Shown: in pieces, positions 1-36,021 of the stretch | How the letters are laid out: the number at the start of each line of letters is the position of its first letter | Position numbering within the stretch: the first letter of the stretch is position 1 | Source: a virus | IMG/VR virus record: IMGVR_UViG_3300044712_000573 | Location: 1 to 36,021 of that record | Direction: 5' to 3' (one strand) | DNA: 36,021 nucleotides | Translations under genes and position numbers: made by a program | The notes under the pieces: generated by a model | Seen by the model: only the letters and a program-made list of their open reading frames with translations | Told to the model about the DNA's origin: nothing | The model's database searches: none

Positions 1-2
1 TT

Positions 3-137
3 TATGACCCGAAGGATGGGGCCTTTGAGAAGTGGGTGCCAAGATCGGTCATTGAGGACGGTGACCAGCTTGAGGAAGGCTTGAACCAAGACATTGAGGT
101 GGCTGGGTGGTTTGCCACCAAAGAGGGCATTGAGTGA
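3..137 (+). CDS. C-terminal part of a small phage protein (gene spans the window edge)
   Basis: This is an open frame from the left edge to a TGA at 135-137, giving 44 residues with no start of its own. Joined through the 7-base terminal overlap to the fragment starting at 35948, it completes a 67-residue soluble protein. The pattern WVPRS followed later by VAGWFATKEGI resembles small phage proteins of unknown function that carry a W-[IVL]-P-[KR]-S element and end in a W-[FL]-A-x-K-E-G motif. I know no function for them. It lies between the RecB-like nuclease and the zinc-ribbon-like gene of the early operon. The family resemblance is from memory; the frame continuity is read directly. Confidence 0.75.
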   Translation, partial: YDPKDGAFEKWVPRSVIEDGDQLEEGLNQDIEVAGWFATKEGIE

Positions 138-172
138 ATATCGGTGAGCCAAGGTTGGCTTAAACCATGTTG

Positions 173-202
173 TGGCAGTGGTGGGGTGACCTGCCACTGC
201 CA
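173..202 (+). other. Intergenic hairpin between two early genes
   Basis: A perfect 9-bp inverted repeat, TGGCAGTGG (173-181) and CCACTGCCA (194-202), has a 12-base loop. No T-tract follows, so it is not a standard intrinsic terminator. It swallows the ATG at 202, which is one reason to place the next gene's start at 232. Confidence 0.55.
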
Positions 203-231
203 TGGCAAGGTCTTTCAAGTGGGGGCTTGGA

Positions 232-474
232 ATGAATAGCTGTGCGTGCGGTCTGCATTTTATTGGGGTGGGGAAATGTCCCCGGTGCCAGCGTGAGGAA
301 GCTCTCAGCACTGAGGTGACTAAGCTAAAAACTCACATCAAGTCCGTTGACAGTGTGCTGAGCCAAGTGGTTACCACGGCTGAAAGCACTGAGAGCTTGG
401 AAGCACGCTGCTACGTTATGCGTGACCTTTGCCGTGCTGCTCTCAATCTCAACCGTGAATGGGGGGCAAAATGA
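232..474 (+). CDS. Small zinc-ribbon-like early protein
   Basis: The product is 80 residues of unknown function. The N-terminus carries CACG and, about ten residues on, CPRC, a CxC...CxxC pattern typical of a small zinc-binding knuckle. The rest is polar and probably helical. The start at 232 is preferred over the in-frame ATG at 202, because 232 follows a GGGGG tract while 202 lies in a hairpin. The stop overlaps the next start as ATGA, suggesting translational coupling. Binding of zinc and nucleic acid is inferred only from the cysteine spacing. Confidence 0.65.
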   Translation: MNSCACGLHFIGVGKCPRCQREEALSTEVTKLKTHIKSVDSVLSQVVTTAESTESLEARCYVMRDLCRAALNLNREWGAK

Positions 475-692
475 AAAACATCATCAAAAACCACATGGCA
501 AAAAGCATGAGTCAGTCAATGACCATTGCCGTGAGTGACTTTCCTTGGTGGGTAAGATTGCTACTACCACTATTTCCGTGGCGCGTGATCTTTAAGCGTG
601 GGTTTTACTCTGGTGTAGCCTACTCAGCGGTGCTGCAGGACAAGGGGCACTATGGTAAGGCCATCATCAAAGCAATGGGGGCCATCAGGTGA
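471..692 (+). CDS. Hypothetical small early protein with hydrophobic segment
   Basis: The product is 73 residues, starting at an ATG that overlaps the previous stop (ATGA) with a G6 tract just upstream. An earlier in-frame ATG at 459 is less likely because the G-tract would then lie inside the gene. A hydrophobic, tryptophan- and proline-rich stretch (around residues 24-38, with PWWVRLLLPLFPW) could associate with or cross the membrane. The C-terminus is basic. The gene overlaps the helicase start as GTGA. I do not recognise the family. Confidence 0.6.
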   Translation: MKNIIKNHMAKSMSQSMTIAVSDFPWWVRLLLPLFPWRVIFKRGFYSGVAYSAVLQDKGHYGKAIIKAMGAIR

Positions 693-1963
693 TAAGGAAA
701 GGCATCAAGGTCCTAGACTTCCAGATGGCTGGTGGCAACTTTATCTGGAAAGCCAAGGCTTGCATCATCGGTGATGAGATGGGACTTGGTAAGACTTTGC
801 AGGCCCTGTACTTTGCTGACATGTGCAACATGAGGAGCTTAGTTGTCTGTCCAGCCTACCTCATTGACACTTGGAAAGCAGAGGTTGAGAAGTTTCTCAC
901 CCGGACCAATGCCACCATTGATTTTATTTCCTATGACATGCTGAAAAAGCAGAGCATGAAGTTTTTTGAGGACTATGATTTTGTCATTGCTGATGAGGTA
1001 CAATACCTCAAGTCTTTGAAGGCCCTCAGGACTCAAGCCTTTCACCAATGCTTTGAGACAGCCACACCGGATTACTTTGTTGGTCTGAGTGGCACACCTG
1101 TCAAGAATAGGGTTACTGAGTGGTACTCCCCACTCCTACTCATCTCAAAGCATCCATCCACGTCTAACGGTCTCAGGATGTCTGACTACTTCAAAAGTGA
1201 GCAGGCTTTCTGTGACTATTTCAGCCACTACAAAGAGCTAAATCTCAAAGTGCATGTGAGGACCCGTGGGGGCACCATGCTCAAAGACGTGAAGGTGAAA
1301 AAGTACACTGGCCTGAAACAAGGCAAGGTGAAGGCCCTCAAGAAACTTCTCAAGGGTAAGTACATCAGACGCAAAGCAGACAAAATTTTGGACTTGCCAC
1401 CACTCATTGAGAAGGTGGTGCAGTACCCAATAGCAGAGCTTAAAAAGCTTGATGAGAGGATGCAGGCTGACTTTCTTTACGGTGCCTCTCACCTCACTAC
1501 AACCAAGGCTCTCTCAGCCAAGGTAAAAGCCTACTTCACCTCAAAGTACGTCCTAGACATCATTGACCAAGCGGGGAGTGTAGTGGTTTTCACGGACCAC
1601 GTTGAGTCCTGTGAGGTCCTATTCACTGAAATCATGAAAAAGCACCCCGTGGGCATCATCCAGGGGAGTACCCCAGCCAAGAATAGGCACCAGCGGGTAG
1701 CTGAGTTGCAGGCTGGTAAGATCAAGGCCCTTGTGTGCACAATCGGTGCAGCCGGGGTGGGTTTTACGATGACCAAGGCATCTAACATTGTCATGAATGA
1801 TGTGTCATGGGTGCCCGGTGACAACTGGCAAGCCATCAAGCGCATCCATCGCATTGGTCAGGGAAACCCATGCTGTGTGCACTACATTGTGGGAAGTGAG
1901 ATTGACGGGCAGATTTTAAAAACGCTTAGGAGTAAAGAGCGGGAATTGAGAGAGGCACTATGA
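689..1963 (+). CDS. SNF2-family (DEAD-like) helicase/translocase
   Basis: This 424-residue SF2 ATPase starts at a GTG that overlaps the preceding stop. Visible motifs are GDEMGLGKT (Walker A, residues 28-36), ADEVQ (motif II, about 101-105, where cellular SNF2 proteins usually have DEAH), GLSGTP (motif III, about 132-137), a motif IV region VVFTDH near 300, GAAGVGF (motif V) and IHRIGQ (motif VI, about 386-391). Almost nothing precedes Walker A, so this is a minimal SNF2 engine without accessory domains. Phage homologues are common in replication operons, where they are thought to move along dsDNA, remodel protein-DNA complexes or help recombination. Here it sits among a methyltransferase and several nucleases. 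The family is very secure; the in vivo role is inferred. Confidence 0.93.
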   Translation: MIRKGIKVLDFQMAGGNFIWKAKACIIGDEMGLGKTLQALYFADMCNMRSLVVCPAYLIDTWKAEVEKFLTRTNATIDFISYDMLKKQSMKFFEDYDFVIADEVQYLKSLKALRTQAFHQCFETATPDYFVGLSGTPVKNRVTEWYSPLLLISKHPSTSNGLRMSDYFKSEQAFCDYFSHYKELNLKVHVRTRGGTMLKDVKVKKYTGLKQGKVKALKKLLKGKYIRRKADKILDLPPLIEKVVQYPIAELKKLDERMQADFLYGASHLTTTKALSAKVKAYFTSKYVLDIIDQAGSVVVFTDHVESCEVLFTEIMKKHPVGIIQGSTPAKNRHQRVAELQAGKIKALVCTIGAAGVGFTMTKASNIVMNDVSWVPGDNWQAIKRIHRIGQGNPCCVHYIVGSEIDGQILKTLRSKERELREAL

Positions 1964-2181
1964 CACTGAATGAGAAACAAAAAGAGCAGCTGACCAATGC
2001 AATTCTTGAGAAGAAAAAAGAGATGGTGCGCCGTGAGTTTTTCCACTTCCTTGTAAAGCTCTGCATTGCATCCTCAATGATGTTTTGCGCTGTAGCCGTA
2101 CTGCAGTGGGATATGCAGTGGTTTAGGGCTGGTGCTTTTTTCCTCATCACTGCAGTTGCTGCATCGGTGCTCTCATCATGA
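1960..2181 (+). CDS. Small two-span membrane protein
   Basis: The product is 73 residues. The first 28 are charged (many K and E), followed by two hydrophobic segments, roughly residues 28-46 and 53-72, that look like a helical hairpin. The start overlaps the helicase stop (ATGA) and the stop overlaps the methyltransferase start, so it is embedded in a coupled operon. It lies in the early arm, far from the lysis cassette, so a holin role is unlikely. A role in membrane attachment or superinfection immunity is possible but not shown. Confidence 0.65.
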   Translation: MTLNEKQKEQLTNAILEKKKEMVRREFFHFLVKLCIASSMMFCAVAVLQWDMQWFRAGAFFLITAVAASVLSS

Positions 2182-2750
2182 AATTCAAAGAGTCAGCCTT
2201 GGCTCACAAGTACCTTGATGGGCTGAATGGCATTGAGATTGGTGCCTCTGCACACAACCCCTTTGGCATAAAGGGGTGCATCAATGTGGACTACACCAGA
2301 GATGAGACACCCTTTACTCAAGAGCAGCTGAGGCTTTGCGGTGAAGTGGCCAAGGTGCATGTCACAGCCGTAGCTGACAAGCTGCCCTTTGAAAGTGGTA
2401 GCCTTGACTTTGTTTTGAGTAGCCATGTGCTTGAGCATTGCTGGGACCCCGTTGGCACTCTTGATGAGTGGATGCGGGTGGTAAAACATGGTGGATACAT
2501 CTTTATGGTTATACCCCACAAGGATAGGACCTTTGATAAGGACCGGCCACGGACTACGCTTGAGGAAATTGCCTTTAGGAAAAAGCCAGAGGTGGATGAC
2601 TTCAGACACTGGAATGTGTGGGTGACTCAGGACGTGATTGACCTGTGTGAGTTTATGCGTCTGCACGTTGTTGAATTTCAGGACGTGGATGACAAGGTTG
2701 GAAACGGTTTTACTATTGTGTTGCAAAAGGTGGACAGACCCAATGACTAA
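2178..2750 (+). CDS. Class I SAM-dependent methyltransferase (type 11-like)
   Basis: The product is 190 residues. GIEIGAS (residues 18-24) is the SAM-binding motif I, the acid after the second strand is in NVDY (about 37-40), and ADKLPFESGSLDFVLSSHV (about 67-84) followed by LEH is characteristic of Methyltransf_11 proteins. There is no DNA-MTase target-recognition region and no DPPY/NPPY or PC catalytic motif, so a small molecule, sugar or protein substrate is more likely than DNA. It is coupled to the genes before and after by short overlaps. In phages such enzymes are often linked to glycan or nucleotide modification; the substrate here is unknown. Confidence 0.85.
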   Translation: MKFKESALAHKYLDGLNGIEIGASAHNPFGIKGCINVDYTRDETPFTQEQLRLCGEVAKVHVTAVADKLPFESGSLDFVLSSHVLEHCWDPVGTLDEWMRVVKHGGYIFMVIPHKDRTFDKDRPRTTLEEIAFRKKPEVDDFRHWNVWVTQDVIDLCEFMRLHVVEFQDVDDKVGNGFTIVLQKVDRPND

Positions 2751-2934
2751 TTCAAAGTGGTATGCTTTCAAAATGTGGCTTTCTGACTGGGTGGCAAGGC
2801 ACCTGCCTGAGACAATCAAGCGTCATGTGCTCTACATCTTGGCAGACAGGGTGACTGAAAAACTCCCAGACCATGAGCACTCTGACTTATGGGGTATAAA
2901 CTTTGAGCAGCTGTACAAGACGTTAGGGGACTAA
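2743..2934 (+). CDS. Hypothetical small early protein
   Basis: The product is 63 residues, starting at an ATG that overlaps the methyltransferase end by 8 bases; a longer in-frame extension upstream lies wholly inside the methyltransferase gene. The protein is amphipathic and helical in character, starting MTNSKWYAFKMW and ending in a polar stretch. One base separates its stop from the next ATG. I see no recognisable domain. Confidence 0.6.
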   Translation: MTNSKWYAFKMWLSDWVARHLPETIKRHVLYILADRVTEKLPDHEHSDLWGINFEQLYKTLGD

Positions 2935-2935
2935 A

Positions 2936-3118
2936 ATGAAAGAGGCTACACGGTATCAGTACCAAAAAAGAATAGCTGAGCTTGAGGCACGGGTGAGAGA
3001 GTTGGAAAGGTGGCAAAGCTTTGGCCGTGAAGTTTATGACTGGCTTGTGGGCTGCATTGGTGGCACTCCCAACATTGCCTTTGGTCTAAAGCTATTCCGG
3101 CAAAAGGGGTTACTGTGA
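2936..3118 (+). CDS. Short coiled-coil protein
   Basis: The product is 60 residues. The N-terminal half, with RIAELEARVRELERW, has leucine/isoleucine heptad spacing and should form a short coiled coil. The C-terminal half is more hydrophobic. A GGGG tract precedes the ATG, and the stop overlaps the next gene's GTG start (GTGA). It could be an oligomerising partner of a neighbouring DNA enzyme; nothing in the sequence says which. Confidence 0.6.
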   Translation: MKEATRYQYQKRIAELEARVRELERWQSFGREVYDWLVGCIGGTPNIAFGLKLFRQKGLL

Positions 3119-3612
3119 GAGAGGCTACTTTCACTACTGAGCTACGCAACGCACTGGATAAGTGGGGGGCTTGGTCTTACAAAATTCCAGACTTCCCATA
3201 CAGACAAGCCTTGGTTACTCAATTCGCACCAGAGAAACCCTGTGACATCATCGCACTCAAAAAGGGCACCTTCTATGGCATTGAGACCAAGATGGCAAGG
3301 AAATGGGAAGCTTTTGGCATAAAGGACCTCACACGCTCTCAGCTGAGAAACCTGTACCTCATGCACCTGCAAGGGGGGCAAGCCTTGGTAGCCCTCTGTG
3401 TGCGTATTCCACAAGAGCGCATCAGGTACCGCTTTTTTAAATTCATTGACCTGCACACCAGACAGAGGTGGCTTGCAAAAGAGTTGAGAGAGCTAACGTG
3501 GGACCAGTATGAGGGCGGTGTGATTGTGCTGGAAAACAGTAAGACGTTGAAGGAAACTCAGGGAGTAAGCATAGAGCCTACTCCCTGTAAAATGTCACCT
3601 CACTTAGCGTAG
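3115..3612 (+). CDS. PD-(D/E)XK endonuclease, RecU/Holliday-junction-resolvase-like
   Basis: The product is 165 residues with a GTG start. A conserved acid near the N-terminus (FTTEL, E9) is followed by KPCDII (D44), then GIETK (E57 and K59) and a downstream Q-R-N helix. This is the D...ExK arrangement of the RecU-type fold, in which a strand ending in ExK is followed by an SF/AF loop, a Q..L helix and GGxA(L/F)VAL, all of which can be seen here. RecU-like phage enzymes cut branched DNA to clear recombination intermediates before packaging. The last 13 bases overlap the opposing regulator gene. A VRR-NUC-type assignment is the main alternative. Confidence 0.75.
   Translation: MREATFTTELRNALDKWGAWSYKIPDFPYRQALVTQFAPEKPCDIIALKKGTFYGIETKMARKWEAFGIKDLTRSQLRNLYLMHLQGGQALVALCVRIPQERIRYRFFKFIDLHTRQRWLAKELRELTWDQYEGGVIVLENSKTLKETQGVSIEPTPCKMSPHLA
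3559..3587. other. Perfect inverted repeat at the 3' end of the RecU-like gene
   Basis: CAGGGAGTA (3559-3567) and TACTCCCTG (3579-3587) form a perfect 9-bp stem with an 11-base loop, inside the coding end and just before the convergent stop codons. There is no T-tract. It could separate the two convergent transcripts. Its arms are one base away from the repeated octamer GGGGAGTA. Confidence 0.5.
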
Positions 3613-3770
3613 CTGGTGAGAAGGTCCTCAACCAAGGCTGTCCAAGTCTTGCCCTGATTTTTGCGTTTCTTGTCTGCACGCTTGAGCACCGTGTGAGGTA
3701 CCCAGACTTTCCAATATTTTTTGGTTTCCCGTGCAAGCTTCCCTGCCTTTTTTGTCTTTATCATTGTCAT
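3600..3770 (-). CDS. Small ribbon-helix-helix-like DNA-binding protein
   Basis: The product is 56 residues, very basic, in a frame too short for routine gene calling. AGGAGT at 3774-3779 lies six bases ahead of a second ATG and three ahead of the first (both in frame). The sequence fits a MetJ/Arc-type fold: a short strand (YWKVWVPH), helix A (TVLKRADKKRKNQGKT) and helix B (WTALVEDLLTSYA). Proteins of this size and fold are usually dimeric repressors. It is the only minus-strand gene inside the early arm, overlaps the RecU-like gene tail to tail by 13 bases, and is transcribed away from the second early operon through overlapping promoters, so autoregulation plus control of that operon is a natural inference. 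Confidence 0.75.
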   Translation of the reverse strand: MTMIKTKKAGKLARETKKYWKVWVPHTVLKRADKKRKNQGKTWTALVEDLLTSYAK

Positions 3771-3814
3771 TTACTCCTATTGTTGATTTTTCTGACAGTC
3801 CAAGATTGGTAGCA

Positions 3815-3837
3815 CTATTGCTTAGGTAAATCAATAG
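3815..3837. promoter_or_regulatory. Candidate operator (inverted CTATTG repeat)
   Basis: CTATTG (3815-3820) and CAATAG (3832-3837) form an inverted pair with 11 bases between them; a further CTATTG lies at 3778-3783. The pair sits just downstream of the predicted -10 of the regulator's own promoter, where a bound repressor would block it. The link to the ribbon-helix-helix protein is inference. Confidence 0.4.
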
Positions 3838-3866
3838 GGTATAGATGGGGAGTATTTCGTAGTCAA
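3838..3866 (-). promoter_or_regulatory. Predicted sigma-70-type promoter for the small regulator
   Basis: Read on the minus strand, TTGACT (3866-3861) is followed after 17 bases by TATACC (3843-3838). That is 5/6 and 4/6 matches to the sigma-70 consensus at ideal spacing. The -35 overlaps that of the divergent promoter, and one copy of GGGGAGTA (plus strand, 3847-3854) lies in the spacer. Confidence 0.5.
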
Positions 3867-3888
3867 GACTAACGCACTGTGCTAAAAT
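3860..3888 (+). promoter_or_regulatory. Predicted sigma-70-type promoter for the second early operon
   Basis: TAGTCA (3860-3865), a 17-base spacer and TAAAAT (3883-3888) match the consensus at 4/6 and 5/6. It faces right and lies 20 bases before the ATG at 3909, so the leader would be short. Its -35 overlaps the -35 of the opposing regulator promoter. Confidence 0.5.
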
Positions 3889-3908
3889 CAGAGCCAGAGG
3901 TGACTACT

Positions 3909-4145
3909 ATGAAAACCAAAGTATCCGTGAAATCCACGGACCCAAGAAAGCCAAAAATCATGGCCGCTTTAAAACGCCGCTCTGGTGCCAACCGGGTGAC
4001 CAATGTTGTAGAGCTTTGGACCCAATCAGGGGCACTGGCCGGGCACTATTTCAGGGGCCATTGCATGAAGCTCAACCCCACCACAGGCTTTTATGACAGC
4101 ATTGGTGAAACCACCATTGCAGCTGCAGAAGCTGGGTTGGAGTAA
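3909..4145 (+). CDS. Hypothetical basic protein, first gene of second early operon
   Basis: The product is 78 residues from an ATG preceded by AGAGGTGA at good spacing. The in-frame ATG at 3879 is rejected because it lies within the predicted promoter. The N-terminus is strongly basic (KPKIMAALKRRSGAN), followed by a compact segment with YFRGHCMKLNPTTGFYDSIGE. Basic charge and operon context suggest nucleic-acid contact, but I recognise no family. Confidence 0.65.
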   Translation: MKTKVSVKSTDPRKPKIMAALKRRSGANRVTNVVELWTQSGALAGHYFRGHCMKLNPTTGFYDSIGETTIAAAEAGLE

Positions 4146-4149
4146 ATTT

Positions 4150-4428
4150 ATGACATCAAGCCAATTTCAAGAGTGCATCAGACACTTATACTGCATGGGA
4201 CTTGAGGACTTCAGACGCACATGGGGCAGAAGTCCAGAGGGCATGGGTGACTACTATTGGGACAAATTTCTTGGTTTCAAGAAAAACCCAGCTGAATTTA
4301 TCTGCTACTTGGACGGTGGTGGGATGCGTGATCTATTCAGGGAATTTCAGAGGCACTTGAGCAAGGCCATAGACCCCAATGACGGTCTCAAGGCCAACCT
4401 TGATAAGCTCACGGGGGTGCGGTCATGA
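4150..4428 (+). CDS. Hypothetical early protein upstream of the Topo VI-like gene
   Basis: The product is 92 residues. The start at 4150 is supported by GGAG eight bases upstream (4138-4141); an earlier in-frame ATG at 4093 lies inside the preceding gene. It is aromatic-rich (several F, Y and W between residues 20 and 55) and soluble, with no clear motif. Its stop overlaps the next start as ATGA, so its product is probably made with the Topo VI-like protein and may work with it. That link is contextual only. Confidence 0.6.
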   Translation: MTSSQFQECIRHLYCMGLEDFRRTWGRSPEGMGDYYWDKFLGFKKNPAEFICYLDGGGMRDLFREFQRHLSKAIDPNDGLKANLDKLTGVRS

Positions 4429-5327
4429 CACTCATCAAGTACATAGACCGTCGTTTTGCACCCAGTGCTTTGGAAACCATCAAGGTGGCCAATGGCATCA
4501 TTGCTGAGTATCAAAAGCAGGGCTTTGACCTGACCCTGAGGCAGCTGTACTACCAGTTTGTTGCCCGTGGTATTCTTGCCAACAAGCTCATTGAGTACAA
4601 GAAACTGGGGAGTATCATAAATGATGCCCGGCTTGCTGGACTCATCAGCTGGGATGCCATTGTTGACCGCACTCGAAACCTGCAGGGTAACAACCACTGG
4701 AATAGTCCACAGGACATTGTTGCAGCCTGTGTAAATCAGTACAAGGTGGACAAGTGGGCCAACCAACCCAACCACGTTGAGGTGTGGATTGAGAAAGACG
4801 CACTCATTGGTGTCATTGAGAAGGTCTGCAGAGAGCTTGATGTGTCCTACTTCTCTTGCAGGGGCTACACCTCTCAGTCAGAGATGTGGTCAGCTGGGAT
4901 GCGGTTGAAGCGTCACAAGAGCAATGGACAACAACCACATGTCATCCACCTTGGTGACCATGACCCAAGTGGTAAGGACATGACCCGTGACATTGATGAC
5001 CGGCTTGCCCTATTCATTGGTGGTGCTGGGTGCAAGGTCAACCGCATTGCTCTCAACATGGACCAAGTTGAGAAGTACAACCCGCCACCCAACCCAGCCA
5101 AGACTACTGACAAGAGGGCCAAGCGATACATTGAGGAGTATGGCCATGACTCTTGGGAGTTGGATGCCCTTGACCCACCCGTGATTGAAAAACTCATCCG
5201 TAAAGAGGTGCTGAAACTGAGAGATGAGGACCTGTGGGGTGAGATGGTGGAAAAAGAGGACAGGCACAAGCGGGTGTTGCAGGACTCAATGGACAACATG
5301 CCGGATGAGGATGAGGACGATGAGTAA
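4425..5327 (+). CDS. Topoisomerase VI subunit A / Spo11-like protein (Mini-A-like)
   Basis: The product is 300 residues. The N-terminal part has LTLRQLYYQFVARG (36-49), matching the helix of the Topo VI-A/Spo11 winged-helix domain that holds the catalytic tyrosine (Y42 or Y43). A Toprim domain follows: VWIEKDAL supplies the metal-binding glutamate (E123), and HLGDHDPSGKD (175-185) supplies the DxD pair (D178, D180; DPDPYG in cellular enzymes). The C-terminus is an acidic tail (DNMPDEDEDDE). No GHKL ATPase subunit B is encoded anywhere in the window. Short B-less A subunits from mobile elements have been described as Mini-A. Plausible roles are DNA cleavage or nicking in replication or recombination; the activity here is untested. 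Confidence 0.85.
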   Translation: MTLIKYIDRRFAPSALETIKVANGIIAEYQKQGFDLTLRQLYYQFVARGILANKLIEYKKLGSIINDARLAGLISWDAIVDRTRNLQGNNHWNSPQDIVAACVNQYKVDKWANQPNHVEVWIEKDALIGVIEKVCRELDVSYFSCRGYTSQSEMWSAGMRLKRHKSNGQQPHVIHLGDHDPSGKDMTRDIDDRLALFIGGAGCKVNRIALNMDQVEKYNPPPNPAKTTDKRAKRYIEEYGHDSWELDALDPPVIEKLIRKEVLKLRDEDLWGEMVEKEDRHKRVLQDSMDNMPDEDEDDE

Positions 5328-5556
5328 GACAGCACTTTTAATTTTTGTGTGTCTCACCCCAGTGGCCTATGCCACTACGGGGTGGGATGCACAAAAGGCT
5401 CTGGTCACCATTGAGATTGTGGCCACTGAGCCAGCGGTGGACTTAGATTTTTTGAATGACTGTGAGTATCTTTTTTACGGGTATTGTCTGGGAAGCGGTG
5501 GGGACTGCCCTAAGTTTCCTAAAATTGAAAGTGAGGAGTATGACCATGAAAAATAA
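5320..5556 (+). CDS. Small exported (periplasmic) protein with signal peptide
   Basis: The product is 78 residues. The first 18 (MSKTALLIFVCLTPVAYA) are a classic Sec signal ending in an AYA cleavage site, and there is no lipobox cysteine at the cut. The mature part of about 60 residues is acidic and carries a cluster of three cysteines in a DCEY...GYC...GDC pattern that could form a disulfide. It overlaps the Topo VI-like gene by 8 bases and the TM2 gene by 11. Export during early expression suggests action on the envelope, for example superinfection exclusion; that is inference. Confidence 0.7.
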   Translation: MSKTALLIFVCLTPVAYATTGWDAQKALVTIEIVATEPAVDLDFLNDCEYLFYGYCLGSGGDCPKFPKIESEEYDHEK

Positions 5557-5803
5557 AACCACGGCTGCATTGCTTGCTCTGTGTCTGGGTGCCATCGGTG
5601 TGCATAAATTCTACCTTGGTGAAGGTGGAAAGGGTTTCATGTACTTCCTTCTGGGTTTCACTGGCATCTCAGTGTTGCTGGGGATTATTGACAGTCTCAG
5701 CCTATTCACCATGGACCAGAGAAGGTTTGACGCCATGTACAACTACGGCTATCTGCCTCAGAGCCAAGACCGCTTTCAAGATCGGCAAGTGAGCAGAAGT
5801 TAG
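5546..5803 (+). CDS. TM2-domain membrane protein
   Basis: The product is 86 residues. AGGAG at 5534-5538 gives seven-base spacing to this ATG; another ATG at 5540 is too close. Residues 7-50 match a TM2 domain: a first span with LCLGAIGVHKFYLG, a short GGKG turn, and a second span ending in GIIDSL. This places it in the inner membrane with a 35-residue polar tail. TM2 proteins are widespread in bacteria and are sometimes carried by phages, with no agreed function. It is the last gene before the terminator at 5833, paired with an exported protein. Confidence 0.85.
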   Translation: MKNKTTAALLALCLGAIGVHKFYLGEGGKGFMYFLLGFTGISVLLGIIDSLSLFTMDQRRFDAMYNYGYLPQSQDRFQDRQVSRS

Positions 5804-5832
5804 GCCAGCAAAGTAGTAAACCGCTGGCTATG

Positions 5833-5878
5833 GGCTTGGCACTCTCAATGACCGGATGAGTGCCAAGCCTTTCTTTTT
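5833..5878 (+). terminator. Strong intrinsic terminator of the early arm
   Basis: A perfect 12-bp stem, GGCTTGGCACTC (5833-5844) and GAGTGCCAAGCC (5858-5869), has a 13-base loop and is followed by TTTCTTTTT (about 5870-5878). It ends plus-strand transcription 30 bases after the TM2 gene, exactly where the early and late arms converge. Read on the minus strand there is no T-tract, so it works in one direction only. Confidence 0.9.
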
Positions 5879-6042
5879 ACCACCAGCCCCAAAGCTTCCA
5901 AAACCTCTTTTGACGCCTTAAAACTGCCCTTGTAGCCATCAAAATACCCCCTTTTTGACTCGTTTCCGGTGTGGTAGTGTACTTGTACACTGCCACAACT
6001 AGAGCGGAATGAAGCGGGGACCAGCACTGTCAACCCACCCAT
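5845..6042 (-). CDS. Possible last gene of the late arm (hypothetical)
   Basis: This 65-residue frame begins at an ATG inside the phosphoesterase gene (44-base overlap) and ends within the terminator stem. Its C-terminal half, including SKRGYFDGYKGSFKASKEVL, is well-behaved protein sequence that lies wholly downstream of the phosphoesterase stop, which argues for real coding. The start is weakly supported and could lie elsewhere. The family is unknown. The alternative is that this is non-coding trailer sequence. Confidence 0.4.
   Translation of the reverse strand: MGGLTVLVPASFRSSCGSVQVHYHTGNESKRGYFDGYKGSFKASKEVLEALGLVVKRKAWHSSGH
5971..5996. promoter_or_regulatory. 26-bp near-perfect palindrome at the convergence point
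   Basis: Two 12-base arms, GTGGTAGTGTAC (5971-5982) and GTACACTGCCAC (5985-5996), are separated by TT, with one mismatch. The two-base centre is too tight for an RNA hairpin but is typical of a protein-binding operator or recombinase core. It lies three bases from the phosphoesterase stop. The binding protein is unknown. Confidence 0.45.
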
Positions 6043-6673
6043 AGCCCCATGTCCACTTGGTAACCGTGGTTGGCCTGTAGCGCATCGGGATTGCAGTGGG
6101 GTCACCAAGGTACCCACAGTCCAACTCCCAGAGAGTCTTGCCGTGGATGCGTAGGGAAACACAGCCCCCCACATGGGAGTGAGCACGCACCACGGACCTG
6201 AGAAAGTATTTCATGTGGTCACCAAGCTTGGCCCAGCCGTGCAGGTATCCCACACCGTTTAGTATCAGTAGCTCTTTCTCATCAAAGATTGTCTCAACAC
6301 CGGGGAAGCGGTAAAAATCTTTATCGTCAAAGAATGGCTCAAGCTCTGGTGCCTTCTCAAGCAAGAGCTTTAGTGCACGGGCATCATGGTTACCGCGTAG
6401 CTGGTACCGCTTGCTCTCTGGGCTAGCTTGAGTGATCTTGGCCCACAACCTCTCAGCCTGACCCCGGCCAACATCAGCCTCACGCTGGGGTGTGATGATG
6501 CCTTGAGACCTTGCAAAACGGCTCTGAGCAAAACGGTCATAGAGGTCACCCATCTGGATGATGGTGCCCGGCTTTTTTTCCTCAATGACTTTTAAGATTT
6601 TTTCGACAAGGGACTTTTTGGACCAGATAAGGTGAAGGTCACCAACACATAAAACCGCATCCTTGCAGTCCAT
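5999..6673 (-). CDS. Calcineurin-like metallophosphoesterase
   Basis: The product is 224 residues. The metal-binding signatures are all present: GDLH (11-14), GDLYDR (42-47), GNHD (94-97), LHGW (144-147) and AHSH (164-167, in place of the usual GHTH). An AAAGG site precedes the ATG by six bases. The fold covers protein phosphatases, nucleotide phosphodiesterases and Mre11/SbcD nucleases. At this length, with no capping domain, it cannot be assigned a substrate. It is unusual as the promoter-distal gene of the late arm, separated from the endolysin gene by 209 non-coding bases. Confidence 0.9.
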   Translation of the reverse strand: MDCKDAVLCVGDLHLIWSKKSLVEKILKVIEEKKPGTIIQMGDLYDRFAQSRFARSQGIITPQREADVGRGQAERLWAKITQASPESKRYQLRGNHDARALKLLLEKAPELEPFFDDKDFYRFPGVETIFDEKELLILNGVGYLHGWAKLGDHMKYFLRSVVRAHSHVGGCVSLRIHGKTLWELDCGYLGDPTAIPMRYRPTTVTKWTWGYGWVDSAGPRFIPL

Positions 6674-6882
6674 CCAGTGCCTTTCTTGGGTTACTCCCCA
6701 AGTTGTTTCTCACTACGTTTTCAAGTCCCCGTTAGCATCGTTTCTACGTTGCGAGTCCACGGGGTCACGGACACCACAGAAGTGGAAATGGCTGAATGTC
6801 GCACGTCAACCGCTAGCAGCCACCCCCGTGCACGATGCCTTCACACCGCATATGTCACCCAGCGGTTGAGACCTCAAAAACT
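6674..6882. other. Non-coding gap in the late arm with hairpins
   Basis: No frame with an acceptable start spans this 209-base gap. It holds a 6-bp hairpin CTTGGG (6685-6690) / CCCAAG (6697-6702) whose loop and 3' arm contain the octamer TACTCCCC, and a long-range 9-bp inverted repeat TCAACCGCT (6806-6814) / AGCGGTTGA (6861-6869). In such a dense genome, a gap this size probably has a regulatory or RNA function. Confidence 0.45.
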
Positions 6883-7386
6883 TTAGCCAAGACTTGCCAT
6901 CAACCCCAAAACATCATCAACGTACTCTTGGTTGACAAACTTCCCACCTGACCCCATCCGTGGGGACCCCGCATTATACGCGGCAATGACCGCAGTGAGG
7001 TTATACCCCCTATTGAATAGTCGCGTGAGTTGTCTGCATCCGTACTCAAGGCCCACTTGAGGTAGGCACAACTCAGATGGGAAACGATTAAAAGAAAGCC
7101 CACACTCATAGGCCACGGTACCCATGACCTGCATCATGCCCCAAGACATTGCTTGCATCGTAAAGCAAGAGGACATGGGCTGTGAGAGGGACTTGGCAAT
7201 CTCTGTGCTTTCTGGGTGAAAGTAAGTCCAGTTTCTCTCATACCGGATGGCAAAAGAGTTGCCTTTGCTCTCTTTGTAGACGATGGCTGACACCAGTTTC
7301 CAGTCAAGGCTGTGGTGCTCAGCCGTGGTCTTTATGAGACCTATGGGAAGCTCTTGCCACCACTTGTCTGGTATCACCAACATCAC
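6883..7386 (-). CDS. Endolysin: lytic transglycosylase (SLT-type)
   Basis: The product is 167 residues. The lytic transglycosylase signatures are clear: catalytic glutamate in YKESKGN (E39), SWGMMQVMG (81-89, the G-L-M-Q motif) and AAYNAGSP (135-142). It would cleave peptidoglycan between MurNAc and GlcNAc. There is no obvious cleavable signal sequence, so release would depend on a holin, and several small membrane proteins are encoded immediately upstream. The start overlaps the lipoprotein gene's stop. The motif set is strong enough to make this the lysis enzyme. Confidence 0.92.
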   Translation of the reverse strand: MMLVIPDKWWQELPIGLIKTTAEHHSLDWKLVSAIVYKESKGNSFAIRYERNWTYFHPESTEIAKSLSQPMSSCFTMQAMSWGMMQVMGTVAYECGLSFNRFPSELCLPQVGLEYGCRQLTRLFNRGYNLTAVIAAYNAGSPRMGSGGKFVNQEYVDDVLGLMASLG

Positions 7387-7727
7387 CCACCCCCACCGTA
7401 GTAGTCGGGCTGAGGCTGGCTTTGAGTCTGGTTGAAGGCATTGGCAATGGAGTCAACCTTGGTACCATCCACCTTTGGCAAGTCCTCAGGTTTCACGTTG
7501 TAGCACCATGCTGAGTAGTTTTTGAAACTGGTTGGGTCAATTATAATGAAGTTTTCAATCTGGCTGGGGAGTAGGTAAGCGTGGGACCCATCAGAGCGCA
7601 CACAGTCTGCACCCCCCACACCGTCACCAAGGCATAGGAAGTCAAACTTAGGTGGTGCATCTGACCTGCACCCGCTAAGAGTAGCGATTAGCAGACAGAG
7701 CAGTATACAGCTTGTCCAGTGCCTCAT
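7383..7727 (-). CDS. Lysis-region lipoprotein
   Basis: The product is 114 residues, starting at an ATG preceded by GAGGAAAGG; an in-frame extension upstream would displace the signal peptide and is rejected. A basic n-region and hydrophobic core end in the lipobox LSGC (cysteine about residue 20), so the mature protein should be a lipid-anchored periplasmic protein. The C-terminus is Q/P/G-rich (TQSQPQP...YYGGGG). Its first 53 bases overlap the end of the upstream small membrane-protein gene, an arrangement often seen in spanin pairs, but the sequence is not clearly Rz1-like. Confidence 0.75.
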   Translation of the reverse strand: MRHWTSCILLCLLIATLSGCRSDAPPKFDFLCLGDGVGGADCVRSDGSHAYLLPSQIENFIIIDPTSFKNYSAWCYNVKPEDLPKVDGTKVDSIANAFNQTQSQPQPDYYGGGG

Positions 7728-7911
7728 ACCTTTCCTCTTTTGATTTTGCTTTGGATGCGAGTGCAATTGCATCAGCAATGCCACTCACAGAGATTTTGTT
7801 TTGACGTGCAATGTACCAAGACGCCACTGCAGCACTAATGGTCATGATGATTTCATAAATCTTTGGGATAGCCGCGATGAGGTCAAGTAGTTTCCAGATT
7901 GCTGCAATCAT
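7675..7911 (-). CDS. Small membrane protein of the lysis cassette
   Basis: The product is 78 residues. The N-terminal 35 are hydrophobic (LLDLIAAIPKIYEIIMTISA), enough for a membrane anchor, followed by a soluble helical tail rich in A, K and E. An N-terminal anchor with a helical tail, overlapping a lipoprotein gene by 53 bases, is the topology expected of an inner-membrane spanin, though the tail is short for that. The start overlaps the next gene's stop as ATGA. A holin accessory is an alternative. Confidence 0.65.
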   Translation of the reverse strand: MIAAIWKLLDLIAAIPKIYEIIMTISAAVASWYIARQNKISVSGIADAIALASKAKSKEERYEALDKLYTALSANRYS

Positions 7912-8096
7912 TTTTTCACCGGACTGGGGAGTATGGCAAAGAGTGCCACAAGGCCAGCTGATACCCAGTCAATGTTGTGCACCATGAAATTGGTGTACCC
8001 ATCCTTTATAGGTTGGGGCATGAGGTGTGGCACCACTGTCACCAGTAGTGCCACCCATGTGGTCTTGGACGTGAGAATGTTTCTCACTATGTCCAT
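7908..8096 (-). CDS. Putative holin (two transmembrane segments)
   Basis: The product is 62 residues with two hydrophobic segments (about 11-26, with TTWVALLVTVVP, and 42-58, with WVSAGLVALFAIL), a polar link, and a short basic C-terminus (PVKK). Size, two-span pattern and a position next to the transglycosylase fit a class II-type holin. It is coupled by TAATG and ATGA overlaps on either side. The call rests on topology and context, not on a recognised family. Confidence 0.65.
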   Translation of the reverse strand: MDIVRNILTSKTTWVALLVTVVPHLMPQPIKDGYTNFMVHNIDWVSAGLVALFAILPSPVKK

Positions 8097-8368
8097 TATT
8101 TCACCAATGCCTCAACAACTTCCATCGCACCAACCATGACACCCTTGTGGAAAGCCATGTGGTCCTCAAGCAACTCAGGTTTCAGCTGAGGAGCAGCCGC
8201 GATGATACCGGGCAATTCAACCACCAGAGCCGTGATTGCCACGGGAAGGTCTTGGCCTGCCTGAAAGCCATCAGCCAGTGCAGCTTTGCACGCTGTGACG
8301 ATCTTGGCACAATGGCTCAGCACCTGATGCGGGGATTGCTGGACTTCAATCTGTATCGTTTCTTTCAT
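8096..8368 (-). CDS. Hypothetical protein of the lysis cassette
   Basis: The product is 90 residues from an ATG with AGGAGA ten bases upstream. It is mostly helical, alanine- and valine-rich, with a moderately hydrophobic middle (VAITALVVELPGIIAAA) that is too broken by charged residues for a confident membrane span. It sits between two holin-like genes. I do not recognise it. Confidence 0.6.
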   Translation of the reverse strand: MKETIQIEVQQSPHQVLSHCAKIVTACKAALADGFQAGQDLPVAITALVVELPGIIAAAPQLKPELLEDHMAFHKGVMVGAMEVVEALVK

Positions 8369-8381
8369 GATTTTTTATCTC

Positions 8382-8624
8382 CTACTTTACAAGGTGGCTT
8401 ATAATAAAGCCCACTGTAGTTACCACCCCAGACACAGTGAGCATGATGCCTATGAGCTTACCCCGCTCAAAGGCCCTTACAACTCTAATCTTATTTACAG
8501 CCTCTTTTGTTGCTTTGATGTCCAACCCCATGGCATCCATCCGGGTCCTCAGGTCACCATGCTCTGACCTTTCCCACTTCTCAAACATCTCAAAACGTCC
8601 AATGAGTCTGTCAATCTCAGACAT
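8382..8624 (-). CDS. Putative holin-associated protein (coiled coil plus C-terminal anchor)
   Basis: The product is 80 residues. The start at 8624 is preferred because AAGGA lies nine bases ahead; a TTG at 8645 is in frame but has no site. The N-terminal 50 residues are charged and helical (GRFEMFEKWERSEHGDL...), followed by one C-terminal hydrophobic span (LIGIMLTVSGVVTTVGFII). This order resembles hemolysin XhlA-like lysis accessory proteins. The alternative is a second holin. Confidence 0.65.
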   Translation of the reverse strand: MSEIDRLIGRFEMFEKWERSEHGDLRTRMDAMGLDIKATKEAVNKIRVVRAFERGKLIGIMLTVSGVVTTVGFIISHLVK

Positions 8625-8652
8625 GCTGCACCATCCTTGGCTCAAGCCGTAC

Positions 8653-8805
8653 TTATTTCACGGGGAAGTCAATAAGCTCACAGCTGCCAACATACCTGCC
8701 CTCAACGGTGCCCTTGTTTTCACAGGTGTCCATGATGACCGATACTTTCTTGTGAGCACATCCGGTGAGTGCTGCCAGCATCAAAGCAATAAAAATATAT
8801 CTCAT
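8653..8805 (-). CDS. Very small lipoprotein
   Basis: The product is 50 residues. MRYIFIALMLAALTGC is a complete lipoprotein signal with lipobox LTGC, leaving a mature chain of about 35 residues with two more cysteines. A GGGGGTAGGG tract precedes the ATG, which overlaps the upstream stop (ATGA). Its size fits Rz1-type outer-membrane spanins, but it is not proline-rich. The window thus encodes two lipoproteins in the lysis region. Confidence 0.7.
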   Translation of the reverse strand: MRYIFIALMLAALTGCAHKKVSVIMDTCENKGTVEGRYVGSCELIDFPVK

Positions 8806-9428
8806 AACCCTACCCCCAATTGAGAAAAGGGATGATTGGGTGTGAAATACTCCCCAAGCATTGCCCCCAAAGTTTTGTACTTGTCGCCCATGACACCAAG
8901 CCAGTAGCGCGTAGCTTTTGACTCGGGTAGAGCTTGGACCATTATCCATGAAATCATGTGCCCATTGGCATCACCTTGGCAAGTGTCCCAGCGTAGCCTT
9001 GACTCAATCTGTATCCGGTCAAAGATGTTGAAGTCACGGCCAGCGCACCACTTGAAAAAGGACACCAGACCGGGGTGCCATGAGTAGTTTGACCCGTAGT
9101 TGTGGGCTGCAAAGATGTCAGCCGCGTGCTGACTCCCAATAAGCCGGGACACCGCTGCCACCCCAACGTAGTCATCCCATGCGGTTTCCTCTTTGCCGGG
9201 ACCCCTACGGTACACACCCGGTGAGATGGTGCACTCACCAACGGTCTCTTTGAAAGCTTCAATTTCCTCAGGCTCAAGCTCACCAAGCTTTTTACAGATG
9301 AGCCGGTAGAGTGACATGTAGAGGAGTCCATTGCCAGTCTCTGATGGGTGGCCACCCCATTGTGTGGGGAGTACCAGCCCATCAGAGTCCATGTACTTGG
9401 CAATGATGTCAGCCTTGAAAGGTGTCAA
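8802..9428 (-). CDS. Hypothetical protein between tail fibre and lysis genes
   Basis: The product is 208 residues with a TTG start that overlaps the preceding stop (TTGA) and follows a GGGGGT tract by eight bases. It is soluble, rich in W, Y and H, with no signal or membrane span. Segments such as SETGNGLLYMSLYRLI and WDDYVGVAAVSRLIG recall alpha/alpha-toroid proteins (terpene-cyclase- or glycan-lyase-like), but that is only an impression. Its position just after the receptor-binding gene suggests a virion or host-surface role. I cannot name it. Confidence 0.65.
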   Translation of the reverse strand: MTPFKADIIAKYMDSDGLVLPTQWGGHPSETGNGLLYMSLYRLICKKLGELEPEEIEAFKETVGECTISPGVYRRGPGKEETAWDDYVGVAAVSRLIGSQHAADIFAAHNYGSNYSWHPGLVSFFKWCAGRDFNIFDRIQIESRLRWDTCQGDANGHMISWIMVQALPESKATRYWLGVMGDKYKTLGAMLGEYFTPNHPFSQLGVGL

Positions 9429-11863
9429 ACTAGAATACCCCCAAATTTCACCAAAGAGGGTATGTCATTGGTGGTGTCCTGTCTGTCCAGCATGGCATCA
9501 ATCACCATTTTTTGACCAGACTGTGAGGTGATTTCAGACACCATAGTGATTTCACCACCAATCGTGGTGATTTTTAGGTTGTCGATGTTGGCGTAACCAG
9601 TGGACCCCATTGTTGTGCCAAAAGCAAACCTGTTACCGGCAAGACTGACACTGGTATAAGAAACCGTTTGAGACCACGCCGCTGGTTCAGAGTCAATACC
9701 GCGCCACACCTTAATCCTTGAAAAAGTTGGCCAGTGTTGAATGCGAAATTTATAAACACCCGGTGCCGCTTGCGTATTGAATGGCAAATTTGCTGCAGCC
9801 GCAAGGTATGATGCACCGTTAAATAGTCGGACAGTGCATGGACTTGCTCCTAGTCCACACTCCCAAGTCAGACCGCAGTTAGCAGATTGGTTGAAAATAT
9901 CCCCTATTGAGGTACCACCAGTGTGACCGTAGTTGATGTTGAATACGGAAATCGCGTTATTTATGGTGTTGGTCATCTCAAACGAAATTTCAAGAGGAAA
10001 TTTCGCTGTAGTCCACGCCTCAACTGCACGGTAGACTGATTGGTACGTCCCAGCACCACCTGATCTTAATTGCATTGCACCAGATTGAATGTCTACACCA
10101 CCACCGTTTGAGTAGCCTGTAGCCCATCCGTTATAATTCGCCGGAGTTGTGCTGTCAGCTGCAGTGAAGGTGTCCGAAAAATAAGTATACTTTGCCAAGA
10201 GTAAAAAGTCCGTGATTGCCGCTGTAGTCAGTGACTCACTTGCCGTGAGACTGCCTACAAAGTATTTCAAGACTACTGACAACCGCACAATGGACCAGTT
10301 GGATGTGTCACCACCAGTGCTATTGGAGTCCGGGGAGTGTGTGATTGTGGTGCTTGGTGCACCATAGCTTGAGTCTTGGGAAAGAGTGAGTACCTTAAAG
10401 TTAGACCCCAAGACTGAGTTGTAAAAACTAGAATACTCAGGGCCGTTAGAGCCACGCGGGTCTGACTCATACTTAAAGAGTACAATCTTGTCACCGTTTT
10501 TGAAACGTCCAGAGTAGTCCCCAGCAATGGTGAGACTGGTGCTTGAGGCAAAAGAGGTTACTGGAAAAATATCTGTTTTCATGGTGGCCATGAGTTTCAG
10601 AGTTTTACCTGCCATGTTTTTTGCAAGTAGCTTACGTTTTATAAAATGTTGCTGCTTTGCATGTACACCAGACCCACTCTCAAAAAGTCCCTCAGTATTT
10701 ACTATTCCACCAAAAGGTTTCACCGATGCAGCCGCTCTGGTGTAGTTATTGGAAAGGGCACTGGCCAGGGTATACTCTCCAGATGTAGCTGTCTCAGAGG
10801 CAATAATCATAATCTCTTGGTTACTATTGTCCCAGATGGGGAGTGCTCTACCACCCTGTAGGGAGTTAACCAGTGGCCAGCGGTCCACAATGATAAGGTC
10901 ATCCCATGATGCATTGAGGGTCTGTGATGCCCCCGTGGTCAGTCCAAGATAGACCTTGGTTATATTTCCATAACTCCAAGTACCAGTTGTGGCATCAGGT
11001 GTTGCAGTGGGGTCTACCGTAAGAAAATTCCAACCCGCAACAAGACCGGCCACCGGGAAATAATATGTGGCATCGTTTCCAACTGATGTCTCAAGCTTTA
11101 TGGTGAGTCTTGTGAGGTTGGTAACCGTGTCAAGGTACACCCTGCATCTAAATAGCTTGTCAATCAGACTGAATGCGAGGGCCTTTGATATATTCCCAGA
11201 GCCGTTAAGGGTTGTTACAGTGTGCTTGTTGGAATTGGTGCCCTCAAGCTTATTGGTACCATCAGAGGCTACTGACCCCACCGATGCAGTCCAGCCAGTG
11301 GTAGCATCCATTGAGTCAACTGCAGTCTTGTTAACATCCAGATAAATTGTGGTTGTGTCTGAAACTGCAGTGTAGTCTTTGGCAAGATTTACTGTCATGG
11401 TTAAGGCATTGGGGTCCATGAAAGCCTCAGCCAAGATGTTGTCATTAGGCAACTCAGCGCGTAGGGATTGCTTGAGATTGCTGAGCACCATGGCCACAAG
11501 CTCAATTCCAGCACCACCACCTGAGGCTGCAGCTGAGCCGGTGGCCTTGAGCCATCTGCCAGACCCAGATGCGGGGACCAATACTAGGTCATCATCACCA
11601 GCCGCAACGGATGAGGAAGAGAATTTATAAAATGCACTATTGGACTGACAGAAAGCAACTTGTCCATCAACTCGGTTGGCTGATGCTACTGCTTTTACTG
11701 CAGTGATGTCAGCCAAACTACCCAACACCTGAGCTTTGGGGGTGTAGGTGTTGTCAGCGTAAAGCTTTGGTACCAAGTCTGCATCAGCACTGGGGGTGGC
11801 ACCCGCTGGGACCTGACTGGTTTCAACACTCACATCAAAATTATATTCTCTAATTCCACCCAT
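9425..11863 (-). CDS. Large tail fibre / receptor-binding protein
   Basis: The product is 812 residues. GAGGAG seven bases before the ATG at 11863 sets the start; a TTG at 11878 would bury that site. The N-terminal 120 residues carry SADADLVPKLYADNTYTPKA and a glycine/alanine hinge (AAASGGGAG), typical of a virion-attachment domain. The remainder is serine/threonine/asparagine-rich beta structure. Between about residues 570 and 760 there is a lectin-like sandwich (FSDTFTAADSTTPANYNGW near its start), suggesting glycan binding. It follows the tail hub gene, the usual place for the host-recognition protein. No chaperone or endosialidase-type self-cleavage motif is evident. Confidence 0.75.
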   Translation of the reverse strand: MGGIREYNFDVSVETSQVPAGATPSADADLVPKLYADNTYTPKAQVLGSLADITAVKAVASANRVDGQVAFCQSNSAFYKFSSSSVAAGDDDLVLVPASGSGRWLKATGSAAASGGGAGIELVAMVLSNLKQSLRAELPNDNILAEAFMDPNALTMTVNLAKDYTAVSDTTTIYLDVNKTAVDSMDATTGWTASVGSVASDGTNKLEGTNSNKHTVTTLNGSGNISKALAFSLIDKLFRCRVYLDTVTNLTRLTIKLETSVGNDATYYFPVAGLVAGWNFLTVDPTATPDATTGTWSYGNITKVYLGLTTGASQTLNASWDDLIIVDRWPLVNSLQGGRALPIWDNSNQEIMIIASETATSGEYTLASALSNNYTRAAASVKPFGGIVNTEGLFESGSGVHAKQQHFIKRKLLAKNMAGKTLKLMATMKTDIFPVTSFASSTSLTIAGDYSGRFKNGDKIVLFKYESDPRGSNGPEYSSFYNSVLGSNFKVLTLSQDSSYGAPSTTITHSPDSNSTGGDTSNWSIVRLSVVLKYFVGSLTASESLTTAAITDFLLLAKYTYFSDTFTAADSTTPANYNGWATGYSNGGGVDIQSGAMQLRSGGAGTYQSVYRAVEAWTTAKFPLEISFEMTNTINNAISVFNINYGHTGGTSIGDIFNQSANCGLTWECGLGASPCTVRLFNGASYLAAAANLPFNTQAAPGVYKFRIQHWPTFSRIKVWRGIDSEPAAWSQTVSYTSVSLAGNRFAFGTTMGSTGYANIDNLKITTIGGEITMVSEITSQSGQKMVIDAMLDRQDTTNDIPSLVKFGGILV

Positions 11864-13934
11864 CTGTATTCTCCTCAATTCCTTTTTGGTCAGTAAGCTC
11901 TAACTGCACCTTGTTGAGTCCCTTTTGGACTGATGTAACCACCAAAGTTTTAGATTGCTGTACACCCTCAGTGTACGGTAACCCCGGCAATTTTTCCCTA
12001 GAAACTTGCAGCACGTTGCTCAATTCAGTACCAAAGTACGTTGACACAACTGCTAAGGAATAGGTAGCAGCCCTCTCACCAAAAACAAAGGCCAGATTGT
12101 CAGCCAAGGCTTGAGCCTCAGCGGTTTTGGTGTGTCTGCTCTTAAAGGTTTTCTGAGCCTGCACCTTGTGCACATATTTGGCTGTATCTGAGGTGGCTGT
12201 GACCACATCTCTCAGGTGGTTGTCATCGTTTTGGATGCCAGTTTCACGCTGGTTGTATTCTACCAACACATCAGAAAGCACATCGGTGTAGTCATAGATG
12301 ACTTTTAGTGAGTTGGGTAGTATGGCAGACTCATCAGCTGTCACACTGGCTGCACCCATCGGTGCAATCTTGGCCACCTTCCACTTTAGGTCACTGTCCA
12401 CATAGAGTGAGGCAAGGATGGACTTGAGCACGTCCAAAATGATTTCACGGTACACCGTAAATTCATTGCTGAGCTTGGCCGGGATGCTCATGCCTATGCT
12501 CTGGCCACCGATGGCAACAAAAAGACTTTGAAAGCTTGAGCCATTCAACTCAGCCTCAGAAAACCCAGCACGCTTGAGTAGGTCCCATAAAATCACAACT
12601 GGGTCAGTGAGGCACCCAAGCTCAGAGTCATCAGCACCAAAGGCAATGCCCCCCTTGGTGACCGTGTTGGGGGCACCATAGACCGTGCAGAAAACTGGGT
12701 CACTGGGTCTCAAGGTGGCTGGCATGGTGGTGTTAGCTTCCAAGCTTGTCCTGAAAGAAAACCCACCAACCTCAGCTGACATGACCACGTTGCAAGTGTA
12801 GTCACGGTTATAAAATGCAAGGTAGCTTGCACCGTCTTGGACAATCTCAACCCGCGATACAAAACCACGCTTGGCAAGCTCACCAGCACCCATGGGGGCT
12901 AAGTTGGCAGCGTGCTCAACGTACTTTGATGCGTAGTTGATGCCAGTCACTTCAACGTAGTAGTCTGAGGCACCGTCAAGAAAAAGAGTGTCACCAAGAG
13001 AGATGCCCTTGCAGGTATCAAGGTAGGTGCGGGTGGTGGTGCACCCAGCCTGCACCGTGTACACAGTCTCTGGGCTTGGTATCTTGTGGCACACAGCCCA
13101 GTCACGGTTGTTAGACGTGGTTGGGTCATCGGAAACGTAGGCCACATTGATGGGTTGGACACCTTGGACCTTGCCATAGATGTGCCTTACAGGTCTGCCA
13201 ATGTGGGCTGGGTCAATGTTGGGGAATAGAGTGGTTGAGAAAAAAGAGTCATCTGCATCATTTCGCCACTCTTTTGAGAGCAGGTCTACTCTGTCCGTGA
13301 TGTCAATGTCTACTGAGTCCGTTGAGTAGGAAGTCTTGCCACAGAGTCCAGTGAGCACTTTCTTGATGTTGCCAACCTTCAACTCACCATTCTCAGAGAG
13401 CCAGTGGTACACGGCAATGTCACAGCCATTCAAGCTTGAGTCATCAACCACAAGCTCAAAGGTGTGCTCTGCATTGCTGAGAGAGATGGTTGAGGACTGC
13501 ACAGGCATTGCACCAAAAATTACTTCGGACACCTTGCCCTTGATGTCTGGGGGCTGCTTAATCAGAGGCTCAAAGTACACCTCAGTGGTGGTGTCATCCA
13601 GCGGGTCTCTGTAAAAGTGAGCCTCAAACGTGCTCACGTAAATTTCATAGGTGGCCACCACATACTTACTGGCTGGGTCAGAGGAGTCAGAGAGCCTTAC
13701 ATACAGGTAGCCACCTGAGAGGATGTGCTGACCAGCACTAAGGCTTGTGGACGTGCCAAGACTCAATGAAGTGCCATTGACTTCCACGGTTGAAATATAT
13801 TGAGAGAGCGAAAACGCTACACGGTACACGCTGCCAGAGTATAAGGCCCAGCCAGTGATGCGCTTGCGTGGCTTTATCACCGCAAGGTACTGGCTCTGCT
13901 TTACTTCCTCTGTGAGTAGCGTGCTGTAGCTCAT
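11850..13934 (-). CDS. Tail hub / baseplate-type protein
   Basis: The product is 694 residues, in the position held by central tail hub proteins between the distal tail genes and the fibre. The N-terminal half, with TYEIYVSTFEAHFYRDPLDD and later IDITDRVDLLSKEW, resembles large siphovirus hub proteins whose early domains stack on the tail tube; the C-terminal part (VVTSVQKGLNKVQLELTDQ) is similar to the last beta domain of such hubs. Its start overlaps the preceding stop and its end overlaps the fibre gene by 14 bases. Family-level identity is inferred from gene order and general character. Confidence 0.65.
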   Translation of the reverse strand: MSYSTLLTEEVKQSQYLAVIKPRKRITGWALYSGSVYRVAFSLSQYISTVEVNGTSLSLGTSTSLSAGQHILSGGYLYVRLSDSSDPASKYVVATYEIYVSTFEAHFYRDPLDDTTTEVYFEPLIKQPPDIKGKVSEVIFGAMPVQSSTISLSNAEHTFELVVDDSSLNGCDIAVYHWLSENGELKVGNIKKVLTGLCGKTSYSTDSVDIDITDRVDLLSKEWRNDADDSFFSTTLFPNIDPAHIGRPVRHIYGKVQGVQPINVAYVSDDPTTSNNRDWAVCHKIPSPETVYTVQAGCTTTRTYLDTCKGISLGDTLFLDGASDYYVEVTGINYASKYVEHAANLAPMGAGELAKRGFVSRVEIVQDGASYLAFYNRDYTCNVVMSAEVGGFSFRTSLEANTTMPATLRPSDPVFCTVYGAPNTVTKGGIAFGADDSELGCLTDPVVILWDLLKRAGFSEAELNGSSFQSLFVAIGGQSIGMSIPAKLSNEFTVYREIILDVLKSILASLYVDSDLKWKVAKIAPMGAASVTADESAILPNSLKVIYDYTDVLSDVLVEYNQRETGIQNDDNHLRDVVTATSDTAKYVHKVQAQKTFKSRHTKTAEAQALADNLAFVFGERAATYSLAVVSTYFGTELSNVLQVSREKLPGLPYTEGVQQSKTLVVTSVQKGLNKVQLELTDQKGIEENTDGWN

Positions 13935-14419
13935 AGTTTAGCCGTTATAAAGCTCACTGAAAAAGACTGCACCGCTGGACTGAAGTGGGTGGCAGCATTA
14001 TTAGTTGTGTAAATGGGGTCTGGGTAGTCCTTACGCCATGCAATGTGCTTGGTGTCAGTCTTGGCATAGGTTGGGTCATAGGGTGCCAAGGCATACCACA
14101 CACCATCACGCAACTGGACGTTGGGAAACTCCCACCAAGTCTCAACCATGTCTACTGCCAGCGCACCAAGCTTTGCTGGTGATATGCCACCGTCAACGCT
14201 TTCACTGATGAGCTTACCCGGCTGACCATTGAAGTTGAGACCATACAGCCTGAATTTCAGGTTGGTAAAAGTTGGTGAGTTTTGAAAAATGAAAGAGGAC
14301 CTGATGGCCTGTAAAATTCTATTCCCGTTGTTGGGGGTGAATTTTTGATACACCCCAAGGCTACTGCCATCAGTATCCACGGTCTCAAGCACCTTGGCCC
14401 AGTTACGCCACGTTGTCAT
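13931..14419 (-). CDS. Minor tail protein (hypothetical)
   Basis: The product is 162 residues with GAGGAG nine bases ahead of the ATG. It is predominantly beta, rich in aromatic residues (VETWWEFPNVQLRDGVWYA in the middle), like small phage carbohydrate-binding or jelly-roll domains. It sits between the distal tail-like protein and the hub, coupled to the hub gene by ATGA. A virion component at the tail tip is the best guess. Confidence 0.55.
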   Translation of the reverse strand: MTTWRNWAKVLETVDTDGSSLGVYQKFTPNNGNRILQAIRSSFIFQNSPTFTNLKFRLYGLNFNGQPGKLISESVDGGISPAKLGALAVDMVETWWEFPNVQLRDGVWYALAPYDPTYAKTDTKHIAWRKDYPDPIYTTNNAATHFSPAVQSFSVSFITAKL

Positions 14420-14422
14420 GTC

Positions 14423-15571
14423 TCAAAGCTCCTCTCTGAGAGCAATCTTGGTGCTCCATGTATTCGGCTCATAAAGATCGGTTTGAAGGGGGGCACCAGA
14501 AAACTTGCAGTAAAGGATGCGCTTTTGAAAGCTACTGGAAAACATTTCATTGGTGTCCAAGGAAACAAAGAAAGGCTTTCCAGTACCGTATACTCCCCAA
14601 TAGTATTCTAGGTCCTCATCATCATCCTTGTTTAAGAATGAGTAGGACACTGATACCTCTTGATACTTTGGTTTCAACTCTGAGAAAGACTGTCCACCCT
14701 CAGTGATGATTGTCTCTGACCTGTCTTGCCGGGAAACTGAGAGAGGAAACACGCTTGAGCCACCAGCCGGTGACCACCACTTACCGAGAAAGAAGGCACC
14801 AACCTCAAGGTAGCCATAGGCATTGTCCACATCAATAAACTCAAGTCTCCAATACCTGCACCCAGTGGTAGAGAAGTTTTCCACTGTGAGGTGAGCCATG
14901 GTCTCTGCATCGTTTTCAAGCTCAATGGAAACCGCTGGTGCTGACCAATCAACTGGGTTGGTTGGGTTACCTTTCAGATAAATTCTTGAGGCTGGTGAAA
15001 ACTTGAGACCGCTTGACTTGGGGCCTGTCATGGCAAAGGCATTGGGCTTGCTTGCCATGCCCGTGTCAAAAAGTATCCACTCACTGGTGTTGATGCGTAC
15101 TACATCAGCCGCGTAGCTTGTTGCACCTGTGTAGCCGTTGGATGCTGCAAAGCCAATGGTGCTAACCAAGGTTGACCCAGCATCAGCACCCCTGATTTCA
15201 AAGGTGCCACCGCTGGATGCAATCACAATCTTTTTGTTGGAGTCTTGGGTCACCGTGTAGGTGTTGACCCCATCAGCTGCCTCAAGTGCAGCCTTGAGTG
15301 CTGCCAGAAAGGTGGCAGTTGAGGAGTATTCAGCAATGGCCACTGATGCCACAAGGTCTGCACCACCAACCGCTTTGCGAAATACAAGACCATTGTTAGC
15401 CGATGAGATGTTGAAGTAGCCGTTAGAGCGCCACACCTTTCCACGTCGATTGAAGTTGAAAGCGTTTTCAACCGGGAAGGATGCTTGCTCAGAGCTTACC
15501 AAGTAGTTGGCCAGCACTGAGGCACTGATGTAGTTATCAAAAAGAAACTTCACACCTGTGGCTTGTGTCAT
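14423..15571 (-). CDS. Distal-tail-like protein with inserted beta domain
   Basis: The product is 382 residues, coupled by ATGA to the tape measure gene, the usual place of the distal tail protein. Residues about 80-165 (from ATFLAALKAALEAADG to NGYTGATSYAADVV) form a recognisable module: a helix, then strands, then (L/I)GFAA...GATSY. A similar module occurs in the tail tube protein at 18459-19976. The C-terminal part contains KPFFVSLDT and a WSTKIALREEL ending. Structural role is secure by context; exact identity is less so. Confidence 0.65.
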   Translation of the reverse strand: MTQATGVKFLFDNYISASVLANYLVSSEQASFPVENAFNFNRRGKVWRSNGYFNISSANNGLVFRKAVGGADLVASVAIAEYSSTATFLAALKAALEAADGVNTYTVTQDSNKKIVIASSGGTFEIRGADAGSTLVSTIGFAASNGYTGATSYAADVVRINTSEWILFDTGMASKPNAFAMTGPKSSGLKFSPASRIYLKGNPTNPVDWSAPAVSIELENDAETMAHLTVENFSTTGCRYWRLEFIDVDNAYGYLEVGAFFLGKWWSPAGGSSVFPLSVSRQDRSETIITEGGQSFSELKPKYQEVSVSYSFLNKDDDEDLEYYWGVYGTGKPFFVSLDTNEMFSSSFQKRILYCKFSGAPLQTDLYEPNTWSTKIALREEL

Positions 15572-17811
15572 GCTGTCCTGTAGCCCCTTCTTTTGAGTGT
15601 CCTCATCACGGTGGCAAGTTTCTCACCTTCCACGGTGATGTTGATGACCTCAGTGGTTGTCCCTGAGCTACCACCATCAGCCTGAGACAAGAATTTATCA
15701 AGCCTGTCTGAAAGACCGTTGTTGAGAATTTCCTCACCGGGTGTCAGCATGGTGGGCACTCGGTCAACGTAGGGTGCACCACCGGGTACCGTGCCACCAT
15801 CGGCAAAGCCAAGGAAGCTGCCCACGGTGCTGATGATGCCACCAATGACCGGGATGCCACTGTTACCACCACCAAGGATGCCATCTTTACCCATGCCCAC
15901 AACGCTCTTGAGAGCTTCCACGATGGCATCCACGATGCCTGAGACCATGCCTCTGATGATTTCAGGTATCTTTTTGACAAACTCTGCAGCCATCCTCATG
16001 GCAATAAAGGGGGCCTGTGCAGCAAGGTGGATGCCCACCTTTACAGCAATGCCGGGTATCTCAGTGATGAGCCTTTCAACCAGCCGTGGAATAGCCTCAA
16101 CCAGGGCATCAATGATGGCTGGGATGCTCTCAATGATGTTTTCAATGATGGTGGGCAGGGCATCTATAAAGCCCTTTACAAAGGCTTTAGATGCCTCTGG
16201 GCCTTGAGCCATGACCTGAACAATCTGACCAACCACGCCACCAATGCCGGGCAGTATCATGTCTGCAGCCATTCCGATGGTGCCAGACACTGCAGTGACC
16301 GCACCAGCCTGACCCTGCAGCATGTTGGCACCGAGTCCAAGACCTGCACCCACTGCAGCACCAGACTTGGCCTGTGCTACTTGGTCAGGTGTCACACCCT
16401 CAGTGGCTGCAAACTTTTTCAGGTTGTCCTGAGTGGTGGTAAAAAACTGAGCAGGGTTACTTGCAGCACCAGAGGTGATGCCTTTTTGCTGCTCTCGAAT
16501 TGCAAGGTTTTGCTTATCAATCTCAGCCTGAATTGCTTTCTGTCTTTCCTCACTGGCTTTCACCGTGGCATTGGTGAGCCTGCTCTGGGCTTTCTCAGTT
16601 TCAAGCAAGGCATTGATGTGTGTCTTGACTGCAACGGTGGCCACGTCCACAGCACCGGCATTTTTCTCAACTGCATCGGTCTGCTTAAAGGTACTTTCCA
16701 CCAAGCCATCAATTGCTTTTTGAAGCTCAGTTGCAGCCTCAGCATTACCTCTAAATTCTTGGATGCGTCTGATGACCTCAAGGGCACCAACACCCACAAC
16801 TTTCAAGCCTTGGCTGACAGCCTCAATGACTGGTTTCAGCACGTCACGCACCATCTGAGATATAGTCCACATGACATCAAACCAGCCCTTGAACATTGGT
16901 ATCACTGTGGTTGTGATGATGGGGGCCAACACGTTGTAGAGAGTTGTGCCAAGCTCCATGAGTGAGCCAATCAAGCCATCATTCCTGACAACAAAATCAC
17001 CTATAAAGCCTGCAAGCTTCTCAAGCCCAGTGTTGATGAGACTGATTGCACCATCAACATTGCTGGCAATCACATCACCAATGGAGTACAGCGCATCACG
17101 CACCATCCTCATCCCAGAGATGACAGCGGGGTTTTCAACAATGACTTTGCCCGTAGCCTCAAGAATGTCCATGAAGGCAAGGCCAATGCCCTTGGCTGCA
17201 CCACTAAAGGTGCCATTCATTTCAGCGGCTGCACCCGTGTAGCGTGCACCAAGCAACTTGATTGCATCACCACTGGCAAGAGCCTCAATACTCATGCGCT
17301 TCAACTCTGGGAAACGCTGAGCAAGGGACCTGCTCACCTTGCCTGAAAGAGTTTTTTCAAGGTCACTGAATGCCGTGTTGACATCAGTACCCATGACCGC
17401 TGCAACGTCCGTGCTTGTCTTGATGAGAGTCTTGGTCTGGTCATTGGTGATACCAATGGCTTTGGCCTGAGAGACAAGGCCCATGACCTGCTCATCAGAA
17501 ATGTTGGCTGTCTTTTGTATCTGCAAAGCAAGGTCTTGAAAACCTTTGCTGGTCTTGGCTGAATAGTCACCAGACAATTTCAAAGCGGTGTTCAAGCCTT
17601 GGATGGCCTGCACGCTTTCATTGGCTGAGTTGATGATTTCCTTGAATGTGACACCAGCAAGAGCACCGAGTGCCACGGTCTTTAGAGTCTTGAATGCACC
17701 CGTGATGCTTTCAACTGCATCATTGCCTTGCTTGTTGAGTTGAACCAACTGGCCAAGGGCTTTTTCAATACCGTCTAAACGTATTGGAATGTCAACACTG
17801 TCATCTGCCAC
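15568..17811 (-). CDS. Tail tape measure protein
   Basis: The product is 747 residues with a GTG start seven bases after a GGGGG tract, overlapping the GT chaperone end by 11 bases. The N-terminal third is helical (LVSQAKAIGITNDQTKTLIK...), with a SLAQRFPELKRM segment common in tape measures. Hydrophobic helical repeats rich in I, V, P and A occur around residues 530-650 (DALPTIIENIIESIPAII). The end carries FADGGTVPGGAPYVDRVPTM and LTPGEE, a very common tape measure C-terminal motif. The protein sets tail length; by the usual rough ratio of 0.15 nm per residue it implies a tail near 110 nm. Confidence 0.93.
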   Translation of the reverse strand: MADDSVDIPIRLDGIEKALGQLVQLNKQGNDAVESITGAFKTLKTVALGALAGVTFKEIINSANESVQAIQGLNTALKLSGDYSAKTSKGFQDLALQIQKTANISDEQVMGLVSQAKAIGITNDQTKTLIKTSTDVAAVMGTDVNTAFSDLEKTLSGKVSRSLAQRFPELKRMSIEALASGDAIKLLGARYTGAAAEMNGTFSGAAKGIGLAFMDILEATGKVIVENPAVISGMRMVRDALYSIGDVIASNVDGAISLINTGLEKLAGFIGDFVVRNDGLIGSLMELGTTLYNVLAPIITTTVIPMFKGWFDVMWTISQMVRDVLKPVIEAVSQGLKVVGVGALEVIRRIQEFRGNAEAATELQKAIDGLVESTFKQTDAVEKNAGAVDVATVAVKTHINALLETEKAQSRLTNATVKASEERQKAIQAEIDKQNLAIREQQKGITSGAASNPAQFFTTTQDNLKKFAATEGVTPDQVAQAKSGAAVGAGLGLGANMLQGQAGAVTAVSGTIGMAADMILPGIGGVVGQIVQVMAQGPEASKAFVKGFIDALPTIIENIIESIPAIIDALVEAIPRLVERLITEIPGIAVKVGIHLAAQAPFIAMRMAAEFVKKIPEIIRGMVSGIVDAIVEALKSVVGMGKDGILGGGNSGIPVIGGIISTVGSFLGFADGGTVPGGAPYVDRVPTMLTPGEEILNNGLSDRLDKFLSQADGGSSGTTTEVINITVEGEKLATVMRTLKRRGYRTA

Positions 17812-18423
17812 GTTTAGCCCCCTTGCTACCCTTCCCTGCCTTTTTCAACTCCTCTGATTTCAGCTGCTCAAAACATGTGTGTACTTCCACCAAGTAGTGA
17901 GCCTGAAAACTACTCAACTTTGCAGGGTCAAACTGGTAGCCGATCTTACTCAGAGCCAATCTCTTGCTGTAGTCAGCTACCATCCACCCGGCAGCACCCT
18001 CTAACGCTCTACCATCCCATGCCCGTTGGCATTGATGTTGGATGCTGCCCTTTACTCGTTTCCCAGCTTGAAACCCGCCACCAAGGTCTCAAAGATGTCA
18101 TTGATGAGTGCTCTACCCTCTCTGAAACATCCCAAGTCCCTGAGCTTGGTGAAGGTGTACTTGCCTTTGGCATCCTTCACGTCCACTTTTTTAACGTACT
18201 TATCACAAGCCTCAAGCACCTTCTTAGCCATGTCACTTGATGTGAGGTCCTTTATCTCACCATCTTTGCCCGGCTGTGCTGCAATCATCATTGCAAGCTC
18301 TGCACTTTCCTCATAGCCGGGGACCTCAACAACAATGATGCCAGTGAGGTGAGTGGTGAGGTCTTTATCCTCACCACCCAATTTCACTTTAAGCTTGTCC
18401 GGTACCTTGTACTCAATTTCCAT
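17801..18423 (-). CDS. Tail assembly chaperone GT fusion made by -1 frameshift
   Basis: Reading minus-strand from 18423, the G frame meets the heptamer G GGA AAC (18064-18058), a canonical X XXY YYZ slippery site, two codons before its TAA. Slipping back one base opens a frame without stops to 17801. The extension is 85 residues, with QRAWDGRALEGAAGWMVADY near its start and a basic C-terminus (KKAGKGSKGAKRGR); the predicted fusion is 207 residues. A small stem ATGCC/GGCAT (18032-18019) lies about 25 bases downstream and could stimulate slippage. Lambda uses GGGAAAG at the same place in gene order. Both products bind the tape measure protein during tail assembly. Confidence 0.88.
18052..18423 (-). 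CDS. Tail assembly chaperone G (unshifted product)
   Basis: The product is 123 residues. GGAG seven bases ahead of the ATG sets the start. It is small, acidic and lysine-rich, with VPDKLKVKLGGEDKDL at the start and FREGRALINDIFETLVAGF near the end. It lies directly between the tail tube and tape measure genes, the invariable place of the G-type chaperone in siphoviruses. It is produced at higher level than the frameshifted GT form in known systems. Confidence 0.85.
   Translation of the reverse strand: MEIEYKVPDKLKVKLGGEDKDLTTHLTGIIVVEVPGYEESAELAMMIAAQPGKDGEIKDLTSSDMAKKVLEACDKYVKKVDVKDAKGKYTFTKLRDLGCFREGRALINDIFETLVAGFKLGNE
18058..18064 (-). promoter_or_regulatory. Programmed -1 ribosomal frameshift site
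   Basis: Minus-strand GGGAAAC in the frame G GGA AAC matches the X XXY YYZ rule exactly; the zero frame stops one codon later (GAG TAA). The -1 frame continues 85 codons into the T region. Position and order match the well-known G/GT frameshift of phage lambda and many siphoviruses. Confidence 0.88.
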
Positions 18424-18458
18424 TTCACTACTCCCTTGGTTTTGGTTTTGAAAAATTC

Positions 18459-19976
18459 TTACAGCTGATTGATAAACAACTCACGGGTTTCCCCGCTGGC
18501 TGCATACGCTTCAACCGTCATTGCAAGCACTGCATCACCGTCTTGGTCATTGACTTTGCAATCCACAATCTTACAGGTTGGGGAGTACAAATTCATGCAC
18601 TTACCGGCTACCCAGTTGCTGCCCGACTTCTCACCGAAATTGAACATGACCATGACATCATCATTGGCCCTGAGCTTTTTGAAGTACCTGACCTCATGCT
18701 GCTCAAGGTATGCAGTCACATCCCATGTGCTGGTGCGGCCACGGAAACCGATGCCTTCAACACCAGTCTCAGCCGCTGTGGACTTCCTCTCAACCGAGTC
18801 ATTGCTGCACTTGATAGTCATGTTGGTGACCTTCACCGAGTGTGTCTCAGTGGCGTCACCAATCAGCATCTCAGTGTTGACCGCAACACTGGGTGTTGCA
18901 TCGTCATAAGAGGTGGTGATTGCATTGGCCCAGCTGACCGCATTGGTTGAGTCATAGCTGGTGGCACCGCTCTTGTCAGCAACGCTGAAACCCAGAGCCG
19001 GTGCAATCGTGTTGGCCGTGTTGGTGCCCGTCAAAAACTTCAGAGTCAGGGTGCCAGACGCCACTGCAATGGTGAATTTACCAGCCTTGGTACCGTAGTC
19101 ATTCCACGTCACAGAGGGGGTGGTGAGACTTGCACCGCTGGCCACCATCTTGGCAAGAATTTCAGCGGCCAACTCATACGGGTCACTGTAGACCTTCTCA
19201 GTCATGCTGACATGGTAGTCAGTTGAGCCATCATGGAAGTCCAGCCACTTGTTGCTGGCCTTGATTTCAATGGCGTCAAAGTAGTGCTTGGTTCCCTGCA
19301 GGTTGAATTTACCGTTGATGTACTCAGCCGCTTTGACATCAACACTCATCTCAGTGCACTTGAGACCCGCTGCCACTTCACGGCTGCCACCGTTTCCACG
19401 GAATAGGTCACCAGTGAGGCTTGAGTGTCCAGTGTCAACACCGTAGTAGCTCACGCACTTGCCCAGCTTCACACCGCTTGCCGGTGCACCGGGGAGTGCA
19501 AAATTGGGAGTGAGGTCATCGGTGGCAATGGCCTTGATGTTACGGATTGAGTAACCGTTGGTACCATCCTTCACCAAGATGGCCTTGCCTTTGAATTGTG
19601 TAGCCCCTACTCCCGTGTTGCCTTTGAGGAGTACCGTGGTTGAGCCTGAGGTTAGGTCCCTCTCAGTGCCTTCCACAGATTTCCCACCCAGCAAGCTCTC
19701 AAGCAAGATGCCCCAATCAGGCTCACCACCCTCAACACCCGATGCACGGATGTAGTGAGAGAGGCTACCTTTCACGCGCCTAATGCCCGGACGTGATGCG
19801 CTTGGTGCAATCGTCGCTTTGATTTCCTCATTCTGCAGGGAGTCCACTTCTGGGGTAAATTCAAAACCCGGCTGCAGTGAAACAAAGTCACCACTTGCCG
19901 ATGCAAGTAGAGGTGTACCCTCTGTGGTTTCAATTCTCAAAGCCAGCACACTTGCATTGTTATTGATAAACGTCAT
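18459..19976 (-). CDS. Major tail tube protein
   Basis: The product is 505 residues, large for a tube protein. A G6 tract lies just before the ATG. The N-terminus (LALRIETTEGTPLLA) and the pattern LQPGFEFTPEVD resemble tail tube proteins of large-tube siphoviruses. Residues about 265-345 hold an extra module ending in ALGFSVADKSGATSYDSTNA, like the one in the distal-tail-like protein; in known phages such added domains decorate the outside of the tail. It lies between the tail terminator and the G/GT chaperones, as expected. Confidence 0.85.
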   Translation of the reverse strand: MTFINNNASVLALRIETTEGTPLLASASGDFVSLQPGFEFTPEVDSLQNEEIKATIAPSASRPGIRRVKGSLSHYIRASGVEGGEPDWGILLESLLGGKSVEGTERDLTSGSTTVLLKGNTGVGATQFKGKAILVKDGTNGYSIRNIKAIATDDLTPNFALPGAPASGVKLGKCVSYYGVDTGHSSLTGDLFRGNGGSREVAAGLKCTEMSVDVKAAEYINGKFNLQGTKHYFDAIEIKASNKWLDFHDGSTDYHVSMTEKVYSDPYELAAEILAKMVASGASLTTPSVTWNDYGTKAGKFTIAVASGTLTLKFLTGTNTANTIAPALGFSVADKSGATSYDSTNAVSWANAITTSYDDATPSVAVNTEMLIGDATETHSVKVTNMTIKCSNDSVERKSTAAETGVEGIGFRGRTSTWDVTAYLEQHEVRYFKKLRANDDVMVMFNFGEKSGSNWVAGKCMNLYSPTCKIVDCKVNDQDGDAVLAMTVEAYAASGETRELFINQL

Positions 19977-19985
19977 AGACCCCCC

Positions 19986-20450
19986 TTAAAGTGTTTCAAA
20001 GTATTCAACCTCAAGAATACTCCTCAGTATGAGTATTCCATGGTTGGTGCCCCTGACAAAATTCAACCCATCGTCAGAGTTATAAATCAGTTTTGATGCC
20101 CCCAATTGGGACAAGTATGAGTTAGCTTGTAGTGCCTTTGCAATCACAATCTGTGACTCAAAGAGACCCTTCTCTGCAGTTTTCCGTGCAGCGATGGCAT
20201 CAGCCGTGATGATGTCACCACTCAGCGTCTGCCTTGTTAAAATCAATTCGATTGTCCGTTGCATGGAAAGGCCAGTGGTCTCACGGTTGGTGTTGCTGCC
20301 TTCCATCAAGGTCAAGCCCCACCCCTTGTCCAGCAACTGATTGGCCGTGTCCTCTGGAAAGTACGGATTGGGCAACTGGGTGTGGTCAGTGAGAAGGCCC
20401 CCCACTATTGTGTGAAGCTGGTCATAAATCTGAGTGATCTTTGTACTCAT
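19986..20450 (-). CDS. Tail terminator / tail completion protein
   Basis: The product is 154 residues. It lies between the connector-type protein and the tail tube, the usual place of the tail terminator that caps the tube and binds the head. The sequence (KITQIYDQLHTIVGGLL at the start, RTIELILTRQTL in the middle, GILILRSILEVEYFETL at the end) has the alpha-beta character of that family. The start is coupled by ATGA. Identity rests on order and size. Confidence 0.7.
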   Translation of the reverse strand: MSTKITQIYDQLHTIVGGLLTDHTQLPNPYFPEDTANQLLDKGWGLTLMEGSNTNRETTGLSMQRTIELILTRQTLSGDIITADAIAARKTAEKGLFESQIVIAKALQANSYLSQLGASKLIYNSDDGLNFVRGTNHGILILRSILEVEYFETL

Positions 20451-21280
20451 CTCTCTATGGTCCCCACAGTGAGTGCAAGCTCAGCTGGCTCAATCCTGCC
20501 AGAGCGGTTGACATCAATCGTAAAACGCTTGATGGACAGAGAGCTTGAGTAGGCTTTTTCAACCACAGTCCGAGTGTCATCAAAGCTTGGTCCCAGACCA
20601 AAGAGGATGTTAGCCACTGCACGATACTGGCAAGCCAAGGTTACATCATCCATGAGAAGTATCTGACCCGGATGCGTGATGAGACCGCGTGCCTTGAGGT
20701 CAATCACCACTTGCTCAGATGCAGCCAAGATTTCCTTAGTCCAGTCAGCCTTGGATGCACCACCCCACGCTACAAGGTAGGAGTCAATATCAGGCTTGTG
20801 AGTTTTAAGGTCAGAGGACATGCAGAAAGCATAGGCAATGCGCTTGATTTTGGTACCCGCACTGCAGGTGCCTGAGAGCTTCACACGCACCCAGTAGAGA
20901 TTGTAAATTTTGAGAGTTGAAAGAGCAAAGCCACTGAGTTGGCTTGGGTCATCAACAACCTGCCAAGAGTGGTCTTTATCGGGGACAAATTGGACACAGC
21001 CACTTTGCTGCAGTCCATTGGTGCCATCAATCAGGTCAACGCTCTCAACCCAATTGACCCCATCAAAGTATTCAACCACCATCTCACCAGAGGTGCTGGT
21101 GCTTGGTGTGTCCATCCACACATAGAAGTTGTTGAATGGCATTTGCTGACCAATATATAGATGGTCCTCATCCTTGGTAAAAAGCTCAACGTGGCCCCCA
21201 CCCTCATTTTGCATGAGCCGTGAGGTGTCCGTGAGCACACCATTGTCATCATAGATTGTGCGTAGGTAGTTTCTTATCAT
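20447..21280 (-). CDS. Head-tail connector / neck protein
   Basis: The product is 277 residues from the ATG at 21280. A TTG or GTG at 21328/21325 is in frame with AGGAG close by, but the region between is a 12-bp hairpin, so the later ATG is preferred with caution. The N-terminal half is beta-rich (QQMPFNNFYVWMDT, VEYFDGVNWVESVDLIDGT). The C-terminal half looks helical, with SDLKTHKPDIDSYL and ILFGLGPSFDDTRT. It lies between the head genes and the tail terminator, so a role in joining head to tail is likely. I do not recognise the exact family. Confidence 0.6.
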   Translation of the reverse strand: MIRNYLRTIYDDNGVLTDTSRLMQNEGGGHVELFTKDEDHLYIGQQMPFNNFYVWMDTPSTSTSGEMVVEYFDGVNWVESVDLIDGTNGLQQSGCVQFVPDKDHSWQVVDDPSQLSGFALSTLKIYNLYWVRVKLSGTCSAGTKIKRIAYAFCMSSDLKTHKPDIDSYLVAWGGASKADWTKEILAASEQVVIDLKARGLITHPGQILLMDDVTLACQYRAVANILFGLGPSFDDTRTVVEKAYSSSLSIKRFTIDVNRSGRIEPAELALTVGTIER

Positions 21281-21289
21281 TTTGAAAGA

Positions 21290-21326
21290 GGTGGGACTGG
21301 GAAACCAAGGAAAACCCAGCCCCACC
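21290..21326 (-). terminator. Terminator-like hairpin or attenuator after the head genes
   Basis: On the minus strand, GGTGGGGCTGGG (21326-21315) pairs with CCCAGTCCCACC (21301-21290) over 12 bp with one G-U pair and a 13-base loop, followed by TCTTTC. The weak T-tract suggests partial termination, reducing transcription downstream of the highly expressed capsid genes. It lies directly in front of the connector ATG. Confidence 0.55.
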
Positions 21327-21347
21327 AACTCCTATAGGAGACCCCTA

Positions 21348-21803
21348 TTAGATGGCCCCAACTTCACTGCCCGGCATGTAGCACTCAAGAATGACCCTGA
21401 GTTTTCCAGCCGTAAGCGCAGCCGTGCCAATCGCGGCCACAACACTCTGGGTGTTGGCCACAGACCCAACACGGTAGGCTTTCTTGGCATCAGCCGTGGT
21501 GTCAAAAATCAACGCGCCATCAAGCTCACCAGCACGCACCGTTGCATTGTCTGCAGCAACTTTGGCCATGGCGTCAACCATGAAACCGTCCGTATCTGCA
21601 CCAGTGCCAAGCGTAAGCGTAGCAGAGCCAGCCGATGTGACAGCCGTTTCACACAGCACAACCACATCTTTCACCAAAAGGCCCTCATCAAGCGCATTGC
21701 TCAGCCCATCAGCCGCACGCAACACCTTGGTACCCGTGGCCCCACCGTCCACCGCGAAGTCATAGACATATTCGCGGAAAATTGTTTCACCTTTTTTAAG
21801 CAT
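21348..21803 (-). CDS. Probable head decoration protein
   Basis: The product is 151 residues. The ATG at 21803 follows a GGGGGTAACTACA leader almost identical to that of the major capsid gene; a TTG at 21818 is rejected because it would consume that leader. The chain is small-residue rich and beta-like (KDVVVLCETAVTSAGSATLT, then AGKLRVILECYMPG at the end), like capsid-cementing proteins. It lies directly downstream of the major capsid gene, the common place for decoration proteins. A head fibre or stabilising protein is the alternative. Confidence 0.7.
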   Translation of the reverse strand: MLKKGETIFREYVYDFAVDGGATGTKVLRAADGLSNALDEGLLVKDVVVLCETAVTSAGSATLTLGTGADTDGFMVDAMAKVAADNATVRAGELDGALIFDTTADAKKAYRVGSVANTQSVVAAIGTAALTAGKLRVILECYMPGSEVGAI

Positions 21804-21835
21804 TGTAGTTACCCCCAAAAATTGCAGTTAAGAGA

Positions 21836-21856
21836 GATGGGGCTTTAGGCCCCATC
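21836..21856 (-). terminator. Hairpin between capsid and decoration genes
   Basis: A perfect 8-bp stem GATGGGGC / GCCCCATC has a 5-base loop. On the minus strand it is followed by TCTCTTAAC, a poor U-tract. It may be a partial terminator or a stabilising 3' end for the capsid mRNA. Confidence 0.5.
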
Positions 21857-21881
21857 CCTTACATCTTGTTGAATACTAGAC

Positions 21882-22757
21882 TTAGGCCCCAACGCGGCAA
21901 GCACGCTTACCGCTGTCCAACACCTTCACGCCATACAGCTGGTCCATGCTGACCAAGTTGGCCAGATGTTCAAGCTTGTACTGCTCTTGAATACGGGGGC
22001 CTTGCTGGAAGGCAATACCCGCATGAGAGCGGTGGTAGAAGTACAGGCCGTTGTCCGAATCAGGCACAACCGTGGTGCTGATGAGATTGAAACCGTAGGC
22101 ACGTCCAATGAAACCAGTACCAACCTGTCCACCGGGGAACATGCCGTTGATTTTGATTTCAGACGATGCACTCAGCCACTTGTCTGCATCAACAAAGTCC
22201 GAAAGGTTCTGCATCACACGTTCATTGTCCGTGCTGAAAGCGCAAAACAGCTGATTGTCCAGAGGCAAGCCTTGGTCCTTGAGGACCTTTTTGGCCAGCG
22301 TGAAGTCAGCCTTGGTAGGAGCAGACCCGCTCGAATAGCCTTTCTTGTTGGCCGCTGCCACAAGCTTAATCTGAGCAAAGAGGTCCTTATCAATCTGAAG
22401 TGCATGAGCCGATGCCATACGTTTCAGATATTCGGCCACAACCGGGACCGCACTCTGAATGTTGGCAATGTCCTCAACCAGAGCCTGAATGACCGCTTGC
22501 TGGTCAAACAAGATCGAGTCCCCACCAAAGGTGAGTTTCTGAGCAGTGACCGCTTGGCCACCCTGCTTTTTCATGACCGAGAAGCTACCCGCACTCGGAA
22601 TTTTTACAGACGCTGCACCGGGTTTTGCCAGTGAGCTAAAGTCCTCAACCGTGACACCCAGAGCCGCTGATTGGATAAGCTCTGACTGCACGATGGAAGC
22701 AATGATTTCCATTGAAACGGCATCAATCTCAGCCGTTGTGGTTACGTTATCGAACAT
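21882..22757 (-). CDS. Major capsid protein
   Basis: The product is 291 residues. It lies after the scaffold gene with its own G6 leader. Features consistent with an HK97-fold coat protein include an N-terminal helical arm (MEIIASIVQSELIQSAAL), a central helix region (DIANIQSAVPVVAEYLKRMA), and a later P-domain-like segment with FCAFSTDNERVMQNLSDFV and VPDSDNGLYFYHRSHAGIAF. At 291 residues it is compact with no large insertion. I assign it from order and these segments; no catalytic motif exists in this family to confirm it. Confidence 0.88.
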   Translation of the reverse strand: MFDNVTTTAEIDAVSMEIIASIVQSELIQSAALGVTVEDFSSLAKPGAASVKIPSAGSFSVMKKQGGQAVTAQKLTFGGDSILFDQQAVIQALVEDIANIQSAVPVVAEYLKRMASAHALQIDKDLFAQIKLVAAANKKGYSSGSAPTKADFTLAKKVLKDQGLPLDNQLFCAFSTDNERVMQNLSDFVDADKWLSASSEIKINGMFPGGQVGTGFIGRAYGFNLISTTVVPDSDNGLYFYHRSHAGIAFQQGPRIQEQYKLEHLANLVSMDQLYGVKVLDSGKRACRVGA

Positions 22758-22765
22758 TGTAGTTA

Positions 22766-22800
22766 CCCCCCAAAATAGTTTTTCAGGCTACCTTGGGGGG
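22766..22800 (-). promoter_or_regulatory. Leader hairpin that can hide the capsid ribosome binding site
   Basis: In the minus-strand mRNA, CCCCCCAA (22800-22793) can pair perfectly with TTGGGGGG (22773-22766), the G6 tract ten bases before the capsid ATG. No T-tract follows, so sequestration of the ribosome site, not termination, is the likelier effect. What would open it is unknown. Confidence 0.55.
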
Positions 22801-22808
22801 CCACAATC

Positions 22809-23420
22809 TTATTTAGAGTGTAACTCCCTCAAGCGTGCCAGTTTTTGTTGCTGAGACATCTTTGATAAGTCCTCAGTGATTGGTTTCTCATTAAAACGAG
22901 GTGCATCGTGATTGGTTGGCAATCGCTTTACACCCTTGAAAAACCCAAGCCCCTTGTACTTCTCAAAGAAACTTTTAGCTTCCTCATCAGCCCCAAATAC
23001 CGCATGGGTCTCAGGGTCAACGGAAACATTTTTGAGGGTGGTAAGCTTCAAGGCATCGTCTAAGAATTTTTCGTCCAGACCCAGCTTGAAGAGAGACTTG
23101 GTAAGAGCCTCTTTTTTCTTACTCCCTACCGTCTGCTCTTTAATGCCAGTAAGCTGGCCCTCAAGATCAGAGGCACGTTTCAGTTGCTGCTCATAAAGAG
23201 TTTTGTACTCATTCTTTTTCTCTAAGTCTTTTGTCTCAATTTCCTTGAGCTTGGTTTCAAGCTCTTTGGCAGATTTACGGTAGTTATCCAACTCACCGCG
23301 CATCTTTGAGACAAATTCCTCAGAGTACGTCTTAGTCTGAGTTTCTTTCTCTTTATTTCCCCCTTCTGACCCACTGGTATCAGAAGTGTCCCCGCTGGTG
23401 GACTGATTAGGCTTGCTCAT
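22809..23420 (-). CDS. Capsid scaffolding protein
   Basis: The product is 203 residues, starting at the ATG at 23420 with AAGGAG seven bases upstream; another ATG two codons earlier is too close to that site. It has a polar, disordered N-terminus (SGDTSDTSGSEGGNKEKE), a long coiled coil (KELETKLKEIETKDLEKKNE) and a basic helical C-terminus (QQQKLARLRELHSK) of the sort that binds the coat protein. Order directly before the capsid gene fits. No protease motif is visible, so it may leave the prohead intact. Confidence 0.85.
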   Translation of the reverse strand: MSKPNQSTSGDTSDTSGSEGGNKEKETQTKTYSEEFVSKMRGELDNYRKSAKELETKLKEIETKDLEKKNEYKTLYEQQLKRASDLEGQLTGIKEQTVGSKKKEALTKSLFKLGLDEKFLDDALKLTTLKNVSVDPETHAVFGADEEAKSFFEKYKGLGFFKGVKRLPTNHDAPRFNEKPITEDLSKMSQQQKLARLRELHSK

Positions 23421-23462
23421 TCTCATTCTCCTTGTTTTGGTATTGTTGTCAATACGGTTTTG

Positions 23463-24005
23463 TTATCGCCTTAGTTTTGACCTTACCTCTTGCTTTACGA
23501 GGTTTAGCAGGATGCGGCGCTCACCCCGCGTAAGTCTAAAAAATGGTCTGCCTTGCTCTTGGACATATTGAGCTAACTCCCTGACAGTGATGCGTTTTGA
23601 GTACCTGTGCTTGGTATCAGGGAAGTACAGCAAAACACCATAGGGCTGCAATTTTATCTGGATTGAGTCAAGCATCTGGCCAGTCAAGGTTAGGTTGGAT
23701 TTCCCCGGTGAGCCAAAATCACCAAGCTTGGGGGCACCCTTGTTGACAGTGACCTTTTTGCCTTTACGCTTTTTCTTGTAGGCAAAGTTGCCCTTTCTGA
23801 AATCAACGTACTTGTCTGAAAGGGCCTTGAGTCTTTCTTGCTGTGGGTCCTTACTCCCCATGTCACTCACACCATAACCAGACTTCACACGTCTATAAAT
23901 GATTTCCCTAAACTTGTTTCCCAGCTGTCTCAAGAAAGACTTGTCCACAATGGCAAGGATGGACTTTTGAGCTTTGAGTGTCGCCTCAGAAAAATTCTTA
24001 GCCAT
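23463..24005 (-). CDS. HK97 gp10-like neck/morphogenesis protein (copy 2)
   Basis: The product is 180 residues. It contains NLTLTGQMLDSIQIKL, a basic loop and RPFFRLTRGERR, the pattern of small gp10/virion-morphogenesis proteins in which an LTLTGxML strand is followed by a (R/G)RPFFxL motif. The protein encoded just upstream has the same two elements, so the pair looks like an old tandem duplication. Its start overlaps that gene's stop by eight bases. These proteins usually help complete the head-tail joint; here they are encoded before the scaffold, which is unusual. Confidence 0.65.
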   Translation of the reverse strand: MAKNFSEATLKAQKSILAIVDKSFLRQLGNKFREIIYRRVKSGYGVSDMGSKDPQQERLKALSDKYVDFRKGNFAYKKKRKGKKVTVNKGAPKLGDFGSPGKSNLTLTGQMLDSIQIKLQPYGVLLYFPDTKHRYSKRITVRELAQYVQEQGRPFFRLTRGERRILLNLVKQEVRSKLRR

Positions 24006-24552
24006 CTATTGTGTCCACTTGTTGCTGTACAGTCTCAAAATCAAAAAAGTCATTGTAGTCTTTGACCACTTCTTTCAAAATCTCAATCTGTGTTTCCTCA
24101 GGCACTCCAAAGAAGTCCCTACGCACCTTGGTTATGCCACCCTTTGCAGTCTTTCTCTTGATGCCATGAATGTGGCCGTGAGCCTTGGCACCTTGCTCCT
24201 CATCGGCAAAGGTGATGATAAGGCCACCCTCAACGCTCTTGGGTACCATGGCTGAAAGCATCTGCTCAGTGAGGGTCAGGTTGACATCACTCTTGTCTTT
24301 GCCATAGATGTCAAAAACCTCAGACTTGATGTAGCTCTCAGCATAGCCCTTGAAAGCTTTGCCATCCTTGTCCACGTTGTCCTCTTGGGTCCTACGCACA
24401 ATCTCATCAATCAAGCGTCTGCCAAACTCAAGCTTGACTGACCGTTGCTGCAGGATGGGTGAGAGCACCCTCTTTGCAGCACGGTCAGCATAGGCCCTAC
24501 TCAACAACTTTTGCAGGTTGACCTTAAACTCTGGTCTACTGACCTTGGCCAC
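23998..24552 (-). CDS. HK97 gp10-like neck/morphogenesis protein (copy 1)
   Basis: The product is 184 residues with a GTG start behind AGGGGTGA, overlapping the end of the portal gene by 17 bases. NLTLTEQMLSAM is followed by a strand GGLIITFAD, a histidine-rich turn (KAHGHIHG) and VRRDFFGVPEE, aligning with the family pattern of LTLTGxML and RPFFGL. It matches the downstream gene in length and motif order. A joint role at the portal-tail interface is inferred from family knowledge. Confidence 0.65.
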   Translation of the reverse strand: MAKVSRPEFKVNLQKLLSRAYADRAAKRVLSPILQQRSVKLEFGRRLIDEIVRRTQEDNVDKDGKAFKGYAESYIKSEVFDIYGKDKSDVNLTLTEQMLSAMVPKSVEGGLIITFADEEQGAKAHGHIHGIKRKTAKGGITKVRRDFFGVPEETQIEILKEVVKDYNDFFDFETVQQQVDTIDG

Positions 24553-26071
24553 CCATCACCCCTTGCTCCATCTGCTTAGTGGTCATGGGCATCTGTGTGG
24601 GTTTTCCATTTCCCTGAGTGTTGCCTTGGTTGTTGTTACTCCCCTGTGGCTGTCCATTGCCTTGGCCCTGTCCGGGCAACTGAGGGAGTGGTGGTTGTGG
24701 TACTGGCTTATTGGTCCCCAAGATTTCCTTGATGGTGGCCATTTCCTCAATAATTTGTTTCTTGAGGTCCAAAATCTCTTGCTGTGTTTTCTCTGGGTAC
24801 AACCTTCTCAAGCTCATCTCAAGCAAGGTAAGACCTGCCTCAAGCTTCAATGTCTCAACCTCAACCACCTCTTTCTCAGAGGTCTGTGGCTTGGGGTCTG
24901 AAAACTCAATGAGTGGAATGAAGGCATCAGACAAGGTTAGATCAAGGTACTCAGTGGCCAGTGCACCTGACTCTTTCCACACTGGCAGCATGACCTTGAG
25001 CACAGTAAAGAGGTCCTTCTCAGCTGCAAGAAACATTGCACGCTGGTCTTGCTTGTCCTCAGTGGTCTCAGCTTGGTCAAGCACCTTGGCCACACCACTG
25101 GCTGCATCCATGCCGTTGGCGAGTTTCAAGCTCACGTTTCCCACGCTGAGGTTTTTGGTTGTGAGCAACAAGCCCACTAGAGCCTCAACCATCGTTAGCA
25201 CTGCAGCGGTATCCACCTTTGGCTGAATGGTCTTGATGTCACTCTGGGTCCCATCTTTTGATGCAGGGATGGTGACAACTGAGTTGGGGTTGAAAGTGAG
25301 GTTTTCAGCCTGAGCACCGATGATGGCAATGACTGACCATGACTGATACTTGGCTGCAAAAGCCAAGTCCGTGAGGAGTAGACAAATTGCAATCTGCAAA
25401 AAGTAAAGGTCATCATCCTGCACGGGCATCAACTCAATGCCCTCTTTCACATAAACAATAGGGATGACACCGTAGGGTTGAGGATACTCCTCAATGATCT
25501 TGCCGTAACCGTCCATCAGAAAGTGTCTCTCTTTGGACCACACAACATGCCTGTGGTCTACACGGTCACCACCCATGCTGAGATGCTTGATGGTGTGAGT
25601 TGGTGTCTCTGGGTCAATACTACTCTCAGAGTATTGGGTGAAGGTGTGAGAGGGCAAAGTCCTGAGACTTGGCTTTCCATCGTCACTCACATACGGCTCA
25701 AGGGCTGCACACTTTGAGAGTTTTACAAAGCGGTTGAGCAGCTTCATTTTGGTGTTGATGTCCATGACAGTGACGAGTGAGTCCACCGTTTCCATGTCAG
25801 TTTCAGCATCATCAACTGGCTTTCTTGCAGGTGGGTTTTTGTAGACCGCACCAAGCTTGTTGACCACTTTCTGCATGATGTTGATTGGGATGATGCGCTT
25901 GAGTAGCTCTTTGATTGTCTCAGGCTTTTTAAATTCCTTGAGAATGGCTGCACGGATTGTCTCACGCACTTGGCCGTTATAAATCAAGTACAACTCTTTA
26001 TCTCTATTCAGCCGCTCTGTGTTTCTTGCAGAGTAAATGTACTTGGCTAAGGACGTTGATGAGACCCCCAT
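24536..26071 (-). CDS. Portal protein
   Basis: The product is 511 residues with a GGGGG tract five bases before the ATG. It has a typical portal layout: an N-terminal helical region (LAKYIYSARNTERLNRDKEL), a central beta wing (around HFLMDGYGKIIEEYPQPYGV followed by IPIVYV), a helical stem (DLYFLQIAICLLLTDLAFAA) and a long C-terminal helix (LLEMSLRRLYPEKTQQEI). It ends in a disordered Q/G/N/P-rich tail of about 60 residues (QGQGNGQPQGSNNNQG). It sits directly after the terminase gene. The tail is longer and more repetitive than usual. Confidence 0.9.
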   Translation of the reverse strand: MGVSSTSLAKYIYSARNTERLNRDKELYLIYNGQVRETIRAAILKEFKKPETIKELLKRIIPINIMQKVVNKLGAVYKNPPARKPVDDAETDMETVDSLVTVMDINTKMKLLNRFVKLSKCAALEPYVSDDGKPSLRTLPSHTFTQYSESSIDPETPTHTIKHLSMGGDRVDHRHVVWSKERHFLMDGYGKIIEEYPQPYGVIPIVYVKEGIELMPVQDDDLYFLQIAICLLLTDLAFAAKYQSWSVIAIIGAQAENLTFNPNSVVTIPASKDGTQSDIKTIQPKVDTAAVLTMVEALVGLLLTTKNLSVGNVSLKLANGMDAASGVAKVLDQAETTEDKQDQRAMFLAAEKDLFTVLKVMLPVWKESGALATEYLDLTLSDAFIPLIEFSDPKPQTSEKEVVEVETLKLEAGLTLLEMSLRRLYPEKTQQEILDLKKQIIEEMATIKEILGTNKPVPQPPLPQLPGQGQGNGQPQGSNNNQGNTQGNGKPTQMPMTTKQMEQGVMGGQGQ

Positions 26072-26084
26072 TTATACCCCCTAT

Positions 26085-27380
26085 TTAATCAATCGTGACT
26101 TGAGCATTGGGATTAATCACCGGAAACTCATAGTCACACATGTCTTTAAGGCCATCCAACCAGTGTGTCTTTTTCGGGTCAGACTTATCTAACTCAAAGA
26201 TTTCCTCTTTGATTTTAACCCTCTCAAGATCGGTCAGCAATTCTTTTGTCTCATGAGGATTAATCAGGATGTGTCCCTTGTCAAAGAGGTTATTCATGGC
26301 ATTGAGACAATCTTTGACGGACGTGATTTTTTTCTTGTACCTGATGTCTGGAAAGCCCCCTTCCTCAAGTATCTGGATGTCAGAGAGGTGACTCTTGGTT
26401 GACCGGGACTTGCCAGCCGGGTCAGGGTAAATAGCTACTGGTTTCAAGGCACGCCACCTGCCCGTGTCATCTCTCTCAGCCAACCCCAACTCGTGCAGGT
26501 TTTCCCACAACACAGTGCAAAACTGAGCCGTGGTAGCATTGTCACGGATGCATATGGACCTACGGGCATACATTCTGAAAGGCATACCCACGGGGGGTAT
26601 ATACCAGATGGTAGCTGCAAGCGGTGACACGTTGAAATCGAGGGACACCCAGACTTGAACCGGGTCAAAAACCATCACCTGTGATGCGTGCTTGGCTCTG
26701 CTAAAGGACCACGCGGCTGGCCTTCCATTAAAGAGCACCATCTCACCATCGCGGTAAGCCTTGAGCCGTTGAGCATCATAGGTCTCCTCAAGAGTCTGTA
26801 GGTACCATGGACCGTTGTGGGTATTCTCATCAGTCCGTATAAACATCATCTCAAGGTCAGCGTGCTTTTTCTCAAAAAACTCCTCATTGACCCACACCAA
26901 GTCCTCAGGTGTGCCACTCATGGCAACTTGAGGCATCTTGGCCGCTGCCACTCGAATACGAGACATAAACTCAGCGTAAGCCAGATAGGTGCATAGCGTG
27001 ACCTCATTGACTACACCCCAACCAAGGTTGGCACCCGCGATGCTCTCACCATCATCCTCTGAGTGGTACACATAAATCTTGTTGTCAGTCAGTGGGAAGT
27101 AAAACTCATAGTCACTCTTGTTGAAGGTCACAGGCAAGTTGTTGGCTTTGGCTACCTTTTGAAATGTGGGGTATACGTCACGTCTAAACATCTTGAGAGT
27201 GGGGCAAAGCATACCACCATCAATGCCAGTGTTGACCCCTGCAAGTTGAATGGCCTTGTTGACCAGTGAGAAAGTCTTGCCTGAGCCTTTACCCCCCAGC
27301 ATGAGCACCTTGAATGCTGATGAGGTGTGAAACCGCTCTTGTGTTGGTGATGGGTCATACTTGATGAGGACTCTGGCCAT
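26085..27380 (-). CDS. terL: Terminase large subunit
   Basis: The product is 431 residues. The ATPase domain has GGKGSGKT (Walker A, 29-36), a Walker B-like WGVVNEV (121-127) with the catalytic glutamate, and SGTPED (motif III, 155-160). The nuclease domain has SLDFNVSP (first metal Asp, 248), YPDPAGK (second, 320) and a late Asp in MCDYE near 416. The motor pumps DNA into the prohead and cuts it. GAGG six bases ahead of the ATG sets the start; the gene begins inside the preceding small gene. The circularly permuted assembly would fit headful cutting, but cohesive ends cannot be excluded. Confidence 0.95.
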   Translation of the reverse strand: MARVLIKYDPSPTQERFHTSSAFKVLMLGGKGSGKTFSLVNKAIQLAGVNTGIDGGMLCPTLKMFRRDVYPTFQKVAKANNLPVTFNKSDYEFYFPLTDNKIYVYHSEDDGESIAGANLGWGVVNEVTLCTYLAYAEFMSRIRVAAAKMPQVAMSGTPEDLVWVNEEFFEKKHADLEMMFIRTDENTHNGPWYLQTLEETYDAQRLKAYRDGEMVLFNGRPAAWSFSRAKHASQVMVFDPVQVWVSLDFNVSPLAATIWYIPPVGMPFRMYARRSICIRDNATTAQFCTVLWENLHELGLAERDDTGRWRALKPVAIYPDPAGKSRSTKSHLSDIQILEEGGFPDIRYKKKITSVKDCLNAMNNLFDKGHILINPHETKELLTDLERVKIKEEIFELDKSDPKKTHWLDGLKDMCDYEFPVINPNAQVTID

Positions 27381-27576
27381 CAGTTACCTCATGTATGATG
27401 TCAAGCTCATGACTTGCCAGATGCTCACCTTCCTTAAACCACTTGGTGAGCACCAGTACACCTCTCTTGGGGTCCATGACTGCACCATCCCACAGCCACT
27501 GCATACCGTAGGCCCTAAGCCTCACGATGGTGGCAGTCATTCCACACGCTGTGATGTAGTTACCCCGTTGCAACAT
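27355..27576 (-). CDS. Hypothetical small protein before the large terminase
   Basis: The product is 73 residues from an ATG that follows GTAGGGGGTAGTC, a strong G5 site. It overlaps the large terminase start by 26 bases. The sequence (YITACGMTATIVRLRAYGMQ, then PKRGVLVLTKWFKEGEHL) suggests a compact beta protein. No family is recognised. Its place in the packaging module suggests a morphogenesis or regulatory role. Confidence 0.55.
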   Translation of the reverse strand: MLQRGNYITACGMTATIVRLRAYGMQWLWDGAVMDPKRGVLVLTKWFKEGEHLASHELDIIHEVTDGQSPHQV

Positions 27577-27578
27577 GA

Positions 27579-27701
27579 CTACCCCCTACGGATGAGCAGA
27601 GCACCACCCGGTGACCTACCAAAGCCGGGGGTGACAATTGGTTTTTGTTTCCACCCATCTTTTTTCTTTGGTCTCTTGGTGGACTTTTTCTTTTTACTCA
27701 T
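27579..27701 (-). CDS. Very basic 40-residue protein
   Basis: This short frame starts at an ATG overlapping the preceding stop (ATGA). The first 20 residues are almost all lysine, arginine and proline (MSKKKKSTKRPKKKDGWKQK), followed by a glycine-rich tail with PGFGRSPGGALLIRRG. Nucleic-acid or DNA-end contact in packaging is possible. Tight coupling on both sides (a 4-base overlap before it, two bases after it) is the main evidence that it is real. Confidence 0.6.
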   Translation of the reverse strand: MSKKKKSTKRPKKKDGWKQKPIVTPGFGRSPGGALLIRRG

Positions 27702-27772
27702 GGCTTGTGAAACACCAAGATGAGTGCAAGGCCAACAATGATGCTGAGCCACCCCGCTGTCTCAGCACTCAT
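27698..27772 (-). CDS. 24-residue single-span membrane peptide
   Basis: MSAETAGWLSIIVGLALILV plus four residues is nearly all one transmembrane helix. Its ATG overlaps the small-terminase stop and its stop overlaps the next ATG, both as ATGA, so it is likely translated. A function in the packaging module is not obvious; a membrane-tethering or regulatory peptide is conceivable. Confidence 0.5.
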   Translation of the reverse strand: MSAETAGWLSIIVGLALILVFHKP

Positions 27773-28206
27773 TTTGTCTCTTTCTTTTTTGGCCGGATAA
27801 ACTCATAGGCTGTCATGTCTGTCTCAACATCCTCAGTGGGTCCTACTGCAATACGGTCACCCCAGTTGAAACGATTTTTCATGTTGAACACCCACACCGT
27901 TGCATTGAAGTCTTTGCCACGGTTTTGACCTTTGATGCCTTTGCCTTCCCAAAATATTCTATTGGCAGCAAAGCCATCCTTTTTGGCCTTTAAAAAGTCT
28001 GGCTGGTCTTTGGTCCACCTATATATCTGGTCAGCACAGGTACCTATGTGACCTGCAAAAGCCTCAAAACTATACCCCTGACCCATGAAATCAATGAGCA
28101 TCTGGCAATATTCCGGCTTGTAGAGTGTGGGTCTACCAAACTTTGATTTTTGCCAAGCGGGGTAAGTTGACTTACTCCCTACTTTTTTCTTTGGCTTACT
28201 CCCCAT
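27769..28206 (-). CDS. terS: Terminase small subunit
   Basis: The product is 145 residues. The core KFGRPTLYKPEYCQMLIDFM, then GYSFEAFAGHIG and IYRWTKDQPDFLKA, is the helix-turn-helix DNA-binding region of a small-terminase family, and NATVWVFNMKNRFNW is its usual C-terminal signature. A basic N-terminal tail (MGSKPKKKVGSKS) adds DNA affinity. A G6 tract lies just ahead of the ATG, whose first codons contain the repeated octamer GGGGAGTA. It recognises the genome and recruits the large subunit. Confidence 0.9.
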   Translation of the reverse strand: MGSKPKKKVGSKSTYPAWQKSKFGRPTLYKPEYCQMLIDFMGQGYSFEAFAGHIGTCADQIYRWTKDQPDFLKAKKDGFAANRIFWEGKGIKGQNRGKDFNATVWVFNMKNRFNWGDRIAVGPTEDVETDMTAYEFIRPKKKETK

Positions 28207-28215
28207 GTGCCCCCC

Positions 28216-29208
28216 TTAAAGGCTTTCAAGAATTTCCAACCGCTTTGTATTCCACTTATCCAAGGTGAAATCACTCATCACCTTGTCATAGCCAAGCTTG
28301 GCCAATGCCTTGTGGTTCCCAATGGCGTAGTCCAGAGCCTCAGTAAATGTCTTGTGGTCCCCGTGCTCATTATACAGCACACACGGTATATCCGTAAATT
28401 CCTGCATTGTGGGTGCCACTACAGCGTGACCAGTCATGGCAAGCTCAATAAAGGCTATGTTGCTCTTGCACTCATTAAAGATGTTGGGGAGTAGGGGCAC
28501 AATGCCAGCCTTTCCACCACTTTTAAACAAGGCATCATAAAATTGAAAAATAGGTGCTTTGAAATACCGGAAACGATTGGGTAGGAAATCGGTGATAAAG
28601 TACGGGTTATAGCCAAAGATGTTGAGGTGGTATTCCTTGTGTCTCAGCATCCAGTTTAGGATTGGATCACGCACGCTTTCCATATCCCTGTGATGAGAGT
28701 CAAGACCACGCCACGTCACCGAGTCCTCACGCGGTACCTGAGGACCCCGATGAGTCCACCACCTTGGGTCAATGGCGTTTCTTATGACCGTTGCTTTCTT
28801 TCCAGTCTCTTTCTGGATGACACCAGCCAAGGCTTGAGTTGAGACCGTGACCACATCACTCATCTGCAGACACGCACGCACACTTTTTTGAAATGCGGGT
28901 GACATCACTGAGGTAAAAACCTTGTTGTCAGATTGGATGTGAAAAAAGTCATCATCAAAGTCAGACCACACCTTGATGCCAAAGCCCTTGAGCCTTGAGA
29001 TGACATCAGCCATGGCTGGCTCAGCTGGACGTTGGACAAAGGCCACATCCACGTTAGAGAATTTTTCCCAGAGCACACAGTCTTGGACGGTGCGGTACTC
29101 TACTCTAATGTGTGGATGGTTTCTCTCAATGTGGCCCCATGGACCCACAGCACGGTACAGACTGGTAGCGTCACCAGCCTGTGGTGCTACCACGGCTAAA
29201 GTTTTCAA
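28216..29208 (-). CDS. GT4-like glycosyltransferase
   Basis: The product is 330 residues with a TTG start seven bases after a GGGGG tract. The N-terminus (MKTLAVVAPQAGDATSLYRA) is a Rossmann strand with a sugar-acceptor loop, DVVTVSTQAL resembles the inter-domain region of GT-B enzymes, and PNIFNECKSNIAFIEL followed by AMTGHAVVAP matches the donor-binding EX7E-like region of family 4 transferases. It is the first gene of the late arm. Phage enzymes of this type modify phage DNA, virion proteins or host surface glycans; no base-modifying pathway is seen here, so the target is open. Confidence 0.8.
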   Translation of the reverse strand: MKTLAVVAPQAGDATSLYRAVGPWGHIERNHPHIRVEYRTVQDCVLWEKFSNVDVAFVQRPAEPAMADVISRLKGFGIKVWSDFDDDFFHIQSDNKVFTSVMSPAFQKSVRACLQMSDVVTVSTQALAGVIQKETGKKATVIRNAIDPRWWTHRGPQVPREDSVTWRGLDSHHRDMESVRDPILNWMLRHKEYHLNIFGYNPYFITDFLPNRFRYFKAPIFQFYDALFKSGGKAGIVPLLPNIFNECKSNIAFIELAMTGHAVVAPTMQEFTDIPCVLYNEHGDHKTFTEALDYAIGNHKALAKLGYDKVMSDFTLDKWNTKRLEILESL

Positions 29209-29372
29209 AGCTGCCCCCTTGGTTGAGCACCAAGGTACCTGTCAAAATTATGACGGTCAACTACGCTCAGCAATTCCTTTAAAAATGTGATTGACGGTTG
29301 GCATGGCTGTCTGGCAGGGTATTGGGTTACATGCGATTAGAGGAAATGGCCAAAACCTGTTTTGCACACTTA

Positions 29373-29400
29373 GGTGGTGAGTCTACCAAGGCTCACCACC
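29373..29400. other. 9-bp inverted repeat in the late leader
   Basis: GGTGGTGAG (29373-29381) and CTCACCACC (29392-29400) pair perfectly with a 10-base loop. Neither strand has a T-tract. It would lie in the 5' leader of the late mRNA if the promoter at 29446-29475 is right. Confidence 0.5.
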
Positions 29401-29445
29401 AACCCTATTGTCAGGGTAAAGTGGTCAACCGGAAATACCTCAATA

Positions 29446-29475
29446 AATGTATCAACTACTTTTTGAGTTTATCAA
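29446..29475 (-). promoter_or_regulatory. Predicted promoter of the late arm
   Basis: Read on the minus strand, TTGATA (29475-29470) is followed after 18 bases by TACATT (29451-29446), 5/6 and 4/6 matches to sigma-70 elements. Two of the TCAAC repeats overlap it, so a bound regulator could control it. It would leave a leader of about 230 bases before the glycosyltransferase. Confidence 0.35.
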
Positions 29476-29551
29476 CCATTTCATTTAGTTGCATCACTTG
29501 GTGCCACTCAACTTACTTAACGCTTAACGCTTTTGATTTTTGCGTACCCCA

Positions 29552-29578
29552 CTCACTCAGTGGTGAGTGAGATTTTTT
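29552..29578 (+). terminator. Intrinsic terminator or attenuator upstream of the early arm
   Basis: CTCACTCA (29552-29559), loop GTGG, TGAGTGAG (29564-29571), then ATTTTTT (29572-29578) is a compact rightward terminator. No plus-strand gene precedes it, so it must end a short non-coding transcript from this region or attenuate the early mRNA. Confidence 0.7.
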
Positions 29579-29604
29579 AAAACAGTACGGTTCAATTGTT
29601 TTAA
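29577..29604. promoter_or_regulatory. Inverted TTAAAAC repeat before the early arm
   Basis: TTAAAAC (29577-29583) and GTTTTAA (29598-29604) are 14 bases apart and flank the AT-rich block where the early promoter should lie; a possible -10, TAAGAT, is at 29613-29618 without a convincing -35. An operator or origin-unwinding role is possible. Confidence 0.35.
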
Positions 29605-29712
29605 GTAAATAGTAAGATATGCAAGTGGCGTGCCAAGGGGGTGTTTCTCAGAAAAAATAGTTCTGTCCGGGGTCAATGGGTGTGTGCAACGTAAAACAGG
29701 GGGTTTCCTTCC

Positions 29713-31212
29713 ATGGTATCTGCAGTGGTGTCTTACCTACTCCGCGATAGCGGGGTAGACTTCAACTATTCAAGCAACGCAAAAATTGTGATTGGCCGGT
29801 TTAAGCAGGATAAAAAGACTTTCCCGCACTGGCTCAATACCCACATGGCCAAAAACTTTGACCACATTCCAGCAAGCTTGCTGGACTTAAAGAAGTTGCC
29901 AAGTGGGGAGTATAAGCAGGTGTGCGCTTCCATCTTTGATGCCTTGGTCACTGAGATAGTGCCACAGGCTGAGCCAACTGAAATACCCAACGGTGTGGCC
30001 ATTGCCGATGCAGCCCACATGCACAAGCTCTACCCCGCACAGTACCTGAATGACCACAACGCTGTGACCTTTAGAATGTACAACGTGGAAACGGGTGCCT
30101 TGTCTGACTACTCCTACCAGTATTGGAAAATGCGGGTGGATAAGAAAACCCATGATGAGAGGGTGAGCAGGGCCATTGCTGCAGTCTTTGAGTATGACCC
30201 CTATGACCCAGCACCACTAAAAGAGGTGGTGATTGACCGTGCGCCAGCCTCACGCTTCAACCTGTACAAAAAGCCAAGCTGGATGGACCTTGAATACTCT
30301 GGCCAGCTGCCAGAGCTTGCCAAAAAGTTTTTCTCTCACATGTTTCCAGACCCTAAGTGCAGGTCCTACATCTATACTTGGATGCACCGGATGCTCACCA
30401 CGCGGTCTGAGATTTATCTCTACCTACCAGCACCAAAGGACACGGGCAAAACCACCTTTGCATACCTGTGTGGTGCCTTGGTTGGTCATGACAACTTTGA
30501 GTTGGCCAAGAGTGACTTTGCTGAAAACCACTTCAATGCTTTTGTTGCCAACCGTAGGCTCATCTTACTGGATGAGTATAATTGCTGGTCCAACAATGAG
30601 AAAGACACCCTCAAGCGCATCATCAATGACCGCATCCAGATTGAGGCAAAGGGACAAGACCAAAAGACCGTAACCAACTACTCCTCATTTATCATCTGCA
30701 ACAACAACAATGAGGGCATATTTATTGAGCCAGATGACAGACGATTCTCCATCCCAGAGGTGACACGGGAAAAAATCTCTGACCACTTCACGGCTGAGGA
30801 GTTGGCTGAGTTGAATGCAGAGATTGAAAGTGAGTGCAGCCAATTTATTGCTGACATCGGTCACTGGATACTGCAAAACTTTGAGGGCAAGTACAGCAAG
30901 CGTGAGACCCCATGGCATAAAGAGCGGTTTGAGGAAATTGTTTTCTCAAGTGCCAGAGAGGGCATGAAGTACATCATTGACCAGATTGTGGCAAAGAAGG
31001 CTCAAAAATATACCTATGCAAAGCTCAGGGCTGAGTATCGAAGTCTTGTTGGCCGCAACGTGCACTTTCCACCCCACTTTAAGGTTAGGGAGTATATCAA
31101 CGGTCTAAAGATGGACGGTAGACCCATCGCAACGTGTAGCTGGGATGGCGTGACACTCACCATCATCCCTGAGCCACGGTATTGCCCAGATAAAAAAGAT
31201 GATGAGTTTTAA
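29713..31212 (+). CDS. SF3 replicative helicase (D5-like / DUF5906 type)
   Basis: The product is 499 residues with a GGGGG tract nine bases before the ATG. The helicase core shows a P-loop PAPKDTGKTT (239-248), Walker B with LILLDEYN (283-290), sensor SFIICNNN (325-332) and an arginine-finger region DDRRFS (341-346), in the order of superfamily 3 / D5-like phage helicases. The N-terminal 230 residues have no primase motif, so priming must come from the host or another protein. Proteins of this class usually act as hexamers and can recognise the origin; this gene is next to the proposed origin region. Confidence 0.9.
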   Translation: MVSAVVSYLLRDSGVDFNYSSNAKIVIGRFKQDKKTFPHWLNTHMAKNFDHIPASLLDLKKLPSGEYKQVCASIFDALVTEIVPQAEPTEIPNGVAIADAAHMHKLYPAQYLNDHNAVTFRMYNVETGALSDYSYQYWKMRVDKKTHDERVSRAIAAVFEYDPYDPAPLKEVVIDRAPASRFNLYKKPSWMDLEYSGQLPELAKKFFSHMFPDPKCRSYIYTWMHRMLTTRSEIYLYLPAPKDTGKTTFAYLCGALVGHDNFELAKSDFAENHFNAFVANRRLILLDEYNCWSNNEKDTLKRIINDRIQIEAKGQDQKTVTNYSSFIICNNNNEGIFIEPDDRRFSIPEVTREKISDHFTAEELAELNAEIESECSQFIADIGHWILQNFEGKYSKRETPWHKERFEEIVFSSAREGMKYIIDQIVAKKAQKYTYAKLRAEYRSLVGRNVHFPPHFKVREYINGLKMDGRPIATCSWDGVTLTIIPEPRYCPDKKDDEF

Positions 31213-31215
31213 GCC

Positions 31216-31572
31216 ATGCGGGAAATCAAACTGACCAAGGGCATGGTGGCCCTCATCTCAGATGAGGACTATGACAGGGTATCAGCACTCAAGTGGTGTG
31301 TGTCCCAAGAGGGTAGGAATGGTGCCAAGTTTTATGCCATCCGTGGCCGCCGGGTTGATGGCAAGTGGAAAAAAATACGGATGCACCATTTTATTTTAGG
31401 CGTGACATCGGACACCCTTGGGGAGTATGTCGTTGACCACATTGATGGGGATGGGCTAAACAATCAAAGAGAAAACTTGCAAGTCATCACCCGCGTGGAA
31501 AACATGGCAAGGGCACCGGGGTGGCGTGGGTCACTCTCAAAATGGGACCCACTGAGCCGGATTGATTTTTGA
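31216..31572 (+). CDS. HNH endonuclease (HNH_3-like)
   Basis: The product is 118 residues. LTKGMVALISDEDYDRVSAL is the usual N-terminal lead of this group. RMHHFILG is followed by VDHIDGDGLNNQRENLQV (73-90), in which the HNH residues are H75, the N-N pair (82-83) and the region of N87. Such stand-alone nucleases are often free-standing homing-type genes in phages and may be recent arrivals; this one is inserted between the helicase and a small gene with only three bases of spacing. No intron is evident nearby. It could also be domesticated for recombination. Confidence 0.9.
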   Translation: MREIKLTKGMVALISDEDYDRVSALKWCVSQEGRNGAKFYAIRGRRVDGKWKKIRMHHFILGVTSDTLGEYVVDHIDGDGLNNQRENLQVITRVENMARAPGWRGSLSKWDPLSRIDF

Positions 31573-31583
31573 GGAGTATGCAG

Positions 31584-31862
31584 ATGCTAATACCAAGGTT
31601 TAGAGGTAAGGTAAATGAGGTGGCTGGTGGCTTTGACTTCACCATCTGGGTGTGTCTGGGTGATGAGGACCCCATTGAGATGAGTTTCAAAGAGGTGATA
31701 CCCACTCATGATGCGGCCATGGCAAAGCTACGCACCACGGTGCTTGAGGTGCTGCACAAGACCTGTGAGGTGATGGGAGTTGAGCCAACCCACATTCTTG
31801 ACTTGAAAGAAGGCAGGTCACGCTCTTTTTCTGACTTCAGAGATGGTGGCCCATGTCACTGA
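31584..31862 (+). CDS. Hypothetical early protein
   Basis: The product is 92 residues from the ATG at 31584, seven bases after GAGGAG; two earlier in-frame starts (31569, 31578) are too near that site. The chain is alpha/beta (GGFDFTIWVCLGDEDPIEMS, then a helix AAMAKLRTTVLEVLHKTCEV). No motif is recognised. It overlaps the next gene by ten bases. Confidence 0.6.
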   Translation: MLIPRFRGKVNEVAGGFDFTIWVCLGDEDPIEMSFKEVIPTHDAAMAKLRTTVLEVLHKTCEVMGVEPTHILDLKEGRSRSFSDFRDGGPCH

Positions 31863-32059
31863 GAGATTTCAAAGACGTTGAGGTGCAGGTGCAAGGCCAG
31901 CTGAGCCACATCATTCCAAAAGAGGACTCACTGAAACATCGGGTGAGTCTTGAGTGTCCGTGCAGACCTTACCGCTATGCTATTGACCCGCTGACCCATC
32001 AGGCAATCTGGGTGCATCACCGGGTAGTTCTAGTGGGGAGTAAAAAAGATGTGGATTAG
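31853..32059 (+). CDS. Hypothetical early protein with CxC pair
   Basis: The product is 68 residues. LECPCRPYRYAIDPLTHQAI contains a CPC pair followed by a histidine-rich stretch (IWVHHRVV), which could bind a metal, although only two cysteines are available. It overlaps neighbours on both sides, by ten bases upstream and eleven downstream. Confidence 0.6.
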   Translation: MSLRDFKDVEVQVQGQLSHIIPKEDSLKHRVSLECPCRPYRYAIDPLTHQAIWVHHRVVLVGSKKDVD

Positions 32060-32168
32060 TATTTGTTGTTTTCTGGTTGGCACTGGCTACGGTTGGCTGC
32101 TACACGTCTACTCTCAGCGTCTGAAAAAAGAGCAGGGTGACCCAACCCAGCTGGAATTGGACCTATGA
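32049..32168 (+). CDS. 39-residue membrane-anchored peptide before the polymerase
   Basis: This short frame begins nine bases after GGGGAGTA, whose GGAG is a usable ribosome site. Residues 1-20 (MWISICCFLVGTGYGWLLHV) form one membrane span and the rest is charged (SQRLKKEQGDP). Its stop overlaps the polymerase start as ATGA. It could tether or regulate polymerase synthesis. Confidence 0.55.
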   Translation: MWISICCFLVGTGYGWLLHVYSQRLKKEQGDPTQLELDL

Positions 32169-34204
32169 TAAAAGTGTATCTGGACTTTGAGTACAATAGG
32201 ACCCAAGAGAAAACCCTAAACCTTGTGTGTCTTTCAATTCTCACCCAAGGCCATGACTGGCCCCATGACGGCAAAACTCAAAACATCTGGCTGCATGATG
32301 ACAACTCAGGCAAAAAGATTGCCACCCGGCTCATCCAAGACTTGAGGGACAAGGATGCAGTATTCGTTTCCTTTGCGGCTACGGCTGAGGGTAGAGCCGT
32401 TGCAAGCCTTGGCATCAACCCCATTAAAATGAAGTGGATTGACTTGCACCTTGAGTACAAGATGCTGACCAATCACTGCAACAAGATTGCCTATGGCAGA
32501 CAACTCATCAGGGGTAAAGAGACCTTCACCAAGCCCCCCAAGCCAAAGTGGAATAGGACAGAGGATGACCAAGAGGAAATCAACGCATCCAAGGCTGAGA
32601 CTAATTTAGCTGCAGCGTGTTTCAAGCTCCTCAAGGTCAAGATTGATACTGACCATAAAAAAGAGATGCGTGACCTCATCATCAGTGACCCAGAGCATTT
32701 CAGTGATGAGCAGATGGAAGCAATCATGGAATACTGTGCTGGTGACGTTGAGCACTTGCCAGCACTTCTGAAAAAGGTTGTGGCTCTGTACCGTGAAATG
32801 TACCAGCCTGATGACTTGAAAAAGGTACTCCCCGAGATGCTACTCAGGGGTGAGTATGCAGCACGCACGGCTGTGATGGAAAGACTTGGTTACCCAGTCA
32901 ACGTGAAGGCAGTGAAAACCTTTGTAGCCAAGGTGCCAGACATCATGCGTGAGATGTGTGAGGACATCAACTCTCAGTTTCAAAAGCGTAAGCCATTCAG
33001 GTGGAATAATAAAGCACAGCGGTACTCCATGGACCTTGGCACAATCCGCGAGTGGATTAATTTGACACAAGACGTGCGTAGGTGGCAAAAAACTGACACC
33101 GGGATGCTCTCAGTTTCCTCTGAGGCTTTTGAGGACAGATTTCACTACAGACATGACTACCCCCGTGGCAACTTTGGTGCACAGCTACTCAGATACTTTA
33201 AATTCAGAAAGTCACTCAACGGGTTTTTGCCAAAGTCACCCGATGCAAAAAATAAAGAGACCTTCCTTGACTACGTTGGCTCTGATGGGTTTTGCAGACC
33301 ATACATGAATATCTATGGTGCACAGTCCGGTAGGTCTCAGCCGAAGGCCACAAGCTTCATTCCACTCAAGGCAGCGTGGATGCGCTCTCTCATTCAGCCC
33401 CCCAAGGGTTACTTCATGGCTGCACTGGACTACTCCTCAGAGGAGTTTTTGTTAAGCAGTCTTGTGAGCCAAGACATCAACATGGTCAACGCTTACAAGT
33501 CAGGTGACCCCTACTTGTACTTTGCAATCCAAGCCGGTGCAGCACCAGAGGGTGCCACCAAAAAGACTCACGGAAAAATCAGAGAGCCTTTCAAGTCCAC
33601 CACACTGGGCTTGAGCTACGGGATGCAAGAAAAATCATTGGCTGAAAAACTCACCCAAGACACGGGTAAAGAGTACACCGCTGAGGATGCGCGTGCACTC
33701 ATTGACCAGTTTTTTCAGGTTTATGGCAGGTACAATGAGTGGCTTGGTGAAAACCTGCAAGCCTACCAAGAAAAAGGCTACATCAAGCTGCCATGTGGTT
33801 GGACCATGTGGGGTGATAATGACAACACGCGGTCAATCAACAACGTAGTCATTCAGGGCCTTGGCTCATCGGTGATGAGGAAGGCTGTGGCCCTTAGTCA
33901 AGACAGGGGAGTAGCCATCACCTTCACGCTCCATGACGCACTGTACATGATTGGCAAGTGCGGTCAGGATGAGCACAAGATTGATGTTATGTGGGGGGCC
34001 ATGTCTGAGGCTTTCAGTTTTTATTTCAAAGGTAGAGCCAAGGCTCACGCTGAGAGCATCAGGATTGATGGCAAGCTCTGGGGTCCCACGATAAAGGAAG
34101 GGGAGTACGTCACCCCCCAAGGAAAAAAACTCAAGGCTCAAAAAATTCACGTTGACGAGAGAGCACTGACCGAGTACCAACAATTCAATAAATATTTCAT
34201 TTAG
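32165..34204 (+). CDS. Family A DNA polymerase with 3'-5' exonuclease
   Basis: The product is 679 residues. The exonuclease domain shows YLDFEYN (D7, E9) and YCAGDVEHL (Y190, D194), with an altered middle motif (VFVSFAATAEGRA). The polymerase domain has LDYSSEE (motif A; D422 is the catalytic Asp), REPFKSTTLGLSYG (motif B/O-helix: R473, K477, Y485) and TLHDALYM (motif C; D591). The position matching E. coli Pol I Phe762 is leucine (L481). The glutamate that normally follows the motif C aspartate is alanine. It is the replicative polymerase of the phage, with helicase and SSB-like genes on either side. Confidence 0.95.
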   Translation: MIKVYLDFEYNRTQEKTLNLVCLSILTQGHDWPHDGKTQNIWLHDDNSGKKIATRLIQDLRDKDAVFVSFAATAEGRAVASLGINPIKMKWIDLHLEYKMLTNHCNKIAYGRQLIRGKETFTKPPKPKWNRTEDDQEEINASKAETNLAAACFKLLKVKIDTDHKKEMRDLIISDPEHFSDEQMEAIMEYCAGDVEHLPALLKKVVALYREMYQPDDLKKVLPEMLLRGEYAARTAVMERLGYPVNVKAVKTFVAKVPDIMREMCEDINSQFQKRKPFRWNNKAQRYSMDLGTIREWINLTQDVRRWQKTDTGMLSVSSEAFEDRFHYRHDYPRGNFGAQLLRYFKFRKSLNGFLPKSPDAKNKETFLDYVGSDGFCRPYMNIYGAQSGRSQPKATSFIPLKAAWMRSLIQPPKGYFMAALDYSSEEFLLSSLVSQDINMVNAYKSGDPYLYFAIQAGAAPEGATKKTHGKIREPFKSTTLGLSYGMQEKSLAEKLTQDTGKEYTAEDARALIDQFFQVYGRYNEWLGENLQAYQEKGYIKLPCGWTMWGDNDNTRSINNVVIQGLGSSVMRKAVALSQDRGVAITFTLHDALYMIGKCGQDEHKIDVMWGAMSEAFSFYFKGRAKAHAESIRIDGKLWGPTIKEGEYVTPQGKKLKAQKIHVDERALTEYQQFNKYFI

Positions 34205-34217
34205 CCGCATCATCAGG

Positions 34218-34235
34218 GCTTTGGGGGTCCAAAGC
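34218..34235 (+). other. Hairpin after the polymerase gene
   Basis: GCTTTGG and CCAAAGC form a perfect 7-bp stem with a GGGT loop, 14 bases after the polymerase stop. No T-tract follows. It may protect the 3' end of the polymerase mRNA or punctuate processing. Confidence 0.45.
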
Positions 34236-34276
34236 ATCTGCAAAACGGCTCTAACCGCACCATAAAGGGGGCATCC

Positions 34277-34888
34277 ATGGCAAAAGTAGTTACAAAAAAA
34301 CCAGCAGCATCCGCTGCAAAGAAAGCAGCCGCACCAGTCACCAAGAAACCAGCACCAAAGGCTGCAGCACCTGTAGCCAAGCAAGCAACAAAACCAGTGG
34401 CCAAGAAAGCACTGAGCAGCACCCCCAAGGGTTTCCGCAAAGTGGAAGTTGTCAAAAAATATTTCCGCTACAAGGAATGCTCACCGGGTGATGTGCTTGT
34501 GAAAGACGGTGTGTACATCGGTGACACACCCAACCAGTTTGGCCGGGACAACCATGATTTCAGAGAGAGTGATGGACAGGTTGTGAGCCTCAACGCGGCT
34601 GGGCAGCTTGACTACATCCTGCAAAACAACGTCAAGCAAGGTGACTCAGTAAAGATTGTCTATGCTGGCACCAACAAGCTCACCAGTGGGGCCTATAAAA
34701 ACAAAGACGCGCATTCTTTTGAGGTTTTTGTCAAAGGTGCTGAGGTTGAGGAAGCGGCTACCGATGAGCTTGAGGAAGAGACCACAGAGACCGATGAGGA
34801 AACTGAGACCTCAACCGATGAGCTTGAGGAAGAGACCACAGAGGAAAGCTCTGAGGGTGAAGTTGACCTTGAGGACCTTGAGGGTTGA
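34277..34888 (+). CDS. ssDNA-binding-like protein with histone-like N-terminus and acidic tail
   Basis: The product is 203 residues in three parts. Residues 1-48 are lysine/alanine/proline-rich (KKAAAPVTKKPAPKAAAPVA), like histone H1 or AlgP tails. Residues 50-155 are a folded domain with GFRKVEVVKKYFRYKECSPG at its start and KQGDSVKIVYAG near its end, compatible with an OB-type ssDNA-binding fold. Residues 156-203 are almost all E, D, T and S, like the acidic tails by which SSB and T7 gp2.5 recruit partners. A 30-base sequence (34760-34789) is repeated exactly at 34814-34843 within the tail. It lies next to the polymerase and RecB-like nuclease. Confidence 0.7.
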   Translation: MAKVVTKKPAASAAKKAAAPVTKKPAPKAAAPVAKQATKPVAKKALSSTPKGFRKVEVVKKYFRYKECSPGDVLVKDGVYIGDTPNQFGRDNHDFRESDGQVVSLNAAGQLDYILQNNVKQGDSVKIVYAGTNKLTSGAYKNKDAHSFEVFVKGAEVEEAATDELEEETTETDEETETSTDELEEETTEESSEGEVDLEDLEG

Positions 34889-35066
34889 TTTAATTTTGTC
34901 CTAAACCTGACCTCTCAGTCTACCTGTTAAAACACCATGAGAGAGGTCACCCTATTGGTCAAGACTGTGCATCATTATGAGTGATGTGAGCTTGACCACT
35001 GGGTGGGTGGGTCACTTAAATTGGCCCACCCACCCAAAACCAAGGGCTTTCAAAGAAAGGTCTCTC
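34889..35066 (+). ncRNA. Candidate structured RNA: three consecutive inverted repeats
   Basis: There is no gene here. Three perfect inverted repeats follow one another: TGACCTCTC (34908-34916)/GAGAGGTCA (34941-34949); TGGTCAAG (34956-34963)/CTTGACCA (34991-34998), which encloses a further CATCA/TGATG pair; and TGGGTGGGTGGG (35000-35011)/CCCACCCACCCA (35025-35036). None has a T-tract. The last ends 30 bases before the nuclease ATG at 35067. Such a run of exact helices suggests a folded leader or small RNA; no known class is recognised. Confidence 0.5.
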
Positions 35067-35951
35067 ATGTCTACTGAAATACGCAAAGGCACCAAGGTGG
35101 GTGACACACGGCTGTCATACTCCTCATCTGACCTACTTCAAAATTGCACTGAAAAATATTGTCACCGCAAAGTGTGGATGAGTGAGCCAGACACGGATGT
35201 TGACCGGGATGAGGGTGCACTCAACATTGGCAAGGCTTTCCACATGGTGGTGGAAAAATGTAAGCACGATAAGCAGCCAACCTTGGCTCTGGTCAAAGAG
35301 GCTTGCAAGGTGCACAGCTGTGTTGACTCTCAGGCTTTGGTGCACGCCATGACCATGAAAAACTACAAGCTGCACAAGCGCACGGGACTTACCTGCCTTG
35401 CAACTGAGTTTGAAATCAGTAACCCAATATTCATTGGCTACGTTGACGCTGTACTGGGTGACAAGCTTGGCTGGTGGGTTACGGACTTGAAAACGGCAAG
35501 CAATCTCAGTGACACCAAGGTGGCAAGACTCCACAAGGATGTGCAGCTAAATCTCTATGCAAGCTTTGCTGAGATGATTGCCAAGATGTTCAAGCTGGAC
35601 CCCGCTAAATTCCGGGGTGCACGCTACAGGGTCACAACCAAGTCACTCATCAAGCCATTGAAGGATGAGGCATATGAGTCCTACGTCAAAAGGCTCTACA
35701 GTGCCATTGAGAGCATTGATGTGATTGTACCGCGTGAAATCATGGCACCAGAGAAAGCCTTTGCTCTGCACAAGAGGCTGCACGCTCTCAGCATGGCCTT
35801 GAGAGAGGGCAAGATCAAGCCACGGCAAAACTACAGCCACTGTGACTCTTATTTCACACCGTGTGAGTTTTGGTCCAAGTGCCATGGTGACAACTTCACT
35901 GTGCTCAAAGAGAAACTTGTCAGGATTGATGCAGACAGGGGCAAGGTATGA
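35067..35951 (+). CDS. RecB/Cas4-like PD-(D/E)XK exonuclease with Fe-S cysteines
   Basis: The product is 294 residues. AAAGG seven bases upstream sets the start; an in-frame ATG at 34977 lies inside the structured leader. Motifs are SYSSSDLLQNC near the N-terminus, GKAFH (H59), YVDAV (D126), TDLKTAS (D140 and K142) and QLNLY (Q160, Y164). Cysteines C27/C32 plus C259, C266 and C272 are placed like the four iron-sulfur ligands of Cas4/AddB nucleases. Such phage enzymes process DNA ends for recombination. No cas1 or CRISPR array is present, so this is a recombination enzyme, not a CRISPR component. Confidence 0.88.
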   Translation: MSTEIRKGTKVGDTRLSYSSSDLLQNCTEKYCHRKVWMSEPDTDVDRDEGALNIGKAFHMVVEKCKHDKQPTLALVKEACKVHSCVDSQALVHAMTMKNYKLHKRTGLTCLATEFEISNPIFIGYVDAVLGDKLGWWVTDLKTASNLSDTKVARLHKDVQLNLYASFAEMIAKMFKLDPAKFRGARYRVTTKSLIKPLKDEAYESYVKRLYSAIESIDVIVPREIMAPEKAFALHKRLHALSMALREGKIKPRQNYSHCDSYFTPCEFWSKCHGDNFTVLKEKLVRIDADRGKV

Positions 35952-36021
35952 GGGATGGGGTAGTAGTGTCCTGTGGCATCCTCAGGACCACTGAAAAAGC
36001 GGTGCTGTGTGAGTTTTATGA
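35948..36021 (+). CDS. N-terminal part of a small phage protein (gene spans the window edge)
   Basis: This frame starts at an ATG overlapping the nuclease stop (ATGA) and runs off the right edge after 24 codons (MRDGVVVSCGILRTTEKAVL, then CEFY). The final seven bases equal bases 1-7, and the frame continues without a break into 3-137. The whole protein would be 67 residues. It belongs to the early operon. Confidence 0.75.
   Translation, partial: MRDGVVVSCGILRTTEKAVLCEFY

Follow-up and report, generated by a model that had tools for sequence, protein, structure and literature searches.

An over-represented G-rich word in a 36 kb viral genome: candidate Chi-like site or by-product of word avoidance

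The stretch of viral DNA analysed here (36,021 bases; hereafter the window) contains 21 exact copies of the octamer GGGGAGTA, 13 on the plus strand and eight on the minus strand, where it appears as TACTCCCC. The copies belong to a longer asymmetric nine-base word, TGRGGAGTA, present 27 times, which we tentatively regard as positively selected at the level of DNA and most likely a Chi-like site for a host nuclease of the RecBCD/AddAB type. Confidence in a Chi-like site is only modest because the copies display no significant strand bias. A near-equal rival is that the octamer is a by-product of word avoidance, since its excess loses significance in models fitted to hexamers.

All 21 positions listed in an earlier note on this DNA proved correct, and with respect to genes the copies divide into 11 sense, seven antisense and three outside the gene list used. 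On the plus strand, sense copies lie at 1663-1670 (SNF2-like helicase gene 689-1963, encoding Q-G-S), 4607-4614 (topoisomerase-like gene 4425-5327, L-G-S), 29905-29912 (primase-like gene 29713-31212, G-E-Y), 31420-31427 (HNH gene 31216-31572, G-E-Y), and 33906-33913 and 34100-34107 (DNA polymerase gene 32165-34204, R-G-V and G-E-Y). Their minus-strand counterparts are at 14591-14598 (gene 14423-15571, W-G-V), 23852-23859 (23463-24005, M-G-S) and 24637-24644 (portal-like gene 24536-26071, Q-G-S); also on the minus strand, one copy at 28197-28204 lies where the terminase small subunit-like gene (27769-28206) begins, and another at 8848-8855 falls in the overlap of 8653-8949 and 8802-9428. Antisense copies occupy 1124-1131 (minus strand, SNF2-like helicase gene), 7566-7573 (plus, in 7383-7784), 7926-7933 (plus, in 7908-8096), 9366-9373 (plus, in 8802-9428), 18580-18587 (plus, tail gene 18459-19976), 28486-28493 (plus, glycosyltransferase-like gene 28216-29208) and 32826-32833 (minus, DNA polymerase gene). 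The remaining three lie in the gap before ORF 3879-4145 (3847-3854, plus), in the gap upstream of gene 5999-6673 (6692-6699, minus), and in ORF 31853-32059 (32035-32042, plus, V-G-S), which the gene list counts as non-coding. Sixteen of the 21 copies are wholly inside the coding sequence of a single gene, and one more is nearly so.

The copies use all three sense frames and two of the three antisense frames, in agreement with the earlier description of several reading frames. That about two thirds lie on the coding strand holds as a count (14 of 21) if the three unlisted copies are assigned the orientation of the next gene or ORF, but the share is not significant (14:7, p = 0.19) and the strict count is 11:7:3; nor is the plus-to-minus ratio of 13:8 (p = 0.38). 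Enrichment is found on both gene strands, with nine sense copies against 0.9 expected and seven antisense against 0.4, and the effect therefore acts on DNA and not on mRNA.

The size of the excess varies with the null model. By z-score, GGGGAGTA ranks first among all octamers under Markov models of order 3 (0.42 expected) and order 2 (0.61 expected, observed/expected 34), and its reversed sequence, taken as a control, does not occur in the window. The Markov expectation, which the earlier note had named as a check, is thus far under 21 at low order, but it rises to 14.9 at order 6, which already contains the heptamers of the word. Because the answer depends on the order, Markov models alone were dropped as arbiter and codon-preserving nulls were used instead. 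These expect 2.35 copies when proteins are kept, and 5.3 once non-coding bases and overlaps between genes are also fixed; among the 42 places where the proteins permit the word, 16 are occupied against 1.17 expected. The earlier note was therefore right to hold that the octamer greatly exceeds chance and that codon use cannot account for it. A chance origin, an assembly artefact or a small spreading repeat is accordingly very improbable: we found nothing in favour of any of them, the Poisson probability of at least 21 copies, multiplied by 32,896 octamers, is ≤0.009 for every null put to this test that does not fit hexamers, and an IMG/VR record (L001, possibly from the same sample) is identical over 4,900 bases including two copies.

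The word has well-defined edges. T or A stands at -1 in all but one of the 21 copies, compared with 13 of 31 other GGGGA occurrences (p = 8e-5); A precedes the copies at 1663, 24637, 33906 and 34100, C the one at 32826, and T all others. The flanks show no strong base preference beyond -1 to +8, and the copies share little more than about nine bases; a longer repeat or mobile element was rejected on this ground. There are at least 60 direct-repeat families, and none of the 20 shown has GGGGAGTA as its basis. Copies do occur, by coincidence, in two of the 25 inverted pairs shown (I1 and I20, with 74 and 78% complementarity). The near-copies noticed earlier are real, with GAGGAGTA present 11 times and AGGGAGTA six times. 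Every GAGGAGTA copy is preceded by T, both on the plus strand (5133-5140, 5533-5540, 15321-15328, 19626-19633, 25373-25380 and 31571-31578) and on the minus strand (20018-20025, 25485-25492, 30679-30686, 33431-33438 and 35118-35125). Among single substitutions of GGGGAGTA, G1A (6 against 1.7 expected), G2A (11 against 2.0) and A8G (4 against 0.7) are clearly raised and A5T stands at 3 against 0.9, while the rest are near or under expectation.

The copies are unevenly placed along the window. Of the permitted places, 12 of 18 are used where they lie outside the structural module, compared with four of 24 within it (p = 0.0014, with a module boundary drawn after the sites were seen). GATC, CTAG, AGCCTTGG and TGAGCTTG have no significant bias relative to this module, and GAGGAGTA has none either (five of 11 inside); for TGRGGAGTA the bias is borderline (p = 0.055). 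GGGG itself partly shares it (135 inside, 159 outside, p = 0.036), and per GGGG the octamer occurs in five of 135 cases inside and 16 of 159 outside (p = 0.041). A contrast in orientation between parts of the genome is weak and post hoc (12:4 versus 1:4, p = 0.047).

The octamer is embedded in a genome from which many short words have been purged. GGAG is rare except before T, which follows it in 81 of 100 cases, and for GGGAG the next base is T in all 47 cases. Neither strand contains GGAGG, the common core of ribosome-binding sites, against 67 expected, and 12 of 45 gene starts carry GGGGG in its place. Thirty-eight of the 64 six-base palindromes are absent (6.9 expected), and GATC (36 against 252 expected), GAAC/GTTC (20 against 192) and CCAGG (3 against 74) are strongly depleted, as is CCWGG. 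T4 RegB is an RNase specific for GGAG; an mRNA-level cause of this kind was rejected here, as GGAG before A, C or G is scarce whichever gene strand is considered (10 against 139 expected in sense, 5 against 64 in antisense). GGGGAGTA occupies the only setting in which the avoided GGAG family is tolerated, and part of its excess is a by-product of that avoidance, a component that the earlier note, right about the excess itself, had missed. The missing palindromes and the scarcity of GATC, CCWGG and further words recall the restriction-site avoidance of phages and bacteria (PMC4687349); beside it, so many absent words and the disappearance of the Shine-Dalgarno core look extreme in the window, in a comparison made with relatives only.

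One explanation, a serious possibility that we would still not call probable, takes this avoidance as sufficient: GGAG before any base but T, along with many other words, presumably targets of host defences, would have been purged, and GGGGAGTA would be the leftover used wherever the protein allows. The purged words listed above all favour this view, and the exact match of the octamer to the tolerated pocket of the GGAG family is a coincidence that points towards it; other octamers are equally saturated, such as TGATTTCA, which also fills 16 of 42 permitted places. A null penalising every depleted hexamer, although near-circular, expects 9.8 copies and so reproduces about half of the count, and one that fits the whole hexamer spectrum expects 14.6; in neither is the octamer excess significant over 32,896 octamers. 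Models of avoidance alone speak against it. In a protein-preserving null with 198 penalised words, none containing GGAGT, the octamer reached a mean of 3.2 and never more than nine in 200 samples; this model leaves GGAGT free and superseded a 132-word version that penalised the whole of GGAG (2.1 expected). In the same null, TGRGGAGTA is observed 27 times against 5.2 (maximum 9) and RGGAGTA 42 times against 11.9 (maximum 19), whereas RGGAGT followed by C, G or T, which is not avoided, is explained (28 observed, 29.3 expected), so that the last A matters. Penalising all 5-mer depletions raises the expectation to 5.2, and GGGGAGTA remains the top octamer, with an excess at about 0.005 by Poisson after correction over all octamers. 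Moreover, genome-wide avoidance does not predict the positional bias or the preference at -1. Avoidance thus inflates the count of GGGGAGTA without fully explaining it. It counts against a Chi-like site, however, that under the 198-word model another word, AGCCTTGG, is likewise in excess (20 against 3.7), if less so when 5-mers are fitted (9.7 expected with avoidance only, 12.1 with signed terms).

Among the candidates proposed in the earlier note, a Chi-like site fits best, and packaging, modification and simple protein-binding sites found no direct support. As we picture it, a host helicase-nuclease of the RecBCD/AddAB type would read the G-rich TGRGGAGTA while unwinding a DNA end, would then halt DNA destruction and load recombinase, and a phage with neither a recombinase nor a nuclease inhibitor of its own would gain from many copies, above all near its replication genes. 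A close parallel is Chi in lambdoid phages that lack recombinases (GCTGGTGG, read by RecBCD), likewise an over-represented, G-rich, asymmetric octamer in phages with no detected recombinase or nuclease inhibitor, and likewise more frequent near replication genes than among the structural genes (PMC3784561). Lambdoid Chi sites are concentrated between the replication genes and the terminase, and are over-represented in phages without recombinases, with median observed/expected ratios of 2.3 overall, 3.1 without recombinases and 4.8 for those of the latter sequenced from virions (PMC3784561). The present excess (34 at order 2) is far larger than these medians, which counts against a Chi-like site, and the density of 0.58 per kb on both strands exceeds the 0.2 per kb of lambdoid Chi (PMC3784561). 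The present case also differs in its word, in a reader that is putative and in a RecB-like exonuclease of the phage's own. As would be expected of Chi, the over-representation goes beyond oligonucleotide and codon composition, except at the octamer level once hexamers are fitted; an orientation polarised with replication or with entry of a DNA end, also a mark of Chi, is not seen (13:8).

When 46 ORFs were compared with PHROGs, no recombinase- or RecBCD-inhibitor-named family was matched, and 23 of the 46 matched nothing. The window does encode a predicted PD-(D/E)XK (RecB-like) exonuclease (34977-35951, plus strand), which raises the question of recombination functions of its own, and a possible Holliday junction resolvase (3115-3612, plus strand; a weak PHROGs match, E 4e-5, with Pfam Hjc and RecU below cut-off). 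These two genes, if correctly assigned, would count against a Chi-like role, and we rate that role slightly lower on account of the resolvase candidate and of the positional bias that GGGG partly displays as well.

The word might instead be read by some other DNA-binding protein of host or phage, as a polar chromosome-segregation signal of the KOPS type, an iterated word like HIP1 that methylation maintains, or a repressor site resembling a stoperator, which we think unlikely although an asymmetric G-rich octamer spread within and between genes would suit it. KOPS, the FtsK orienting sequences, are G-rich polar octamers whose consensus resembles the first six bases of GGGGAGTA; we know of no phage use of them, and the strand bias expected of such a signal is absent here. 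HIP1 of cyanobacteria, in the available part of its description (PMC4390886), is similarly a single octamer iterated genome-wide far above expectation and tied to a methyltransferase, but it is palindromic and resides in bacterial chromosomes. GGGGAGTA is not a palindrome and has no methyltransferase tied to it: the sole methyltransferase domain (2178-2750) found in a Pfam scan of 17 ORFs belongs to Methyltransf_11 and related groups, not to a DNA methyltransferase family. Asymmetric stoperators across phage genomes are described in the available part of another study (PMC9283540). A stoperator array would come with a repressor gene and sites mostly at gene boundaries; here the copies are largely intragenic, and no repressor- or integrase-named PHROGs match was found in the 46 ORFs, half of which matched nothing.

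A fuller version of the Chi-like reading, possible though doubtful in our estimation, is that the phage uses an undescribed Chi-type word, TGRGGAGTA, of an uncultured host at 12 of 18 permitted non-structural places, while the rest of its vocabulary, including ribosome-binding sites (GGGGG for GGAGG), has been rewritten to escape unusually broad DNA-targeting defences of that host. If so, two opposite selections on short words, both at their limits, would coexist in one genome, and the apparent exchange of the Shine-Dalgarno core for a wobble-pairing GGGGG would be a striking cost of escaping restriction at the DNA level. Only a few bacterial groups have a known Chi word, and strongly selected phages could reveal them without a cultured host. 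An over-represented word can, equally, be inflated by avoidance of its neighbours, and we suggest, as a way to tell the two apart, that a protein-preserving null with avoidance alone be used to set the word against neighbours that differ by one base and are not themselves avoided. By title, our literature searches gave no match for over-represented phage octamers or for Shine-Dalgarno loss by avoidance, nor, among the matches listed, for GGGGAGTA as such a repeat. The available text of a Chi survey (PMC8022716) has no word starting with GGGG and leaves phage unmentioned in its main text; that of a Serratia phage announcement (PMC9387219) contains the octamer string once.

Relatives of the DNA polymerase were recovered by tblastn at 32 to 46% identity, and copies were counted over whole records. 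In 26 records of distant relatives (all but the identical L001 and the MAG G027; some are near-duplicates) GGGGAGTA occurs zero to four times, so that the conservation looked for in the earlier note is not found among them; a further record of 5,259 bases (L019), outside this count, has no copy, and eight partial topoisomerase relatives have zero or one. This is weak counter-evidence, because a signal read by the host need not be common to phages of other hosts. Searches of viral contigs with the terminase, portal, primase and capsid returned L001 or nothing, and no tRNA was found in the window. The sole genome match is a 38 kb phage-like contig inside a Bacteroidia MAG, which has 25 copies in 2.2 Mb compared with 10 of the reversed control and is not convincing as a host. 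When viral contigs were scanned for pairs of closely spaced GGGGAGTA copies, 85 stretches emerged, chosen for such pairs and in many cases parts of longer contigs; in none are scattered copies similarly numerous. The density of the window is surpassed in eight of these stretches, all of them short and with two to eight copies; the densest (L034) holds eight in 4,790 bases, of which at least the run at 1359-1429 is due to a 21-base tandem repeat.

The octamer GGGGAGTA occurs 21 times in the window, a virus record of 36,021 bases, 13 times on the plus strand and 8 times on the minus strand, and all 21 positions listed for it in the earlier note are exact. Markov models of order 3 and order 2 predict 0.42 and 0.61 copies, and an order 6 model predicts 14.9 because the heptamers are already contained in it. 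Resampling codons while keeping the proteins gave a mean of 2.35 copies and a maximum of 6 in 200 samples. Within single-gene regions, on either strand, the octamer is carried at 16 of the 42 places where the protein permits it, against 1.17 expected from codon use. Together with the codon null and the Markov expectations, this demonstrates that the excess over chance is real. GGGGAGTA ranks first by z under the codon-use null, with other octamers close behind; the comparison words AGCCTTGG and TGATTTCA fill 18/62 and 16/42 permitted places.

The word has a defined shape. Of the variants one base away from it, G1A, G2A and A8G alone stand clearly above expectation, and A5T slightly so. Position -1 is a T in 16 of the 21 copies and in all 11 copies of the near-copy GAGGAGTA; it is T or A in 20/21 copies of the octamer versus 13/31 other occurrences of GGGGA (p = 8e-5). 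The consensus word is TGRGGAGTA. Sixteen of the 21 copies lie outside the structural block (9,425-28,200, 52% of the window; p = 0.014), and 12 of 18 permitted places are used outside versus 4 of 24 inside (p = 0.0014), for a boundary that is natural yet was drawn with the sites already seen. GGGG itself is denser outside the block (p = 0.036), and per GGGG the positional bias of the octamer has p = 0.041. The bias is borderline for TGRGGAGTA (p = 0.055) and absent for GAGGAGTA, with 5 of 11 copies inside; between block and rest it is not significant for GATC, CTAG, AGCCTTGG or the further comparison word TGAGCTTG. The 21 copies show no significant overall strand bias.

Many short words are strongly depleted when the proteins are kept. 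GGAG is found 100 times where 275 are expected, GGAGA 8 against 82, GGAGC 11 against 60 and GGAGG 0 against 67, whereas GGAGT is above expectation (81 versus 65) and T is the next base in 47 of 47 occurrences of GGGAG. Also reduced are GATC (36 versus 252), GAAC/GTTC (20 versus 192), which is a phosphorothioation (Dnd) consensus, CCAGG (3 versus 74) and CAGCAG/CTGCTG (1 versus 24.5); like GATC and GAAC/GTTC, CCWGG is strongly depleted. Missing altogether are 38 of the 64 six-base palindromes, against 6.9 expected from trinucleotides, while CTGCAG and CAGCTG are among those exceeding expectation. The window thus appears to be a strong case of restriction-site avoidance. The avoidance is present on both gene strands, and an effect at the mRNA level is therefore rejected as its cause. 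Among relatives by DNA polymerase, several lack many palindromes (29 versus 1.0 expected in L013 and 31 versus 3.8 in L010, counted on parts of contigs) and others barely do so (9 versus 5.9 in L007); the habit may therefore run in part of the group, with different words. CGATCTT occurs seven times in the window against 0.31 expected at order 3 (at 41, 5778, 8299, 14474, 17941, 22510 and 26226) and accounts for 7 of the 18 GATC sites still present, an enriched exception within an avoided word that parallels the GGAG case.

Avoidance extends to the Shine-Dalgarno core. Across 45 genes hand-picked from a mechanical ORF list, GGGGG lies 4 to 18 bases upstream of 12 starts (0.45 expected from within-gene controls), for example at 19977-19994, 26072-26090, 28207-28225 and 34255-34276, and GGAG upstream of 4 (0.72 expected). 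GGAGG is missing from both strands of the entire window. In the relatives, by crude ORF calls and with L001, a contig of the same phage, set aside, GGAG is commoner upstream of starts than GGGGG, which precedes only 0 to 2 starts in each locus. With a single G-U wobble, pairing of a GGGGG core with CCUCC is possible. We infer that the phage abandoned GGAGG as an escape from a DNA-level defence.

The excess of GGGGAGTA could itself be a by-product of this avoidance, since the octamer coincides with the tolerated pocket of the GGAG family. The corresponding null was Gibbs-sampled with proteins and codon preferences kept and with a penalty on 198 depleted words (4 to 6 bases long), none containing GGAGT. 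It matches GGAG before A, C or G (18.7 expected and 19 seen) and RGGAGT before any base but A (29.3 and 28), but falls short for RGGAGTA (11.9 versus 42), TGRGGAGTA (5.2 versus 27) and the octamer (3.2 versus 21, maximum 9 in 200 samples). The octamer's expectation rises to 5.2 when every depleted 5-mer is penalised, to 9.8 with every depleted 6-mer, and to 14.6 when the full hexamer spectrum is fitted; the last two nulls nearly reproduce the observed spectrum and are hence lenient. Under either, GGGGAGTA shows no significant excess among 32,896 octamers, which favours the by-product and indicates that the signal is carried by hexamers. AGCCTTGG is likewise well above the 198-word model (20 versus 3.7), its expectation rising with 5-mer fitting to 9.7 (avoidance only) and 12.1 (signed). 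An origin in avoidance is thus a rival of almost the same, modest probability as the Chi-like reading that follows. The same model leaves unexplained GGAAACGA, present six times (5960, 7080, 11073, 18056, 28569 and 32364) against 0.3 expected.

In the reading that we favour by a narrow margin, GGGGAGTA/TGRGGAGTA may work like Chi, a word read by a host RecBCD/AddAB-type helicase-nuclease. The phage encodes an SNF2-like helicase, a topoisomerase-like protein, a portal-like protein, terminase, a major head protein, a tail tape measure, a primase-like protein, a family A DNA polymerase and a RecB-like PD-(D/E)XK nuclease, with a weak match to a Holliday junction resolvase; in PHROGs scans of 46 ORFs (23 without any match), no family named as a recombinase or RecBCD inhibitor was matched. 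This last result, the word's sharp edges, its enrichment on both gene strands and in several frames, and its higher density outside the structural module argue for a Chi-like role. According to one study, Chi is over-represented in lambdoid phages lacking recombinases and concentrated near the replication origin (PMC3784561); the window phage resembles them in carrying a word in excess and unevenly along the genome. We hold the Chi-like reading only tentatively, because the copies show no polarity and the word falls just where the avoided GGAG family is tolerated, a coincidence in favour of the by-product.

The octamer is not conserved in relatives at 32 to 46% DNA polymerase identity. No nearer relative was found apart from L001, a 4,900-base contig identical to window positions 24,924-29,823, including two copies of GGGGAGTA. 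L034, a viral stretch dense in the octamer, has a 21-base tandem repeat (1335-1437) whose unit contains TGGGGAGTA, unrelated to the scattered copies in the window. In the relative L008, the DNA polymerase gene (9049-11987) is split by an extra stretch with an intein-like beginning, a putative intein. The Silvanigrella phage L002 (CP017838.1) has no GATC at all (0 versus 144 expected), and L024 has almost none (4 versus 127). CpG is depleted in the window to ~0.43 of its expected frequency, whereas TG/CA stands at 1.44. The relatives L008, L012, L016, L018, L024 and L026 have a similar CpG level (0.41 to 0.48), perhaps because they belong to the same host group or have a methylation history in common with the window.

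Follow-up and report, generated by a model that had tools for sequence, protein, structure and literature searches.

A Mini-A member of the Topo VI-A/Spo11 group in a virus record, with conserved cleavage residues and no B subunit found

For the A subunit of topoisomerase VI from M. mazei (Top6A), a cryo-EM study of 2026 identified Y106 as the catalytic residue and E202, D254 and D256 as the metal site, and described a clasp between R102 and E342 that restrains cleavage until it is released (PMC13040014). Mouse SPO11, as work of 2025 showed, cuts DNA without a partner and stays on the 5' ends; its cleavage needs tandem tyrosines, a divalent metal and dimerization, and bendable or supercoiled DNA is preferred (PMC11922746). 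Mini-A proteins are described in reviews as truncated homologues of Top6A or Topo VIII-A, found in viruses and mobile elements and of unknown function (PMC8185306, PMC8084294, PMC11302465), and as close to Topo VIII (PMC8185306, PMC8084294). The protein of Pseudomonas phage NP1 is the Mini-A example drawn in a topoisomerase review, fig. 4 (PMC7614492). In the literature that we searched there was no experimental study on any Mini-A, and the first-pass annotation of the DNA analysed here, which had called the function of these proteins largely open, was right on this point. The Mini-A family of mobile elements was reportedly published by Takahashi et al. in 2020.

The gene and its family

The window, that is the whole stretch of DNA analysed, is a virus record of 36,021 bases, perhaps incomplete, which carries a terminase. 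The terminase and the structural genes lie on the minus strand (5999-29208), and plus-strand genes of DNA metabolism are found at both ends of the window: a helicase (689-1963) and a resolvase-like gene (3115-3612) at one end, and a primase (29713-31212), a DNA polymerase (32165-34204) and an exonuclease (34977-35951) at the other. The gene under study, of 300 codons from ATG to TAA, is on the plus strand at 4425-5327, and its start overlaps the end of a 92-codon plus-strand reading frame (4150-4428) by the four bases ATGA; a GGAG ribosome-binding site precedes the start at 4150. The label of an early operon, given to this region earlier, would follow from its plus-strand position among DNA-metabolism genes; a scan for promoters and terminators gave no excess over shuffled sequences. 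The phage collection held no near DNA match to the first 25 kb of the window, which is a new phage lineage, unlike NP1. Between the polymerase and the exonuclease (34277-34888) is encoded a 203-residue protein with an acidic tail, which matches nothing in PHROG and may bind single-strand DNA.

Over its full length the window protein matches phrog_6247 ("DNA topoisomerase"; E 2.6e-117), and it is 46% identical to the Mini-A of NP1 over 290 residues (E 3e-89). Homologues were found in 73 phage records (E<=1e-5), 68 of them spanning at least 80% of the length, in at least 594 confirmed viral stretches, and in 158 bacterial and archaeal genome stretches ranging from actinobacteria to archaeal MAGs. 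The phrog_6247 match and the many homologues rule out a chance reading frame. Homology extends over the whole protein, which is virus-encoded and consists of a winged helix and a Toprim domain only, within about 300 residues; the median length of the Mini-A family is 301 residues, versus 366 for Topo VI-A. The window protein is thus a newly found member of Mini-A, a family already published in 2020. Single-sequence searches of Pfam and NCBIfam with it gave no usable match, a PADLOC search gave none, and PDB chains, searched both by sequence and by profile, returned chance-like matches only, for example to Cdc73. TP6A_N was the commonest Pfam family among the members, weakly so (14/106, best value 0.014).

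Several members of the family deserve separate mention. The gene of Salmonella phage SPN19 (L013:9992-10879) has its reading frame starting at 9992, and its annotated start, a TTG at 10121, falls directly after the YYQ codons, which is why the public protein has no catalytic tyrosine. Roseobacter phage RDJL Phi 1 (L221:7900-9000) has its Mini-A split over two frames, one with the tyrosine part and one with the Toprim part, and the annotated gene covers the latter only; the split reflects a slip in sequencing, or else the gene is broken. In two further members (L003:6001-7020 and L004:6001-7047) about 25 residues are inserted behind the position that corresponds to residue 52 of the window protein, inside the winged helix. 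Mini-A also occurs on contigs of two archaeal MAGs (L128, Methanimicrococcus, and L142, Nanoarchaeota), and Topo VI-A was not found in either assembly. Since Topo VI-A is present in 30/31 and 29/30 of the genomes searched from the groups around them, incompleteness of the two MAGs or misbinning of the contigs may explain the absence.

Catalytic residues and predicted fold

The first-pass annotation had described the region of Tyr42/43, the Toprim glutamate and the DxD pair as preserved, and the alignment of homologues bears this out. Six residues are invariant in all 106 aligned sequences: R39 (codon at 4539-4541), Y43 (4551-4553), E123 (4791-4793), D178 and D180 (4956-4964, D-H-D) and E245 (5157-5159). 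The tandem tyrosines are Y42 and Y43, with Y42 replaced by Phe in 6/106 homologues; E123 is the Toprim glutamate, and D178 and D180 form the DxD pair.

For a profile-profile comparison, archaeal Topo VI-A genes were collected, and in three of these proteins, each of 369 residues, R102, Y106, D254, D256 and E342 stand at exactly the M. mazei numbers. An unguided alignment of the two profiles pairs R39 with R102, Y42 with Y105, Y43 with Y106, E123 with E202, D178 with D254 and D180 with D256, and so marks Y43 as the predicted catalytic tyrosine and R39 as the counterpart of the clasp arginine. The score of this alignment is modest (hhalign 26.4, E 0.012, probability 3.5%) and exceeds those of 120/120 column-shuffled controls; with the probability so low, homology to Topo VI-A rests on the motif register, the fold and the published family. 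E245 is left unpaired with E342 by the profile alignment and shares with it the motif E-x-x-A-[LF]. From this motif E245 seems to be the equivalent of the clasp glutamate E342, and the clasp pair, R39/E245, seems to be kept. The tyrosine lies at a median position of 43 in Mini-A versus 98 in Topo VI-A, about 55 residues fewer preceding it.

The AF2 model of the full protein has a pLDDT of 91.7 and a pTM of 0.86, and its best Foldseek match is Top6A 9o7o (E 4.5e-3). In a comparison with the PDB by VIA-align, Topo VI-A 1d3y ranked first (Z 10.0, 140 residues aligned, rmsd 3.4), and the match takes in the Toprim domain (residues about 115-264; 4767-5216 on the plus strand). The nuclease MksG (8b7f) followed with Z 9.8 over 123 residues of the Toprim part, and designed Rossmann proteins reached Z 9.5 against that part; with Z values moderate and designed folds so close, the fold matches support the assignment but do not prove it. 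The start points of the full-model match, 115 on 194 (M. mazei), put E123 at 202 if the alignment is ungapped.

The winged-helix (5Y-CAP) domain, residues about 12-85 (4458-4679, plus strand), was also modelled separately as the first 112 residues. Its best VIA-align match was again 1d3y (Z 7.5, 69 residues aligned, 12..83 on 72..143), which places Y43, if ungapped, at chain residue 103 of 1d3y, presumably the catalytic tyrosine of M. jannaschii Topo VI-A. Foldseek, given this small domain by itself, did not place Topo VI-A at the top. A Foldseek search of viral models gave one match below 0.001, to a viral protein of 152 residues without a name, which is uninformative.

A better match to another Toprim family, such as OLD or primase, had been named at the outset as the finding that would speak against the annotation, and it was not seen: primase Toprims reached Z of about 7 over about 100 residues, versus 10.0 for Topo VI-A, and OLD was absent among the VIA-align matches listed, an absence that excludes nothing by itself. 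The filing as a B-less protein of the Topo VI-A/Spo11 type, that is a Mini-A, holds on the identity with the NP1 protein, the catalytic register and the best VIA-align match.

Neighbouring genes and the search for a B subunit

The absence of an encoded GHKL partner, claimed from the first reading, stands for the 36-kb window, perhaps an incomplete record, within the reach of three Pfam models: PF13589, PF02518 (both GHKL) and PF09239 (the Topo VI-B transducer) gave no match there. In 50 Mini-A records, which include the window and four annotated phages and are possibly incomplete, no GHKL or Topo VI-B protein rose above the cut-off, and the same search was positive in its controls, finding GHKL ATPases in 14/14 control genomes. 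In one record (G079) a GHKL-like protein that stays below the threshold is encoded two genes upstream of Mini-A (L030:1750-3210), with an N-box-like motif in its N-terminal part and a metallopeptidase-like HEFGH near the C terminus. A 21-kb record (L223) and an uncultured phage of 485 kb encode relatives of this protein. As a GHKL partner this candidate was rejected: it lies below the cut-off, and because the 21-kb record with a relative has no Mini-A, it is treated as unrelated.

The 92-residue product encoded just upstream (4150-4428) had been put forward as a possible partner, and this suggestion found no support. No relative of it was found among 2779 neighbouring ORFs, and searches gave no family match and no significant relative in phage records or viral contigs. 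The gene is an orphan, not a conserved partner, and is probably co-translated with Mini-A. At related loci the gene upstream of Mini-A usually differs from that in the window. A uniform small upstream partner was considered and rejected as well: 19 loci have an ORF of 60-120 residues close upstream, and on inspection these sequences share no family.

Across 142 diverse Mini-A loci there was no conserved neighbour, and no conserved recombination neighbour. The commonest cluster among the neighbouring ORFs is a helicase, also present in the window, which occurs at 18 loci in scattered positions, and no Pfam family dominates the genes next to Mini-A: HTH regulators, helicases, integrases, RecT, DNA methylases and the like were tallied, each matched by at most six members. 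In NP1 and PaMx25 the Mini-A gene overlaps a Sak4/RecA-like annealing gene, with a Cas4 exonuclease and a helicase nearby; this context, in one lineage, fits a role in recombination.

Proposed activity and comparison with known systems

We think it fairly probable that the window protein is a stand-alone, homodimeric, B-less DNA transesterase that makes breaks of the Spo11 type, probably for phage recombination and replication. Two copies of Mini-A would dimerize through their Toprim domains, so that Y43 in the winged helix of one copy meets the acidic site of the second copy, formed by E123, D178 and D180. The attack of Y43 on DNA would be aided by a divalent metal. The outcome would be staggered double-strand breaks, or single-strand breaks, with the protein held covalently on the 5' ends by a 5'-phosphotyrosyl link. 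A GHKL subunit would be unneeded; gating would come from dimerization on the DNA and from the ability to recognize where it is bent, crossed or supercoiled, and the R39/E245 clasp may restrain the reaction. Most likely phage DNA would be opened in this way for recombination and replication, the role being the least certain part of the proposal. We infer the chemistry strongly, and the dimer and its gating less so. As all cleavage residues are in place and no B subunit was found, a Mini-A working like lone SPO11 would be the simplest reading. A fuller version, in which the protein acts without a partner as the Spo11 of phages and its protein-capped double-strand breaks start recombination-driven replication, and in which the Top6 clasp is kept but gated by DNA shape and dimerization and not by ATP, is advanced only tentatively and is less likely than not.

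Other readings have to be weighed against this one. The same cleavage set, equal to that of Top6A, could serve a stand-alone, ATP-independent topoisomerase, a dimer of which would cut and reseal DNA and thereby relax supercoils or unlink replication products with no lasting breaks. The gene sits among replication genes, Topo VIII of M. marina relaxes DNA without ATP (PMC7614492), and SPO11 is able to reseal nicks (PMC11922746). However, type IIB enzymes depend on a GHKL B subunit to drive strand passage, and the searches did not find one; Mini-A also lacks the N-terminal extension that Topo VI-A has, as the tyrosine positions show. We regard this activity as doubtful, and with modest confidence favour the making of breaks for recombination and replication over resealing. 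The missing extension also argues against an A subunit that borrows a host GHKL protein or a non-homologous phage partner and is active only as a complex. The apparent retention of the R39/E245 pair, which is restraining in Top6 (PMC13040014), hints at a controlled enzyme, and GHKL ATPases were present in every control genome; but the neighbour genes include no conserved one, the 92-residue gene is an orphan, and a family spread over phages and genomes from such diverse hosts would require one universal partner. A borrowed partner is therefore unlikely in our judgment.

The close match of the Toprim part to MksG, the second-best in VIA-align, raises the question of a nuclease of the Wadjet/MksG-JetD kind directed against competing DNA, be it plasmids, other phages or the host chromosome. 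The 5Y-CAP domain of MksG has no tyrosine candidate (PMC10123090), whereas Y43 is present in every aligned Mini-A, so a covalent tyrosyl break is to be expected here and not hydrolysis. PADLOC gave no match either, and no MksBEF-like or SMC-like cluster was seen among the recurring neighbours, and such a nuclease is very improbable. We return, then, to the break-making homodimer as the preferred reading.

Mini-A proteins may be natural A-only type IIB enzymes, and as such a minimal unit for understanding Topo VI and Spo11. They are very common, as the counts of viral and genome stretches given above indicate, though reviews call them functionally unknown. This analysis contributes three points, namely that the cleavage residues are invariant, that neither a B partner nor a conserved controlling neighbour was found, and that the clasp pair is seemingly kept.

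Among the known systems, MksG/JetD shares the Toprim fold and provides a precedent for a stand-alone nuclease, and differs in that MksG has no winged-helix tyrosine (PMC10123090). Topo VIII is likewise a type IIB relative from mobile elements, but the window protein comes without a B part. With Spo11/SPO11 the protein has in common the catalytic layout and the tandem tyrosines, and SPO11 alone cuts DNA (PMC11922746); the window protein, in contrast, comes from a phage gene and is too distant for a direct profile match to the solved chains. Compared with Top6A, the window protein has about 55 fewer residues ahead of the tyrosine, is smaller overall and has no Top6B that could be found, but has the same winged helix and Toprim domain, the same tandem YY and the same register of R, Y, E, D and D. 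The nearest likeness is to the Mini-A of NP1: the neighbour genes differ, with no Sak4 or ThyX beside the window gene, whereas the two proteins agree in having no B subunit, in being phage-encoded, and in their length, layout and catalytic motifs.
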